Assembly: GCA_030998015.1 (NCBI GenBank)
Contig: JARWMV010000021.1
Location: forward strand, 1-64,000
Reading direction: 5' to 3'
DNA length: 64,000 nucleotides
DNA from: Ceratorhiza oryzae-sativae
Lineage: Eukaryota > Basidiomycota > Agaricomycetes > Cantharellales > Ceratobasidiaceae
How positions within the stretch are numbered: position 1 is the stretch's first letter; each line of letters opens with the position of its first letter. Of this stretch, positions 1-64,000 are shown piece by piece. The notes beneath the pieces were generated by a model. That model saw nothing but the letters and a program-made list of their open reading frames with translations, was not told the DNA's origin and ran no database searches. The position numbers were made by a program, and so were the translations under genes.

Positions 1-129
1 ATTTCCAACTAACTGACATCGGAGTCCGATTCTACCCCGTGCCGGTTGAGCTCTTATGAGCTCTCAAGAGCGCTAACGATTGCAGGTTTCATTTCAGGAC
101 CCTCGACCAGCTCAACGCGCTGTTTAGAG

Positions 130-666
130 CTAATTAGACGCGGCTCGTTTTCCTGATGTGTGGCCACAAAAGACCTGGGATTACATCATCTTCCCCGATG
201 AAGCGCCATTCCAGCTTTTCGGCCCAGATAGGTCCGGGTACGATTGGAGGTACCCTAATCATCGATGGCGTCCTCACGGCAGCGAAGTACATCGAAACCC
301 TCCGTAGCGAGCTCCTTGGTACCTTAGCTGAATTCAGGCTCCCACCATCCGACATAATCTTTCAACACGACCGAGATCTAAAGCATATGGCACGCTTGAC
401 CCAGCTCTGGCACCTTAAGCGCTGGGTCGATATCCCGCTGGCCTTCGAAAAGCCCTGGTCCCAACATTATTGAGCATGTATGGATACGGCTAAAGGAGAA
501 GATACACGCTCATCGGCCAATTCCTCGGAATAGAGAAGAACTGTGGGATGGTACTGTGAAGGGGTGGCAGCCCATCTCATCCGACTTCTGTGAGCTCTGG
601 AGGAGCGAGCTGTCGAGGGTGAGTGCTTCGGCCTTATCGAGGCTTAGGGAGCAGTCGACCTGCTAA
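130..666 (+). pseudogene. Tc1/mariner transposase, 3' fragment, frameshifted
   Basis: DDE-type cut-and-paste transposase relic. Read across two frames it shows the family landmarks in order: a second-strand block IIFPDEAPFQLFG with the first catalytic Asp (about 180-220), a block FQHDRDLKHMARLTQLW with the second catalytic Asp (about 360-410), and a PGPNIIEHVW block equivalent to the family's SPDLNPIEHVW with the Glu (about 455-485). The C-terminal tail runs to a TAA at 664-666. Frame changes near 215 and near 450 break the reading frame, and no N-terminal helix-turn-helix part or start codon is visible before about 130. No terminal inverted repeats were recognised. Identification rests on motif order; it is certainly non-functional. 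Confidence 0.75.
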
Positions 667-3036
667 GGTACTCGGTATTCGATAGAGGAATGCCTTCCTA
701 TGTACAGCAGGGGGTTGCTTAAATAAATGCTGTTCGACCGTAGCTGTCTACTACAATAGATAAGAGAGAATGTGCCCGTAAGGTAGAGAGGAGAGATAAG
801 ATGGGCACGCTCTGTGGCCGTGCCATTTGTGTGCGGCGTGTGCGCGCCTCACGACCTCATTACTGATTTCTATGACTCTTTACTACGCAGAGCATTTGCC
901 TTGTATGTGGCCAAGGGCTGAAGCACTCGTTATTAAATGTGTGCCCAGGCCGTCATGTGATGATAGACCCAAAATAGGCTTCGCTCTCCCAACCACCACT
1001 CTCTACAGTCTCCGAATCTCACAAAATTCGGTGGGCACACCCACCCGACATTTCTCTACAACTCTTATTAATGGCCCGAGGCACAAACCCTACTGCGTCG
1101 TAAGTTGCCAGCGCAACGTTATGCTTTTGGCACGTGGTTGATTTATTTTGTCCGTAAGTGTATTTGACGACCCGCATATGACTATCAAGATACTCGATTG
1201 TTCTTGATAACAGAAAATTTTAACTACTCCGTCTGATAACCCGCCCGCAACTTTTGCATTTGGAAAGGCATGTACAACCCAGCCTATGGTCTAAACAACT
1301 CTTCATGATAGTCCAGAGGAACATAGAGTCTCAAATTTTTGAGGTTCACGAGTACTTGAAGAACCTTCACCTGTTGATATCTGTACCACGAGTATATGTA
1401 TACGTCACGCTATATGCGCGGAGCGCAGTGTACTTAAGAACGAGTAAAAGTATCTTATATTCAAGTATGCGGATGGCCACCTACGCAGTGAAACAGCGCT
1501 CCTTATATACGCCCAAGAAAGGCGTTCTAGCACATTGTAGAACATTGGGCAACCCTCTGGCATATGCTTATGCGAGCGTGTGATTGCTAGAAAATTCTAG
1601 TACATTCGACATTCTACATTTAGATTCTACATCACCAAGGTAGGCGCATCCGGAAGATTCGTTTGACTTCTGGTTGATATCGCAACCGCAAAACGACGAG
1701 GTTGGTCCAGCAAGTTGTCGATAGGATAGCACTGCGTCAACAGAATGGTCAAACTCTAGGGTGGAGAGTAGTTTAACAGTTCAGTAGAACGATGAGATCA
1801 GGTTGAGATATGAAGCTCAACTAAGCAGCAACATCGCCAACAAGTCGTTGACCAGACACCATCCTGCAATGCAATGCTCAAGCTCAAGAGGAATCACTGG
1901 CATTCAGAGCAGGTAGGCTGTTTCCTGGATAGAGCTTTCCACCAAACGGCTGGTAGGCAGTTCGTGATCGACAGGTAGTTAGGTGAAAAACGACACTAGG
2001 TGAGCGGATTGTGTTGGATTTTAGTGTTTCGAGCATGTAATGTGGACATGTGACTCCATTTATGTATGCGCTACCGGAGTTTGTATTCCCTCAGTTCTTG
2101 TTCGGATTCGTGCCTTGAGCTGAGAATCATACTATCTACAGCTCCCCCGAAAACTTCCCTGCCAAAAAATCGTTAGCCACATGGTAACCCCTGATAAGTA
2201 CCCCATCTGGTGTCTTATGATACACGATGATACTTTTCGGTTACGAACAATGTGATAGCCCCCACACCCCAAGCGCGCTTTGATTTATTCAAGAGATAAT
2301 GTTATCCTGGTAAATAATGTGGCTTGGGCCGGTGATTTGCTGATCATTTCCGGTATACCTTCAGGGTTATTTTCATTTTGCTGAATCGCTAAGCCATTCA
2401 CATCATTCCTCTGGCTGTGGTGACATCAAGCGGGGACAAATATGCTCAACACCGGCGCCTGGGACCGCTTGCCGCCAGTGGCGTTGGTTGCAAGGTCACG
2501 AGGGATGGTGCCAGTCTTATAAACGTTAACCCTAGTGAGCCTGCGCACTCTACATCACCGACTGCATGCAACGTGAGTGGCTGGCTGTCGGTCGAGGAAA
2601 AGGATACTAATATATGGCTTGGCCGAATACGCCTGGCTCGTGTATGGTCAATTTAAAGGTTGGAATGGAAATTTCAAGATGTTGGCATCCGGTTCAAGAA
2701 GACCACTCGGACCATCCAGCGCTTACATGCTTTTATATGTCCATAGCACCGATATCAAGCTGGTTTCATGTAATGTCACGTGATAGCGTGCCTGGATCAC
2801 TCAACTCCAATCACTCCGTGGAGGCGCCCGAATAGAAATAATATCTCCCACGAGGCTTATCTATGACACGCCTAGCAACCCGCTTGAAGCCAAATATATG
2901 ATGGCGTACTAAAATCATATTTCGGAGCCGCCGAAAAATCTCGATTTAAGCCCATGGTCGTATCGCCAAACTCAAACGATTTTCTCCCTCCATTCTCTCG
3001 AGCGCCCCGCCGCCCGTCTCGTCTCTCGTTTTTCTG
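667..3036. other. Gene-free stretch upstream of the GH71 gene
   Basis: No convincing coding region was found on either strand. Open frames here are short (up to about 110 codons) and show no family motif. Around 1073-1100 a short ATG frame runs into a GTAAGT-like site, but nothing downstream continues it. The stretch 1380-1640 is AT-rich with repeated TTCTA/TTCTAC words and may be transposon debris. The promoter of the glucanase gene should lie in the last few hundred bases; no clear TATA box was seen. Confidence 0.5.
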
Positions 3037-5021
3037 ATGATTTCTAAGATTCTTGTACTCGCACTTGCCAGTGGCCTGGTATCCGTCGCCTCCGCTCGTT
3101 CCCATACGAGGCGTGCTGCCTCCAAAGCTGTGGGTTAATTTCGACTATGAGAACTTCTTGCTTAGTCAAGCTCCTCGCAGGTCTTCTCACATTTTATCGT
3201 CGGAAATTCCTACAATTTCGACTCTGCTCTCTGGGCGTCGAATATCAAGTTGGCATCCTCCAAGGGGATCGACGCGTTCACTTTGAACGTTGGACCTGAT
3301 GTCTGGCAGCCGGACCGTGTGAAGACAGCATTCGACACCGCGCGACAGGCTGCGCCCGGTTTCAAAAGTGCGTCTTTTCTCTCTGTGATAAACGGCGTGT
3401 GGCTCAATCCTCGGCGCTCTCAAGTGTCCCTGTCGTTCGACATGACCGAACTTCCCTGTGGAAGCGTTGAGGACGGCCAGCGCTTAATCAACAATTTCCT
3501 GTCACCTATCAAGGCACACCCAAGTCGGTACCTGATTGATTCGAAAATGTTGGTATCCACGTTCGCAGGACAATGGTGTAGGTTTCATACGCTCGCCACC
3601 TGCTGATGCCAAATATCTGACCTTGATAAAGGCACTTTTGGTCAAGCAAACCCATCTGACGGATGGAAATGGTTCCTCGCAGCGGCCGGAACGCCTATTT
3701 ATTTCATGCCGAACTTCCAGATCGATGTTTCGGAGCTCTCTTCAACCTGGACCTGGTTGGACGGATACAGTACGCCTTTTGCCCGCATTTCGCGTTTTGG
3801 TTCGATGCTCAACTGATTGTCTGCAGAGCTATGGAATGCCTGGTCACTGACTCGACAAGACAACAACCAGTGGTATGTCCTGCCATAAGTCGACACTCTG
3901 CTACCGTCTGACACGGGAGACTCGTTTCGTAGGGCAGATGATGCTTGGTACATGCAACACACCCGACCAGGTCAGGGCTACCTTACACTCGTTTCTCCTT
4001 GGTATTTTTCCCACAGACCGGGCGTGAGTATTTGACAAGGGTTCTATATCAAGTGCAGCTATCTGATGCCATCGTGCTTTACCAGTCTCCAAACAACCGA
4101 TATTACCGCGGTGACAACTTCATGTACACCAATCGCTGGAGGCAGTTGATTCAAAATCGGAATTCACTTACCGCCGTTGAAGTTGGGAGCTGGAATGACT
4201 ATGGGGAGTCGCACGTAGGTGTTTCGTTTGGTCAGTCACCACGACGGTAACTAACCAGCCATCAGTATATCGGACCTCTTACGGGGAGTATACCCGCCAA
4301 CACTCCCTATGTCAATTCCAACTCTGGCCACAATGGTAGTTAGCTGCATAGCCTTGATTAATTTCGATGTTGATGGTTTCGGCATTGTAGCATGGGCGGA
4401 TCTGACATCGTTCTATTCGAGATGGTTCAAGACTGGCAGTGCTCCGGCCATCACCAAAGACAAGTTCGTCAACTTGCTTTGAGGCATGATCGAACGCTGA
4501 CATATATGCGCAGGGTTTATATGTGGGCCCGACCGCATCCCAAAGATGCCGGGATTTGTTACAGCGACGGCATTGGAGCAGTCCCGAATGCAAACTGGGC
4601 TGATGATTTACTATACGTTTCCGGTATGTATCGGGCTGCGTGTTTGGTGGACATGTGTGTTCTAACGGCCCATGTCGCAGTATTTTTAAAAGCGCCAGCT
4701 CAGGTCAACTGCGCTTCGGGCGGTAACCAATCGGGCGTCAAGAACTTGAATGCGGGTGTCAACGAGTTTACCGTTCCTCTTTCCAGTGGGGGTGTGAGCT
4801 GCTTGGTCAGTATATATATAACATTGTACCACTGTTGGCCGTTGTAACACTATCTTAGGTCACGCGTAACGGGGCGACGGTTATCAACTACAAGCCCTCT
4901 GGGTTCAGCTTCACCACATCGCCTTCGATCTGCAGCGTGAGTACATGTATTACTTCGGGTAGACAAAGGCTCACCCTATGTAATCAAGATGAACGCCTGG
5001 ACCGGGATGAAGAGTGCTTAG
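3037..5021 (+). CDS. Secreted GH71 alpha-1,3-glucanase (mutanase)
   Basis: Glycoside hydrolase family 71 enzyme, which cleaves alpha-1,3-glucan of fungal cell walls outside the cell. The first 20 residues are a signal peptide (MISKILVLALASGLVSVASA). The model has 13 exons: 3037-3129, 3181-3367, 3425-3577, 3632-3769, 3827-3872, 3933-4023, 4059-4214, 4266-4335, 4391-4463, 4514-4623, 4681-4805, 4859-4936 and 4989-5021. They sum to 1,353 nt, or 450 codons plus stop, in one frame. Family landmarks in order are HFIVGN, GIDAFTLNVG, SFDMTELPC, LWNAWS, VSPW, VEVGSWNDYGESH and YMWARPHPKDA. Introns are 50-60 bp except one of 35 bp at 4024-4058, the least certain boundary. Length is normal for a GH71 catalytic domain plus a small C-terminal beta region. 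It converges on the transcription factor gene, with 451 bp between stops. Confidence 0.9.
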
Positions 5022-5472
5022 CTGTTTAATGTGTCTGGCTTGTGTATACCTCTTCTGTCATCTTGTTGTATTTTCTGGTTGTACTGTGGTTGTACTCGAA
5101 CTCCAGGCAGTTTTTTTTTTTTTTGATGTGTTTATCTGGTGTGAGTAGGCCTTGAAATCACTGGTAACCAGCGCACCGCCTTGGCTGGGTCTTGGTTTCA
5201 TGCAGCTTGAGTACTCGATTGTTTAGGCTTTACATTGGTCGTTGAGGCACCGTTCGAATCTGAAACGTGAGCCAAGGCCAAGCATATGGTTCCGGAAGCT
5301 CTGGATCAAGCTCACACAAGGATGACAAACAGCACGCATTGAGGCAAAATGTAACGAGTGTGATTAAAGTCCCACCACGATTGGCTCATACAGGGTCTAA
5401 CATATACAAAATTAACGCGACAGACATGCTATCATAATCCCGAAAGCGGAAATTCTAAGATACATGATACAG
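5022..5472. other. Convergent intergenic region
   Basis: 451 bp between two converging stop codons. It holds a 14-nt T run at about 5111-5124 and presumably the 3' untranslated regions of both genes. No coding sequence seen. Confidence 0.5.
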
Positions 5473-8400
5473 CTAGCTACTCCCCCCACCAATCCCCTGC
5501 TGATTCACAATAGCATCGACCAGACCCTCCCAATAACCCCAACCTTCCGGCGCTTTCCCAACCCCACTTCCGCTTCTCACTCTTTCGCCACTTCCAGGTG
5601 CGAGCAATCGTTCGGGTGTATCCGGCGCGTGAAGATTCGAGACGAGATGGTTGGGAGATCCCGCGCCTTCCTCTCCACCCGTGCTTCCAGCGGTGGAACT
5701 AGGCGCATCAAGCGCAGCACCGTACCCGTTCAGCCCAAACGCGTCCATCCCGCCAAGGCCCAGACCGATGTCGCCCATGCCAGAAGCAGAAGAACCGAGG
5801 TTCGACCAGTCGAATCCAAGCCCGATCCCTGGATTTGCCATGGCGTATTGCCAACTCGCTTGATCGAACAGAGTTTGGGTATCGTCGGTAAATGGAAGCG
5901 CATCGGTCGCGAGAGAATTGAATCCGGCTGGAGGTGTGCCATCTGCGTTGGATCCCCCGAGACCGAGCATGAGTAGGGGGGAAACGGTGCGCGGGGCTGG
6001 GGATAAAAGGCTCTGTGCTTCACGGGGGGTGGCTGGGCTTCGAGTAACGCTGGACGATCGACGGTTGTTGGATATGGTAAATGTGGTGGCCGTGGGTGAG
6101 GAGAAGGAAACGGGAGCAAAAGGTGTCGTCGGGGAGAGACCGGGTGGAAGTGGTGGGTTATCAATGACGTTCGGGGTTCCGATTGTCATGGACGAGACGC
6201 TTGTGCGAGATCGTGGTCGAAGGCCGTGAGGGGGCGAAGCACGATTCGTGGGTGCAAAGGGTGAGTCGATGGTGCGGCCTCTTGCTGGCCGAGAGGGGCG
6301 GATTTGGTTGGGGGGTTGGGAGGTCATGGTCGGAGTGGACCCAGGTTTCATGGGCGAACGCAGACGAAGCGCGTCGTCTGCTTTGGCGCGGAAGAGCTGG
6401 ATAATTTTGACTTCACGCGCAGACGTGACGTCGTGCGCGGCCTGGTTTGCGTGAAGTTGAATGAACTGCAGGTTGCGTGAGTAACAATCGAACGGACATG
6501 TCAAATGTGCTCACGTCGTCGAGGTATCCCCGAAGCTCGGCGGCGTTTGGACCAGCGGGATTCAACAGAAGCGCGATACCGAGGATCATGGTAGAGCTAG
6601 AATATGTCAAAGAAATGTCGCGAGTGAGGGAACATGGCCACTCACTTGAACAGGCGGTATAAACCGCCCATGTGGTCCCGGCGTGCCCTGTTTTCCGGCC
6701 ACACCACCTCTTGCCTAAAGATTTCTCGACATCGTCGGTCGATTCGAGCCGCTTCAAAGCAAGCCGCTCGGGAAGGGTCGTACCTGACATGATTGTGAGC
6801 AAAGGAGGACAATGGTCGAGTAGCGTGACATACTTTTCGCCCGCACGAAGCACGTACGGTCGGTGCAATGCGATACGAACATACTGAACCTCGGTGTTGA
6901 TCATGAACCTATGGAGGGCAAGAAACGGATACGCTCCAGGCTCTTCGCCAAGGTCGCTTGGCCGAGCCCGCTCTGTCGTTTCCTGCATCGGCTCGTCCGG
7001 GTGTGAGCTTCCTTCTCGATCTCGGGGCCGACTCGCGCTGCGATCTCGGTTTTGAGCCTGGGTCTGGCGAACGCGCTCTCGAAGCTTTTCGCCTCCGTCA
7101 ATTTTGTACAGTGCTGGGAGGGCTTCCCAAAAGGTGACGAGCTCCCGATCAAGTTCGAGAACGGTGTCGTAGTGACGTCCGGCCGCGAGATCTTGAAAGT
7201 GTTCGATGACGCGGGATGTGATGTGTGCCAAGCGATGCCGAAGCGCCATAAAGGCCCATCGGGTGACCTTGTACTCGCCCTCGGCATCGGCCGCGGCCGC
7301 TTCGTCCTCGGCGTCCTCGTCCAACCGAACGTTTCCGGGCTCTTGGACATCGCAATCGCCGACGCGAACGCCCATGGGCCGGCCGAGCATGAGGCACATG
7401 CTGGCGTCGGCGTAGAAAAGATGAGACCATAATCGACGTCGATGTTCGGTTTCGGCCGGGGAAAGGCCGAATCGTGCGCCGTCGCGATGGAGACCGAGCG
7501 CCTGGGCCAGGCGGAGGGTGGCGCCGAGGAGGGACCAGCCGTCGGCAGGTGTTCGGATGATGATCAAGAATCGGGCGGCGAGAAGATGAGCGCAGATGAG
7601 GGTGGTTGTTGCTGGTAGGAGAGCCGCGATCGAGGCTGCGCGTCTGTCTGGCGGCCAGTCAGGCAAGGCGCATGGTAGGGAACGACGTGATACTCACACG
7701 AGTGAAAGTATCGCCTTGCTTGGGACTTGACATCGAGCTGCTTGGACATGGTCCGAGGTAGACAGAACGTGGTGGTGGCGATGATCATGAACAGCAGGGG
7801 AAGGAAGATGATGTGAATCGCGCCATCGTCGCCGTCCTCGCGAGAGGGCCCCCAGGTAAAGGCGTTGAGCTCGTCAAAGGAGCGTCGGATGTCGCTTTCG
7901 GGCAGAGGGAAGCGCACGGGGTTGATGTCGCGGAAAAAGATGTCGAAGATGGTGTTGATGTCGTCCTTGGGCGGGAGCTCGGACAGGAGCGTGAGGAGGA
8001 CATCGGCAGTGCAGGCGCCGTCCTTGACTGCTTGGCGGAGAGCGAGGTTGGCCTGGGTGGTGCGGGCGGATATGGTAGACTGGGCGTGGGTGGCGCCAGC
8101 GTTGCCGCGGACCTCGGCCTCGATGGAAGTGGACGTGACCGAGGGCAGGGCGTTTCCGCCGAAATAGTTGCCGGCGGCGCCGTTGAGGCCGCCGTCGAGA
8201 TGCTCCTCGCGCTCCTCGGTGGTGCGCCGCTCGGTGCTGGCGGGGCTGGAACGACGACCGTCTGACCCGGTGTTCGGGCCAGGTCTGGGGCCGGTGGTTT
8301 CGCGTGCAAGCAGCCCGTCGAGGAGATGCTCGACGCGGGCGAGGCGGGCGCGCAGGTCGCCGTGTTCATCGCCGTCCTCGAAGGGGCGACACGAGTCGGC

Positions 8401-8579
8401 GATGCCGCGCTGGACGCAGGGCGCACAGGGGATCTTGCGGTCGCACTTGTGTTTCCGGCGGTTGCACTGGGAAGCGGGTGAGACAGGGGGCGGAGGGGGG
8501 CGGGCAAGAGACAGACCTCGACGCAGGCATAGTGCATGCGCTTGCGCTTCTTGGTGGTCGGCTGGTCGGTCGTGCTCAT
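5473..8579 (-). CDS. Zn2Cys6 fungal transcription factor with Fungal_trans domain
   Basis: Nuclear DNA-binding regulator. Six exons on the minus strand: 8579-8517, 8466-7698, 7647-6834, 6783-6646, 6596-6515 and 6465-5473, joined by five 49-50 bp introns; total 953 codons including stop. Residues 19-47 form a binuclear zinc cluster (Cys 19, 22, 29, 35, 38, 47), and the first intron falls between Cys19 and Cys22. A short leucine-rich stretch follows, then the fungal transcription-factor middle-homology domain from about residue 185 to 620, with the block FDIFFRDINPVRFPLP and an LRLAQALGLHRDG helix. The C-terminal 300 residues are Ser/Pro/Gly-rich and probably disordered. Targets cannot be told from sequence. 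The neighbouring glucanase is convergent, so a regulatory link is only possible. Start chosen because it gives the zinc cluster a short basic N-terminus (KKRKR). Confidence 0.9.
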
Positions 8580-11223
8580 GGTCGATCGCCGCCATAGGCT
8601 GTGGGCGGGTGCGGTGCGGGGAACGCCAAGCTGGTTTATACGCCATCACATGTCCGCGGGGGGCTCCGCTCGGAGTCGATCGGCGTCTGGGGCCGTCCCG
8701 GAACAGCCAATCACAGCGCATCGATCCCCCACACGTGAGCGCCTTCCGAGCGGCCCCGGTCGCGCCAGGAACTGCCTTGCGCGCTGTCCACGATCGTCCT
8801 AGCTCGCTGTACCACTGCCAGCCCCCATCGGCCAATCCGTGGTCGCGGTCGGGACGCCTAGGAACTCGCATCCCCACCGGACCTCGCCATCCGCAGCTTC
8901 GACATAATTCGACGGCGCCCCCCGACACACATTCCGGCGCATCGCTTCCAGAACATTCAGCCTGCCGGCACGTGGCCATCGGTGATGCTCCCCAACGCTT
9001 GCTCGATGACCATTCTGGGCGCTGGTGCTTTGTCTTGAAACGCGTGTTCCTCGCGGCTGCCCTCGACGCCCATTCACTATGTTCATGAACCCACTGGCAC
9101 TCGTGTTTGGTTCTCTTGCCTCTGCCGGGCTTCTTGCCTGATCGGCCCGCGTTTTCATGCTGGTCACTTCAAATACAAAACGCAATCTCTGGCCACCCTG
9201 GTCGGCCTGCTTCAGGATGTTGTGGCTCGAGGACTCTTTCCGAGCCAGCCCGCTTCTCTCATGACGAAATTCTCGACAAATACTCTTTTGCCATTTGACA
9301 GAGGTTAATCTTGGCCATATCCTCAACGATCCCGGCCTTGGACTCGACACGTCATCAGCTTCTGTTCGCTCGGCCTGCAATCACTTTATCGTGTCAATTT
9401 CGGTCACTGCGTTCCATCCTATACAATTGCTTTACCAGGCTGATTTCACGAGCCTCGAATTTATCTACGGGTCGGAAAACTTGCACAACCGGCTGTCTTG
9501 TTAACCTCGTCAACACATGTGAATCAACTTCATTTCTCCCACATTGTGGTGGCGAGCTCGGTCGATCCTTAACACACCAGAGCCACCCCATCATCTCTTG
9601 GCTTGTCCTAGCCGAGCAACTTATCTACAGGTGCTAGGGATACCCGGTCAAATTCGGGTTCCCATCTGGGAGCTGATCTGGGACATCAAAGACCAAGACC
9701 GAGCACCCGTCGGGGCTTTGTTTGCAAAACAGTACGGGATCGCGCCGGATGCTTAGACTGAAGCTTTGGGGATGGGCATCGAGAAGCTAGGACAGACCCT
9801 CTAGTCGTAACTGCGATCGTGTGTGGCGAGGCTCAACCCGAAATGGTCTAGCTATAATGCCAGGCTCGACCCTCCCGTTTAAGCTACTCACAAACGAAAA
9901 GTCGGTAATCGTCCTTGCGAATACCACGATTTTTTCCCACGACGTGCAAGCGGAGACATTCCAAAAAGAGAACCACTAGACCATGGGCAGAGCCCTCCAT
10001 CAGTTCCAGACAATGTATTGCTGACCCGATTCTCACCGAACTCTCACGCAGGGAGGTTTTACACGAGCTAGATACGAATGTACTTAGCTCAACTACGAAG
10101 GTAGAGAACTTTGTATTTACTGTACCTAGATACGAATGTACTACAAGGGACAGTGAGAACGAGAAATAAATGAAGAAAAGAAAGAGGGAAAAAAAACTGT
10201 ACCTTAGCTCAACTACGAAGGTAGAGAACTAAGGAAAGAAAATTTTCACTGGTGCGCACATAACATCAGAAATGGACAAACAGGTACAAACACACCGCAT
10301 ACATGAACGGATATGATTGTAAATTCAACACGAACGTCCTTGTTTCAGGCGAGATGTTCGTGTTGGGGTTGGAATCGATATTGTGGAATCGTGTTGCTTG
10401 AGCATGTGTAAATGATCGGGAATTGAATTCTTGTCCCAGGATCGTGCGCAATTCTCTCCTGTTTAGATTTCGTATCAAATTTTCCGCCTCTTCGCAGCTA
10501 AGCTAAGCATATAATACTACTTGCTGGGAACCTCTATGCGCATAGGAGAGGGATGCAATCACGCGAAAAGAAATTCACCGTGAGGTTTGGACTAATTCGA
10601 GGGCAGTTTCACCCCTTCATCTGCTTTGTTGTCTTGGAGCAAATCAAACAGACTCATTGCGCACATCACCATTTCTCAGAGTAGCACCTCACACATCATT
10701 CCTGGGTTCTTGCAGAATAGAACAAATCGTATTGGTTGTCAGGCGATTTGTAGTCGCACCATGTGCCGGCGCTTCTGAAGCACAAAAACAGATCGATCCG
10801 TCGCGGGACCGTGGAATGAGTTGATACAATTCAAATATAGATATGAATCTCAAGTTAAACGGTGTGCAAGCAAATGGCTATCGGCCGAACCATTAACGGG
10901 TGATCGCGGGGCTCCAGGTCCAAGCACATTCGCACGGTATGTGATCAACGCGAGGCGGCAGTCGAGCTATAGTAGGGGGATAGGGGAGAAGGCGAGCGGG
11001 TGCGATTCGGGAAGCAACGAGTGTGGTAAGCACCAGGAGAGATACGACCGAGTCCGAGGGCGACGTTTCGTGGGGCGCGAACCCTGCGACCGACCCGCCT
11101 AATTTAATCCCCCATTAACAATGCCATAACGCGTGTCCGCATGCGAGCAAGTGCACCATATTGCATCTATGCCATCGTGCCTCGGGTCGGGGGCTGGAAT
11201 ATATGCTTTCCAGCTGTTGGGGT
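8580..11223. other. Long non-coding stretch upstream of the regulator gene
   Basis: No supported gene. The GC-rich part to about 9070 is the likely promoter and 5' leader of the minus-strand regulator. A 20-codon signal-peptide-like frame begins at 9079 but stops at once. A 70-codon frame at 9544-9756 has no recognisable motif. A short direct repeat at 10083-10230 is listed separately. Confidence 0.45.
10083..10230. repeat. 28-bp direct repeat, 120 bp apart
   Basis: The same 28 bases occur at 10083-10110 and 10203-10230, exactly 120 bp apart. A second shared word around GATACGAATGTACT occurs at 10071-10084 and 10130-10143. Function unknown; probably local duplication. Confidence 0.7.
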
Positions 11224-11457
11224 TGTAGAATATGAATGTACATACTCGAATGATCTAGAATGTGTATGATTCAGTAATCGAGTCAAGTGTAAATGCCTCA
11301 TGTACATGCACAGCAGCAGAGCGTATAACTCACATGTATTCTTAGGGCATAATTAAGGGCTCTACGAGCCCCTCGTACTCCATCGTTTTACCCGCGCGCG
11401 CACATTCCTTTTGTAAAATGATTCTATAAAATAAATATATACGTTTGATTTCTATAG
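11224..11457 (+). repeat. Solo LTR-like repeat, copy 1
   Basis: About 234 bp beginning TGTAGAA and ending near TTTGATTTCTATAG. It matches 14717-14944 along its length: an ACTCGAATG block, ATTCA...CGAGTCAAGTGT, a GCGCAGCAG-like block, then ATATA...TTTGATTTCTA. The better-kept copy begins TGTAGAA and ends TTCTACA, a short inverted terminal pair as in LTRs. No clean target duplication. Probably a solo LTR of a small retrotransposon; a MITE is the alternative. Confidence 0.5.
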
Positions 11458-11813
11458 TAGTGTACTCTCTTTTGGCCTTGTTAGTTGTTCGTCCTGCGAG
11501 TGTAAGAAAAGCGAGATAAACATATTCGTATTATATCGTATGTTATTATTATATCTCAAAACGAACTTTGAGTGTTGAATGAATAGAACCTGATAATGCA
11601 GGGAAACATTTGATCTTCATCCTTCATTTCTACCTAGTCGAATCCACTCAGCGTCGTCCACTTTGCAAGGGTCCCAAGTAGATTTAGTACGCAGAATGAG
11701 CTTCCTTCCTTGAATATTATTAGTCTGAAACTCTCAGCGCATACATGTCTGTTTAAGACTCACTTGGGAAGCAGCCTTAATGGGTCGTACAACTCCACAA
11801 GTGGATGAAGCCT

Positions 11814-12383
11814 TTAATTTGCAGGATTTCTGGTCGGCGAAACCTTGTTAACTAGGGCGACGGCGGGCTGTGGTTCAGAGTTTGTTGCACGTTGGGATGT
11901 AATGCTATGACATTGGTAGTCGGACAGCTTGATCTTCATCAATGGGAGGGATGACCGATTGAGGTTAAAACCCACCACTCTGTTGAAAAAAAGACTTGGG
12001 ACAGCCCGTTGCTGCTCCACTTCCATCGCGCTACTCGATCTGCTGAACGAGTTTGGCCAGTCGGCGTTATCCATGGCGGGAGGAAGCTCAAAGTCGCCAT
12101 CCAGCTCGGCTTCACAGGCCACGGTGTAAGGGTATGACTTTGATAGAGCACTTTGTTTGGTGGATAGATCTGGGAAGAGTCTCGCAGCCGAAGCGTGCGT
12201 CCGTCTCACACCAATTTCCAACTCCCAACTTCCCACATCAGGGCGTGCGCGGGCCTTTACTTCGTCGACTCCACACCTATTTTCGAGACAATCGGAACTG
12301 ATTTTTGTAATTGACGAGCATCGGTCACGAGCCTCGCGTTGAACGTTGGTTCGCGGTGGTGAGTCGGTAGCTTTAGGAGTCAT
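11814..12383 (-). CDS. Hypothetical 189-aa open frame
   Basis: Longest frame in this neighbourhood (189 codons, minus strand), Ser- and Arg-rich, with no motif I recognise. The middle part (ELDGDFELPP...) has plausible composition, but there is no supporting homology, no clear intron set and no transmembrane or signal segment. It may be one exon of a larger gene or chance. Treat as a candidate only. Confidence 0.25.
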   Translation of the reverse strand: MTPKATDSPPRTNVQREARDRCSSITKISSDCLENRCGVDEVKARARPDVGSWELEIGVRRTHASAARLFPDLSTKQSALSKSYPYTVACEAELDGDFELPPAMDNADWPNSFSRSSSAMEVEQQRAVPSLFFNRVVGFNLNRSSLPLMKIKLSDYQCHSITSQRATNSEPQPAVALVNKVSPTRNPAN

Positions 12384-13035
12384 ATCGATTCGCCTATGAA
12401 GGCTGGGACAATCGCTGCGTGTCAGCAGGCTGCTACCAGTAAAATTGAAACATGGCGCTCACCTATCGATGGGGTTTCTCCCTGGCGATGTTTGCTATTT
12501 AAGAGTTGATAAGCCGACATTGGTGTCTAAATGATGCGCACCTGGCTCCCCTCAGAGTGCCTGAGCGAGGAATTAGCGTAGGCGATGTCGAGTTAATAAG
12601 AGCCCGACTCACGTAACAAATTGCATCACCACTGTATTGAAGGTAGTCCGGCCGGAATTCTCGCTGGGCGCTCAAAAGCGGTCGAAAGGACGTGTTGAAC
12701 ACTGTGGGCCGGCGAGTTCAATTAAATACGTTGGCCTATCAGCCTTGGCCTGACCACTTCAGCCTCACATTTCTGCTGACGGGACCAGAAGCTCCCCCCT
12801 CCAATAATAAATCAAGATTAGATTAAAATGCGCTAGGCTGCCTTGGCGCAGGTAATTTCCGACATATTACAAAGGATTCGTGCTGGACGCTGAGGTGGAG
12901 GATGGTGAAAAGAATTCGGGTTACACCTGCAAATCTCGTTTGAATTTCGAGGTCACGGAATTGTAGAAAGTGCATGGGATTATTGCTGTTTCACATAAAG
13001 TTGGCGGACCGTTTATTTTTTGATCAAATAAATAT

Positions 13036-13182
13036 TGTGCTGCGACCCGTAGGAGGGCTCGCACTAAAACCGACGGGTGTATTAAGGGGGATGCGAAGGT
13101 ATTTCGACCTGCGGAGCAGGCACGAAACCTTTGGCTATATGTATTCAACTCTAGCATACAATCGAAGCATGATACATAAGCG
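13036..13182 (+). repeat. Dispersed repeat, copy 1 (target of the LINE insertion)
   Basis: About 147 bp starting TGTGCTGCGACCCG and containing a small palindrome CCTGCGGAGCAGG at 13110-13122. The reverse complement of 17829-17979 matches it over nearly the whole length, so two inverted copies lie 4.7 kb apart. The LINE at 13183 is inserted in this copy, so the repeat is older. Confidence 0.7.
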
Positions 13183-13779
13183 GCGACAGAAAGGCACGGG
13201 CAGGCAAGAATTGAAGCAAGATGGATACCAGGACACGAAGGGGTGGATGGAAATGAGAAGGCGGACGAGGCAGCAAGAGACGCGGGACAAGGCGGTAGAA
13301 GTCAACTCGAATCGCTCCCGACGCATCTAAGAGATCGCATACCAACCAACCCCACAGCGGCGATTCGAATATTCCGGAAACGGTTGTTGCGACAATGGAA
13401 GGAGGACGTCGAGGATACAACAAGAAAGGACAGGCTACAGAATCTAGACCCGACTTTCCCGTCGCTCAATTTTTTCAAGGCGGCCAAATCCCTCCCACGA
13501 CGCGATTATTCAGTATTGGTCCAACTACGACTCGAACATTTCCCAGTTGCAGCATACCTCAGCCGATTCAAAATCATCGACTCTCCAACCTGCCCGAACT
13601 GCAAACTACAAGACCAGACGATATTCCACGTTTCGATGATCTGCCCGGCGCACAAGGCGGAACGAGCACTGAGAACACGCGAATTGGGCGACGCGTCAAG
13701 GTCGTTTAGGGCGTTATTGGAACCGAGAAAGGCGACGAAACACTTGATGCGGTACTTGGAGCGCATAGGACTAATATGA
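13183..13779 (+). pseudogene. LINE ORF2 3' fragment: RNase H and terminal zinc motif
   Basis: In-frame remnant of the LINE polyprotein. It opens with ARIEARWIPGHEGVDGNEKADE, the RNase H block typical of Tad-type elements (W-x-PGH-x-G-x2-GNE-x-AD). About 100 residues later comes a Cys/His cluster CPNCKLQDQTIFHVSMICP, the usual C-terminal zinc-like motif. It stops at 13777-13779. Endonuclease and reverse transcriptase are absent because of 5' truncation, so the copy was dead on arrival. Confidence 0.8.
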
Positions 13780-14141
13780 AGGACGAAAAGGTGACTGTAT
13801 CTATTCACACATCGACTAAAGGATAACACCGTACATGTTAGAGCGCATATACACTAAAGACACACAAGAAGGAGGAGAATGAAGCGAGCCGGGAGACACA
13901 AGAGGGAGACCAAATCGCAATTGCGGATTTGAGGCGCTCTGGGGCACTAAAACGATCGAAGCGGTCGGACGGCAGGGGGGCGTAGGCTCGTCTGCCGGGC
14001 ATTGCTCGGAGTATTAGGATACAGGCTCAGGGGCCGACGATGGGGCGGAGTAGAAGGCGGTCTCCTATACCACAATCTGCTGTAACTGTCTTACATAGCC
14101 GCGGGCTGAGCGGACAGAATAAACTGGAACAAAAAAAAAAA
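13183..14141 (+). mobile_element. 5'-truncated LINE (Tad1-like) with poly-A and 12-bp TSD
   Basis: Non-LTR retrotransposon insertion of about 0.96 kb. It begins inside the RNase H region, continues through a 3' untranslated region and ends in a run of A (14130-14141). The 12 bases GATACATAAGCG at 13171-13182 recur as GATACGTAAGCG at 14142-14153, a TSD with one mismatch. 5' truncation, A-tail and a TSD of this length are the classical products of target-primed reverse transcription. Confidence 0.85.
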
Positions 14142-14153
14142 GATACGTAAGCG

Positions 14154-14716
14154 AGACCATACGAAGTGGGAAATAGCAAGAGAAAGAAACACGAGGCAAA
14201 TCCTTGAGACTACCTGATACAGAACCAGACCATATGGGTGTGACTATTTGTCCGGGGTAAGGCCGTTATAGTTGTCTCACGACATACTGACCTTTTGGAG
14301 CGTTTTTTGGGCGAACCTGCAGGATTTAGTGATTGTGTAAGAGACCAAAATGACCGCACAGACAAAAGGAATCGATTGAAAGAGAGAAAAATCGAGAGTT
14401 CCAAGTCTACAGTACAGAGATCTTCCTCGACCGTTTGTCCAGACTCATTTTCTCTCTGTTAATCGATCAAACTCACTCATCCAATTATTTTCGCATCATT
14501 CATTTACTCTCAATCCTCGTACTTAACCCAGAATGTTAGGAATACTGTCGGTATTTATTGGATCGAAAAATAAGCACTCCGCCAACTTTATGTGAACAGG
14601 CAATAATCTCTGGCCCACGGAAATTCGTAGTTATAATCAAAGCCCAATATAATCAATGTCAAGCTCGCTGAGGCTGGGATCCATACCTGTATCCACGCTT
14701 GCTCGTTTAAGGGGGG
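14154..14716. other. Gene-free stretch
   Basis: Between the LINE target duplication and the second solo LTR-like repeat. It should include the remainder of the interrupted locus. No coding sequence or RNA gene recognised. Confidence 0.4.
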
Positions 14717-14944
14717 TGTAGAAGAACCATGTACTCACTCGAATGTACTTGAATGAATCGATTCATGCAGCCGAGTCAAGTGTCTATGCGCAGTATATGC
14801 GCAGCAAGGAGGAAGACTGACTCACAGGTACTCGTGGTATAAATATAGGTGCTCACGCGCCCTCTCGTACCCCATCTGTACTTTACACACTCTTTTTTCT
14901 TCTACCCGTTTTATTTCTATTAATATATAGATTTGATTTCTACA
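14717..14944 (+). repeat. Solo LTR-like repeat, copy 2
   Basis: 228 bp bounded by TGTAGAA and TTCTACA, the complete version of the repeat at 11224-11457. A TATA-like GGTATAAATATAGG sits at about 14837. The 5 bp on the two sides do not match, so the target duplication is lost or was never formed. Confidence 0.55.
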
Positions 14945-15378
14945 TCGTTGAACAAGAAGTGCTGAGTAATTCCTGATAGCTCTCCCTGTCTAAACTCGAA
15001 GAGGGATCGTTGGATCATTGGTTGAGCTTAAAGAACATGTGCTGCGAGTGCGGAACCAAGCGAGTGGCCTATGATACGCTGTGCGGGTTAATGCTCAGCA
15101 GACTCGCACGACTCCGAGTCCACAAAATTGCTCACTACTTGTCCGTGGCTCTCGAAATCGGGGTTTCTTGTAGACCAAGGTCTATATGCGCAATATTTTG
15201 TTGGTTGATGTCTAGAAGCATGCGATATAGGTGCAGCTTACGGCGTCAAGCAAACTGATTCTATCATCCTGTGTCTATGTTGACTGGCACGGCCGAAAGC
15301 CAGAGGGTACCTTTTCCTCTAGGTCAATCAAAAGCAACACACCTCATAAAATAGGGTATGCCGATTCTGTCTTCCGGC

Positions 15379-17605
15379 TCAGTGACTGATATGTAAGAGT
15401 CGCGGAGCCACTAATCGGTGATCTAGCCCATCTCTCACCCTCTCGACCTCGTCGTCCAAGGCAAATTTGATGCTCGCTCGCCGTGGAACACGTAGAAACT
15501 GGGCTCGGTGAGAGCGTATTACGCTGGCTCGGGCTGGAGACTGTGATTGTTTTCTCTGGTCGGAAACTAAACTTAGATAAATCAAAGATAGAGGAGAAAA
15601 AGACATACTGCAACATTCTTGAACGAGTTGGTGGCATGCGTGAAATGCCAGGCTTCACTCTGAGCGGGATACTAGTCCCCAGCCATCCGTCAGCCTTACG
15701 TCTTGAAGGTAAAGTGAGGCTGAGATTACCCCTTGCCCAATCCCATGCATGACCAGGGCGGGGTCCGTGATGACTTTATCCTCTCTCGGCGGCACATCCT
15801 CAACGATGGCCTCGGTCGAGGGCTTCTTGTTCGGCGCAGTCTTCAGATTTTTGCGACTTGGCACACCGCCTTCGCTCTTGATGCTGGACGAACGCGAGTT
15901 CGATCCAGGAGGGTGTACACCCGGTCTGCGAGTCCAGATCACATCGGCGGTGACCTCGAGGTTCTGACGCTGCGCGCTCGTCTCTTTGAGTGAAGAAACG
16001 CTCATCCTCCCGCCTTCCTGTGTTTGTCCTGTACTCGTTCTGGCGCCAGCCGCTTTGGCATTTTCGATTCTGTGATACACGCGAGTGGCGCTGGCTAAGC
16101 GATCTCCTTTGCTGGTAACCAGTAGCCGGTTCCTCAGAACCGGAAGAATCCAGCCGAAGGTGGCGTCGTGCCCCGGAAAATACGGGCAGAGGACACGTCC
16201 TGGAACACGAGGCTGTAATCGGATCGAGGGGGTGCCGTTTTGAGCTTATGCTGTGCTTCGAGTGTGCCTATTGAGAGAGCTGCTTGTACCTTGTCTGGGT
16301 ATGACGAGGGGATAGGTTTGACTACGCTGCGAAGAAAAGTTGGCTTTCTGGACAAGTCAAATGATTGGGGAGAAAGACGTACTGGTACGCTCGTTCGAGT
16401 TCTCGCGACAGGTCTGTCTCGACCGCTTGCGACTTTAGATTTTTTAATTAGTTGAAATTGTCCCCACAACTGGCAGAGTAAACGAACCTCGTCGTGCATC
16501 CACACACAGCGACGAAATCTGATCGGCGGAGAAGGGGATCTCCAAAACACATGGTACAACTATGTTTCCCTCGTTAATGAGTGTTGCCTTGATAAGTGTA
16601 AAACGAAAAACACACCCACGTGGTCTTGACATTAATCCCAAACAGTTTACCCACATTCACTGGTACACCCAGGAACCCATCCTCGCCCTCGTCCCCGAGC
16701 GGAGGAACCTTCTTGACTCCTCAAACACGGTCATTAGCGGTCTTTTTCTCCTCCTCGTCAGCCACGCTGTTCCCAGCATGCCTCGCGCGCAATTGACTCT
16801 TCGTGCGTGAATGTCTGCCACACCATGTTTGGACCAAGCGAGACGGGCGCCGAGGACAAGCGCTCAGCGGGACCAGCGTGGTACCATTGAACAAAGATAC
16901 GAGGCGGGGCATCGACTTCTATGTGCGAACTCGAACGGCACAATGGAGATAAGAGCGGGATGAGGAGCGTGGGAATAGGGGTCGCGTTGTTCGATGTCAA
17001 GTTTAGCAGGGCGATGAACGTGACGTCATGGATGGTCAACGCTGGACCTATGAAATACCTGACTTATTTAGTCTTTTTGGCCCAAGTTTGAGAGGGCGTC
17101 AGCAAAACGCTTGGAGTCTGTTGAGAAAAACTTGCCCGGGTATGTCAATCAAGCCCTTCACGTATAGCGACAGCCACCGGGCACTTTGTCTCTCAATCGG
17201 TGTAATCGACCCGCAAAGTTATAGAATACCATCAGCTGTAGCGTGATTGGCAGAGAACACGCGGTCAGACTGGACAAAGGAAGACGCCAGGCAGAGCAAG
17301 CGATGAGCTGATGGATGCGCAATCATGATCCCACCGCCGAGCACGAGGAGCACAGCCATCCACTCAGGAGCGCCCACGCCTCACCACACACGTCCTCTCC
17401 GAAACCAGCCCAGTTTCTCCGTCGCACGGCATACGAGCGCCTCGTTCGTCATCTCCACCACTTCTGCCCTCCCTTCGTCGCTAAGAATCGAGTGTAGCTT
17501 CTTGTTGACCGCAAAACCAATGGTAGTGATAAACCCATCGTCGTCATCGGCTCCAGTTGGATCCTTTCCAGTAACATCACGATTGATGACTGTGGCCATG
17601 GTCAT
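15379..17605 (-). CDS. Unresolved multi-exon gene; weak resemblance to Abraxas/FAM175-type MPN proteins
   Basis: Several minus-strand segments look like exons of one gene with about 50-60 bp introns. The first begins at ATG 17605 or 17599 and includes a segment ending EKLGWFRRGR. A later segment near 16870-16960 reads HIEVDAPPRIFVQWY...PVSLGPNM; then GEDGFLGVPVNVGKLFGINVKTTW near 16630-16700; then a segment up to 16080 with DATFGWILPVLRNRLLVTSKGDRL; then a Ser/Lys-rich tail. The order (hydrophobic start, GWFRRGR, a later acidic strand) recalls the MPN-minus domain of Abraxas-like proteins of Lys63-deubiquitinase complexes, but this is a guess from a few short blocks. Exon boundaries were not solved; the end could be 15655 or 15379. 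Confidence 0.35.
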
Positions 17606-17828
17606 GGGCGATTTTTTGAGAATTTTGGCGTAAAGAGAGAAAGAGAGACGGTCTAGAGCTTTACTGTTTTGGAGGTCGGTGTTTCTTGCTTCCTGGCACA
17701 ATGTTGTGAGCCATGACTATCGGCCTTACCCCGGATGAATACCAGTGACCATATGGTCTAGGATCCCATTTGGCAGTGTTGAGGCTTCACCTCTCTTCTT
17801 TATTGATACCATTTCCTCTTATGTACGG

Positions 17829-17979
17829 TTATGCTTATGTACTACAATTCGATTGTATGCTACGGTGTGAATACATATAGCCAAGGATTTCGCACCTGCT
17901 CCGCAGGTCGAAATACCTTCGCATCCCCCTCATCATATCTATCGGTTTAAGTACGATCCCTCTTACGGGTCGTAGCACA
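17829..17979 (-). repeat. Dispersed repeat, copy 2 (inverted)
   Basis: Reverse complement of the repeat at 13036-13182, including the palindrome (here CCTGCTCCGCAGG at 17897-17909). This copy continues past the point where the LINE interrupts copy 1. No coding capacity and no terminal inverted repeats recognised. Confidence 0.7.
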
Positions 17980-19523
17980 CAAGGAGACCCAGTAGCCGTA
18001 TGCACATCTGTATCCCCCGAAAATAATCGTGCACTTCAGCATTCAAAAACCGCGCGGCTGGCTATGGACGTACTGCTTGCATCGGCATCTTGGCAGAGCA
18101 CAATTATGCGGTGGGTACAGGGTGTAGATATGATGTGGAAAGGCCGACCAGCAGACACTAGGACAAGCAGAATAAAACCTCAGTGCTCATAGGATACATT
18201 CGCCAATATTGAACTCCAATCATTAATTATATGGTCCATGCCAAATTCAATCAGAGACACAGGTGCTCGCTAACTCTCTGCTTGGAAAGATTCAACTGAC
18301 ATAAATTTTGGTAAGCCGGAAATCGAGTGATATCATCAGGCTAATTCGCGCGACAATTGGAACGGCTTGTGACTACCGCCTGTTCAAGGCTGCTCTCGGA
18401 TGACTTGCCTGTGATCGTGCTGGCAGACGCTTGCGATTTCATCAAGATCTGGAACAACTGGGCGTTTTGTTCAATTCAACGCGTAGAGGAAATATACCCA
18501 CAGCGCAAACTGTCGGCACCTAAGCGCATTGGCATGGCCTGTGGCCAAGCATAGCCGCGCACGCACCATCTCAGGCGGCCTGCCCCCGTCCATATAAGTT
18601 TTGACCAAATAGGTGCCCATCCTGGCGAAGAAATGTGTAATGGAAGCCAAGACAGGCATTGCCGCGATTCGCCGGCCAAAAGGAGGTCACAGCTATACTG
18701 CAACGAAGGCGCGAGAATGGGTATGTATCGACCGCATTCAAAAACCATCCCAAGTACGACCACTGATCACGGCGATTTGGTCCAGGAGAATATCACCGAC
18801 GTTATCACGGCATAACATGCCCATCTCATTCTATTTCAAACTTGCTGACATATATGCGCGTTGCAGGTGCGATGTGGTATCGTAGGCCTGTCCCCTTGCA
18901 CAGATAGCTTTGGGGTGGATGGGAATGAAAATTGACAAAAAAGCGATTAATACAGGCTGGCAAAGCCGACCGGCGAACAGTATCCCCGTAACGCACTTGC
19001 GAAATCGCCAAGGGAAGCTTCAAGAGGACTCAAGTTGAATGAAATTTTACGTCGTGACACAAGATCTCTAGAGTCTTGTTTATATCATCCACGGGAGTTC
19101 TCGATACTTTTGTGACGCATCTTACGAATCGATGGCCAACACGGGCATCATACCGAATGTGATCACTATGCTGCGCCTAAGTCTGCCGATTACAGAATCG
19201 CCCATATTTCAGCAGCTGATTCCATCTGATGCAGCAAAGCGCCTCGATTGTGGATAAAGCCGGAGCGGCCTATGAGGGGCGCATTTATCTCACTTTGGAC
19301 TGCACCCGCTATGCCAGAAGCACCCACGGAGTCCGAGGCAGGTTTTTTGTCACTCACAGAAATATTCACAGCATTCACACTGCCCAGAGGGGCAAGAGAA
19401 ATAGTAAAAACAACACTATAAAATAACAATTAGGAAATTAACGTAGCAAAAGACAAGATCGGTACGCCCAGCAGAGAAGCGGTTGTGACAGTCAACTGGA
19501 TTGAATTAGGTTTGTGAAGGAAG
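17980..19523. other. Gene-free stretch
   Basis: Only short, motif-free open frames on both strands. Nothing recognisable as an RNA gene or mobile element. Confidence 0.4.
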
Positions 19524-19748
19524 ATGAGCGAGACCCCAGACCAGAAAGACGGCAAGGCTACATCAAACGCCAATCCAGCGTTGCGATCGCACGGCAAGGG
19601 AACAGCCGTGATGTGCGATAATCACGCATTTCACTATCTTGGGGAAGGCTACCTGACCCAAGTAAAGGATGTCGAGATTGAGGCGCTTGCGTGTCTCGAG
19701 TTGGCCGATCGAGGCGACGACGGCACTGATCAGTCCTGTGTTCGATGA
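19524..19748 (+). CDS. Small open frame, possible leader exon of the TPR-CHAT gene
   Basis: 74 codons, with a segment YLTQVKDVEIEALACLELADRGDDGTDQ that has the composition of a real helical protein. It lies 180 bp upstream of the TPR-CHAT frame on the same strand. A splice route is conceivable (a GTATGT at about 19880 and an ACAG at about 19916 exist), but the intervening frame is closed by stops. Could be an exon, a separate short gene or a relic. Confidence 0.3.
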   Translation: MSETPDQKDGKATSNANPALRSHGKGTAVMCDNHAFHYLGEGYLTQVKDVEIEALACLELADRGDDGTDQSCVR

Positions 19749-19927
19749 GCCATACGTCTAGAATCCCCATTCTGCAAGGCAATATAAAATTACTGCCAGA
19801 AGAGATGCTGACGATAGAAATACCCGGACTGGCCGGTTAGACCGAGGACAGGAAGAGAGACGATGTATGACTTGATAAGGTATGTGACGAAATCTCAAAC
19901 TATGATCGAACTAACAGGCTCGAGCCA

Positions 19928-22900
19928 ATGTCAAAAAGACGACGGAAAGATGACGCGGCACAAGCTACAACGGACATACGAGCCAGTGACCAGCTAGTGA
20001 CTGATGTGAAGCATGAGCAGCACAACACATGCTTCACCGCAAGCTGGAGAATTGATGAGGTTCTGGCTGACAGTCAAGACTACCCGAGATACCTGGGCGC
20101 ATTTGGGACCTTTTGGCTCCTTCACTATGAACGAGCAGGAGAATTTGCAAGCCTGGAAATGGCAATCGCATATCTAGTGCGAGCGGTAGAAATGACCCCA
20201 TATGGCCACCGGGATAAGCCTAGTCGCCTGAATAAGCTTGGAATCGCATGGAGTCGTCGATTTGAGCGACTGGGTGACATGTCCGACTTGGACAATGCGC
20301 TCGCATGTCAAGTTCACGCAGTCAATCTCACTCAAGACGGCCATCCTCATAAGCCTAGTCGCCTGAATAACCTTGGAAACGCATGGCTTTGTCGATTTGA
20401 GCGACTGGGTGACATGTCCGACTTGGACAATGCGCTTGCATGTCAAGTGCACGCAGTCAATCTCACTCCAGACGGCCATCCTCGTAAGCCTAGTCGCCTG
20501 AATAACCTTGGAAACGCATGGCTTTGTCGATTTGAGCGACTGGATGACATGTCCGACTTGGACAATGCGCTCGCATGTCAAGTTCATGCATTCAATCTCA
20601 CTCCAGACAGCCATCCTGATAAGCCTGGTCGCCTGAACAACCTTGGAATCGCATGGAGGAGTCGATTTGAGCGACTGGGTGACACGTCCGACTTGGACAA
20701 TGCGCTTGCATGTCAGGTTCACGCAGTCAATCTCACTCCAGACGGCCATCCTGATAAGCCTGGTCGCCTGAACAACCTTGGAATCGCATGGAGGAGTCGA
20801 TTTGAGCGACTGGGTGACATGTCCGACTTGGACAATGGGCTCACATGTCAAGTTCACGCAGTCAATCTCACTCCAGACGGCCATCCTCATAAGCCTGGTC
20901 TCCTGAACAACCTTGGAATCGCATGGAGTCGTCGATTTGAGCAACTGGGTGACATGTCCGACTTGGACAATGGGCTCACATGTCAAGTTCACGCAGTCAA
21001 TCTCACTCCAGACGGCCATCCTCATAAGCCTGGTCTCCTGAACAACCTTGGAATCGCATGGAGTCGTCGATTTGAGCAACTGGGTGACATGTCCGACTTG
21101 GACAATGGGCTCACATGTCAAGTTCACGCAGTCAATCTCACTCCAGACGGCCATCCTCATAAGCCTGGTCTCCTGAACAACCTTGGAATCGCATGGAGTC
21201 GTCGATTTGAGCAACTGGGTGACATGTCCGACTTGGACAATGGGCTCACATGTCAAGTTCACGCAGTCAATCTCACTCCAGACGGCCATCCTCATAAGCC
21301 TGGTCTCCTGAACAACCTTGGAATCGCATGGAGTCGTCGATTTGAGCAACTGGGTGACATGTCCGACTTGGACAATGGGCTCACATGTCAAGTTCACGCA
21401 GTCAATCTCACTCCAGACGGCCATCCTCATAAGCCTGGTCTCCTGAACAACCTTGGAATCGCATGGAGTCGTCGATTTGAGCAACTGGGTGACATGTCCG
21501 ACTTGGACAATGCGCTCGCATGTCAAGTTCACGCAGTCAATCTCACTACAGACGGCCATCCTGATAAGCCTGGTCGCCTGAACAACCTTGGAATCGCATG
21601 GAGGAGTCGATTTGAGCGACTGGGTGACATGTCCGACTTGGACAATGCGCTCGCATGTCAAGTTCACGCAGTCAATCTCACTACAGACGGCCATCCTGAT
21701 AAGCCTGGTCGCCTGAACAGCCTTGGAATCGCATGGAGGAGTCGATTTGAGCGACTGGGTGACATGTCCGACTTGGACAATGCGCTCGCATGTCAAGTTC
21801 ACGCAGTCAATCTCACTACAGACGGCCATCCTGATAAGCCTGGTCGCCTGAACAACCTTGGAATCGCATGGAGGAGTCGATTTGAGCGGCTGGGTGACAT
21901 GTCCGACTTGGACAATGCGCTCGCATGTCAAGTTCACGCAGTCAATCTCACTACAGACGGCCATCCTGATAAGCCTGGTCGCCTGAACAGCCTTGGAATC
22001 GCATGGAGGAGTCGATTTGAGCGACTGGGTGACATGTCCGACTTGGACAATGCGCTCGCATGTCAAGTTCACGCAGTCAATCTCACTCCAGACGGCCATC
22101 CTGATAAGCCTGGTCTCCTGAACAACCTTGGAAACGCATGGAGGAGTCGATTTGAGCAACTGGGTGACATGTCCGACTTGGACAATGCACTCGCATGTCA
22201 AGTTCACGCAGTCAATCTCACTTCAGACGGCCATCCTCATAAGCCTAGTCTCCTGAGCAACCTTGGAAACGCATGGAGGAGTCGATTTGAGCGACTGGGT
22301 GACATGTCCGACTTGGACAATGGGCTCACATGTCAAGTGCACGCAGTCAATCTTACTGCAGAAGGACATCCACACCAGCCTGGTTATCTGTACAACCTCG
22401 GCCGTTGTCATCAAAGTCGATATATCGTGTCCAAGGATTCTCAAGATCTCGAGACCGCTTCTGTTGTACTTGGGCAGGGTGCCAGATCCTTGGTTGGCCC
22501 ACCTCGCATTCAGTTCTATTGTGCTCGGCTATGGGCAGACACATTATCTCAACTTGAGCTTTCTCCACTAGAAGCATATAGCACTGCCTTTGCGATTTTG
22601 CCCAAGTTGATCTGGCTGGGACAAACTGCCCAAGCACGATACTCCATCTTGACGACCATCAGCGAGTTTGTGCCGGAAGCTGCAGCTTGGGCATTTGCCA
22701 AAAAATTACATGACATCGCTCTAGAGTGGCTCGAACAAGGCTGCTCGGTCATCTGGAAACAGACGTTACACCTCCGGACACCATTCGATGACCTTGCTGA
22801 AGTGAGCGCTGAACTAGCCAACAATCTGAAAGACACCGCTTCTCAGCTCGAAACGGCGTCGTCGTCTTCGTACACTGTCAACTATACCCCCGAGACAATG

Positions 22901-24156
22901 GTAAACACTGAGTCTCTGATTCAACGTCACCATAAACTCGCGGCTCGTTGGGAGAGCCTTGTCGCGGAAGCTCGCCAGCTTCCTGGGTTTCAAGAATTTT
23001 TACTACCAACAAAGGCAGAGCTCCTTCGAACGGCCGCTCGAGATGGTCCAGTTGTGTTGATCAACACTCACGATACACGTTGTGACGCTCTTATCATCAT
23101 GCCAGGGGTGGAGGACATGGTTCACGTGCCACTACCAGGGGCTTCCTCGGCTAAATGCGGACATCTACTTATGCAGAGCAATAGGCTCTACCGTAACGGC
23201 CAGCAGGGTCGCTTGGCTCGTGGATTCACGTGTAAATCCGAAGATCCTCTCCAAATCTTCAAATCGCTCTGGTCATACGTGGTGGGCCCAGTTTTAGATG
23301 CAATTTTGGGAATAGTAAGCATGGCCCTCGACGGATCCAAGTTTCTAATCATCTCACCAATGACTTCTAGAATAAAGATACTTCGGACGTGCTTCCTCAC
23401 GTCACGTGGTGCGCTACCGGAGCTTTATCATTGTTGCCTCTTCATGCAGCAGGCCCATACGACGGCCGATCGCCGAACGCTTTCGATCTAGTCGTTTCCT
23501 CTTATACGTCAACAATTGGCGCGTTAATCTCGCACACCGCACCTTCGATCAAGTCTCAGTGTCGGCTTTTGGCAGTTGGGCAAGCTGCGTCACCAGGGCA
23601 GACTCCCCTGCCACATACCGTAACGGAACTCAATATTGTCAAGAAACACATCGAACCAAGCAACTATTGCGAGCTCACCGGCGCGTCCGCAACCATCCAG
23701 TCCACACTTGAGGCCATGGAAGCGAATGACTGGGTGCATTTCGCATGCCATGGGAGTCAGGACACCTCGAATCCTCGCCAAAGCGCTTTCCATCTTCACG
23801 ATGGGAAGCTCACCCTGGACGAGATAGCCAAGCGAGCGTTCAAGAACAAGGGTCTCGCCTTTTTGTCTGCGTGCCAGACCGCCACTGGGGATGCCAAGCT
23901 ACCAGGGGAATCGACTCATTTGGCGGCCGGGATGCTTACAGCAGGATATCGGAGTGTCATAGCCACGTTGTGGTCGATCGAGGATGTGGATGCGCCAAGG
24001 ATAGCGGAGGGTGTGTATGCGGAGCTTACCAAGGACGGGAGGATGGATTACACGCAGACCGCGAGGGCGCTTCACAAGGCAGTCGGGGTGCTACGTGAAA
24101 AGGTTGGGGTGGAGGCGGTTAAGCGATGGGCGCCTTTTATTCATTTGGGGTCGTAG
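19928..24156 (+). CDS. TPR-CHAT protein (caspase-like CHAT peptidase with TPR array)
   Basis: Two exons, 19928-23314 and 23371-24156, joined by a 56-bp intron (GTAAGC...TCTAG) give 1,390 aa. Without the intron the first frame runs out of the conserved domain; with it the sequence passes smoothly into VLPHVTWCATG. Residues about 85-840 are about 17 tandem 45-residue tetratricopeptide-type units of the longer, kinesin-light-chain-like length, each with NLG-x-AW-x3-FE-x-LGD-x-SDLDN. A non-repetitive linker follows. The last 260 residues are a CHAT domain with catalytic-type His (HFACHG, about residue 1256) and Cys (LSACQTATG, about residue 1297). CHAT is a clan CD peptidase fold also found in bacterial TPR-CHAT (Craspase) effectors and separase relatives. 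Fungal copies are many and mostly uncharacterised. The repeats suggest ligand sensing controlling a protease; substrate and trigger are unknown. Confidence 0.9.
20266..22410 (+). repeat. 135-bp tandem repeat array coding for TPR units
   Basis: The unit is exactly 135 bp (45 codons), about 16-17 copies, so frame is always kept. Five consecutive units from about 20821 to 21495 appear identical at the DNA level. The next four alternate NNLG/NSLG, meaning a 270-bp double unit was itself duplicated. This implies recent unequal recombination or slippage. Confidence 0.9.
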
Positions 24157-25107
24157 TTCTCAGAATAATGTCGTGATGGGGAATGTGTATATGCTAGACA
24201 ATGTCCTGCGCTGATGCAATTCGGGTTAAGCGAATCTAATCCATTGATATACATATATATGAATAGTGAGGAATATCATTAGGCCCCAGGTAGACTGCGT
24301 ATGTAGTATGTGTAGTGCGTCTTCTACCGAGGAGGCCGCATATACCCTGGAGGAATTATATAGAAAACGATTCTGTGCACAGGAACTTGCAGGCGCAAAA
24401 TCTCTGTATAATACACATATTATCTGAGTTTTCCCAATATAATTGTAGTTTCCTAGAATATAGTTGGCCGCCCAAAACAACTCTTCAATTAAAATCGACT
24501 TTGCTCGGCTTTAACTGTGTTAAATCGCGTTTAAGCATGTGCGTTCATCTGAAGTTGGGATATTGTTGAAGCATGTGACCTGGATTTTTTTTCACATGTA
24601 TATCAAGTACTACACGAACAAAGGATTGAATCACACTATAGATACCGAGGCACAAAAGCCTAAGTGCAACGCGGTTACAAAAGGGTACGAAGCAAGAGAA
24701 GGCGTGAGTCGGGACAGGGTATCATGTGACTTGGGGTTTTTCTCTCGCACACATATTTAAGGACCTACAAGAACACAGGGTTGAACCAGTCAAAAACAAA
24801 ACACAGGCACGCCTGAGGGCAGGACAAGAGTGGGACATGGAGGGGCGAGACGGGGGACAGAGGTAAAACAGCCCGGAGGTGTACTAAAGACAGCGAATGG
24901 TCTGAGAAACTAGGGCTCTGTGACAAACGCAAATTTGAAAACATGTTTGACACAAACAATTATAAACGCTGTTTTCAAACAGTAACTCACCGTTTGAAGC
25001 TGGTCCGAAAGTTGCACGTGACATACAGCCATTAGTCAGTGTTGTGCCATTGTGGCAGAGACAACTGCATTCATACTTACATTTTGCCACCACCTATTCC
25101 CCAGCTT
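24157..25107. other. Intergenic stretch with a diverged tandem duplication
   Basis: Downstream of the TPR-CHAT gene. The stretches 24571-24715 and 24722-24870 resemble each other (ATGTGACyTGG, a T run, CACATrTAT, CTACA.GAACA, GATTGAA/GGTTGAA), a decayed direct duplication. Around 25,000 the base composition changes to CpG-poor, transposon-rich sequence. No gene seen. Confidence 0.45.
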
Positions 25108-25527
25108 CTATTGACAGCAATGCCAGTACCTAGCAGTCAGGGCTCACCAAGCCAAGTGCCAATTGACCCCCATCTCCTTGAACTTTTGTGTCACCTTTGT
25201 ACTTTGCTGGTGTCCCTTACAGATCACCTGAGCATTTACCCATTTATCAGCTTTAAACTTGAGAAGCATGATATAGAGCACTATGGGTCAGCACAGAGTG
25301 CTCTAGACCACAAGCTTAAGCTTATCTTTGGTTCTTGAGTTGAAGGCCATTCAATTGAATTCCAGGGTTGTGGGCAGTTGCTTGAAGCAATTTTACATAC
25401 ATTTTCAAAATACATAGATGGGGAGGAGGGCAAGAACAGGAATCTATGGTTGTGGGTGAAAGAACTGACAGTTGCAGCAGCTGAAGTGTTGAACCCTGTG
25501 AGCATATTTTTGGTGACCAACTGCTAG
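25108..25527 (+). pseudogene. Decayed open frame of unknown function
   Basis: One frame of about 140 codons starting MPVPSSQGSPSQVP and ending VSIFLVTNC, interrupted by a single in-frame TGA at 25336-25338. It reads like a helical protein (LLELLCHLCTLLVSLTDHL; LLEAILHTFSKYIDGEEGKN). The stop could come from CGA by the C-to-T decay seen elsewhere here. Family not recognised; possibly part of a mobile element. Confidence 0.35.
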
Positions 25528-25879
25528 TGCTCTTAGTGCTAACAAAAGAAATAAAATAAAAAATAAAAAAACACTTCAGAAAGCATGAAATTCACCATTG
25601 CCAGACAAGCACAAGTTGTGCACTCCATGTTGTAGCCAGAAGTCAAGTTGACTAGTCAAACCCAAGCTTACTGAGTCAAGCATTCATGAGGCAAAGGCTA
25701 GGAGCACTATCTGGGTGAGTACAGTATATGCATCTGGATGAGATTATGCTCACCCTCCATTTTCCTTGGCCAGTATCCTCACAATCCAGCTGACTTGGAG
25801 GACAATATGCCTGCTTCAGAATTGGGGCCAGGCTGTCAATGCAATGAGCTCCTAGACAAGCTTGTTATTCCTTGTCATT
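25528..25879. other. Non-coding, CpG-poor stretch
   Basis: 352 bp before the LTR at 25880. Includes an A-rich run (25545-25572). Nothing recognised. Confidence 0.4.
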
Positions 25880-26240
25880 TGTCAACAACAAGAAGTCAGG
25901 CAACAAGGAAATAGTAAGGAAAGAACTTGTATTAAACAAGAGGTCAAGTTCTTGAGGAGTCCTCTGTGAACTTGACCTGGTTTATATACATGATACAAGC
26001 CACATCATAATGAACAAGTCCATACAGTGAGTCATGACCAATAAGAGATAGAAGCAACTGCAGAACTGCAGAATTTCACATCAGAGTTGAAATACATCTT
26101 GGTTATCAGTCCAGAACCTCCTTCAAATCACATGACACAGATATACCACAAAAGGCAAGTATGTTTTGAAAATGATCTTGAAAAATGTAATAAATCAAGA
26201 AAATATTATAGAGTGGATATATGCATGTCAGTTTGTGACA
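25880..26240 (-). repeat. Family-A LTR (3' LTR, minus strand)
   Basis: Aligns in reverse complement with the LTRs at 36826-37201 and 43381-43756. On the plus strand it is bounded by TGTCAAC and GTGACA. About 361 bp, with frequent C-to-T or G-to-A differences at former CpG sites. Confidence 0.8.
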
Positions 26241-26248
26241 CTTCCCCC

Positions 26249-27471
26249 CTTCAAGGCACAGGGGTTGTGGGGTGCCTTCAGATGTGACTTGACATAGTCA
26301 GCTATGAGTTCTGGTGTGTTGGCCAGGTCATTGTAAGTTAACCATTGTCACTTGTCATAACCAAGCAATTTGACATAGTATTCAAAGACGTTAGACCTTC
26401 TGTTGTATCTTGACTTTATGATCTGTTCAACTTCAAATTTTTCTTCCCCTTCAGGAGTTACCACAGGTGGTGGTGGGGAAACCTGAAATCTGTAGGGGTT
26501 GTCCTTATATTTGGTCAGGAGTGAAATATGAAATACTGGGTGTATTTTCATGGTCATCAGCAAATCCAGTTTGAAAGCATGAGTGCTGTGTTGTGCTACC
26601 ACCTTGAATGGTCCAACTCTCTTGTGGGCCAGTTTCCTGGAAGCCTGTTGTGTATGTATGTTCTTGGTGTTGAGCCAGACATTGTCTCCAACTTTAATGG
26701 CTTCTGGGGCCTGATGTTTCTGGTCATAATATTCTTTGACCCTCTGGTTTGCTATTTCCAGTGTGGCTTTAAGTTTGTCATGACCCTTTTGGAGCCATTC
26801 TGCATGGTTGTCTGCTAAGGGGAATTCTTGTACCTCCTTGTCCCCAACTGCTAGCCTTGGGTGGAAACCATAGTTTGCAAAGAATGGTGATTTGCCAGTT
26901 GAAGCATTGATGCCATTATTGTAGGCAAATTCAGCCAAGGGTAAGAGTGAGACCCAGTTGTCCTGCCAATCTGATACATAGTGTTTGATGTACCCTTCTA
27001 CTACTTGGTTAGCCCTTTTGGACTGGCCATCTGTTTGACAGTGATATGCTGTAGAGTAGGAGGGTTTTATATCCAGCTGTTTGTAAAAGTGCCTTAGGAA
27101 TTTGGATGCAAAGTTGGGGCCATGGTCTGAAATGGTTTTCCGTGGTAGCCTGTGAAGTTTCCATACATAGGTTAGGAACAAGTTTGCACAATCCATAGCA
27201 CTAGCTTCTGATTGACATGGAATAAAATGGACCATTTTTGTCAGGCAGTCAACAACTGTAAATATGGCATCAAACCCTTCTGACAGGGGTAGCCCAGTGA
27301 TCAGGTTGTAAGTAATTTCCTCCCAAGGTTTTTCTGGTGCTGGTATTGGGTTTAGGAGCCCTGGGGGAACTTGGTTGCTGTGCTTGTTCCTGATACAGGA
27401 TTCACAGTGCATGACATATTTGTTGACTGATTTTTTCATTGATGACCATGCATCTTTGTGGTTTAACAATT
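26249..27471 (-). pseudogene. Gypsy pol 3' part: integrase and chromodomain
   Basis: Minus-strand frame with integrase zinc-binding residues (HCESCIRNK), the catalytic core (YNLITGLPLSEGFDAIFTVVD; ISDHGPNFASKF; TDGQSKRANQVVE) and a C-terminal chromodomain beginning EEKFEVEQIIKSRYN. The arrangement is that of chromoviruses, where the chromodomain steers integration to heterochromatin. The N-terminal end is cut by the solo LTR at 27472; the tail after LLGYDK is closed by a stop. Non-functional. Confidence 0.85.
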
Positions 27472-27846
27472 TGTCACAAACTGACATGCATATATCCACT
27501 CTATAATATTTTCTTGATTTATTACATTTTTATGAGATCCTTTCAAAGCATACTTGCCTTTTATGGTATATCTGTGTCATGTGATTCAGGGGATGTTCCA
27601 GACCAATAACCAAGGTGTATTTCAACTCTGATGTGAAATTCCACAGTTCCGCAGTTGCTTCTATCACTTCTATCTCTTATTGGTCATGACTCACTGTACA
27701 GACTTGTTTGTTATGATGTGGCTCATATCATGTATATAAACCAGGTCAAGTTTGCAGAGGACTCCTCAAGAACTTGACCTCTTGTCAAATACAAGTTCTT
27801 TCTTTTCTTACTATTTTCCCCATTGCCTGACTTGTTGCCACCAACA
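27472..27846 (+). repeat. Family-A solo LTR with CAATT target duplication
   Basis: 375-bp LTR, TGTCACAAACTGAC to CCACCAACA, inserted in opposite orientation into an older family-A pol. CAATT occurs at 27467-27471 and again at 27847-27851. Solo state implies recombination between the two LTRs of a former full element. Confidence 0.9.
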
Positions 27847-27851
27847 CAATT

Positions 27852-28125
27852 TGTATGTTCTGAACTGTCCTGGGTGTCCTGCTGCTAGGTTATCATGACA
27901 GCTTTTGATGACCAGCTTGCAGAGTTCCTTGTTATTTTGGACATAGATTTGGCCCTTGTATCATAAAAGTCCTTCATCCCATTCCCAATTTTTGACCTTC
28001 TCATTGTCATCTAGGGCTTTCAGCACTTTTGATAGATGCTCATTGCCTGGGATGGCATCCCTAATGAGTTGTTCAAGGTCATGGTCCAGTGTGATTGCTT
28101 GTAGCCACAATGATTTTATTAAAGA
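27852..28125 (-). pseudogene. Gypsy pol fragment upstream of the solo LTR
   Basis: Continuation of the minus-strand family-A pol: the RNase H/integrase linker (LWLQAITLDHDLEQLIRDAIPGNEHLSKVL) and the segment before the integrase zinc finger. It carries several substitutions and a stop near 27961. Confidence 0.75.
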
Positions 28126-28509
28126 TGTCAAGCTGGAATCCTGCACACCAGAATTCCAGCTTCCAGCAGCAAAAAATCCAGCAAATTCCAGCAATGACAG
28201 TGCCAGCACAGCACTGGAGTTGCATTTCTCAACTGAGTTCCCACCCAGCATGCTTGCGGATTCCAGCATGTAAGCACTGCTGTTCTGGCACTTTGCTGGT
28301 GGAATTCTGGCAACCTGCTGGTAATATTCTGGCAGGTGAGGCAGGTTCTCAATATGATGCAAGCCTGAGTGTGCATGTTGGGCTGAAGTTTTTGAATAGA
28401 CAGCAGGAGAATAAGTCAATTGCACACAAAAATGTATGGAAGATTGCAACAGTTGCATAAATACACATGAGAAATTGTAAAGCATTGTATCAGAGAAACA
28501 TTATATCAG
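28126..28509. repeat. CCAGCA-rich imperfect palindrome
   Basis: About 28140-28345 is full of CCAGCA/CCAGAATT words in the first half and their complements (TGCTGG/AATTCTGG) in the second, so it could fold into a long imperfect hairpin. It resembles a MITE or a decayed inverted repeat. No gene. Confidence 0.4.
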
Positions 28510-29245
28510 TCAAGCAACAGGTTTGCCAGTCACATCCACATCCATCTTCTCCTTCTCCTTCCCACGCAACAGCAGCTTCAGCGTCCCTGGCTTCATCAGG
28601 CCTGCCTTCAAGTATGAGCCAAGTGTTGCTGTAGCTTGAATTGTGTGTGGTGAGAGGTTATGCCAGTGCTTCAACACAAGTGAGCCTGCAAACAAGAATG
28701 CACACTCAACATCAACGCTTGACACTACAACCATTATCAGAAACACACCAATCATAATAGTGAGTACATACCAGGGCAACTCAGAACATCAAGGGACATC
28801 TGCATTAACCCATTCTCCTTGTTTCTGCAGTGTTGCTGACCATACCACCACACAAGCAGGTTGAATGGGGTGCATTTTCCATCTACAATGTTGAAGATAG
28901 GTGTCCCTAATAGCAACATTAGTACTTAAGCATTGAGCTGATTGAGTCATACTCACCATTCACAAATTTGTCAACTGGGGATGACAATGGTGTGGCAGTG
29001 TTGTTGACAGTAGATAAAAGACAATCCATAAACAACTGAGCAACATAAAGTTAGATGTATATAACAAAAAAGAGGATATACTTACACTGAACCCAAACAA
29101 CGCTGTCTTGCTTGACAATTCTTCAGCCTGGGGCTTGGGTTCAACATGCTTTGGCCAGTAGTGTTTGTGCCAAATCTCCTTGGCCAGTTTTATAGCAACC
29201 TTGATCCACTCTTCTTCCCATTCAACAGCCCTCATGTAGTGTATG
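28510..29245 (-). pseudogene. hAT transposase, C-terminal part
   Basis: Minus-strand remnant of a hAT-family transposase. The frame 28779-28510 carries the C-terminal dimerisation (hATC) block SSVDVECAFLFAGSLVLKHWHNLSPHTIQATATLGSY. Further upstream (29245-29100) is YMRAVEWEEEWIKVAIKLAKEIWHKHYW, the linker before it. The 5' portion of the same gene continues at 50331-52190, beyond the 21-kb insertion of element C, with GTATG on both sides. Intron-like gaps and stops break the frame. Confidence 0.75.
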
Positions 29246-30027
29246 TGTTGTGACCCTCTGGATGCTTCCTTGCGAAGCACTTAAGTAGTGGCTGCATTGA
29301 TGGTTTGGTGCTATGCAGTATGTATTGGGTGTTCTTGTTACAGTGTTTGCTATGGTCTATGGTGGTTGACAAGATAAAGCAAGCTGAGGCGTCCAGTCTT
29401 GCTTTATCCCTCTTACATATGCCTGTGGCTGTGGTGGCTGCAGATGTATTATCTAAGCACACTCCGCAGTAGGTGTAGGTTATGTACAGTACTATGGGTT
29501 AGGTAATTGTTTGTCTAAAGTTTGTGCAGCTCCAAATCTTATAGAGCCATGCAAGGTCCAAGGGGTAGGCGCTGAGGTCACATGATCCTGCTGTAAGCGC
29601 CAAGATCATGTGACAACTTGCTCCTTGCTCCAAGTAACAATGGAGAGAAATGCTGGAGCAAGTTCAGGGTAACCACCATAAGCGCTGAGGCCACATGATC
29701 CTGTTATAAGTGCCAGGATCACATGACAACTTGCTCCTCACTCCAAGTAACAAGGGAGAGAAATGCTGGAGCAAGTTCAGGGTAACCACTGTAAGTGCTG
29801 AGGTCATGTGATCCTGCTGTAAGTGCCAAGATCATGTGACAACTTGCTCCTTGCTCCAAGTAACAAGGGAGAGAAATGCTGGAGCAAGTTCAGGGTAACC
29901 ACCATAAGCACTGGTTAAGCGCCAAGGTCATGTGACCTTGTTTATGGCTTGTTCTGCTTAGGAAAAATGCCATAAATCTGTAGAAATATTTGGTTATTTT
30001 GTTATGTCTGTTTGACAGGTCATAACA
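29246..30027 (-). repeat. 3' LTR of element C
   Basis: 782 bp, plus-strand ends TGTTGTGACC and GGTCATAACA. It contains three copies of a 113-bp tandem unit (starts 29571, 29684, 29797), each with ATGATC/GATCATGTGAC-type short inverted words; the 5' LTR has only two. A TATA-like box lies in the CATATG/ATATA area opposite 29416-29424. Confidence 0.85.
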
Positions 30028-30043
30028 TTATCCCCCCCTTTGG
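30028..30043 (-). promoter_or_regulatory. Polypurine tract of element C
   Basis: On the minus strand, CCAAAGGGGGGATAA directly abuts the TGTTATGACC start of the 3' LTR, the normal place for the second-strand primer of an LTR element. It ties the neighbouring cargo to the element. Confidence 0.8.
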
Positions 30044-30093
30044 ACATGTCTTGGGGGACCTTGAGACATGGTTTAGATCCTTATGCAAAAAGG

Positions 30094-30220
30094 AATCTCA
30101 TGCACCAAGGAGGTTAAGGGCACTGGACTTGAACCAATGACCTTTCAGCTGATTCAGTATTGTTCGATGAGGTCAGGCTGAGTCAGGCTAGACCCCTTAA
30201 CCTCTTTGTTACATGAGATT
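30094..30220. repeat. Imperfect inverted repeat with a tRNA-like B box
   Basis: 30094-30124 and the reverse complement of 30190-30220 agree over about 30 bp (AATCTCATG...AGGTTAAGGG). On the minus strand the loop includes GGTTCAAGTCC, the T-arm/B-box consensus, with a possible 5-bp T stem (ATTGG/CCAGT) and acceptor-like TAAGGGG/GCCCTTA. No acceptable anticodon arm, so not called a tRNA gene; may be a tRNA-derived relic. Confidence 0.45.
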
Positions 30221-30337
30221 GTTTTTCTTTTCTTTGTTGTGGAGGTTATTTAGGGGTGAGGATTCATCTGCTTCTTCTCAGAATGCCCCAACTGTTTGGA
30301 TGGGCATAGCAGAAGTTGTACAATACAGTAAATAATT

Positions 30338-31693
30338 CTAAGGGAATACAAAGAATGGTTTTCCTCCTGCATACACCCATTCTACATTTCTTGATACCCA
30401 TAAGTCCCCTTCTTCCCCCTCTATGTCTGACCAACACTTCATGATTGCCAACTGGCTATTTCCCAGAATAACTGTCAGCCGTACCTTCATTGATTTCACA
30501 TGCACATACCTGCCTGTGAAGTCCACCTTGTACTGGCTCAGGGCCTTGAGCAAGTACTTCCTGTTTGACTGGACCATGTTGTTCAGGATCCAAATGTCAG
30601 CATCTTCTGACAAGTTGCCCACATTCCACACATTGCACATCCAGCTGTGGCAGCCCTTGGATTGTGCATATGCCATTTTCCCTGTTCCAGTTTCTCCTTC
30701 TATCACCAGGATGTGATGGCGCACCCCTCTTCCCCTCTTCTCAACCTCCTCAGCAAACCATCTGTCTGCTCAGTTGATGTGCTCCCAGTCCTCCAGGACC
30801 TCTAACTCCACAGGGATTGCAGGCATGCAACCCTGGTCTTCCTTGTATGTGTACTTGGCATATGCTCATACTGAGTTCCATGTTGTCACCATCTGGAGGG
30901 GGTGGAGGTGCTTGAACACCTGGTAGTACTCCTGTTTTGTCACCTCAGCAACAATCTCTGTCCCATCCTCCAAGTCTGCCTCCATCCTTGACTGTTTTCC
31001 ACCCTTTCCCTTCACCAAGATCTCCTCCAACCTTTCCAAGGTCAGGTCCCCTGCCATCAAATCCTCTATCTCCTCACCATTAGCTCCAACATCCTTCCAG
31101 AGATAGTTGAAGGCATCCCTTGCTGGGTTGCCTCCTGGCCTGTCCTTGAGGTCTTTGGGCTGCATGTTGGGGTGTTGCCCCTTGAAGTCCCAGAACCCTG
31201 TGTTCTGGGTGTTCCACCTGCCCTTCCATTCCTGACTGATGGAGAGGGCATGGACATGCAGGGGCTGGGTTGGGTTGTAGTTTGGCTCCTCTGGGTTGTG
31301 CCGTTTGACCACAGCTAAGGTTGCCCAGTGATTGGGCCAGTGGCAGCAGAACACCTTGTATTGGGCAGCGAGCCCACTTGAGGGCTGATCATGTAGCTTC
31401 AACCAGGTCAGCAGCACTGCCCTGGTCTGGACACAGAATCGGGGGGCCCATGCAGTTTTGGTTGGCTCTTCGGACCCACGATCTGTCAGTGTAAGCTGTG
31501 TAGAAGCGGGTGAGGGGGCTTGGCTTGATTCCAAGGGTGCCAGCAATGGCAATGCCAACCTCTGCCCTGTGCTTGATTCATTTGGCTGGGGTGTTCCCAC
31601 ATTTGAGCCATCTTCGCTTAGCATTGTTGGTGTTTTTTGAGGTAGATGTGTCTTGTGGGGAGGGCATGAAATGATAGCCCCTTTTACCCCCAA
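30338..31693 (-). pseudogene. Rep-like protein of CRESS ssDNA replicon type (HUH endonuclease + SF3 helicase), inactivated
   Basis: One minus-strand frame of about 450 codons, broken by two in-frame TGA codons between the endonuclease and helicase halves (30866-30868 and near 30775). A Ser/Pro-rich N-terminal extension of about 80 residues precedes the nuclease. Motif I is near residue 92 (AVLLTWLK), motif II is HVHAL (His146, His148), and motif III is YLWKD (Tyr197, Lys200). The helicase part has the P-loop GETGTGK followed by Met where Ser/Thr is usual, a Walker B-like DADIWILNN and a TVILGN strand. Such proteins nick and unwind circular ssDNA replicons (geminivirus/genomovirus lineage), and endogenised copies are known in fungi. 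It stops about 310 bp short of the element's 3' LTR. The Walker change and stops indicate loss of function. Confidence 0.75.
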
Positions 31694-31842
31694 AGGTGTC
31701 CCCTAGATATACCCTTTTCTGGTTGTTGTGATCACATGGTTTCCTGATGTAGGCTTGTGCTGGTTATGATGCATCTCTGAGGGGTGCCCTTCCTGTATTC
31801 CCCTGTGTTGGCCTTTCTCCTTGCTACACTTGGGGCCTCCAC

Positions 31843-32419
31843 TGTTATGACCCGCCTAGCAGACATAACCTAACAACCAAATATTGTACAGATTTATGGC
31901 ATTTTTCCGAAGCGGAACAAACCATAAACAGGATCACGTGATCTCGGCGCTTATTCAGCGATTAAGCGCCGGTGGTTACCCTGAACTCGCTCCAGCGTTT
32001 CTCTCCCATGTTACCTGGAGCGAGGAGCAAGTTGTCACATGACCTCGGCGCTTATTCAGCGATTAAGCGCCGGATGCTTAAGTCCAAAAAGGTCACATGA
32101 CCCTCAGACCTTGCGCGGCTCTATAAGATTCGGAGCCGCACAAACTTAAGACAAACAATTACCTAACCCATAGTACTGTACATAACCTACACCTACTGCG
32201 GAGTGTGCTTAGATAATACGTCTGCAGCCACCGCAGCCACAGGTATATATAAGGAGGATAAAGCAAGACTGGATGCCTCAGCTTGCTTTATCTTGTCAAC
32301 CACCATAGACCATAACAAACACTGTAACTAGAACGCTCAATACATACTGCATAGCACCAAACTGTAAACGCAGCCACTACTTAAGTGCTCCACAAGGGAG
32401 CCTCCAGAGGGTCACAACA
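31843..32419 (+). repeat. C-family solo LTR between Rep-like and cysteine-rich genes
   Basis: 577 bp from TGTTATGACC to GGTCACAACA, opposite in orientation to element C's own LTRs. TCCAC (31838-31842) versus TCCGC (32420-32424) is a target duplication with one mismatch. It has kept many CpG sites (GGCGCTTATTCAGCG words), unlike its surroundings, so it looks younger. It carries one 113-bp-type unit rather than two or three. Confidence 0.85.
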
Positions 32420-32731
32420 TCCGCTCCTCCACTTTGGTCAGTGCCCCCTCTCCAACCACTCCAGTAGTTAGGGGATAGTGTATATTCATGTGACTAGGCT
32501 AGGTCATGTGATTCCTGTGCTTTGTTGTTTGTTTTCTGGCAGGTGGTCACATGACTAGGCTAGGTCACATGATTCCTGTGCTTTTGTTGTTTGTTTTCTG
32601 GCAGATGGTCACATGTCCTTTGGTGTCACCTGACCAGACCTTGTTTTGATGTTTGTGCAAGTTATTGTGTTGCACTGTGATCTTTTAATGTTTGTGGTTT
32701 TGTTGTTTTCCTTCCTCATCCTGTCTTTACT

Positions 32732-33264
32732 ATGTGTGTTATTTCCCTTAACTACAATCCCCTTGACTGCACCTGCTGGTCTCTCCTTGAGGGGGAGTAC
32801 TGTGCCTACTGCAATGCCATGTGCAACGCCTCCCTTGAAGACTTCTATGGAGGTGTTGGGGATTGGTTCTTCTGTGGGGTGCCAGGTATGTGTGCTTGTT
32901 CTTCGTTGTTCTCATGTTGCTAACTTGTTCTGTAGAAGAGTGCATCCTCCTCAATGGTCGGGCCCATGAGGCCACCCTTGAGCATGTCTGGGTGCTCGTT
33001 GATCAGGACTACAAGTCCTTTGAGGAGCAGTCTCACCAGGCTGCTCTTGCTGAATTCTTTGAGGAGGGCTCTGCTCCCTTGTTTGATGAGGCTTCACCCT
33101 TTGCAGTGTCTGGTTCTGTGTGTTTCCAGAACTACATGGCTGACTTCCCAGGGGGGGAAGCCCCTTGGCTGCAACCCACTACCCAGTCAGTTGTTCAGAC
33201 CAATAAGAAGGATAAGAAAGGCAAGAAGCCCTATGTTGAGTGTACACACAATAAGACTTGCTGA
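32732..33264 (+). CDS. Two-exon cysteine-rich protein, 160 aa, inside element C, antisense
   Basis: Exons 32732-32885 and 32936-33264 with a 50-bp intron (GTATGTG...CTGTAG) give 161 codons including stop, with an open frame despite the decay all around. The first 51 residues have seven cysteines, including CAYCNAMC, and many aromatic residues (LEDFYGGVGDWFFCGVP). The second exon is acidic and ends in a Lys-rich stretch (TNKKDKKGKKPYVE). No signal peptide. Family not recognised; a small zinc-binding or nucleic-acid-binding protein is conceivable. It is divergent from the Rep-like gene, an arrangement reminiscent of ambisense circular replicons, but it does not look like a capsid protein. Confidence 0.55.
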
Positions 33265-33603
33265 TTGATACCTAGCCATGATGTGGCTGTGATGATGGTG
33301 CTTACATGCTGCCCCAATCATTTACCACTTAGCAGTTCGTACTTGATGTATTGCCTCATATCGTATCTACAGTAGTATAGCTTTACAGATGCTACATAGT
33401 ATATATACGCCTATGTACATATGCTTATACTGTAACAGCAGATTCCTCCACTCAAATCTATATAGTTAACTGCACATTTATTTAACACCCTATACCCAGC
33501 CCCTCAAGGGCAAATGTAAATAGAGAGTAAAAAATGTATTAAGTTTGATGTGTAAAAATAAAACTCTTATACATTCAAGAAAAATCTGTGGGAGGCAAAG
33601 TGG
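33265..33603. other. Non-coding stretch inside element C
   Basis: Between the 3' ends of the antisense cysteine-rich gene and the sense 3' ORF, which converge here. AT-rich, with a TATATA cluster at 33390-33420. No gene. Confidence 0.4.
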
Positions 33604-34550
33604 TCATATGGGGGCTGGTTCCAACAGTGGCACCTCCTCCAGAGCTTCGACAAGCTTGTTTTCCCACCAGTCCCAGTTCTGTTTGGCTTCCTCTGCAGCT
33701 GGGTCCAGGGTGGGTTCCTTTATTACTGGCTTGGCTTCTTCCTCAGCCACAACCAGTGATTCTAGGCTTGATGTAAGGCTTGTCATATTGGTGTCGTAAT
33801 TGGTGTCTTTGTTTGGGTGCACCTTCACCCAATTTTGGAAGTCGCTCATGTTTGCCTGCTTTGTCCTGATAGCAGTAAACAGCTCATCAGTGGTAGTTGC
33901 TTTGAGCAGTCCCACATACAGTGTGGCCAGTGTCAACTTCCATTCTTCCAACAATGCCTTGGCCCAGCACTCCACTTCCCAGTCCCCCCCTGTCTGCCAT
34001 TTGGCCTGTGGCCCTCCTCTGTTGTCTTGCTGCCTTGGCCACCATGTTGACTGTTGGTCCCACAATATTGTCAATGACATACATCAGTGTTCTTAGCAAG
34101 GCATTTCTTGTTGTTGGCTTCCAGCTTCCATGCCATATCAGGACCCCTAACCTGGGATCCAGGTACTTGTCATCATCAATCCAGTTCCTTTCATCCCTTA
34201 ACTTCTTTGGGATGTACACTGGGTTAGCCCCTGGCAACAGTTGCTCGGCATACCTCTGGGTGTCTTCCACGCTGGAGCAGTACATCCCTAGTTTAGGGCA
34301 ATTTTCCCTGCCAGGGTAGGGTGCTGGCCACCTAGTGGTGGGTGGCTGCCAAAGTGGGACCACCTGATTTTCAGCAAGTGGCATGTAACAGTTGGGATGT
34401 GCAATTGGGTGAGTGATGAAAGGCATGTTTTGGGGTTTTGCAGGTGTATTGTGGTGCAAGTGAGGTGGTAGAGCAGGCTCTGGCCTTTCTTGGGTATCCT
34501 GGATGGCTCTTTTTAAAGCTTTCCAGGTCCTTGTTTGGTTCTCTTTGGCC
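33604..34550 (-). pseudogene. Extra 3' ORF of element C, downstream of the chromodomain
   Basis: Two overlapping minus-strand frames (about 34550-34000 and 34080-33604) read as one protein of about 300 residues with a frameshift near 34040-34080. Visible blocks are WQPPTTRWPAPYPG, YIPKKLRDERNWIDDDKYLDPRLGVLIWHGSWKP and EEWKLTLATLYVGLLKATTTDELF; the tail is acidic and Trp-containing. No transmembrane segment or signal peptide, so it does not look like an envelope protein even though it occupies that position. Its start overlaps the end of pol in another frame. Function unknown. Confidence 0.55.
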
Positions 34551-35541
34551 TGCCTTTCAAGTCACCTGAGTGCTGACTTGTCTTGACTGGCATTGGTGCA
34601 TCTGGTAAGCACCTTTGCAAGTCATTTAGAACCTCTTTCATGTCAGCAAACTTGCTGGCACATTCCATTGTGTCTTCTATTGGGTTGTAGCCCTTCCATC
34701 TGATTTGGTAAAACAGCTTGCCATTCCGCCATTCATAATTTGCAATGTGGTCCACCTCATACTCCTCCTCTCCTTCTTCTGTTATGATTGGTGGTGGTTT
34801 GGCCTGCCTTCTTTGGAAGTCTTTATCTTCTGTGAATGGCAAGAGGAGGTTTACATGGAATACATTGTGTACATGTATGGTTTTAGGTAGGTTCAGGCAA
34901 TATGCATGGGATGAGATCTTTTCTGTGATTTCAAAAGGGCCCCCTTTTTGGTTGTACAATTTCTTGGAGGGTCTCTTGGACAAGAGGTTTGTTAGGAGCA
35001 GCCAAACCTTGTCTCCTACCTTGAATTCCCTCCCTTTCTTTTCCATTTGTTGGTGTAATTCCATTGAGGCTCTTGCCTCATCCCATACTTTTTCCATTTG
35101 ATTACACATGTTGTCTGCAGTGGGGGCCTCAGACAGTTCTTCTCCCTCTTGGACAACCCATCTTGGGTTTTTTCCATATACCATTTCAAATGGGGTTTGT
35201 CCTGTTGTAGCATTTACATGGTTGTTATGGCAGAATTTGGCAATGGGTAACCATTTTACCCAATCATCTTGTCTATAATTGCAGAAGGTTCTTAACAACC
35301 CTTCTACCCATTGATTAGTTCTTTCCAACAGTCCATCTGTTTCTGGATGGAAAGCGGTGGAGAATCTGGGCTTTCTCCCAATTCCCTTGTATAGGGCTTT
35401 TAGGAATTGGCTGTTAAAGGTTGGCCCTTGGTCTGAGACAGTGGTTTCTGGGGTCCTGTGATGTCTCCATACCTCCCTTATGAATATTTCTGCCAGTTCT
35501 TCTGCATTGGTGCTCTCCAGACATGGTACAAAATGGGCCTG
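34513..35541 (-). pseudogene. Element C pol, 3' part: integrase core and chromodomain
   Basis: Continues from 43789 across the B1 insertion (TSD GCCTG on both sides). The integrase core has a second catalytic Asp in TVSDQGPTFNSQF (about 35430) and the Glu region in a HPETDGLLERTNQWVEG block (about 35320), then the GDKVWLL strand, a VHNVFHVNLLLPF block and a chromodomain EEYEVDHIANYEWRNGKLFYQIRWKGY at about 34750-34660. It ends at 34513. A Gly-to-stop-like change near 35330 splits the open frame. Confidence 0.85.
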
Positions 35542-36825
35542 TGTTATGGATCACTAACATTTTCTATTATTTTAGTCTGCTCTGCCAACCTCAAGCAATG
35601 CCTCTGTAATTAAATTGTGAAATACTCGAATTTGTATGCGCTCTGAATTGTACTATTTTCTGTTCCATTAAATAGTACAAATCTCCCGCTCTCCAACGCA
35701 TATTTTATTAAGATTTTACGATAAGATCTCAGAGAGATACAGAGGTTGCGATATTTCCTCCTATCAGGAGATATTGATTACAACATCGCACCGCTCATAT
35801 CTCGGCAACCGCTTACGCTATCAAAGCGATCTTGTGCTCTATCGATAGCTAATCTTCGGCGGTATCTGCTGCCCGAAGATCGTCGCGATCCACCGGATCC
35901 TCGCGCCGGAATGGCCCGAAGATCATTAGAATCTTACTGGACCATCAATCAAGATCTAATGACTCCAGTGAGTCAGGAGAGCTTCCCAAGTTGATCCAGA
36001 AGCTTCTCTGACTCACTTTATGACTCACTGAGATGTAGCCTCTGTTCATTACATGTATATACTATGATAATATGATCTACAAGCCAATAGCAGGTCTCAG
36101 ATGCATCAATGCCTTCGATCCACACCCTGTCTTTACTCTTTTATCCTATACTGGGCTAGGGTGTACCCCAAGTATAGCAGTACCCTCTTTTGATGATCGC
36201 ACTGGCATGCATGTATCTATTTGGCTCTGGAATGCCCTCCTCAGGGTATAAAAGGTCCTCCTCTGAGGCCCTTCCAGACCACCTCCTTCACTCCTCTACT
36301 CAACCCAGACTGGTTATTGGTTTCTTTTCTCTTTCTATTTCTCTTGTCTGTATGTGATTTCTTATATAACTAGTACTGAGGAATAAAGTACCATATTAGT
36401 TATATACTGTCTGAGACATTGTATCTTATATACAGAGATATATAAGGATACAATATTGCCTGATTGAGCGTGACATTAAGTACCAGCTATTAGAGGAAAT
36501 CTAAGTACCTGTAGCTGAGGAAGTACACGCATTAGGCAGCCCACCATCTATCCTATAAGCAATCGCTTAAGCCTAGTATTAAGATTAGTATCAGTTAGTC
36601 CAAGCGACTAGGGCTGAACTACATTTAAGATATCTAAGGGAACCTGACCATAGTAGTCTTGCTCTTTATACCTATAAATTAGTCAGTTTACACTGTGAAA
36701 GATTAAGACTACCTTGAGTGTTACTTGATCGCATTGCAACTATTTTGAGCCTTCTTACTCTAGTCTAAGAAGTATTGAGTACGATTAGTGTATACTAACA
36801 TATCTACATTTGCTTAAGCTCTAGA
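35542..36825 (+). repeat. LTR B1, left part (solo LTR, 1.3 kb family)
   Basis: Starts TGTTATGGATCACTAAC and has a promoter-like GGGTATAAAAGG at about 36245. It is interrupted at 36825 by element A and resumes at 43757 (after the duplicated CTAGA) to end at 43788 in ...CTAACA. GCCTG lies at 35537-35541 and 43789-43793. A CpG-rich core at 35790-35910 encodes part of an 82-codon frame (35746-35994) that is nearly identical in copy B2. Confidence 0.85.
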
Positions 36826-37201
36826 TGTCATGAACTGACACGCATATATCCACTCTATAATATTTTCTTGATTTACTACATTTTACAAGATCATCTTCAA
36901 AACATACTTGCCTTTTATGGTATATCTGTGTCATGTGACTCATGGAATGTTCCGGACCGGTAACCAAGATGTATTTCAACTCCAATGTGAAATTCCGCAG
37001 TTCTGCAGTCGCTTCTACTGCTTCTATCTCTCATCTGTTGTGACTCACTGTACAGACTTGTTTGTTATGATGTGGCTCATACTATGTATATAAACCAGGT
37101 CAAGTTCGCAGAGGACTCCTCAAGAACTTGACCTCTTGTCAAATACAAGTTCTTTTATTTTCTTACCATTTTCCTCATCGCCTGACTTGTTGTCGTCAAC
37201 A
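36826..37201 (+). repeat. 5' LTR of element A
   Basis: TGTCATGAACTGAC to CGTCAACA. TATATAAA at 37087-37094 is the probable promoter; transcripts should start near 37112-37125. Confidence 0.9.
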
Positions 37202-37203
37202 TC

Positions 37204-37217
37204 AGGTCAAGTTCTTG
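37204..37217 (+). promoter_or_regulatory. Self-complementary primer-binding site of element A
   Basis: AGGTCAAGTTCTTG, 2 nt after the LTR, is the exact complement of CAAGAACTTGACCT at 37121-37134, just downstream of the LTR TATA box and so at the predicted start of the transcript. No tRNA 3'-end complement (TGG...) is present. This matches self-priming as established for Tf1 of fission yeast. Confidence 0.75.
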
Positions 37218-37499
37218 ACAATCGTAAGTCTCAGTGTCGTCTGGGATACTTTTGGAACGCCGTTGGCGTCGTCTTGAGATAACTCCTTGTTGCCTTCCCC
37301 AATCCCACTCCACCTATCCACAGCCACGAGATATCGTTGCCCTATACGCACCTCTGTGAAACCTTGCATAGCCAGGTCCCTCACACGTCGTAACAAGCTT
37401 CGGTTCTCTAATCTCTTTCGTCAACAAGAGGTGGGGTCGCTCATTGCCCTTAAGTAGCTGAGCAACAGAGGTCACCTTCCTATTCCAATAGACTTGGGA

Positions 37500-38463
37500 A
37501 AGGGTCTATTTTTCCTTTTATCTTGCTCTTGCTCAAGTACGTCTCTGATGGAACGCACGGCCCTCAAGTGGCACAACCTTTTACAGAAGACCAGCGCTGC
37601 CATCTGTGTGGGTGGTTCAGACACCTGTCGATCCACTGCTTCACCCTCAACTTGGTCAAAAGTATCCTTGAAGAAGCTGGGCACATCGATTTCAACTGAG
37701 TAGTAATCATCAAAGTCTGCCCCCAGAAAGTCGGACGTGCTCAACAAGCCTTTGTCACCGAGCCAGGTGCCCCTGAGTGCAGCATTTGCCATCGGGCAAA
37801 CGGAGCCACCTTCCCAGCGCGCTGCCCTTATTGTCCTAAGAAGGACAAATTCCTTTATTACTACACCATCCCCCGCAACCAGCTATAAGCTGGAGAACCT
37901 CGGCCAACAACTTCTTCGTCACCTGCTAAACACTATCGAAAATTTCCAAGACAGGTACTGTTATTACCGGAACAAGTACGAAGAAACCTGTGAAAAACTT
38001 CACAAATCTGAGGCCTGTTGCGCATACTTAACCGAGCGTTTGCGCGAACACCAGGAGGACTACCTATCCCTCCTCCAAGACCATCTCAGACTAGAAGCTA
38101 TAGTCCAAGAAACAATTGAACCCCATGAGTACGCCTTCCCTGTCTTCTCAACACCGTCAGACCTCCCTCACCCCACCTTTTTAAGTGGCACAGGCTTGCC
38201 AATTCAGGAAGAAGCACCCCTTCCAGCAGCCCAAATCAATTCTCCCCAAGGAAACACTCCTGCGGGACCAAACTAAACTAAAAAGGGTGGAGTGCCCATA
38301 TCATTGCCAAGACACCAAAAGTTGGGACTTGGACGACACCTGGTTAAGATTCGCAGGGATCAAAAACTTTGAAATTTATAGACTCGTGCAGGGAACAGAA
38401 ATCCTATACTACCAAAACAATTCCCAATTCCCTGTACTTCCTTATCGCCTATGTCGCTTTTAG
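37500..38463 (+). pseudogene. Pre-gag coding region of element A (zinc-knuckle and coiled-coil ORFs)
   Basis: Three overlapping frames between 5' LTR and gag. Frame 1 (about 37500-37890) has CHLCGWFRHLSIHC, a CX2CX4HX4C knuckle, then a second Cys pair set CSICHRANG...CPYC; in this copy a TGA replaces a Cys codon near 37698. Frame 2 (to 38276) is a long charged helix (ENFQDRYCYYRNKYEETCEKL... EHQEDYLSLLQDHLRLEAI), probably coiled coil. Frame 3 (38185-38463) ends TKSWDLDDTWLRFAGIKNFEIYRLVQ. All three recur in the copy at 61774-62780, which suggests real coding sequence, possibly joined by splicing or frameshifting. Confidence 0.6.
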
Positions 38464-39876
38464 AATTTTATCAAACCTTCTCTGAAATGGCGTCCCAATC
38501 CTCTGCCCCTGCTTGGGCAAATATGTCTGATGGGGAAAAAGTTGTCTATATGCTCCAGTCAATGGATGAGTTACAAGAGCGAACCAACAACCTCCAAAAT
38601 GATGTTGGAGATGTTGAAAACAATAATAAAGTCTACACGGATGCACTTGAGGCCAAACTCACCACCAATCAGACAAAATTAGATGCAGACGTGGCAGGAT
38701 TAGCTGCCAACATCAATAATCTAGTGGGGATGTTAGCCATCCTCCAGACCACGATCACGCGCATTGAAGCACAAGTCAACACTTCCACAGGAGGCCCAGG
38801 TGCTGCTCAAGTACTAGCTGCCTCCAGCACAGCCCAACCACAACCAACAGCACCTGCTCCCTCTGGAGGATCGACTGCAAAGGTTAAGATGGCTGCCCCT
38901 CAAAAATTTGATGGCACAAAACAGGAAGACGCCATCTCATTCAGAATTGCATGTGCCCAATACATCAATACAAACATGAGTGGGCATTCGGCTGACCAAG
39001 TGGTTGCTTTCATCACCTCTTATCTCGAAGGGTCAGCAGCTGAATGGGTTAACTTGTACGAGGAATTCGAAATTTTAAACCCTGGAACTGCAATCCCCTG
39101 GCTCCACAATGCCAATCTGTTCTGGCAAGAATTTACTACCTGCTATTGGGACCTGAACTGCACTGAAAATAACTGACAAATGGCGGAAACTGAAACAATC
39201 CAAGACGGTTCAGGATTACCTCACCCTATTCAACCTATATTCCACAGGCCTCAACTACAACGATGCCGCCATGCATGATCAGTTCTATGATGGTCTATCA
39301 ACAGACATAACGGATAGCATGGTGGCCCAAAACTATGATCCCCGCACAAAGACATTTGCCCAGCTCACACAGCGGGCCCTGGAAATTGACCGCCACCTCA
39401 TTTCCTTTGGCAGCAAGAGGACATCTCATGGGGGTAATAAGTCCAGCAGCAACAATGCTTCGACTAGCAGGCCCGCAAATAACCCCCAAAGCGCCTCCCA
39501 AAAAGAGAAATTCAAGAATGGGGAACACATATACAAGATTAAAGATGGCAGGGCTGTAAAAGGTCAAATTGTAGCCATTGGCCCTAATTCAAAGGGCTTC
39601 ACAGTTCCAACCGTCTGTTACGATGGCAGTAATACCAACATACAAGAATCCTTCAAGGACATAAAGAAGGACAACCATCCGCCGGCGGCCCCAAAGGCAA
39701 AGGATCCAGACGCAATGGATCTGGATAGCGCAGGAAAAGGAAAGGGGATGAACACCTGCTATAACTGTGGAGGACGGGGCCATATTGCAGCCAAATGCCC
39801 CTCAGCTAAGATGTCAGGATACGAGGCAGTGGTTGAGGATGTAGAAACAACCGACGATGAGTCGGTAAAAGAATGA
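38451..39876 (+). pseudogene. Gag of element A, one frameshift
   Basis: Structural protein of the retrotransposon particle. Start at 38451 or, more likely, 38487 (MASQSSAPAWANMSDGEK). It has an N-terminal coiled coil, a Pro/Ala linker, the Gag core (PQKFDGTKQEDAISFRIACAQYI... EWVNLYEEF) and a zinc knuckle CYNCGGRGHIAAKC near the C-terminus. Compared with 63479-63500, two bases (TG) are missing at about 39173, producing a premature TGA at 39174-39176; the frame resumes at 39177. The stop codon overlaps the pol start (ATGA at 39873-39876). Confidence 0.85.
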
Positions 39877-42800
39877 GCTCAAACCGTGCCAGGGGGGCAG
39901 TCTTGGGCGCTATGTTACAAAATGCGCATAACGAAAATAAAAATATGGGAATGGAATGTATGTCGTTAGGAAACCAATCACAATTACAGTTTTTCTTCCA
40001 TGCATTCCCTCTGCGCATAACCCCTGAACGCAAGTCTGCATATAACATGAAAAAATTCAACGGATGGGCCATGATCGATTCAGGGGCCACATCAGTATTT
40101 ATACATGAAAACTTGGTTAAACAATACCGTATTCCTACCGTCGCCCTAAAAACACCCAAGAAACTGAGGGTAATTGATGGAAGGGAGATAGACTCTGGGT
40201 CTGTGACCCATTACTGCACCTTTGAGTTGTGCATTCAAGAGCACCGAGAAATCCTCAGTGCCTACGTTGTGAATGTTGGCAAAAATGATTTAGTCCTGGG
40301 CATGTCATGGCTCAAATTCCATAACCCCGATATTGATTGGGATGGGAAAGACATGAAGTTTAACTCACCAATATGCCTGAAGCACTGCATCACAAAACCC
40401 CTGCATGTGCAAGCAAATGAACCTAAGGAGCTTCAGTTGGACTCCCTAGACTCCCTCCCAACAAAATATGAAGAATTCCAGAAAATATTCGCTGAAGAAG
40501 ACGACATCCAACCATTACCACCCCATAGGAAGTGGGATATGGAAATAGATTTAAAACTGGATGCCAAGCCAAGGCACAGTCCCATATATAGTGTGGGTGT
40601 CAAGGAAGATGCAGAATTGCAGAAAACCCTGGACTGCCAACTGAAAGCAGGGCATATCAGACCCTCAAGGTCACCAATGGCATCCCCAGTCATATTTGTC
40701 AAAAAGAAGAATGGGAAGTTGCGCATGTGCATTGACTACCGGCGACTAAACGAAATGACAGTCTCTAATGTGTACCCACTCCCGCGCATCAATGATATTG
40801 TGGAGACTCTGTGTGGGGCAAAGATATTCACCAAGTTTGATCTAAAGTGGGGCTTCAACCTCATACGAATTCGGGAAGGGGACGAATGGAAAGCAGCTTT
40901 TAAGACCAAGTATGGGCTTTAGTCATGCAATTTGGTCAAAAGAACGCACCAGGAACCTTCATGGCCATGATCAGGGAAGAGTTCCAAGACATCGAGGGCA
41001 TTTATGTGGTAATCTATATGGATGACATATTAGTATTCTCCAAAAACCAGGAAGAACACGATGAACATGTCAAGGAAGTCTTATGTCGCCTTCAAAAAGC
41101 TGGCCTATATTGCGCTCTGGAAAAATGCGTCTTTGATGTCACTGAAGTCGATTACCTGGGAATAGTAGTGACTCCCCAGGGAATTAAAGTAGACCCAGCC
41201 AAGGTTGAAAAAGCTGTTGAATGGCCAACCCCTACCAACCCAACCGAAGTCCTGGAAGGGTTGGGGTTTGCAAATTGGTTGAGGCACTTCATAAAAGACT
41301 TTTCGAAAATTACAAGATGTCTTTATGAACTTGTCAAGAAGGATGTAAAATGGGAATGGACAGAAGAAAGGGATCAAGCATGGAATCTGCTGAAGCAAAA
41401 ATTAAAAGAAGCCCCCCTCCTAATCCAACCAGAGCCCAACAAACCATTTATTTTAGAAACCGATGCCTCAGGCTATGCCACAGGCGCTGTATTATTGCAA
41501 TATGGGGAGGACGGAATGCTCCACCCAATTTCCTGTTACTCCAAGGCAATGGTCCCAGCAGAAAGGAATTATGATATCTACAACAAAGAAATGCTGGCAA
41601 TCATAAAGGCCCTCAAACACTGGCGTCATTTGCTAGAAGGGGCTGAACACCCAGTAAACATTGTTTGTGACCACAAGAATTTGGAGTACTGGAAGACAAA
41701 TCGGCCACTGAACGGTCGGATCACAAGGTGGCATGAGTTCTTATCCAGGTTTGAATTCAAGATTCTATATATTGAAGGGGCGAAGAATGGCCGGGCAGAC
41801 ATACTCTCTAGGCTGTCAAGACACATCCCTAAAGAGGGGGGTGAGAGCCAAGCTCTGCTTGCGCAAAACCAATTTTTGGAACTGAAATCACTATGCCTGC
41901 AAGCAATCACACCAGACAATGACCTAGAACAACTCATTAGGGATGCTATCCCTGGGGACGAACACCTATCAAAAGTCCTAAAAGCCCTAGATGACAATGA
42001 GAAGGTCAAAGATTGGGAATGGGACGAAGGACTCTTACGACACAAAGGCAGAATCTACATCCCAAATAACAAAGAACTTCGCAAACTGGTCATTGCAAGC
42101 CGTCACAATAACCCAGCAGCAGGACACCCAGGACAGTTCAGAACATATGAACTGTTAAATCGCAAATACACGTGGTTATCAATGAAAAAATCAGTCAACG
42201 AATATGTCACACACTGCGAGTCATGCATCAGGAACAAGCACAGCAACCAAGTTCCCCCAGGGCTCTTAAACCCAATACCTGCACCAGAAAAACCTTGGGA
42301 GGAAATTACTTATGATCTGATCACCGGGCTACCCCTGTCAGAGGGATTTGATGCCATATTTACAGTTGTCGATCGCCTGACAAAAATGGTCCACTTTATT
42401 CCATGTCAATTGGAAGCCAGTGCTATGGCTTGCGCCAACCTGTTCCTAACATATGTATGGAAACTCCATGGGTTACCACGGAAAACAATCTCAGACCGTG
42501 GCCCCAACTTTGCATCCAAATTCTTAAGGCACTTATACAAACGACTGGATATAAAACCCTCCTACTCCACAGCATACCACCCTCAGACAGATGGCCAGTC
42601 CGAACGGGCCAACCAAGTAGTGGAAGGGTACATCAGACACTATGTATCAGACAGACAAGATGACTGGGTCTCGCTCCTACCATTAGCTGAATTTGCCTAC
42701 AATAATGGTGTCAACACCTCAACTGGCAAATAACCATTCTTTGCAAACTACGGTTTCCACCCAAGGCTAGCAGTTGGGGACAGGGAAGAACCAGAACTCC

Positions 42801-43393
42801 CTTTAGCGGACAACCATGCAGAATGGCTCCAAAAGGGCCATGACGAACTTAAGGCAGCCCTGGAAATAGCAAACCAGAGGATCAAGGAATACTATGACCA
42901 GAAGCATCAGACCCCTGAAGCTATTAAGGTTGGAGACAAAGTCTGGCTTGATACCAAAAACATACGGACACAGCAGGCCTCCAGGAAACTGGCCCACAAA
43001 AGAGTTGGACCATTCAAGGTGGTAGCACAACATGGCACACATGCCTACAAACTGGACCTACTGATAACCATGAAAATACACCCAGTGTTTCACGTCTCAC
43101 TCCTGACCAAATATAAAGACGACCCCTATGGCCGTCAGGTTCCCCCACCACCACCTGTGGTAACTCCTGAAGGGGAAGAAGAATTCGAAGTGGAACAGAT
43201 CATAAAGTCACGATACAACAAAAGATCTAACATCTTTGAATACTATGTCAAGTGGCTCGGCTACGACGAGCAACAATGGTTAACCTATGATGACCTGGTG
43301 AACACGCCAGAACTCATCACCGACTATGTCAAGTCGCACCCAAAGGCACCTCAGGACCCCCGTGCCTTGAAGGGGGGAAGTGTCACGAACTGA
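39873..43393 (+). pseudogene. Pol of element A: protease, RT, RNase H, integrase, chromodomain
   Basis: Starts in an ATGA overlap with gag. Protease MIDSGATS (about 40070); RT with LRMCIDYRRLNEMT and the YMDD box (about 41020); RNase H FILETDASGYATG (41450); H2C2 finger GHPGQ...HCESCIRNK (42120-42240); integrase core YDLITGLPLSEGFDAIFTVVDR, ISDRGPNFASKF, TDGQSERANQ (42310-42610); chromodomain EEEFEVEQIIKSRYN... (43180-43340). The stop at 43391-43393 lies inside the 3' LTR. Two lesions: a net 10-nt deletion at about 40917 relative to 56745-56757, and a TAA nonsense codon at 42731-42733. Confidence 0.95.
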
Positions 43394-43756
43394 CACGCAT
43401 ATATCCACTCTATAATATTTTCTCGATTTACTACATTTTACAAGATCATCTTCAAAACATACTTGCCTTTTATGGTATATCTGTGTCATGTGACTCATGG
43501 AATGTTCCAGACCGGTAACCGAGATGTATTTCAACTCCAATGTGAAATTCCGCAGTTCCGCAGTCGCTTCTACTGCTTCTATCTCTTATCTGTTGTGACT
43601 CACTGTACAGACTTGTTTGTTATGATGTGGCTCATACTATGCATATAAACCAGGTCAAGTTCGCAGAGGACTCCTCAAGAACTTGACCTCTCGTCGAATA
43701 CAAGTTCTTTTATTATCTTACCATTTTCCTCATTGCCTGACTTGTCGTCATCGACA
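43381..43756 (+). repeat. 3' LTR of element A
   Basis: 376 bp, TGTCACGAACTGAC to CATCGACA, preceded by a polypurine tract at 43369-43380. Followed by the duplicated CTAGA. Confidence 0.95.
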
Positions 43757-43788
43757 CTAGATATTCAAGTGTACCCTGACCCCTAACA
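43757..43788 (+). repeat. LTR B1, right end
   Basis: Duplicated CTAGA followed by the last 27 bp of LTR B1 (TATTCAAGTGTACCCTG...CTAACA), matching the ends of B3 and, in reverse, B2 and B5. Confidence 0.85.
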
Positions 43789-43793
43789 GCCTG

Positions 43794-46140
43794 CCAGGAG
43801 AATCAATCTACAACTGTCAAGATGCTGTCGTACCCCTTTGAGACAGGTAATTTGATGATGAAATCATATGTGACATCTGCCCATGGTTTCCATGGGATTG
43901 GTAAGGGCTTCAGGGGAGTGCCTTGTTTGTGTCCTTTGCTTCTTTGACACGTTTCACAAGATTCCATGTATCAGTTTACTTGGGCCTTCATTCCTGGCCA
44001 GTAGTAATCCCTTGATAGTAATTCTAGTGTTTGGGCTTGTCCCTGATCACCTGCCACAGGGGCATCATGGCACTCCTCAAGGAGACTCAACCTCAAGTCC
44101 TTGTCATCTGGGATGTAGAGCCTATTGTCATACCTTAATAGGCCCTCCTTCATTTTGTACCTTCTAAATTCCTTCTGTACTGAGGGCAGTAGTTATTCTT
44201 TATTTGCCACACTCAGCCTTAAGGATCTGATAGATTTGTCTTCTTCCTGAGGTTCTTTAAGCTCCTCCCAGAAATTCCCCTTTACTTCTGCCTTGAAACC
44301 TATGAACCTTTCTTCTGGAATCATGATCTGTGGTTCCATAGGGGTGTCCCCATGGTCACTCCTTCTGGAAAGGGCATCTGGCTTCTGTGAGAGTTTCCCT
44401 GGTCTATACACAATCTGAAAATTGAAGGGTGCCAGAGTGAGATACCATCTGGCATGCCTTCTATTCCACATCTGGGCATTTTGTGAGTACTGGAGGTTCC
44501 TATGGTTGGTGTATGTCACAATAGGTTCCTCTGTCCCTTCTAGGTATAACCTCCAGTGCTCTAAGGACCTAACAATTGCAAGCAACTCCTTGTTGTAGGT
44601 GTCATAATTTTCTCTGGTGGGGTGAAGCTCTTTGATAGGAAGGCAATTGGATGCAATTGGTTGTCATCACCCTTTTGGCTTAGTACCACCCCATGGCCAC
44701 TCCTGAGGTGTCTGTTTCCAGTATGTATGGCTTGTTTGGGTTTGGGTGGATTAAGACTGGTTCTCTTGCTACTGCTTCTTTGATAGCTTCAAATGCTTCC
44801 TGTTGTTTTCTTTCCCACAGGAATTTGACATCTTTTTGAGTGAGATCTGTGAGGGGTTTGGCTAAGGTGCTAACCTTCTCTATCCACCTTCTATAGAACC
44901 CCATGAAGCCTAGGAATGCTTGGACTTCTTTTACTGTGTTAGGTTCTGGCCATTCTAGAACTGCATTTACCTTTTCCTTTTCCATCAATATCCCTTCTGG
45001 GGATATGACAATTCCAATGAAGCTTACCTCCTTCACAAAGAACTGACACTTGTGTGGTTTGAGGAAGAGGTGGTTTTCCCTCATTCTTCTTAACACTTCC
45101 CTGACATGTTGTATGTGTTCTTCCCTGTTTCTGGAAAACACTAGTACATCATCCATGTAGATTACCACATAATCATCTATTATGTCACAGAACCTTTCCA
45201 TCATGAACCTTGTAAAGGTTCTTGGTCCTTCTTTTACTCTGAATGGCATGACCAAGCATTCAAACTGGCCTTCTCCTGTCCTGAAAGCTGTTTTCCATTC
45301 GTCTCCCTCTTTTACCCTGATGTTGTTGAACCCCCATCGAACATCCATTTTTGAATAGATGGTTGCATCCTTCAGTCTCTCAATCAATTCTATTTGGATT
45401 GGAAGTGGAAACCTGTCTGGCTTGGTGATGTCATTCATCTTATGGTAGTCGACTACCAACCTAAGCCCTCCATCTGCTTTGTTCACATAGAAACAGGGTG
45501 CAGCTACAGCTGACTGGCTGGGCCTTATTTTCCTGTTTCTTAGTTCCTCCTCTAGGTACTCCCTGAGCACCTTAGTTTCTGCTGGTGACATACTGTACCT
45601 CTTTGCAGGCTTTGGCAGCTCTGCTCCCTTGATCAGGCCCATTTTGAAGTCCAGGTTACCTTGGTGGGGTGGAAGTTCTCAGAAACCTTCTTCCCCAAAC
45701 AGGTCTTCAAAATCCCTAAATTCTTCTGGGATTTGTAAGCTTTCACTTGCTGCCCTTGCCTTGATTTCAACTGGGTATGAGATGGTAAGGTCTTTCCAAT
45801 CTATGATAGGTTCTGCTTCTTCAAGCCATTCTTTCCCTAGGACTATGTCTGTGTCACCTAGGGTCATCACATAAAGGGAGCATTTCAGTGTCTTCCCTTC
45901 CACTTCAATATTTAGTTCTGCCCTTTCTTCTATGGTGTCCTTGATTTCATTTCCATCAATGGCCACAATTGATTTCTTGTGTTTGAGGGGAGTGGTCAGA
46001 ATCCCCTTTTCCCTTGAATAGGCCTAATCGATGAAGTTGGTTGAAGATCCTGAGTCAATCAGCATCTTTGCTGGTTCCATGATTCCCTCTACCATAGTGT
46101 ATATTATTGATTGATTACTAGACTTCTTGAGGTAACATAC
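43794..46140 (-). pseudogene. Element C pol, 5' part: protease, RT, RNase H, integrase N-terminus
   Basis: Minus strand, read from high to low coordinates. Protease with IDSGSSTNF near 46060 and VMTLGDTDIVLGKEWL near 45850; RT with LRLVVDYHKMNDIT and YMDD (about 45160); start of RNase H (ILETDTSG) and, after a frameshift near 44690 in a G run, its remainder (LAIVRSLEHWRLYLEG... PDALSRR); integrase zinc finger (ESCETC) and VTYDFIIKLPVSKGYDSILTVVD by 43820. At least four in-frame stops (near 46022, 45679, 43968, 43812), several being TGA where family logic expects Arg. Continues at 35541. Confidence 0.85.
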
Positions 46141-47551
46141 ATCTGTGGTAGGGGTTATATCAGGGTCCTCCAACATGGAAGTGGTAGGACCAATTAGTTT
46201 TCCAACTCAGAGCTGCTTTCTTCTTCAACTTGTCTGCTGGCCTTCCCTTGTATCTTAGCTTTGTTGTAGGTCCACTGGCCTTGGCAGTCCTTCAGGATGT
46301 GCCCTGATTTACCGCATTTGATACAGAGTCCTTCTTTCCTTTGCCTGTCTTTTTCACTGTTTGGTATCCTTACCATGTTGTTAGTTTGGGTATTCCCCTG
46401 TTTGCTGCTGGTCCCTGAAGGCTTGTTCCCCCCTTGTTTGTATTTTGCTGGTGCCCAGGTTGAATTTGATGAGTTGCTGGCCCTTGTGTTCATTTTCTGG
46501 TTTGCAAACTGCATGTTGTCCATTTTGCAGGCAAAGTCAATTAATTGATCTAAGGTATATGATGGACCTTCAGCCTCATTTGCCAGTACTTCAATCCTTA
46601 AGATCTCTTGTTGTACTTTGGGTTTTAACCCTTCCCTGAATTGGTCCTTGAGGGCTTCCTGGTTCCAGTCTACCTCTTGGATCAGGATCCAGAATTGGGT
46701 AGCATAATCCAATGCACTCTTGGTTTGTGTTAATTTCCTTAGTTTCCAGATGGTCTTTTCCTTTATGACTGGGTCATTAAAAGCATCCAGGAATCCCTTC
46801 CTGAAATCCTTCCAGGATGCAAGGATCCCTGTGTGTTCACCTGCTAGTAGTTTCCAGCAGTAAGGTTGTGCCCAGTTTGCTGCTTCCCTGTCCTCCATGT
46901 TCATTAACACAGCAGATATCTTTTTTTGGTCATCAAAGGCTGATTTGTCATAGTCAGCAAAGAAAAGTTCCATGCTGATTATGAAGTTCTCTGCTTCCTT
47001 CCCTTTTTTCCCATTAAATTTGCTGGGTCTCCCTAGTTGTGCCTCCTTAGGAGTGTGTTTTGTGGCAAGGGTAGGTTGGTTTGCTTGGGATGGAGGTTCT
47101 GTTCAGGGTCTTATTGTGGACTCAGCCTGGAAGGTTCTTCCCAGAAAGGGAGTTCATACTGGGGAGGCTGAGGGGGATTGTGAGGGGCTTCCTATGACCA
47201 CCCTAGTTCTTCCCCTGGTCTCTTCTGTCCTTTCCCTTGGCCTTCCTGCTTCAGTTGTTTTCTGGAGCTCATTTCCTAGATTGGTTACCTGTTGTTCTAG
47301 TGTGGTCAGGATCTCCCCTGTGTTTTCAGTTTTCTTCTCTAAGCTTTCAAGCTTTTGCTCTTGCATTCCCAGTACCTGGTTTATTTCCATGGAGATGTCC
47401 TTTAATTCTTTTATCAGGTTCCCCATTTCTACTTTTAGGTTGTCCTGGTTCTTTGCCACATAGAGGACATTTTTGTTGGATGTTTCCATTGACCTTACCA
47501 TCCAGTCCATGTTTCCTTCTTGCCAGGTTAGTGATATTTGACACTGACTTA

Positions 47552-49057
47552 CACTGGCTTGAATAAGTCTTGCCTCACGTGACAAGAAAAGCTTGCACTG
47601 CTCATTTCTCCTTGGCTAGTGTAGATATCGACTAGATGTAATAATAGATAATGTACAATAGGCTCTTGCAAATCTATCTGTAAAAAAAACAAAATTACAC
47701 AATGGGATTACCAGGAGTGGCACATATTCTGTTTGTGCATGCTTGAGGCAAGACTTTTGCATGTAAATGCAATTTGGCATTGAAATCATAAATCCTCCAG
47801 AACGGTACACATACATTCAGTCTAACCTAGTAATGAGTATTGTCACCCCTCGCATCTTGCAGCTCAGCCACCCTGAGAGGCATCGAATAATACAGATTCT
47901 GGATCACAGTGGCATTGATGCACTCCCACTCCTCCTTCAGTGCCTCCCACAACTTGTCCTCATTGTGTGGACAAACAGCCCATTTTTGCACCTTGCAATC
48001 CAAGTTGCTCCATACATGTTTGATTATGTTCATATCCGGTGAGTTCAAGGGCCAGGGAAGTACCTTGATGTGTTTTGATTCAAGCCAGAGTCCCCAGAAG
48101 GTCCTCCAATATCTCCATGTACATGACAGCATTCATAATGCCTTTGATTCAATGGAGATGGCCTACTCCATTCCATGTTATACACCCCCACACCATCACA
48201 CTCCCACCTCCATGTTTGATGGTTTTTTTGGTATATCAAGGATCATACGCCTGTCCAGGTTGCCTCCAAATATATTCAAGTCCATCAGAGGAGAATACAT
48301 TGAATTTCGACTCATCAGAGAAGATGACCCAGGCCCACATCAAGGTGTCCCAACTTATATGCTTGGCAGACCAGCCACAACAAGCTGATCTATGCTTATA
48401 TGTCAGGGAAGGAACATGCTGACAACAACGCGCCATAAGCCCTAGCTCTCAAAGATGGCAATGGATTGTGTCAGGGTGGAGGTGAGGGAAGTATTGTTGC
48501 TGTAGCTCAGTGGCATTGCTGTGACAAAGTTTGGACAGTCCAATCAAGGCGAGGCAATTGTCCCTGGCTGTCATTCTGCATGGACAACCTGTACAAATGG
48601 CCTTGGGATATGTTGCACGTGGTTTGAGAAATTGTCGATAAACTCAGTTGACAGTAGTATGATTGACACCGACAATGAGAGCAACCACACTACTCGCAAT
48701 ACCAAGATTCTTCATCATCAAGATTTGTGACTTTTGGGCATCTGTAGTGAACCGTGCCATGGCTAGTGTTCTAGACAAATGTAGGGCAAAGGGATTATAG
48801 TGCTTATGAGTGTGGGAGAACAGAAGAAGAATCAGGTGTATGCAGCCCACATAAGTCTTGCCTCAAGCATGTGCAAACAGAACGCATGCAACTCCTTGTA
48901 ATCCCATCATGTAATTTTGTTTTTTTTACAGATAGATTCACAAGAGCCTATTGTACATTATCTATTATTACATCTAGTCGATATCTACACTAGCCAAGGA
49001 GAAATGAGCAGTGAAAGCTTTTCTTGTCATGTGAGGCAAGACTTATTTGAGCCAGTG
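47552..49057 (-). mobile_element. Tc1/mariner element with 205-bp terminal inverted repeats
   Basis: 1,506 bp flanked by TA (47550-47551 and 49058-49059). The terminal repeats, 47552-47756 and 48853-49057, begin CACTGGCTTGAATAAG and are nearly complementary over 205 bp, with an internal GCCTCA(CG)TGA block. It is inserted into the gag of element C. Long TIRs recall the IR/DR group of Tc1 elements. Confidence 0.95.
47827..48850 (-). pseudogene. Tc1 transposase, frameshifted
   Basis: N-terminus near 48760 (MARFTTDAQKSQILMMKNLG, helix-turn-helix of Tc1 type). Catalytic part: VIFSDESKFNVFSSDG at about 48310-48340 with the first Asp, a GGGSVMVWG-equivalent near 48210, and SPDMNIIKHVWSNLD at about 48020 containing the third acidic region (Ile-Lys where Ile-Glu is usual). 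Several frame changes and stops separate these blocks. Confidence 0.85.
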
Positions 49058-49642
49058 TATACCCATGATTGCCTTTTCTAGTTCCCTATGGTTATTGTCT
49101 CTAAGTTCCTTGAGCCACACCCTGATGGCAGTGGCAATGGTGTGAATAGGGTTGGCAGTGGTTATGGTTCTGGGACCTGGCTGGGGTTGTGTCCTTGCCT
49201 CTTCTGCCAAGGCTGTGCCTTGTTTGTATATGGTTCAGGTCATATCTTCTACCACATCCCTCTCTGGATTTGAGATATCTTCTGGGTCTGGATTTATCAG
49301 GTGAATTGGCAGTTGAGGGCTGCAGAGCAGTATTCCCCCTATTTGCCCTCCCAGGATGGGGGCCCAAGTGGGGTTAGGTTGAGCCACTGGTTGTGGGTTT
49401 TGTGGCAACCCCCCTGGCATTCCTTGGAGGGTCTCATCTGGGTTACCTTCAGCCTCTGGGGAGTAACAGGTTTGGGTGATTGTGGTCTACTATTGGCCAC
49501 TCTGCTTTGATATCAAGTTTGTGGTCTCTGTGACATAGTTTCTTTGTGTTCTCTTATGTATCACAGGAGTTAGCTGGTCTCTTGTGTACTCAGCCCTTAG
49601 TATCTGTGTAGTATACTTATGTTCACCACTAGTTAAGTTAAG

Positions 49643-49654
49643 AGCTTGCTTTAT
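49643..49654 (-). promoter_or_regulatory. Self-complementary primer-binding site of element C
   Basis: On the minus strand ATAAAGCAAGCT begins 2 nt inside the 5' LTR edge. It is the exact complement of AGCTTGCTTTAT (minus strand, 49796-49785), about 30 nt downstream of the LTR's TATATAAG. Same logic as in element A. Confidence 0.65.
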
Positions 49655-49656
49655 AA

Positions 49657-50325
49657 TGTTGTGACCCTCTGGATGCTTCCTTACAAAGCACTTAAGTAGT
49701 GGCTGTGTTGACAGTTTGGTGCTATGCAGTATGTATTGAGTGTTCTAGTTACAGTGTTTGCTATGGTCCATGGTGGTTGACAAGATAAAGCAAGCTGAGG
49801 TGTCCAGTCTTGCTTTATCCTTCTTATATATGCCTGTGGCTGTGGTGGCCATGGATGTATTATCTAAGCACACTCTGCAGTAGGTGTAGGTTATGTACAG
49901 TACTATGGGTTAGGTAATTGTTTGTCTAAGGTTTGTGCAGCTCCGAATCTTATAGAGCTGCGCAAGGTCTGTGGGGTAGGAAATGAGGTCACGTGATCCT
50001 GCCGTAAGCACCAAGATCACATGACAACTTGCTCCTCACTCCAAGTAACAATGGAGAGAAATGCTGGAGCAAGTTCAGGGTAACCACTGTAAGCACTGAG
50101 GCCACTTGATCCTGTTATATGCACCAGGATCACATGACAACTTGCTCCTTGCTCCAAGTAACAAGGGAGAGAAATGCTGGAGCAAGTTCAGGGTAACCAC
50201 CGTAAGCACTGGTTAAGCGCCAAGGTCACGTGGCCTTGTTTATGGCTTGTTCCACTTAGGAAAAATGCCATAAATCCATAGAAATATTTGGTTATTTTGT
50301 TATGTCTGTTTGACAGGTCATAACA
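49657..50325 (-). repeat. 5' LTR of element C
   Basis: 669 bp, plus-strand ends TGTTGTGACC and GGTCATAACA. It differs from the 3' LTR mainly by having two rather than three 113-bp units. Followed by the duplicated GTATG. Confidence 0.9.
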
Positions 50326-50330
50326 GTATG

Positions 50331-52190
50331 TGCATCAATGGATGTAAGACTGTAGAAAGAGAATTAGCAGCTGACAGCAATTGAAGCAAAATTATGTATG
50401 CAGAGCAAGCCAGTAGAGCAACAACTCATTGGTCTTCTGATAGTAACAGTTGAGGACAACCTGGGCATGATTGGCAGTGTGACGGAGATAGAGAGAAATT
50501 GACCTGTTGTTGGAGATGCAACCATAAACCTTGTTGAGCATGTTGTACTGGACTATGACATTGGTGAGGAGGGGGACCTTCGCCTTCGACAACTGTTTGG
50601 TGGAAATCTGTAGCAGCTAAGATTACAGGTGAGCAGCAGAAACCAATGGACCATAATATTACTCACCTGTAGTACTGTCAGAAGCCCTCAAATGCAGGCA
50701 CAGTCTTCAGGGAGCAGTTGCTCTCTGCAGGGGGTGAATGAGTAGTTCTGCTGGTAGTGCATGCTTTAAGACTATTAGCAAACACACCTCACATGCAAGG
50801 CTAGGTAGATGTGTACATACAGGCCTGGCCATGCGCAATCAGTGTTGTCTAACAAATCCTCAGACAAGTTCCAGCAGGTTACAACATCCCACAAAATGCT
50901 ATGTGGGGTGGGGGTATTGGTTGCCTTGCACAATGCCTTGAACGTGGCCTTTGCATTTGGCATATAGCACAGGTGTTTTGCTTCACGTGCAACCTGAAAC
51001 CAAGGTCAGCTCAGTTATAGCTTTTAGGTAAATGGTCTGGACTCACCTTGTGGAAGCATTTTGTCACACAACAAAACTCCTCATCCTCTGGTGACCCCAA
51101 CTTGATGTCAGGCAGTTCAACCTCCTCTTTGTTGCCAAGCCTGTTGAGCATGCTTGACAGCGCATTCCCATCATCTTCAGAATCAGACTAGAGGTGCAAC
51201 TTAGTACACTTGTCTACACCACTGGTTGAGGAGCTTACCTCATCCAACAGGATATCATGAAAATTGTCATTGTTGTTGTTGATGCCAGCTCAGGCGGCAT
51301 CCTTGAGTTGTTTGCATTTGACTCAGAAGGGGAGGGTGATGGCCTATGGCAAAGTTAAACATGATGAGTCAGCATCAAAACAAGCAATGGAACAAAAACA
51401 AACATACCTTAGCAACAAGATTATAGACATGTAAGACACAGAAGATGCAACATGTTGGCCCTGTTAGTCAATTAAGTCCATACTTTGCCATATATTCCAT
51501 CATTGTCTTGTGATTCACTGCATTGTTGCCAACAGCTCCCCAAACCTGTTGTAGATGTTTGTAATCATGTCAACAAATACAAGCCAGAGAACTTACCTGG
51601 TGCTCAATCTTAAATTTGCAGAGTACAGTGTATAATGTCTGGGCAAGGTGAACACCAGTGTGTGACTTGGCAAAGCTGGACTGGTATATTAAGTACATTA
51701 TGGATTAAAGAACCAGAACACCTACTTCAGACATTCAAGGACAAATTGTTCAATTTCAACAGGTGTGTTTGGTGTACATGCCTTGAATTTGAATAGAACT
51801 AATCCCAAAAAGTTGAATCCATTGCTGCTTTGGAACAGATTGAGTGCAATATGGAATACACCTACATGATCCTGGCATATGTAGAGTAAATATAGACCAA
51901 ATTAATGCATTAGTAAGAGTCCATACCTTCAATATATTGACAAGATTGGCGTGGGTTGCTTCATAGAGGCGTCACACATCCTTAGATAGTGTATCACAGT
52001 TTGGTTTGTGCTTTTTTGTGTCAGGATGCAGAAGTGGCTGAAGCTGGGAGCTGATTAACTACTGGATCAGCTTTGTTATTGATAGAGTACATACGTGACA
52101 ATCATTAATCATCAGGAACAGGCGGCTGCTCTCTGCAACCCAGAGCACAAACAATTTGCAAACTTGTTCGTGAGTCAGCCTGTTACGGGT
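50331..52190 (-). pseudogene. hAT transposase, N-terminal and middle parts
   Basis: Minus strand, upstream portion of the gene whose 3' end is at 28510-29245. Recognisable blocks in order: KLFVLWVAESSRLFLMIND near 52130 (the usual Val/Ile...DDQPFxxVE region), an acidic SDSEDDGNAL segment near 51180, MPNAKATFKALCKATNTPTPHSILWDVVTCWNLSEDLL near 50960-50850 (the DVxTRWNST block), and LTNVIVQYNMLNKVY...AQVVLNCYYQKTNELLLYWLALH at 50560-50400. Intron-like gaps of about 50 bp lie between them. The N-terminal BED finger is missing because LTR B2 begins at 52191. Confidence 0.7.
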
Positions 52191-53484
52191 CAGGGTACAC
52201 TTGAATATCTAGAGCTTAAGCAAATGTAGATATGTTAGTATACACTAATCGTACTCAATACTTCTTAGACTAGAGTAAGAAGGCTCAAAGTAGTTGCAAT
52301 GCGATCAAGTAACACTCAAGGTAGTCTTAATCTTTCACAGTGTAAACTGACTAATTTATAGGTATAAAGAGCAAGACTACTATGGTCAGGTTCCCTTAGA
52401 TATCTTAAATGTAGTTCAGCCCTAGTCGCTTGGACTAACTGATACTAATCTTAATACTAGGCTTAAGCGATAGCTTATAGGATAGATGGTGGGCTGCCTA
52501 ATGCGTGTACTTCCTCAGCTACAGGTACTTAGATTTCCTCTAATAGCTGGTACTTAATGTCATGCTCAATCAGGCAATATTGTATCCTTATATATCTCTG
52601 TATATAAGATACAATGACTCAGACAGTATATAACTAATATGGTACTAAATTCCTCAGTACTAGTTATATAAGAAATCACACACAGACAAGAGAAATACAA
52701 AGAGAAAAGAAACCAATAACTGGTCTGGGTTGAGTAGTGAAGGGAGGTGGTCTGGAAGGGCCTCAGAGGAGGTCCTTTTATACCCTGAGGAGGGCATTCC
52801 AGAGCCAAATAGATACATGCATGCCAGTGCAATCATCAAAAGAGGGTACTGCTATACTTGGGGTACACCCTAGCCCAGTATAGGATAAAAGAGTAAAGAC
52901 AGGGTGTGGATCAAAGGCATTGATGCATCTGAGACCTGCTATTGGCTTGTAGATCATATTATCATAGTATATACATGTAATGAACAGAGGCTACATCTCA
53001 GTGAGTCATAAAGTGAGTCAGAGAAGCTTCTGGATCAATTTGGGAAGCTCTCCTGACTCACTGGAGTCATTAGATCTTGATTGATGGTCCAGTAAGATTC
53101 TAATGATCTTCGGGCCATTCCGGCGCGAGGATCCGGTGGATCGCGACGATCTTCGGGCAGCAGATACCGCCGAAGATTGGCTATCGATAGAGCACAAGAT
53201 CGCTTTGATAGCGTAAGCGGTTGCCGAGATATGAGCGGTGCAATGTTGTAATCAATATCTCCTGATAAGAGGAAATATCGCAACCTCTGTATCTCTCTGA
53301 GATCTTATCGTAAAAACTTAATAAAATATGCGTTGGAGAGCGGGAATTTTGTACTATTTAATGAAACAGAAAATAGTACAATTTGGAGCGCATACAAATT
53401 CGAGTATTTCACAATTTAATTACAGAGGCATCGCTGGTTGGCAGAGCAGACTAAAATAATAGAATATGTTAGTGATCCATAACA
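52191..53484 (-). repeat. LTR B2 (solo)
   Basis: 1,294 bp, plus-strand ends TGTTACGGGTCAG and GATCCATAACA; reverse complement of B1. TTTTATACCC near 52777 is the reverse of the TATA box. The flanking 5-mers do not match (CAGCC/CAAAT): hAT sequence on one side, a C-family LTR on the other, so the locus was rearranged. It retains the CpG-rich core with the 82-codon frame (53283-53035). Confidence 0.85.
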
Positions 53485-53752
53485 CAAATCTTATAGAGCT
53501 GTGTGAGGTCCAAGGGGTAGGCGCTGAGGTCACATGATCCTGCCGTAAGCACTGAGATCATGTGACAACTTGCTCCTTGCTCCAAGTAATGATGGAGAGA
53601 AATGCTGGAGCAAGTTCAGGGTAACCACCATAAGCGCCGGCTAAGCGCTGAGGTCACGTGACCTTGTTTATGGCTTGTTCCGCTTAGGAAAAATGCCATA
53701 AATCTGTAAAAATATTCAGTTGTTTTGTTATGTCCATTTGACAGGTCATAAC
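53485..53752 (-). repeat. C-family LTR fragment
   Basis: Matches the end of the element C LTR from CAAATCTTATAGAGC to GGTCATAACA with a single 113-bp-type unit. The start of the LTR is lost at the B2 junction. Confidence 0.85.
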
Positions 53753-54429
53753 AATCCTCTCCATTGCCTTGGTGAGGAATTGCAGGCAGTATAGTCCTTA
53801 CAGGGGTCCAGGAAACAGAGGCATGCCCTCTGAGCTTTTCATCCTGCCAGACCATCCATACTGTAAGTCCAAAATCTATTTACTGGGTTTAATGCTTATG
53901 GTACTGGACAGATCAAATGCAAGGAATGGAGTGACAGCAATACCTTGGATCTTTTCTACAGCTGTAGATAAGATTACCCAAGCTTGGTAAGTCAGATCTT
54001 TCCTGATCATCTTATCAAGACCACTGATCTATTTGGACTGATCACATCTAGTCCCCATCCAGAAACCTTTTCTCCTTATCTTCCCTTTAAGTCTTGTACC
54101 AGAACTTTCTGTATATAGATTTAAAGTATAAAGTTGTCTGATCCCCTAAGCAATCATCAGAATGAGTCACTGCAAAGTAATCTCAGTTGACTGCTTGGAC
54201 CAATCACCAACTGTAAGGTTTAAGGACTAGATAAGAAAGATCTGGAAGGATCAGCATGTGATAACTGTACAGATAACAGCAGAGCGCTCTCTATTTGGCC
54301 AGTTACAAGCTTCTTTTATTTGGAGTAAGCTTCCTATTGGTGACTGGATGTGAAATACATGCAGTATAAGATTTTTGTGTCATCTCTAAGGTACTACAGC
54401 TGTATACTGCACAGTTTTACCCTCTAAAC
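53753..54429. other. Stretch upstream of the truncated proline-rich gene
   Basis: A 73-codon frame at 53769-53990 has no recognised motif. CpG-poor. Probably part of the same unknown locus as the next gene. Confidence 0.35.
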
Positions 54430-55151
54430 ATGTCTGATTACTCAATTGAATGTCCCCAGACTCCCAGCACTCATCTGGACTTTCTGGAGCATTGCTTTAT
54501 GGGCCTCAGATGGGAACGCACTAGGGTGCAATCTCAAAACAGGCAGAATAGGCAACAATCTAGAAGGGAGGGCATTGAGCCTGCCCCAGATGTGCCACTT
54601 CCAGTGTACCCCAATCCAGCTCCCTCTGCTCTCTACCCTCCACTTCCAACTTATCCATTGGAAGCTCCCAACCAAGGCCCTCATTTTGAGATTGGATGGC
54701 CAACTCCTCCCTCTCCAGGGTTGGAGTCAACCCCATTCAATCTAGTTCTGATGCATGGATGGGGCAGGAGGGATGAAAGGCCTGTGCCTCCCCCAAGGAG
54801 CATAAGCCCTGTCGATTATGAGGAGTTCCTGGAGAGGATGGACTGGTAAGTTCTTGACTTTGATTGAGTCAAGATCTAAAGCTGATCTGTTTAGGGACTA
54901 TGCACATTGGCCCCATGAGGCTTCCAGAGAGCCTTCCATACTCTCTGAAGAGCCTAGTGAGGGGGAATATGAGTCAGGAGGAGAGCTTCCTGAATATCAG
55001 TAAGTTTGCTTCTCTTGAGTCAAGATCTAAAGTTGACTTGTTTAGACTTGCTTACCCTCCTTCCCCTTCTCCTGAATACCAGCCAGAATCACCATCTGAC
55101 TCACTTTCTGATGGAACTGAGTCATCTGGTGACCTTCTGGTGATGGAGTTG
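54430..55151 (+). CDS. Proline-rich three-exon gene truncated by LTR B3
   Basis: Exons 54430-54845, 54895-54999 and 55046-55151 splice through introns of 49 and 46 bp into 209 codons with no stop before the LTR junction at 55152, so the 3' end is missing. The protein starts MSDYSIECPQTPSTHLDFLEH, is rich in Pro (PLPVYPNPAPSALYPPLPTYP) and turns acidic (EEPSEGEYESGGELPEYQ). No known domain; it could be gag-like or a host gene. The two introns share 28 of 31 bases at their 3' ends, which is unusual. Confidence 0.5.
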
Positions 55152-56455
55152 TGTTATGGATCACTAACATTTTTCTATTATTTTAGTCTACTCTGCCAAC
55201 CTCAAGCGATGCCTCTGTAATTTTTCTTGAAATTAAATGAATTTGTATGCATCTGAATTTGTACTATTTGTGTTCCATTGAATAGTACAAAATCTCCTCT
55301 TTCCAACGCATATTTTATTGTGGTTTTATCTTAGGAACTCAGAGAGATATAGAGGTTGCAATATTTCCTCTTATCAGGAGATATTGATTACAACATGCAC
55401 TGCTCATATCTCAGCAACCACTTACACTATGAAAGCAATCTTATGCTTTATCGATAGCCACTCTTTGGCAGTATCTGCTGCCCAAAGATCGTCGCAATCC
55501 ACCAGATCCTTGTGCCGGAATAGTCCAAAGATCATTAGAATCTTACTGGACCATCAATCAAGATCTAATGACTCCAGTGAGTCAGGAGAGCCTTCCTAAT
55601 TGATCCAGAAGCTTCTCTGACTCACTTTATGACTCACTGAGATGTAGCCTCTGTTCATTACATGTATATACTATGATAATATGATCTACAAGCCAATAGC
55701 AGGTCTCTGATGCATCAATGCCTTTGATCCACACCCTGTCTTTACTCTTTTGTCCTATATCAGGCTAGGGTGTACCCCAAGTATAGCAGTACCCTCTTTT
55801 GATGATTGCACTGGCATGCATGTATCTATTTGGCTCTGGAAAGCCCTTCTCAGGGTATAAAAGGACCTCCTCTGAGGCCCTTCCAGACCACCTCCTCTAC
55901 TCAACCCAGACCAGTTATTGGTTTCTTTTCTCTTTCTATTTTTCTATTGTCTGTGTGTGATTTCTTATATAACTAGTACTGAGGAATTTAGTACCATATT
56001 AGTTATATACTGTCCAAGTCATTGTATCTTATATACAGAGATATATAAGGATACAATATTGCCTGATTGAGTGTGACATTAAGTACCAGCTATTAGAGGA
56101 AATCTAAGTACCTGTAGCTGAGGAAGTACATGCATTAGGCAGCCCTCCATCTATCCTATAAGCTATCACTTAAGTCTAGTATTAAGATTAGTATCAGTTA
56201 GTCCAAGCAACTAGGGCTGAACTACATTTAAGATATCTAAGGGAACCTGACCATAGTAGTCTTGCTCTTTATACCTATAAATTAGTCAGTTTACACTGTG
56301 AAAGATTAAGAGTACCTTGAGTGTTACTTGATTGCATTGCAACTACTTTGAGCCTTCCTACTCTAGTCTAAGAAGTATTGAGTATGATTAGTGTATACTA
56401 ACATATCTACATGTGCTTAAGCTCTAGATATTCAAGTGTACCCTGACCCATAACA
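55152..56455 (+). repeat. LTR B3 (solo)
   Basis: 1,304 bp, TGTTATGGATCACT to CCCATAACA, CpG-depleted relative to B1 and B2; its small internal frame is broken. Left flank is the proline-rich gene, right flank the middle of a family-A pol. No matching target duplication, so one flank was deleted or recombined. Confidence 0.85.
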
Positions 56456-59215
56456 GACTGCCAACTGAAAGCAGGGGATGTCAGACCCTCAAGGTCACCA
56501 ATGGCATCCCCAGTCATATTTGTTAAAAAGAAGAATGGGAAGCTGCACATGTGCATTGACTACTGGCAACTAAACAAAATGACCATCTCCATTGTGTACC
56601 CACTCCCATGCATCAATGATATTGTGGAGACTTTGCATGGGGCAAAGATATTCACCAAGTTCAATCTAAAGTGGGGTTTCAACCTCATACAAATTCAGGA
56701 AGGAGATGAATGGAAGGCTGCTTTTAAGACCAAATATGGGTTGTACAAGCCCTTAGTCATGCAATTTGGGCAAAAGAACACACCAGGAACCTTCATGGCA
56801 ATGATGCAGGAAGAGTTCCAAGACATTGAGGGCATTTACGTTGTAATTTACATGGACAACATATTAGTGTTCTCCAAAACCCAAGAAGAACATGATGAAC
56901 ACATTAAAGATGTCTTGCGTTGTCTCCAAAAAGCTGGCCTATACTGCACCCTGGAGAAATGTGTTTTCAATGTCACTGAAGTTGATTACCTGGGAATAGT
57001 AGTGACTCCCCAGGGAATTAAAGTAGACCCAGCCAAGGTTGAAAAAGCTGTTGAATGGCCAACCCCTACCAACCCAACCAAAGTCCTGGAAGGGTTGGGG
57101 TTTGCAAATTGGTTAAGGCACTTCATAAAGGACTTTTCAAAAATCACAAAATGCCTTTATGAACTTGTCAAAAAGGATGTAAAATGGGAATGGACAGAAG
57201 AAAGGGATTCGGGCATGGAACTTGCTAAAGCAGAAATTAAAGGAAGCCCCCCTCCTAATTCAGCCAGAACCCAGCAAACCATTTATTTTGGAAACAGATG
57301 CCTCAGGCTACACCACAGGTGTTGTATTATTGCAATATGGAGAAGATGGAATGCTTCACCCAATCTCCTACTACTCCAAGGTGATGGTCCCAGCAGAAAG
57401 AAATTACAATATTTACAACAAGGAAATGCTGGCAATTATAAAAGCCCTCAAACACTGGCATCACTTACTAGAGGGGGCCAAACACCCAGTAAACATTGTT
57501 TGTGATCACAAACACCTGGAATATTGGAAGACAAATTGGCCACTGAATGGCCAAGTCACACAATGGCACAAGTTCCTGTCCAGATTTGAATTCAAAATTC
57601 TATACATCAAAGGGGCAAAGAATGGCTGGGCAGACATACTCTCTAGGCTGTCAAGGCACATCCCCAAAGAGGGGGGTGAGAGCCAAGCTCTGCTTGTGCA
57701 AAACCAATTTTTGGAACTAAAATCATTGTGGCTACAAGCAATCATGCCAGACCATGACCTGGAACAACTCATTAGGGATGCTATCCCAGGGGACAAGCAC
57801 TTGTCAAAAGTGCTAAAAGCCCTAGATGACAACAAAAAGGCCAAAAATTGGGAATGGGACAAAGGACTTTTACAATACAAGGGCTGAATCTACATCCCAA
57901 ATAACAAAGAACTTTGCAAGCTGATCATTGAAAGCTGTCATGACAACCCAGCTGCAGGACACCCAGGACAGTTCAGAACATATGAATTGTTAAACTGCAA
58001 ATATACATGCTCATCAATGAACAAATCAGTCAACAAATATGTCACACATTGCACATCCTGTATTAGGAACAAGCACAGCAACCAGGTTCCCCCAGGGCTC
58101 CTAAACCCAATACCAGCACTGGAAAAACCTTGGGAGGAAATCATCTATGTTCTGATCACTGGGCTACCCCTGTCAGAAGGGTTCAATGCTATATTTATGG
58201 TTGTTGACCACCTGACAAAAATGGTCCACTTTATTCCATGCCAGTCAGAGGCCAGTGCCATGGATTGCGCAAACCTGTTCCTAACCTATGTATGGAAACT
58301 TCACAGGTTACCACAAAAGACCATTTCAGACCATGGCCCCAACTTTGCATCCAAATTCTTAAGGCACCTGTACAAATGGCTGGATATAAAACTGTCCTAC
58401 TCCACAGCATATCACCCCCAAACAGATGGCCAGTCTGAAAGGGCTAACCAAGTAGTAGAAGGGTACCTGAGACACTACGTATCAGATCAGCAGGACAACT
58501 GGGTCTCACTCTTACCCTTGGCTCAATTTGCCTACAACAATGGTGTCAATGCCTCAACTGGCAAATCATCATTCTTTGCAAACTACGGTTTCCATCCAAG
58601 GTTGGCAGTTGGGGACAAGGAGGGACAAGAATCTCCCTTAGCAGACAATCATGCAGAATGGCTTCAAAAGGGCCATGACAAACTCAAGGCTGCTCTGGAA
58701 CTATCAAACCAGAGGACCAAAGAATACTATGATAGGAAGAATCAGACCCCAGAAGCCATCAAGGTGGGAGACAAAGTCTGGCTTGACACCAAGAACATAT
58801 GCACACAACAAGCCTCCAGGAAATTGGCCCACAAGAGAGTTAGACCATTCAAGGTGGTAGCACAACACAGCACTCACACCTTCAAACTGGACTTGCCAGT
58901 AACCATGAAAATACACACAGTATTCCATGTCTTGCTCCTGACCAAACATAAAGATGATCCCTATGGATGTCAGGTTCCCCCACCACCACCAGTGGTAACT
59001 CCAGAAGGGGAAGAAGAATTCAAAGTAGAACAGATCATAAAGTCATGATACAACAAAAGGTCTAATGTTTTCAAATACTATGTCAAATGGCTCAGATATG
59101 ACAAGCAACAATGGCTAACTTACAATGACCTGGTAAACACACCAGAACTCATGGCCAACTTTGTCAAGTCACACCCAAAGGCACCCCATGACCCCTGTGC
59201 CTTGAAGGGGGGAAG
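56456..59215 (+). pseudogene. Family-A pol, 5'-truncated copy
   Basis: Begins in the protease-RT linker (equivalent to about 40627 of element A) and runs through RT, RNase H, integrase and chromodomain to the polypurine tract. RT catalytic box is YMDN instead of YMDD (about 56850). A one-base insertion near 57210 shifts frame; stops at 57885 and 59046 are TGA where element A has AGA or CGA. Many Arg codons of element A have become Gln, His, Trp or stop, as expected from C-to-T change at CpG. It retains the RT segment deleted in element A. Confidence 0.9.
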
Positions 59216-59599
59216 TGTCATGAGCTGACATGCATATATCCATTCTATAATATTTTCTTGATTTATGACATTTTATGAGATCCTTTCAAAACATACTTGC
59301 CTTTTTTGGTATATCTGTGTCATGTGATTCAAGGGATGTTCTGGACCAATAACCAAGATGTATTTCAACTCTGATGTGAAATTCCGCAGTTCTGCAGTTG
59401 CTTCTATCACTTCTATCACTTCTATCTCTTATTGGTCATGACTCACTGTACAGACTTGTTTGTTATGATGTGGCTCATATCATGTATATAAACTGGGTCA
59501 AGTTTGCAGAGGACTCCTCAAGAACTTGACCTCTTGTCAAATACAAGTTCTCTTTCTTTCTTACTATTTTCCTTGTTGCCTGACTTGTTGTCGTTGACA
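59216..59599 (+). repeat. Family-A 3' LTR of the truncated copy
   Basis: 384 bp, TGTCATGAGCTGACATGC to CGTTGACA, after GAAGGGGGGAAG. It has a 12-bp duplication (TCTATCACT words) near 59404 not seen in other copies. Confidence 0.9.
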
Positions 59600-59845
59600 C
59601 CTAGTCACTTGGACTAACTGATACTAATCTTAATACTAGACTTAAGCAATAGCTTATAGGATAGATAGTGGGCTGCCTAATGCATGTACTTCCTCAGCTA
59701 CAGGTACTTAGATTTCCTCTAATAGCTGGTACTTAATGTCATGCTCAATCAGGCAATATTGTATCCTTATATATCTCTGTATATGAGATACAATGAATTG
59801 GACAGTATATAACTAATATGGTACTATATTCCTCAGTACTAGTTA
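59600..59845 (-). repeat. LTR B4 fragment
   Basis: Internal part of a B LTR in reverse orientation, corresponding to about 52428-52674 of B2. It is cut on the left by the family-A LTR and on the right by B5, which appears inserted in it in the same orientation. Confidence 0.8.
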
Positions 59846-61144
59846 TGTTACAGGTCAGGGTACACTTGTATATCTAGAGCTTAAGCAAATGTAGATATGT
59901 TAGTATACACTAATCGTACTCAATACTTCTTAGACTAGAGTAAGAAGGCTCAAAGTAGTTGCAATGCAATCAAGTAACACTCAAGGTAGTCTTAATCTTT
60001 CACAGTGTAAACTGACTAATTTATAGGTATAAAGAGCAAGACTACTATGGTCAGGTTCCCTTAAATATCTTAAATGTAGTTCAGCCCTAGTTGCTTGGAC
60101 TAACTGATACTAATCTTAATACTAGACTTAAGTGATAGCTTATAGGATAGATGGTGGGCTGCCTAATGCGTGTACTTCCTCAGCTACAGGTACTTAGATT
60201 TCCTCTAATAGCTGGTACTTAATGTCACACTCAATCAGGCAATATTGTATCCTTATATATCTCTGTATATAAGATACAATGACTCAGACAGTATATAACT
60301 AATATGGTACTAAATTCCTCAGTACTAGTTATATAAGAAATCACACACAGACAAGAGAAATAGAAAGAGAAAAGAAAACCAATAACCAGTCTGGGTTGAG
60401 TAGAGGAGTGAAGGTGGTCTGGAAGGGCCTCAGAGGAGGTCCTTTTATACCCTGAGGAGGGCATTCCAGAGCCAAATAGATACATGCATGCCAGTGCGAT
60501 CATCAAAAGAGGGTACTGCTATACTTGGGGTACACCCTAGCCTGATATAGGATAAAAGAGTAAAGACAGGGTGTGGATCAAAGGCATTGATGCATCTGAG
60601 ACCTGCTATTGGCTTGTAGATCATATTATCATAGTATATACATGTAATGAACAGAGGCTACATCTCAGTGAGTCATAAAGTGAGTCAGAGAAGCTTCTGG
60701 ATCAATTAGGAAGGCTCTCCTGACTCACTGGAGTCATTAGATCTTGATTGATGGTCCAGTAAGATTCTAATGATCTTTGGACTATTCCGGCACAAGGATC
60801 TGGTGGATTGCGACGATCTTTGGGCAGCAGATACTGCCAAAGAGTGGCTATCGATAAAGCATAAGATTGCTTTCATAGTGTAAGTGGTTGCTGAGATATG
60901 AGCAGTGCGATGTTGTAATCAATATCTCCTGATAAGAGGAAATATTGCAACCTCTATATCTCTCTGAGTTCCTAAGATAAAACCACAATAAAATATGCGT
61001 TGGAAAGAGGAGATTTTGTACTATTTAATGGAACACAAATTGTACAAATTCAAATGCATACAAATTCATTCAATTTCAAGAAAATTACAGAGGCATTGCT
61101 TGAGGTTGGCAAAGCAGACTAAAATAATAGAAAATGTTAGTGAT
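59846..61144 (-). repeat. LTR B5
   Basis: TGTTACAGGTCAG at its left end. The right end is cut a few bases before the expected CCATAACA by the LTR starting at 61145. CpG-poor. Confidence 0.8.
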
Positions 61145-61517
61145 TGTCATGAGCTGACATGCATATATCCACTCTATAATATTCTTGATTTATTACATTT
61201 TATGAGATCCTTTCAAAAACATACTTGCCTTTTTTGGTATATCTGTGTCATGCAATTCAGGGGACATTCCGGACTGATAACCAAGATGTATTTCAACTCC
61301 AATGTCAAATTCCACAGTTCTGCAGTTGCTTCTATTGCTTCTATCTCTTATCGGTTGTGACTCACTGTACAGACTTGTTTGTTATGATGTGGCTCATATC
61401 ATGTATATAAACTGGGTCAAGTTTGCAGAGGACTCCTCAAGAACTTGACCTCTCATCGAATACAAGTTCTTTTCTTTCCTACTATTTTCTTTGTTGCCTG
61501 ACTTGTCGTCATTGACA
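61145..61517 (+). repeat. 5' LTR of the right-hand family-A element
   Basis: 373 bp, TGTCATGAGCTGACATGC to TCATTGACA. TATATAAA near 61403-61410. Confidence 0.9.
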
Positions 61518-61773
61518 TCAGGTCAAGTTCTTGACAATCGTAAGTCTCAGTGTCAGCTGGGATATGTCTGGAACACCATTGGTGTCATCTCAAGATAACT
61601 CCCTGTTGCCTTCCCCAATCCCACTCCACCTTTCCACAGCCACAAGACATCGTTGCCCTATACATGCCTCTGTGAAACCTTGCATAGTTGGGTTCCTCAC
61701 ATGTCATAACAAGCTTTGGTTCTCTAATCTCTTTCATCGACAAGAGGTGGGGTCGCTCATTGCCCTTAAGTAG

Positions 61774-62205
61774 TTGAGCAACAGAGGTCACCTTCCTATT
61801 CCAATAGACTTGGGAAAGGGTCTATTTTTCCTTTTTATCTTGCTCTTGCTCAAGTATGTCTCTGACAGAATGCACAGCCCTCAAGTGGCACAAACTTTTA
61901 CAGAAGAACAGCACTGCCATCTGTGTGGGTTGTTTGGACACCTATCCATCCACTGCTTTACTCTCAACTCAGTCAAAGACATCCTTGAACAGGCTGGGCA
62001 CATTGATTTTAACTGTGTGGTAATTATCAAAGTCCACCCCCAGAAAGTTGGATGTGCCCAACAAGCCTTTGTTACTGAGCCGGGTGCCCCTGAGTGCAAA
62101 ATCTGCCATTGGGCAAATGGAGCCACCTTCCCAGCATGCTGCCCTTATTGTCCTAAGAAGGACAAATTTCTATACTATTACACTATCCCCCACAACCAGC
62201 TATAA
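61774..62205 (+). CDS. Pre-gag zinc-knuckle ORF, open in this copy
   Basis: 143 codons, intact here although broken in element A. A hydrophobic stretch (GLFFLFILLLLKYV) at residues about 15-28 may lie upstream of the true start. CHLCGLFGHLSIHC is a CX2CX4HX4C knuckle; CKICHWANG...CPYC is a second possible metal site. It ends NQL. The coiled-coil frame overlaps its 3' end. An extra nucleic-acid-binding protein before gag is not part of the standard Gypsy layout. Confidence 0.5.
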   Translation: MSNRGHLPIPIDLGKGLFFLFILLLLKYVSDRMHSPQVAQTFTEEQHCHLCGLFGHLSIHCFTLNSVKDILEQAGHIDFNCVVIIKVHPQKVGCAQQAFVTEPGAPECKICHWANGATFPACCPYCPKKDKFLYYYTIPHNQL

Positions 62206-62780
62206 GCTGGAGAACCTTGGCCAACAACTTCTTTGTCACCTGTTAAACACCATTGAAAACTTCCAAGACAGGTATCATTATTACTGAAATAAGTACAAAG
62301 AAACTTGTGAAAAACTTCATGAAGCTGAGGCCCACTGCATATACCTAACTGAGCAGTTGCGCAAACATCAGGAGGACTATCTATCCCTCCTCCAAGACCA
62401 CCTCAGACTAGAAGCAATAGTCTGAGAAGCAACTGCACCCCACAAGTATGCCTTCCCTGTCTTCTCAACACTGTCAGACCTCCCTCATCCTACCTTTTTA
62501 AGTGGCATGGGCTTGCCAATTCAGGAAGAAGCACCCCTTCCAGCAGCCCAAACCAATCTTCCCCAAGGAGGCACTCCTCCAGGATCAAACTAAACTGAAG
62601 AGGGTGGAACCCCTGTATTGCTGCCAAGACACAAAAAGTTGGGATCTGGACAACATGTGGTTGAGATTTGGAGGGAGAAAGAACTTTGAAATTTATAGAC
62701 TTGTGCAGGGGACAGAAATCCTCTATTACCAAAACAACTCCCAGTTCCCTGTACTTCCATACTGTCTTTGCCATTCTTAG
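62206..62780 (+). pseudogene. Pre-gag coiled-coil region, decayed copy
   Basis: Counterpart of 37890-38463. The coiled-coil frame is interrupted (TGA at about 62286 and near 62424). The last frame (62502-62780), ending FEIYRLVQGTEILYYQNNSQF, is open and closely similar to that of element A. Confidence 0.5.
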
Positions 62781-62803
62781 AATCTACTTAAGTTCCCTCT
62801 GAA

Positions 62804-64000
62804 ATGGCATCACCAACCCCTGCCCCTGCTTGGGCAAATATGTCTGATGGAGACAAGGTCATTTATATGCTTCAATCAATGGACAAACTATGAGAGCAAA
62901 CCAACAATCTCCAAAATGATATCAGAGATGTCAAACACAATAATAAAACCTACATGGATTCACTCAAGGCAAAACTTACCACAAATCAGACAAAGATAGA
63001 CACTGATGTGGCCAGACTGGCCACCAATGTCAACAACCTGGTTGGGATGTTAGCAATTCTCCAAACCACTATCACATGCATTGAAGCATAAATCAACACC
63101 TCTGTGGGTGGCTCAGGTGCTGCTCAAGTACTAGCTCCCTCCAGTGCAACCCAACCACAACCAGCAGCATCCGCTCCCTCTAGTGGGTCAACTGCAAAAG
63201 TTAAGATGGCCACCCCTCCAAAATTTGATGGCACAAAACATGAAGATGCCATCTCATTCAGAATTGCATGTGCCTGATACATCAATACAAACATGAGTGG
63301 GCATTTGGCTGATCAAGTGGTCACCTTTATCACCTCTTATCTTGAAGGGTCTGTGGCTGAATGGGTCAACTCCTACAAAGAATTTGAAATCTTAAACCCT
63401 GGAACTGCAATCCCGTGGCTTCATGATGCCAACCTGTTTTGGCAGGAATTCACCACCCAATATGGGGACTTGAACCATACTGAAAATAACTGTGACAAAT
63501 GGCAGAAACTGAAACAATCCAAGATGGTCCAAGACTATCTCACTCTGTTCAACCTATACTCAACTGGGCTCAACTACAATGATGCAGCTATGTGTGACCA
63601 GTTCTATGATGGTTTGTTGTCTGATGTAACAGACAGCATGGTAGCCCAAAATTATGATCCCCACACAAAGACATTTGCCCAGCTCACACAGCAGGCCCTG
63701 GAAATTGACTGCCACCTCATTTCATTTGGTAGCAAGAGGACATCTCATGGGGGTAACAAGTCCAGTAGCAATAATGCCTCCTCCAGTAAACCAACAACTA
63801 CCCACCAAAGCAGTCCCCAAAAGGAAAAATTCAAGAATGGGGAACAGATTTACAAGATCAAGGATGGTAGGGCAGTTAAGGGTCAAATTGTGGCCATTGG
63901 GCCCAACGCCAAGGGGTTCACAGTTCCTACTGTTTGCTACAATGGTAGCAACACCAATGTACAAGAATCCTTCAAGGATATAAAGAAGGATAATCACCCC
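62804..64000 (+). pseudogene. Gag of the right-hand family-A element
   Basis: Starts MASPTPAPAWANMSDGDK and follows the element A gag through the core (ATPPKFDGTKHEDAISFRIAC) to the window end. It has stops at about 62889, 63089 and 63276 where element A has Gln codons, but it keeps the two bases (TG at about 63498) missing from element A, which shows how the original frame ran. Confidence 0.85.

What the first reader, a model, noticed from the sequence alone, without database searches (positions are those of the whole stretch)
29246..50325. LTR retrotransposon carrying a CRESS-type Rep gene between pol and its 3' LTR
Seen: GTATG outside both LTRs, a polypurine tract touching the 3' LTR, and a Rep-like gene in the sense orientation about 310 bp upstream of that tract. 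Known: chromoviral Gypsy elements normally end shortly after the chromodomain. Inference: the Rep-like gene and two further ORFs travelled with, or were inserted into, one chromovirus, giving a chimaera of a retroelement and a rolling-circle replicon gene. A circular DNA intermediate of the retroelement could be a meeting point between the two.
Basis: partly seen in the sequence, partly recalled or inferred. Interest (0 to 1): 0.9.

Follow-up and report, generated by a model that had tools for sequence, protein, structure and literature searches.

The report
Retrotransposon family carrying a Rep gene
A fungal jumping element of the retrovirus-like kind carries, in nearly every copy looked at, a gene that resembles the replication enzyme of small circular DNA viruses, and selection has kept that gene in shape, which suggests the element uses a DNA-copying trick borrowed from another kind of mobile DNA.

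Summary
The window element (29246-50325, minus strand) is a chromovirus with matching GTATG flanks, a purine tract touching the 3' LTR, and a Rep-like gene just before it, here broken by two stops. It is one of many: the genome has 165 purine-tract/LTR junctions. Of the 100 listed, 97 have a Rep piece upstream on the same strand; opposite-strand control 0 of 100. Seven of nine copies with both ends in hand have perfect, different 5-bp target duplications, so Rep moves with the element. Nine intact Rep frames show dN/dS 0.088-0.127 between two Rep lineages. Gag-pol is near-uniform; ORF3, Rep and LTR come in recombining alleles. A further antisense gene with an intron is conserved. Named relatives outside this genome are all Ceratobasidium. 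The CRESS label rests on motif order and a sub-threshold geminivirus-Rep match. No sequence or fold search reached a known CRESS Rep significantly, and no canonical origin hairpin was found. Best reading: a captured, selected HUH-type Rep acting on the element's own DNA; that activity is inferred, not shown.

The parts
49657..50325 (-). 5' LTR (669 bp); target duplication GTATG at 50326-50330
49643..49654 (-). putative primer binding site, 12 nt complementary to LTR position 643: self-priming, as recalled for Tf1/sushi chromoviruses
   Evidence: a 12-nt complement in 1 of 2000 shuffled LTRs
46197..47102 (-). gag fragment (Retrotrans_gag, Ty3_capsid over cut-off; zinc knuckle below cut-off)
44683..45678 (-). 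reverse transcriptase / start of RNase H part of pol
   Evidence: RVT_1 E 6.8e-30
36826..43764 (+). nested LTR retroelement interrupting pol (direct end repeats 98% alike over the 300 bases compared); not part of the described element
34516..35550 (-). integrase C-terminal part with SH3_Tf2-1 and a chromodomain match just under its cut-off
33607..34512 (-). ORF3 region (300 aa in the C1 copy, here frame-broken), starts after a single stop in the pol frame
32732..32885 (+). exon 1 of a conserved antisense gene
   Evidence: no stop in 39 of 39 loci with a hit, four genomic copies counted twice; pN/pS 0.36 on 30 copies
32936..33264 (+). exon 2 of the antisense gene after a 50-bp GT-AG intron (32886-32935); 160 aa in all
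   Evidence: no stop in the aligned part in 36 of 38 loci, several of them aligned only in part; pN/pS 0.31 on 25 copies, first 80 codons
31843..32419 (+). solo LTR of the same family in opposite orientation, flanks TCCAC/TCCGC; secondary insertion upstream of Rep
30338..31624 (-). Rep-like gene, first Met at 31624, broken by TGA at 30866-30868 and 30770-30772; motifs: LLTW 31403-31414, HVHAL 31244-31258, HPN 31166-31174, YLWK 31094-31105, P-loop 30677-30697, DIWIL 30584-30598, VILGNS 30455-30472
30028..30045 (-). polypurine tract touching the 3' LTR
29246..30027 (-). 3' LTR (782 bp, 113 bp longer than the 5' LTR); target duplication GTATG at 29241-29245

Best explanation
SHOWN: this is a high-copy Ty3/Gypsy chromovirus family whose genome is LTR - gag - pol - ORF3 - antisense two-exon gene - Rep - purine tract - LTR. 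Rep is a standing gene of the family, multiplied with it and kept by purifying selection. INFERRED: Rep is an HUH endonuclease / superfamily-3 helicase taken from a geminivirus-like replicon, perhaps together with the divergently oriented neighbour gene. It nicks the element's own extrachromosomal DNA (for example LTR circles), at sites in the LTR or the Rep upstream region, and so raises the number of DNA copies available for transcription or integration. Roughly 0.95 for the shown part, 0.85 for HUH-SF3 chemistry, 0.4 for action on the element's own DNA.
For: Linkage: 97 of 100 listed 3' junctions have a Rep piece within 5 kb upstream, against 0 of 100 on the opposite strand and 2 of 100 downstream; 40 of 46 RT matches of exactly 483 bp have Rep 3-12 kb downstream on the same strand (opposite strand 0 of 46), against 8 of the 104 other scored RTs. 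Independent insertions: perfect, different 5-bp duplications in 7 of 9 copies with both ends; LTR pairs 91.3-99.5% alike, the youngest (C57, 99.5%) with an open 453-aa Rep frame. Selection: dN/dS 0.088-0.127 between lineages C1/C87/C90 and C57/C32/C232/C235; by region, between subfamilies, pN/pS is 0.73 in the N-terminal tail, 0.33 in the HUH part, 0.22 in the centre and 0.17 in the helicase part. The HUH and Walker motifs lie in CRESS order; key residues are 84-100% conserved against a mean of 79% over all positions. PF08283 (geminivirus Rep central domain) matches 8 of 27 relatives, best E 0.001, from after motif III into the P-loop. The C1 3' LTR has 7 copies of a 21-nt repeat in 113-bp units, and a 60-bp unit is repeated twice upstream of Rep; TCACGTGA occurs 8 times in the 10-kb C1 stretch (one at 443, two upstream of Rep, five in the 3' LTR), expected 0.10.
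Against: No CRESS-type nonanucleotide with a stem of 5 or more in the five copies scanned, four of them as partial stretches. PF08283 stays below its cut-off, and other families also match weakly (nSTAND3 13 of 27, AAA_22 6 of 27). PF00799 gave no match, but no control genome rang either, so that is uninformative. No solved CRESS Rep among matches at E up to 10 (up to 1; 41, 84, 85 up to 10); no named viral relative among 81 proteins at E up to 10. Both fold models were poor (mean pLDDT 37.5 and 43.8) and found nothing at E<=0.001. TCACGTGA holds an ordinary E-box palindrome (recalled), so the repeats may be enhancers. No expression data and no evidence of circles. Pol has a ratio of means of 0.38, higher than Rep, on a partly different set of copies, so recombination and copy age affect these figures.
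Confidence: 0.45

Rival explanations
1. Rep is a standing gene of the element, but its selected role is on the host: like geminivirus Rep (recalled) it pushes cells to S phase or dampens DNA methylation and silencing, so that the element is expressed.
For: Copies decay mostly by transitions: over the nine LTR pairs 242 of 268 differences are transitions and 204 of 268 lie in a CpG/TpG-CpA context, loosely defined. R. solani AG8 shows CpG to TpG hypermutation (PMC4014442, abstract and passages). An element under such pressure would gain from an anti-silencing protein.
Against: The HUH and helicase motifs are conserved and the helicase part has the lowest pN/pS, which favours an enzymatic role on DNA. 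A retinoblastoma-binding or methylation role was not tested.
Confidence: 0.25
2. Rep is kept because it excludes or poisons a related CRESS mycovirus or plasmid (superinfection exclusion) and so benefits the host or the element.
For: Endogenous Reps occur in several fungi and cluster with SsHADV-1 (PMC3198968, passages).
Against: Conserved catalytic residues are not needed for a decoy; no such virus of this host was found here; carriage in nearly every copy points to benefit for the element.
Confidence: 0.15
3. Passenger: one CRESS-derived insertion into a master copy was amplified by hitch-hiking and has no function.
For: Many copies, including the window's, carry stops.
Against: dN/dS far below 1 between Rep lineages, a gradient from tail to helicase, and nine intact frames of 429-454 aa among the copies in hand.
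Confidence: 0.04
4. Secondary nested insertion or assembly chimaera at this locus only.
For: The locus is nested and carries a solo LTR next to Rep.
Against: Same arrangement at 97 of 100 listed 3' junctions and different target duplications.
Confidence: 0.01

Closest known systems
Terminons (giant Penelope-like retroelements of bdelloid rotifers), PMC6431247, passages read
   Same: A retroelement that can carry a rolling-circle replication initiator (Rep) gene; the review says this may point at circular intermediates.
   Different: Terminons are endonuclease-deficient retroelements at telomeres, up to 40 kb; here it is an LTR/integrase chromovirus of about 10 kb with one layout in about a hundred or more copies.
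Geminivirus-like transposon of Tuber melanosporum, PMC3198968, passages read
   Same: Amplified fungal mobile element with a geminivirus-like Rep gene.
   Different: That element has 37-bp terminal inverted repeats, a transposase gene and no obvious target duplication; this one is a retrotransposon with 5-bp duplications.
Chromoviruses of the Tf1/sushi kind (recalled)
   Same: gag, pol with SH3_Tf2-1 and a chromodomain match just under cut-off, 5-bp duplications, self-complementary primer site.
   Different: Three extra genes after pol: ORF3, an antisense two-exon gene, Rep.
Ty3/Gypsy elements with acquired domains, e.g. orchid elements with an RNA demethylase domain (PMC9289625, search listing and start of abstract only)
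   Same: Retrotransposon that fixed an extra functional domain.
   Different: The donor here looks like a virus- or plasmid-type replication gene.

Membership tests
Ty3/Gypsy chromovirus | LTRs with TG..CA ends, purine tract, 5-bp duplication | tested here: met
   the duplication is perfect in 7 of 9 copies
Ty3/Gypsy chromovirus | gag, protease-RT-RNase H-integrase order, chromodomain | tested here: met
   Intact C1 pol: RVP_2, RVT_1, RT_RNaseH, Integrase_H2C2, SH3_Tf2-1 over cut-off in order; rve (29.6 of 32.6 bits) and Chromo (24.4 of 25.1 bits) just under cut-off but in place
CRESS Rep (Geplafuvirales-like) | RCR motifs I, II (HxH), III (YxxK) then Walker A, B and motif C in that order | tested here: met
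   LLTW, HVHAL, YLWK, GxTGTGKT, W(I/V)LDD, ILGNS in order; key residues 84-100% over 26-44 letters per column of a 60-row alignment, mean of all positions 79%; motif definitions recalled
CRESS Rep (Geplafuvirales-like) | significant similarity to a known CRESS Rep profile or structure | tested here: inconclusive
   PF08283 below cut-off, 8 of 27 members, best E 0.001; PF00799 uninformative; no CRESS Rep among PDB matches; Genomoviridae Rep only rank 4, E 0.027, on a poor model
CRESS Rep (Geplafuvirales-like) | GRS-like block (RFxD ... HPNI) between motifs II and III (recalled) | tested here: inconclusive
   RFWDF and HPNI present and 86-98% conserved, but matched by eye against a recalled motif, not by alignment to a virus
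CRESS replicon/virus | origin hairpin with NANTATTAC-like nonanucleotide | tested here: not met
   none with a stem of 5 or more in five copies, partial stretches for four; definition from PMC6186406, passages
CRESS replicon/virus | capsid gene | not tested
   ORF3 has no Pfam match; the antisense protein was not searched; neither was compared with capsids

The most novel reading that the evidence does not exclude
The family is a hybrid replicon: a retrotransposon that adds a DNA phase to its cycle. Its integrated or circular LTR DNA is nicked by its own Rep at the tandem GTCACGTGAYCTCGGCGCTTA repeats of the LTR and amplified by rolling circle, while a captured ambisense cassette (Rep plus an antisense, intron-bearing partner gene) is swapped as a module between element lineages by template switching.
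Probability: 0.2. Interest if true: 0.95.

Novelty: new variant of a known kind. Interest (0 to 1): 0.83.

Why it matters
LTR retrotransposons are thought to multiply through RNA alone. A selected HUH-helicase Rep in nearly every examined copy of a large family means that a second, DNA-based replication step, or a Rep-based handle on the host, has been worth keeping. It gives a system with many intact and dated copies in which the exchange between retroelements and rolling-circle replicons can be studied directly. In the nine literature searches made here, judged by the listed titles and starts of abstracts, no LTR retrotransposon with a Rep gene came up; the nearest are the rotifer Terminons and the Tuber TIR element. 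Most subscription papers and all bioRxiv preprints outside PubMed Central are missing from that library.

Tried and rejected
Secondary insertion and assembly artefact: rejected. Passenger gene: rejected. Helitron RepHel: not supported, since the frames are 429-454 aa while RepHel exceeds 1,500 aa (PMC6431247, passage). A tRNA-like stretch between Rep and the purine tract, guessed by eye, was not confirmed by ARAGORN (bacterial code) or Rfam and was dropped. ORF3 as a CRESS capsid: no support, not excluded. Viral and plasmid collections gave no CRESS comparator: no relative; three irrelevant records at E 9; one search gave 49 stretches, all on contigs of 5 kb or more. Fold prediction failed twice, so the Foldseek lists are not used as evidence. 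PHROGs gave only weak matches, mostly ATPase- or terminase-like (best E 0.008). Dropped before counts: copies whose Rep frame is broken, and the three diverged Rep copies, none of which gave a frame for it; four 60-aa end pieces of the 135 ORF3 matches; five of 35 distinct exon-1 copies and ten of 35 exon-2 copies. Weak PF08283 places outside the family were not followed. An earlier count used 15 of the 140 piece-1 places; one search repeats it with all 140 and gives the same figures.
Full report
WHAT IS IN THE WINDOW. The element reads on the minus strand: 5' LTR 50325-49657, gag 47102-46197, RT 45678-44683, integrase/SH3/chromodomain-like part 35550-34516, ORF3 34512-33607 (frame-broken), Rep 31702-30341, purine tract 30045-30028, 3' LTR 30027-29246. 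Pol is split by a nested LTR element (36826-43764) and neighbouring repeats, an element with 210-bp inverted ends (47550-49059) lies near the 5' end, and a solo LTR of the same family lies in opposite orientation at 31843-32419. In this copy Rep has two in-frame TGA stops.

IS IT A ONE-OFF? No. The two Rep pieces, searched apart, give 140 and 150 matches in the 48.8-Mb, 253-contig genome (lower bounds, because only the best candidates are scored). The purine-tract/LTR junction occurs 165 times and the LTR/primer-site junction 148 times, up to 2 mismatches, with 0 hits for both reversed controls. Of the 100 listed 3' junctions (of 165), 97 have a Rep piece within 5 kb upstream on the same strand, 0 of 100 on the opposite strand and 2 of 100 downstream; 90 of 100 have the end of piece 2 at 232-339 bp. 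ORF3 gives 135 matches; of the 131 places used, 117 have Rep piece 2 downstream within 12 kb (against the capped list of 150). Among 150 scored RTs (of 811 candidates), 40 of 46 whose match is 483 bp long and 8 of the other 104 have Rep 3-12 kb downstream on the same strand; opposite strand 0 of 46.

INDEPENDENT INSERTIONS. For nine copies both ends are in hand. Seven have perfect and different duplications (window CATAC, C57 CACAA, C90 GATTT, C32 TGCTA, C232 CTACA, C76 ACTAT, C96 TATTC, element orientation); C56 and C190 do not. LTR pairs are 91.3-99.5% alike. C57 (99.5%), C232 (98.4%) and C32 (98.1%) have open Rep frames of 429-453 aa. Over the nine pairs, 242 of 268 differences are transitions and 204 of 268 lie in a loosely defined CpG/TpG-CpA context, in line with the CpG hypermutation described for R. 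solani AG8 (PMC4014442, abstract and passages). In five of nine copies the two LTRs differ in length by 92-201 bp, about one or two tandem units.

IS REP KEPT BY SELECTION? Nine intact Rep frames were aligned by codon, 36 pairs. Between C1/C87/C90 and C57/C32/C232/C235, dN/dS is 0.088-0.127 at dS 0.35-0.50. Against C73/C8 it is 0.16-0.37. Within lineages it is higher (0.22-0.48), as expected for young, partly neutral copies. Ratio of means: 0.38 for pol (eight copies, partly other ones) and 0.35 for ORF3 (five copies). By region, between subfamilies, pN/pS is 0.73 (N-terminal tail), 0.33 (HUH), 0.22 (centre), 0.17 (helicase). Caveat: recombination between lineages makes the pairs non-independent.

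MOSAIC EVOLUTION. Against C1, gag-pol is 93-100% identical in the regions that could be compared, while ORF3, Rep 5', Rep 3' and LTR change in blocks: C57 is 98-100% up to the first part of Rep, then 84-92%; C90 is 81-83% in ORF3 and 95-97% in Rep. I read this as template switching between co-packaged RNAs (inference).

THE ANTISENSE GENE. Between ORF3 and Rep, on the other strand, lies a two-exon gene (window + 32732-32885 and 32936-33264, 160 aa). Exon 1 has no stop in 39 of 39 loci with a hit (35 distinct copies, since C8, C56, C73 and C76 were each held twice; one copy is only 55% alike, and three rows do not begin with Met). Exon 2 has no stop in the aligned part in 36 of 38 loci (35 distinct copies), several aligned only in part. 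In the 24 copies used for both exons the intron has GT..AG borders in 24 of 24. pN/pS is 0.36 (30 copies) and 0.31 (25 copies, first 80 codons), the lowest of the six frames of the same DNA, though one opposite-strand frame is close at 0.41 and 0.39. The intron survives because the genomic RNA is the other strand (inference). It is divergent to Rep, as in an ambisense replicon, but its nature is unknown and splicing was not observed.

WHAT KIND OF REP? Relatives: 19 proteins, 56 and 81 at E up to 10. Those with an organism name are all Ceratobasidium; the rest are unnamed (jgi, lgn, ena). Hence the host is probably a Ceratobasidiaceae fungus (Rhizoctonia kin; inference). Motif order I-II-GRS-like-III-Walker A-B-C is met and conserved (motif names recalled). 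Pfam PF08283 matches 8 of 27 members below cut-off, best E 0.001; nSTAND3 (13 of 27, best 0.043) and AAA_22 (6 of 27) match weakly too, as a P-loop would. Nothing else supports the CRESS assignment statistically: PF00799 uninformative, no solved CRESS Rep among matches, poor fold models with no match at E<=0.001 (a Genomoviridae Rep is rank 4 of 422 at E 0.027 in the viral list). So 'HUH-SF3 Rep of geminivirus-like kind' is likely, but membership is not proven.

ORIGIN AND TARGET. No nonanucleotide hairpin with a stem of 5 or more was found. What the C1 copy has instead are LTR tandem units with 7 copies of a 21-nt repeat, a 60-bp unit twice upstream of Rep, and the palindrome TCACGTGA 8 times in the 10-kb stretch against 0.10 expected: one at 443, two upstream of Rep, five in the 3' LTR. 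The 21-nt repeat also occurs three times in the part of the C32 copy searched. They may be Rep sites or plain enhancers.

MECHANISM. Shown: Rep is carried, copied and kept. Inferred: it acts as a nickase-helicase on the element's DNA. The rival is an action on host silencing or the cell cycle. Neither was tested.

LITERATURE. Read in passages: PMC3198968, PMC6431247, PMC6186406, PMC4014442, PMC7926851 (0 occurrences of geminivir-, replication-associated and viral). Search listings only; by title and start of abstract none describes an LTR retrotransposon with a Rep gene.

Noticed in passing
window 32732-33264 (+): Conserved antisense two-exon gene with a GT-AG intron inside the retrotransposon, divergent to Rep; Cys-rich first exon.
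   Followed up: partly
P0033, P0055, P0057, P0062 (whole), P0034, P0051, P0060 (end part): Several unnamed Rep relatives share an in-frame insertion of about 24 codons at one place that looks like an unspliced intron, hinting at a Rep lineage that is not spread by sense-strand retrotransposition.
   Followed up: no
L033 7399-7950: A 184-aa +1 frame overlaps the start of Rep, and some Ceratobasidium AG-Ba gene models (P0011, P0017, P0019) look by eye as if they use it; possible overlapping gene or codon-bias artefact.
   Followed up: no
L033 5348-5350; window 34513-34515: pol and ORF3 are in one frame separated by one stop codon in C1, C32, C90 and the window; read-through or separate start is open.
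   Followed up: no
window 47550-49059: Element with 210-bp inverted ends (92% alike) nested near the 5' end; reverse-strand words look like a Tc1/mariner transposase (by eye, recalled).
   Followed up: no
window 36826-43764: Nested + strand LTR retroelement with end repeats 98% alike; related stretches at 26049-28118 and 56753-59607.
   Followed up: no
window 19871-24153: Large gene with about 17 in-frame 135-bp repeats (TPR_10) next to a CHAT domain: looks like a fungal repeat/CHAT protein.
   Followed up: no
window 53412-53753: Another LTR end of the same family with the TGTTATGACC start at 53753.
   Followed up: no
G000:C242:160346-160474 and C68:68292-68420: Weak PF08283 matches (15.7 and 15.1 bits, E 0.5 and 0.8) outside the Rep family; possibly unrelated endogenous Reps or chance.
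   Followed up: no
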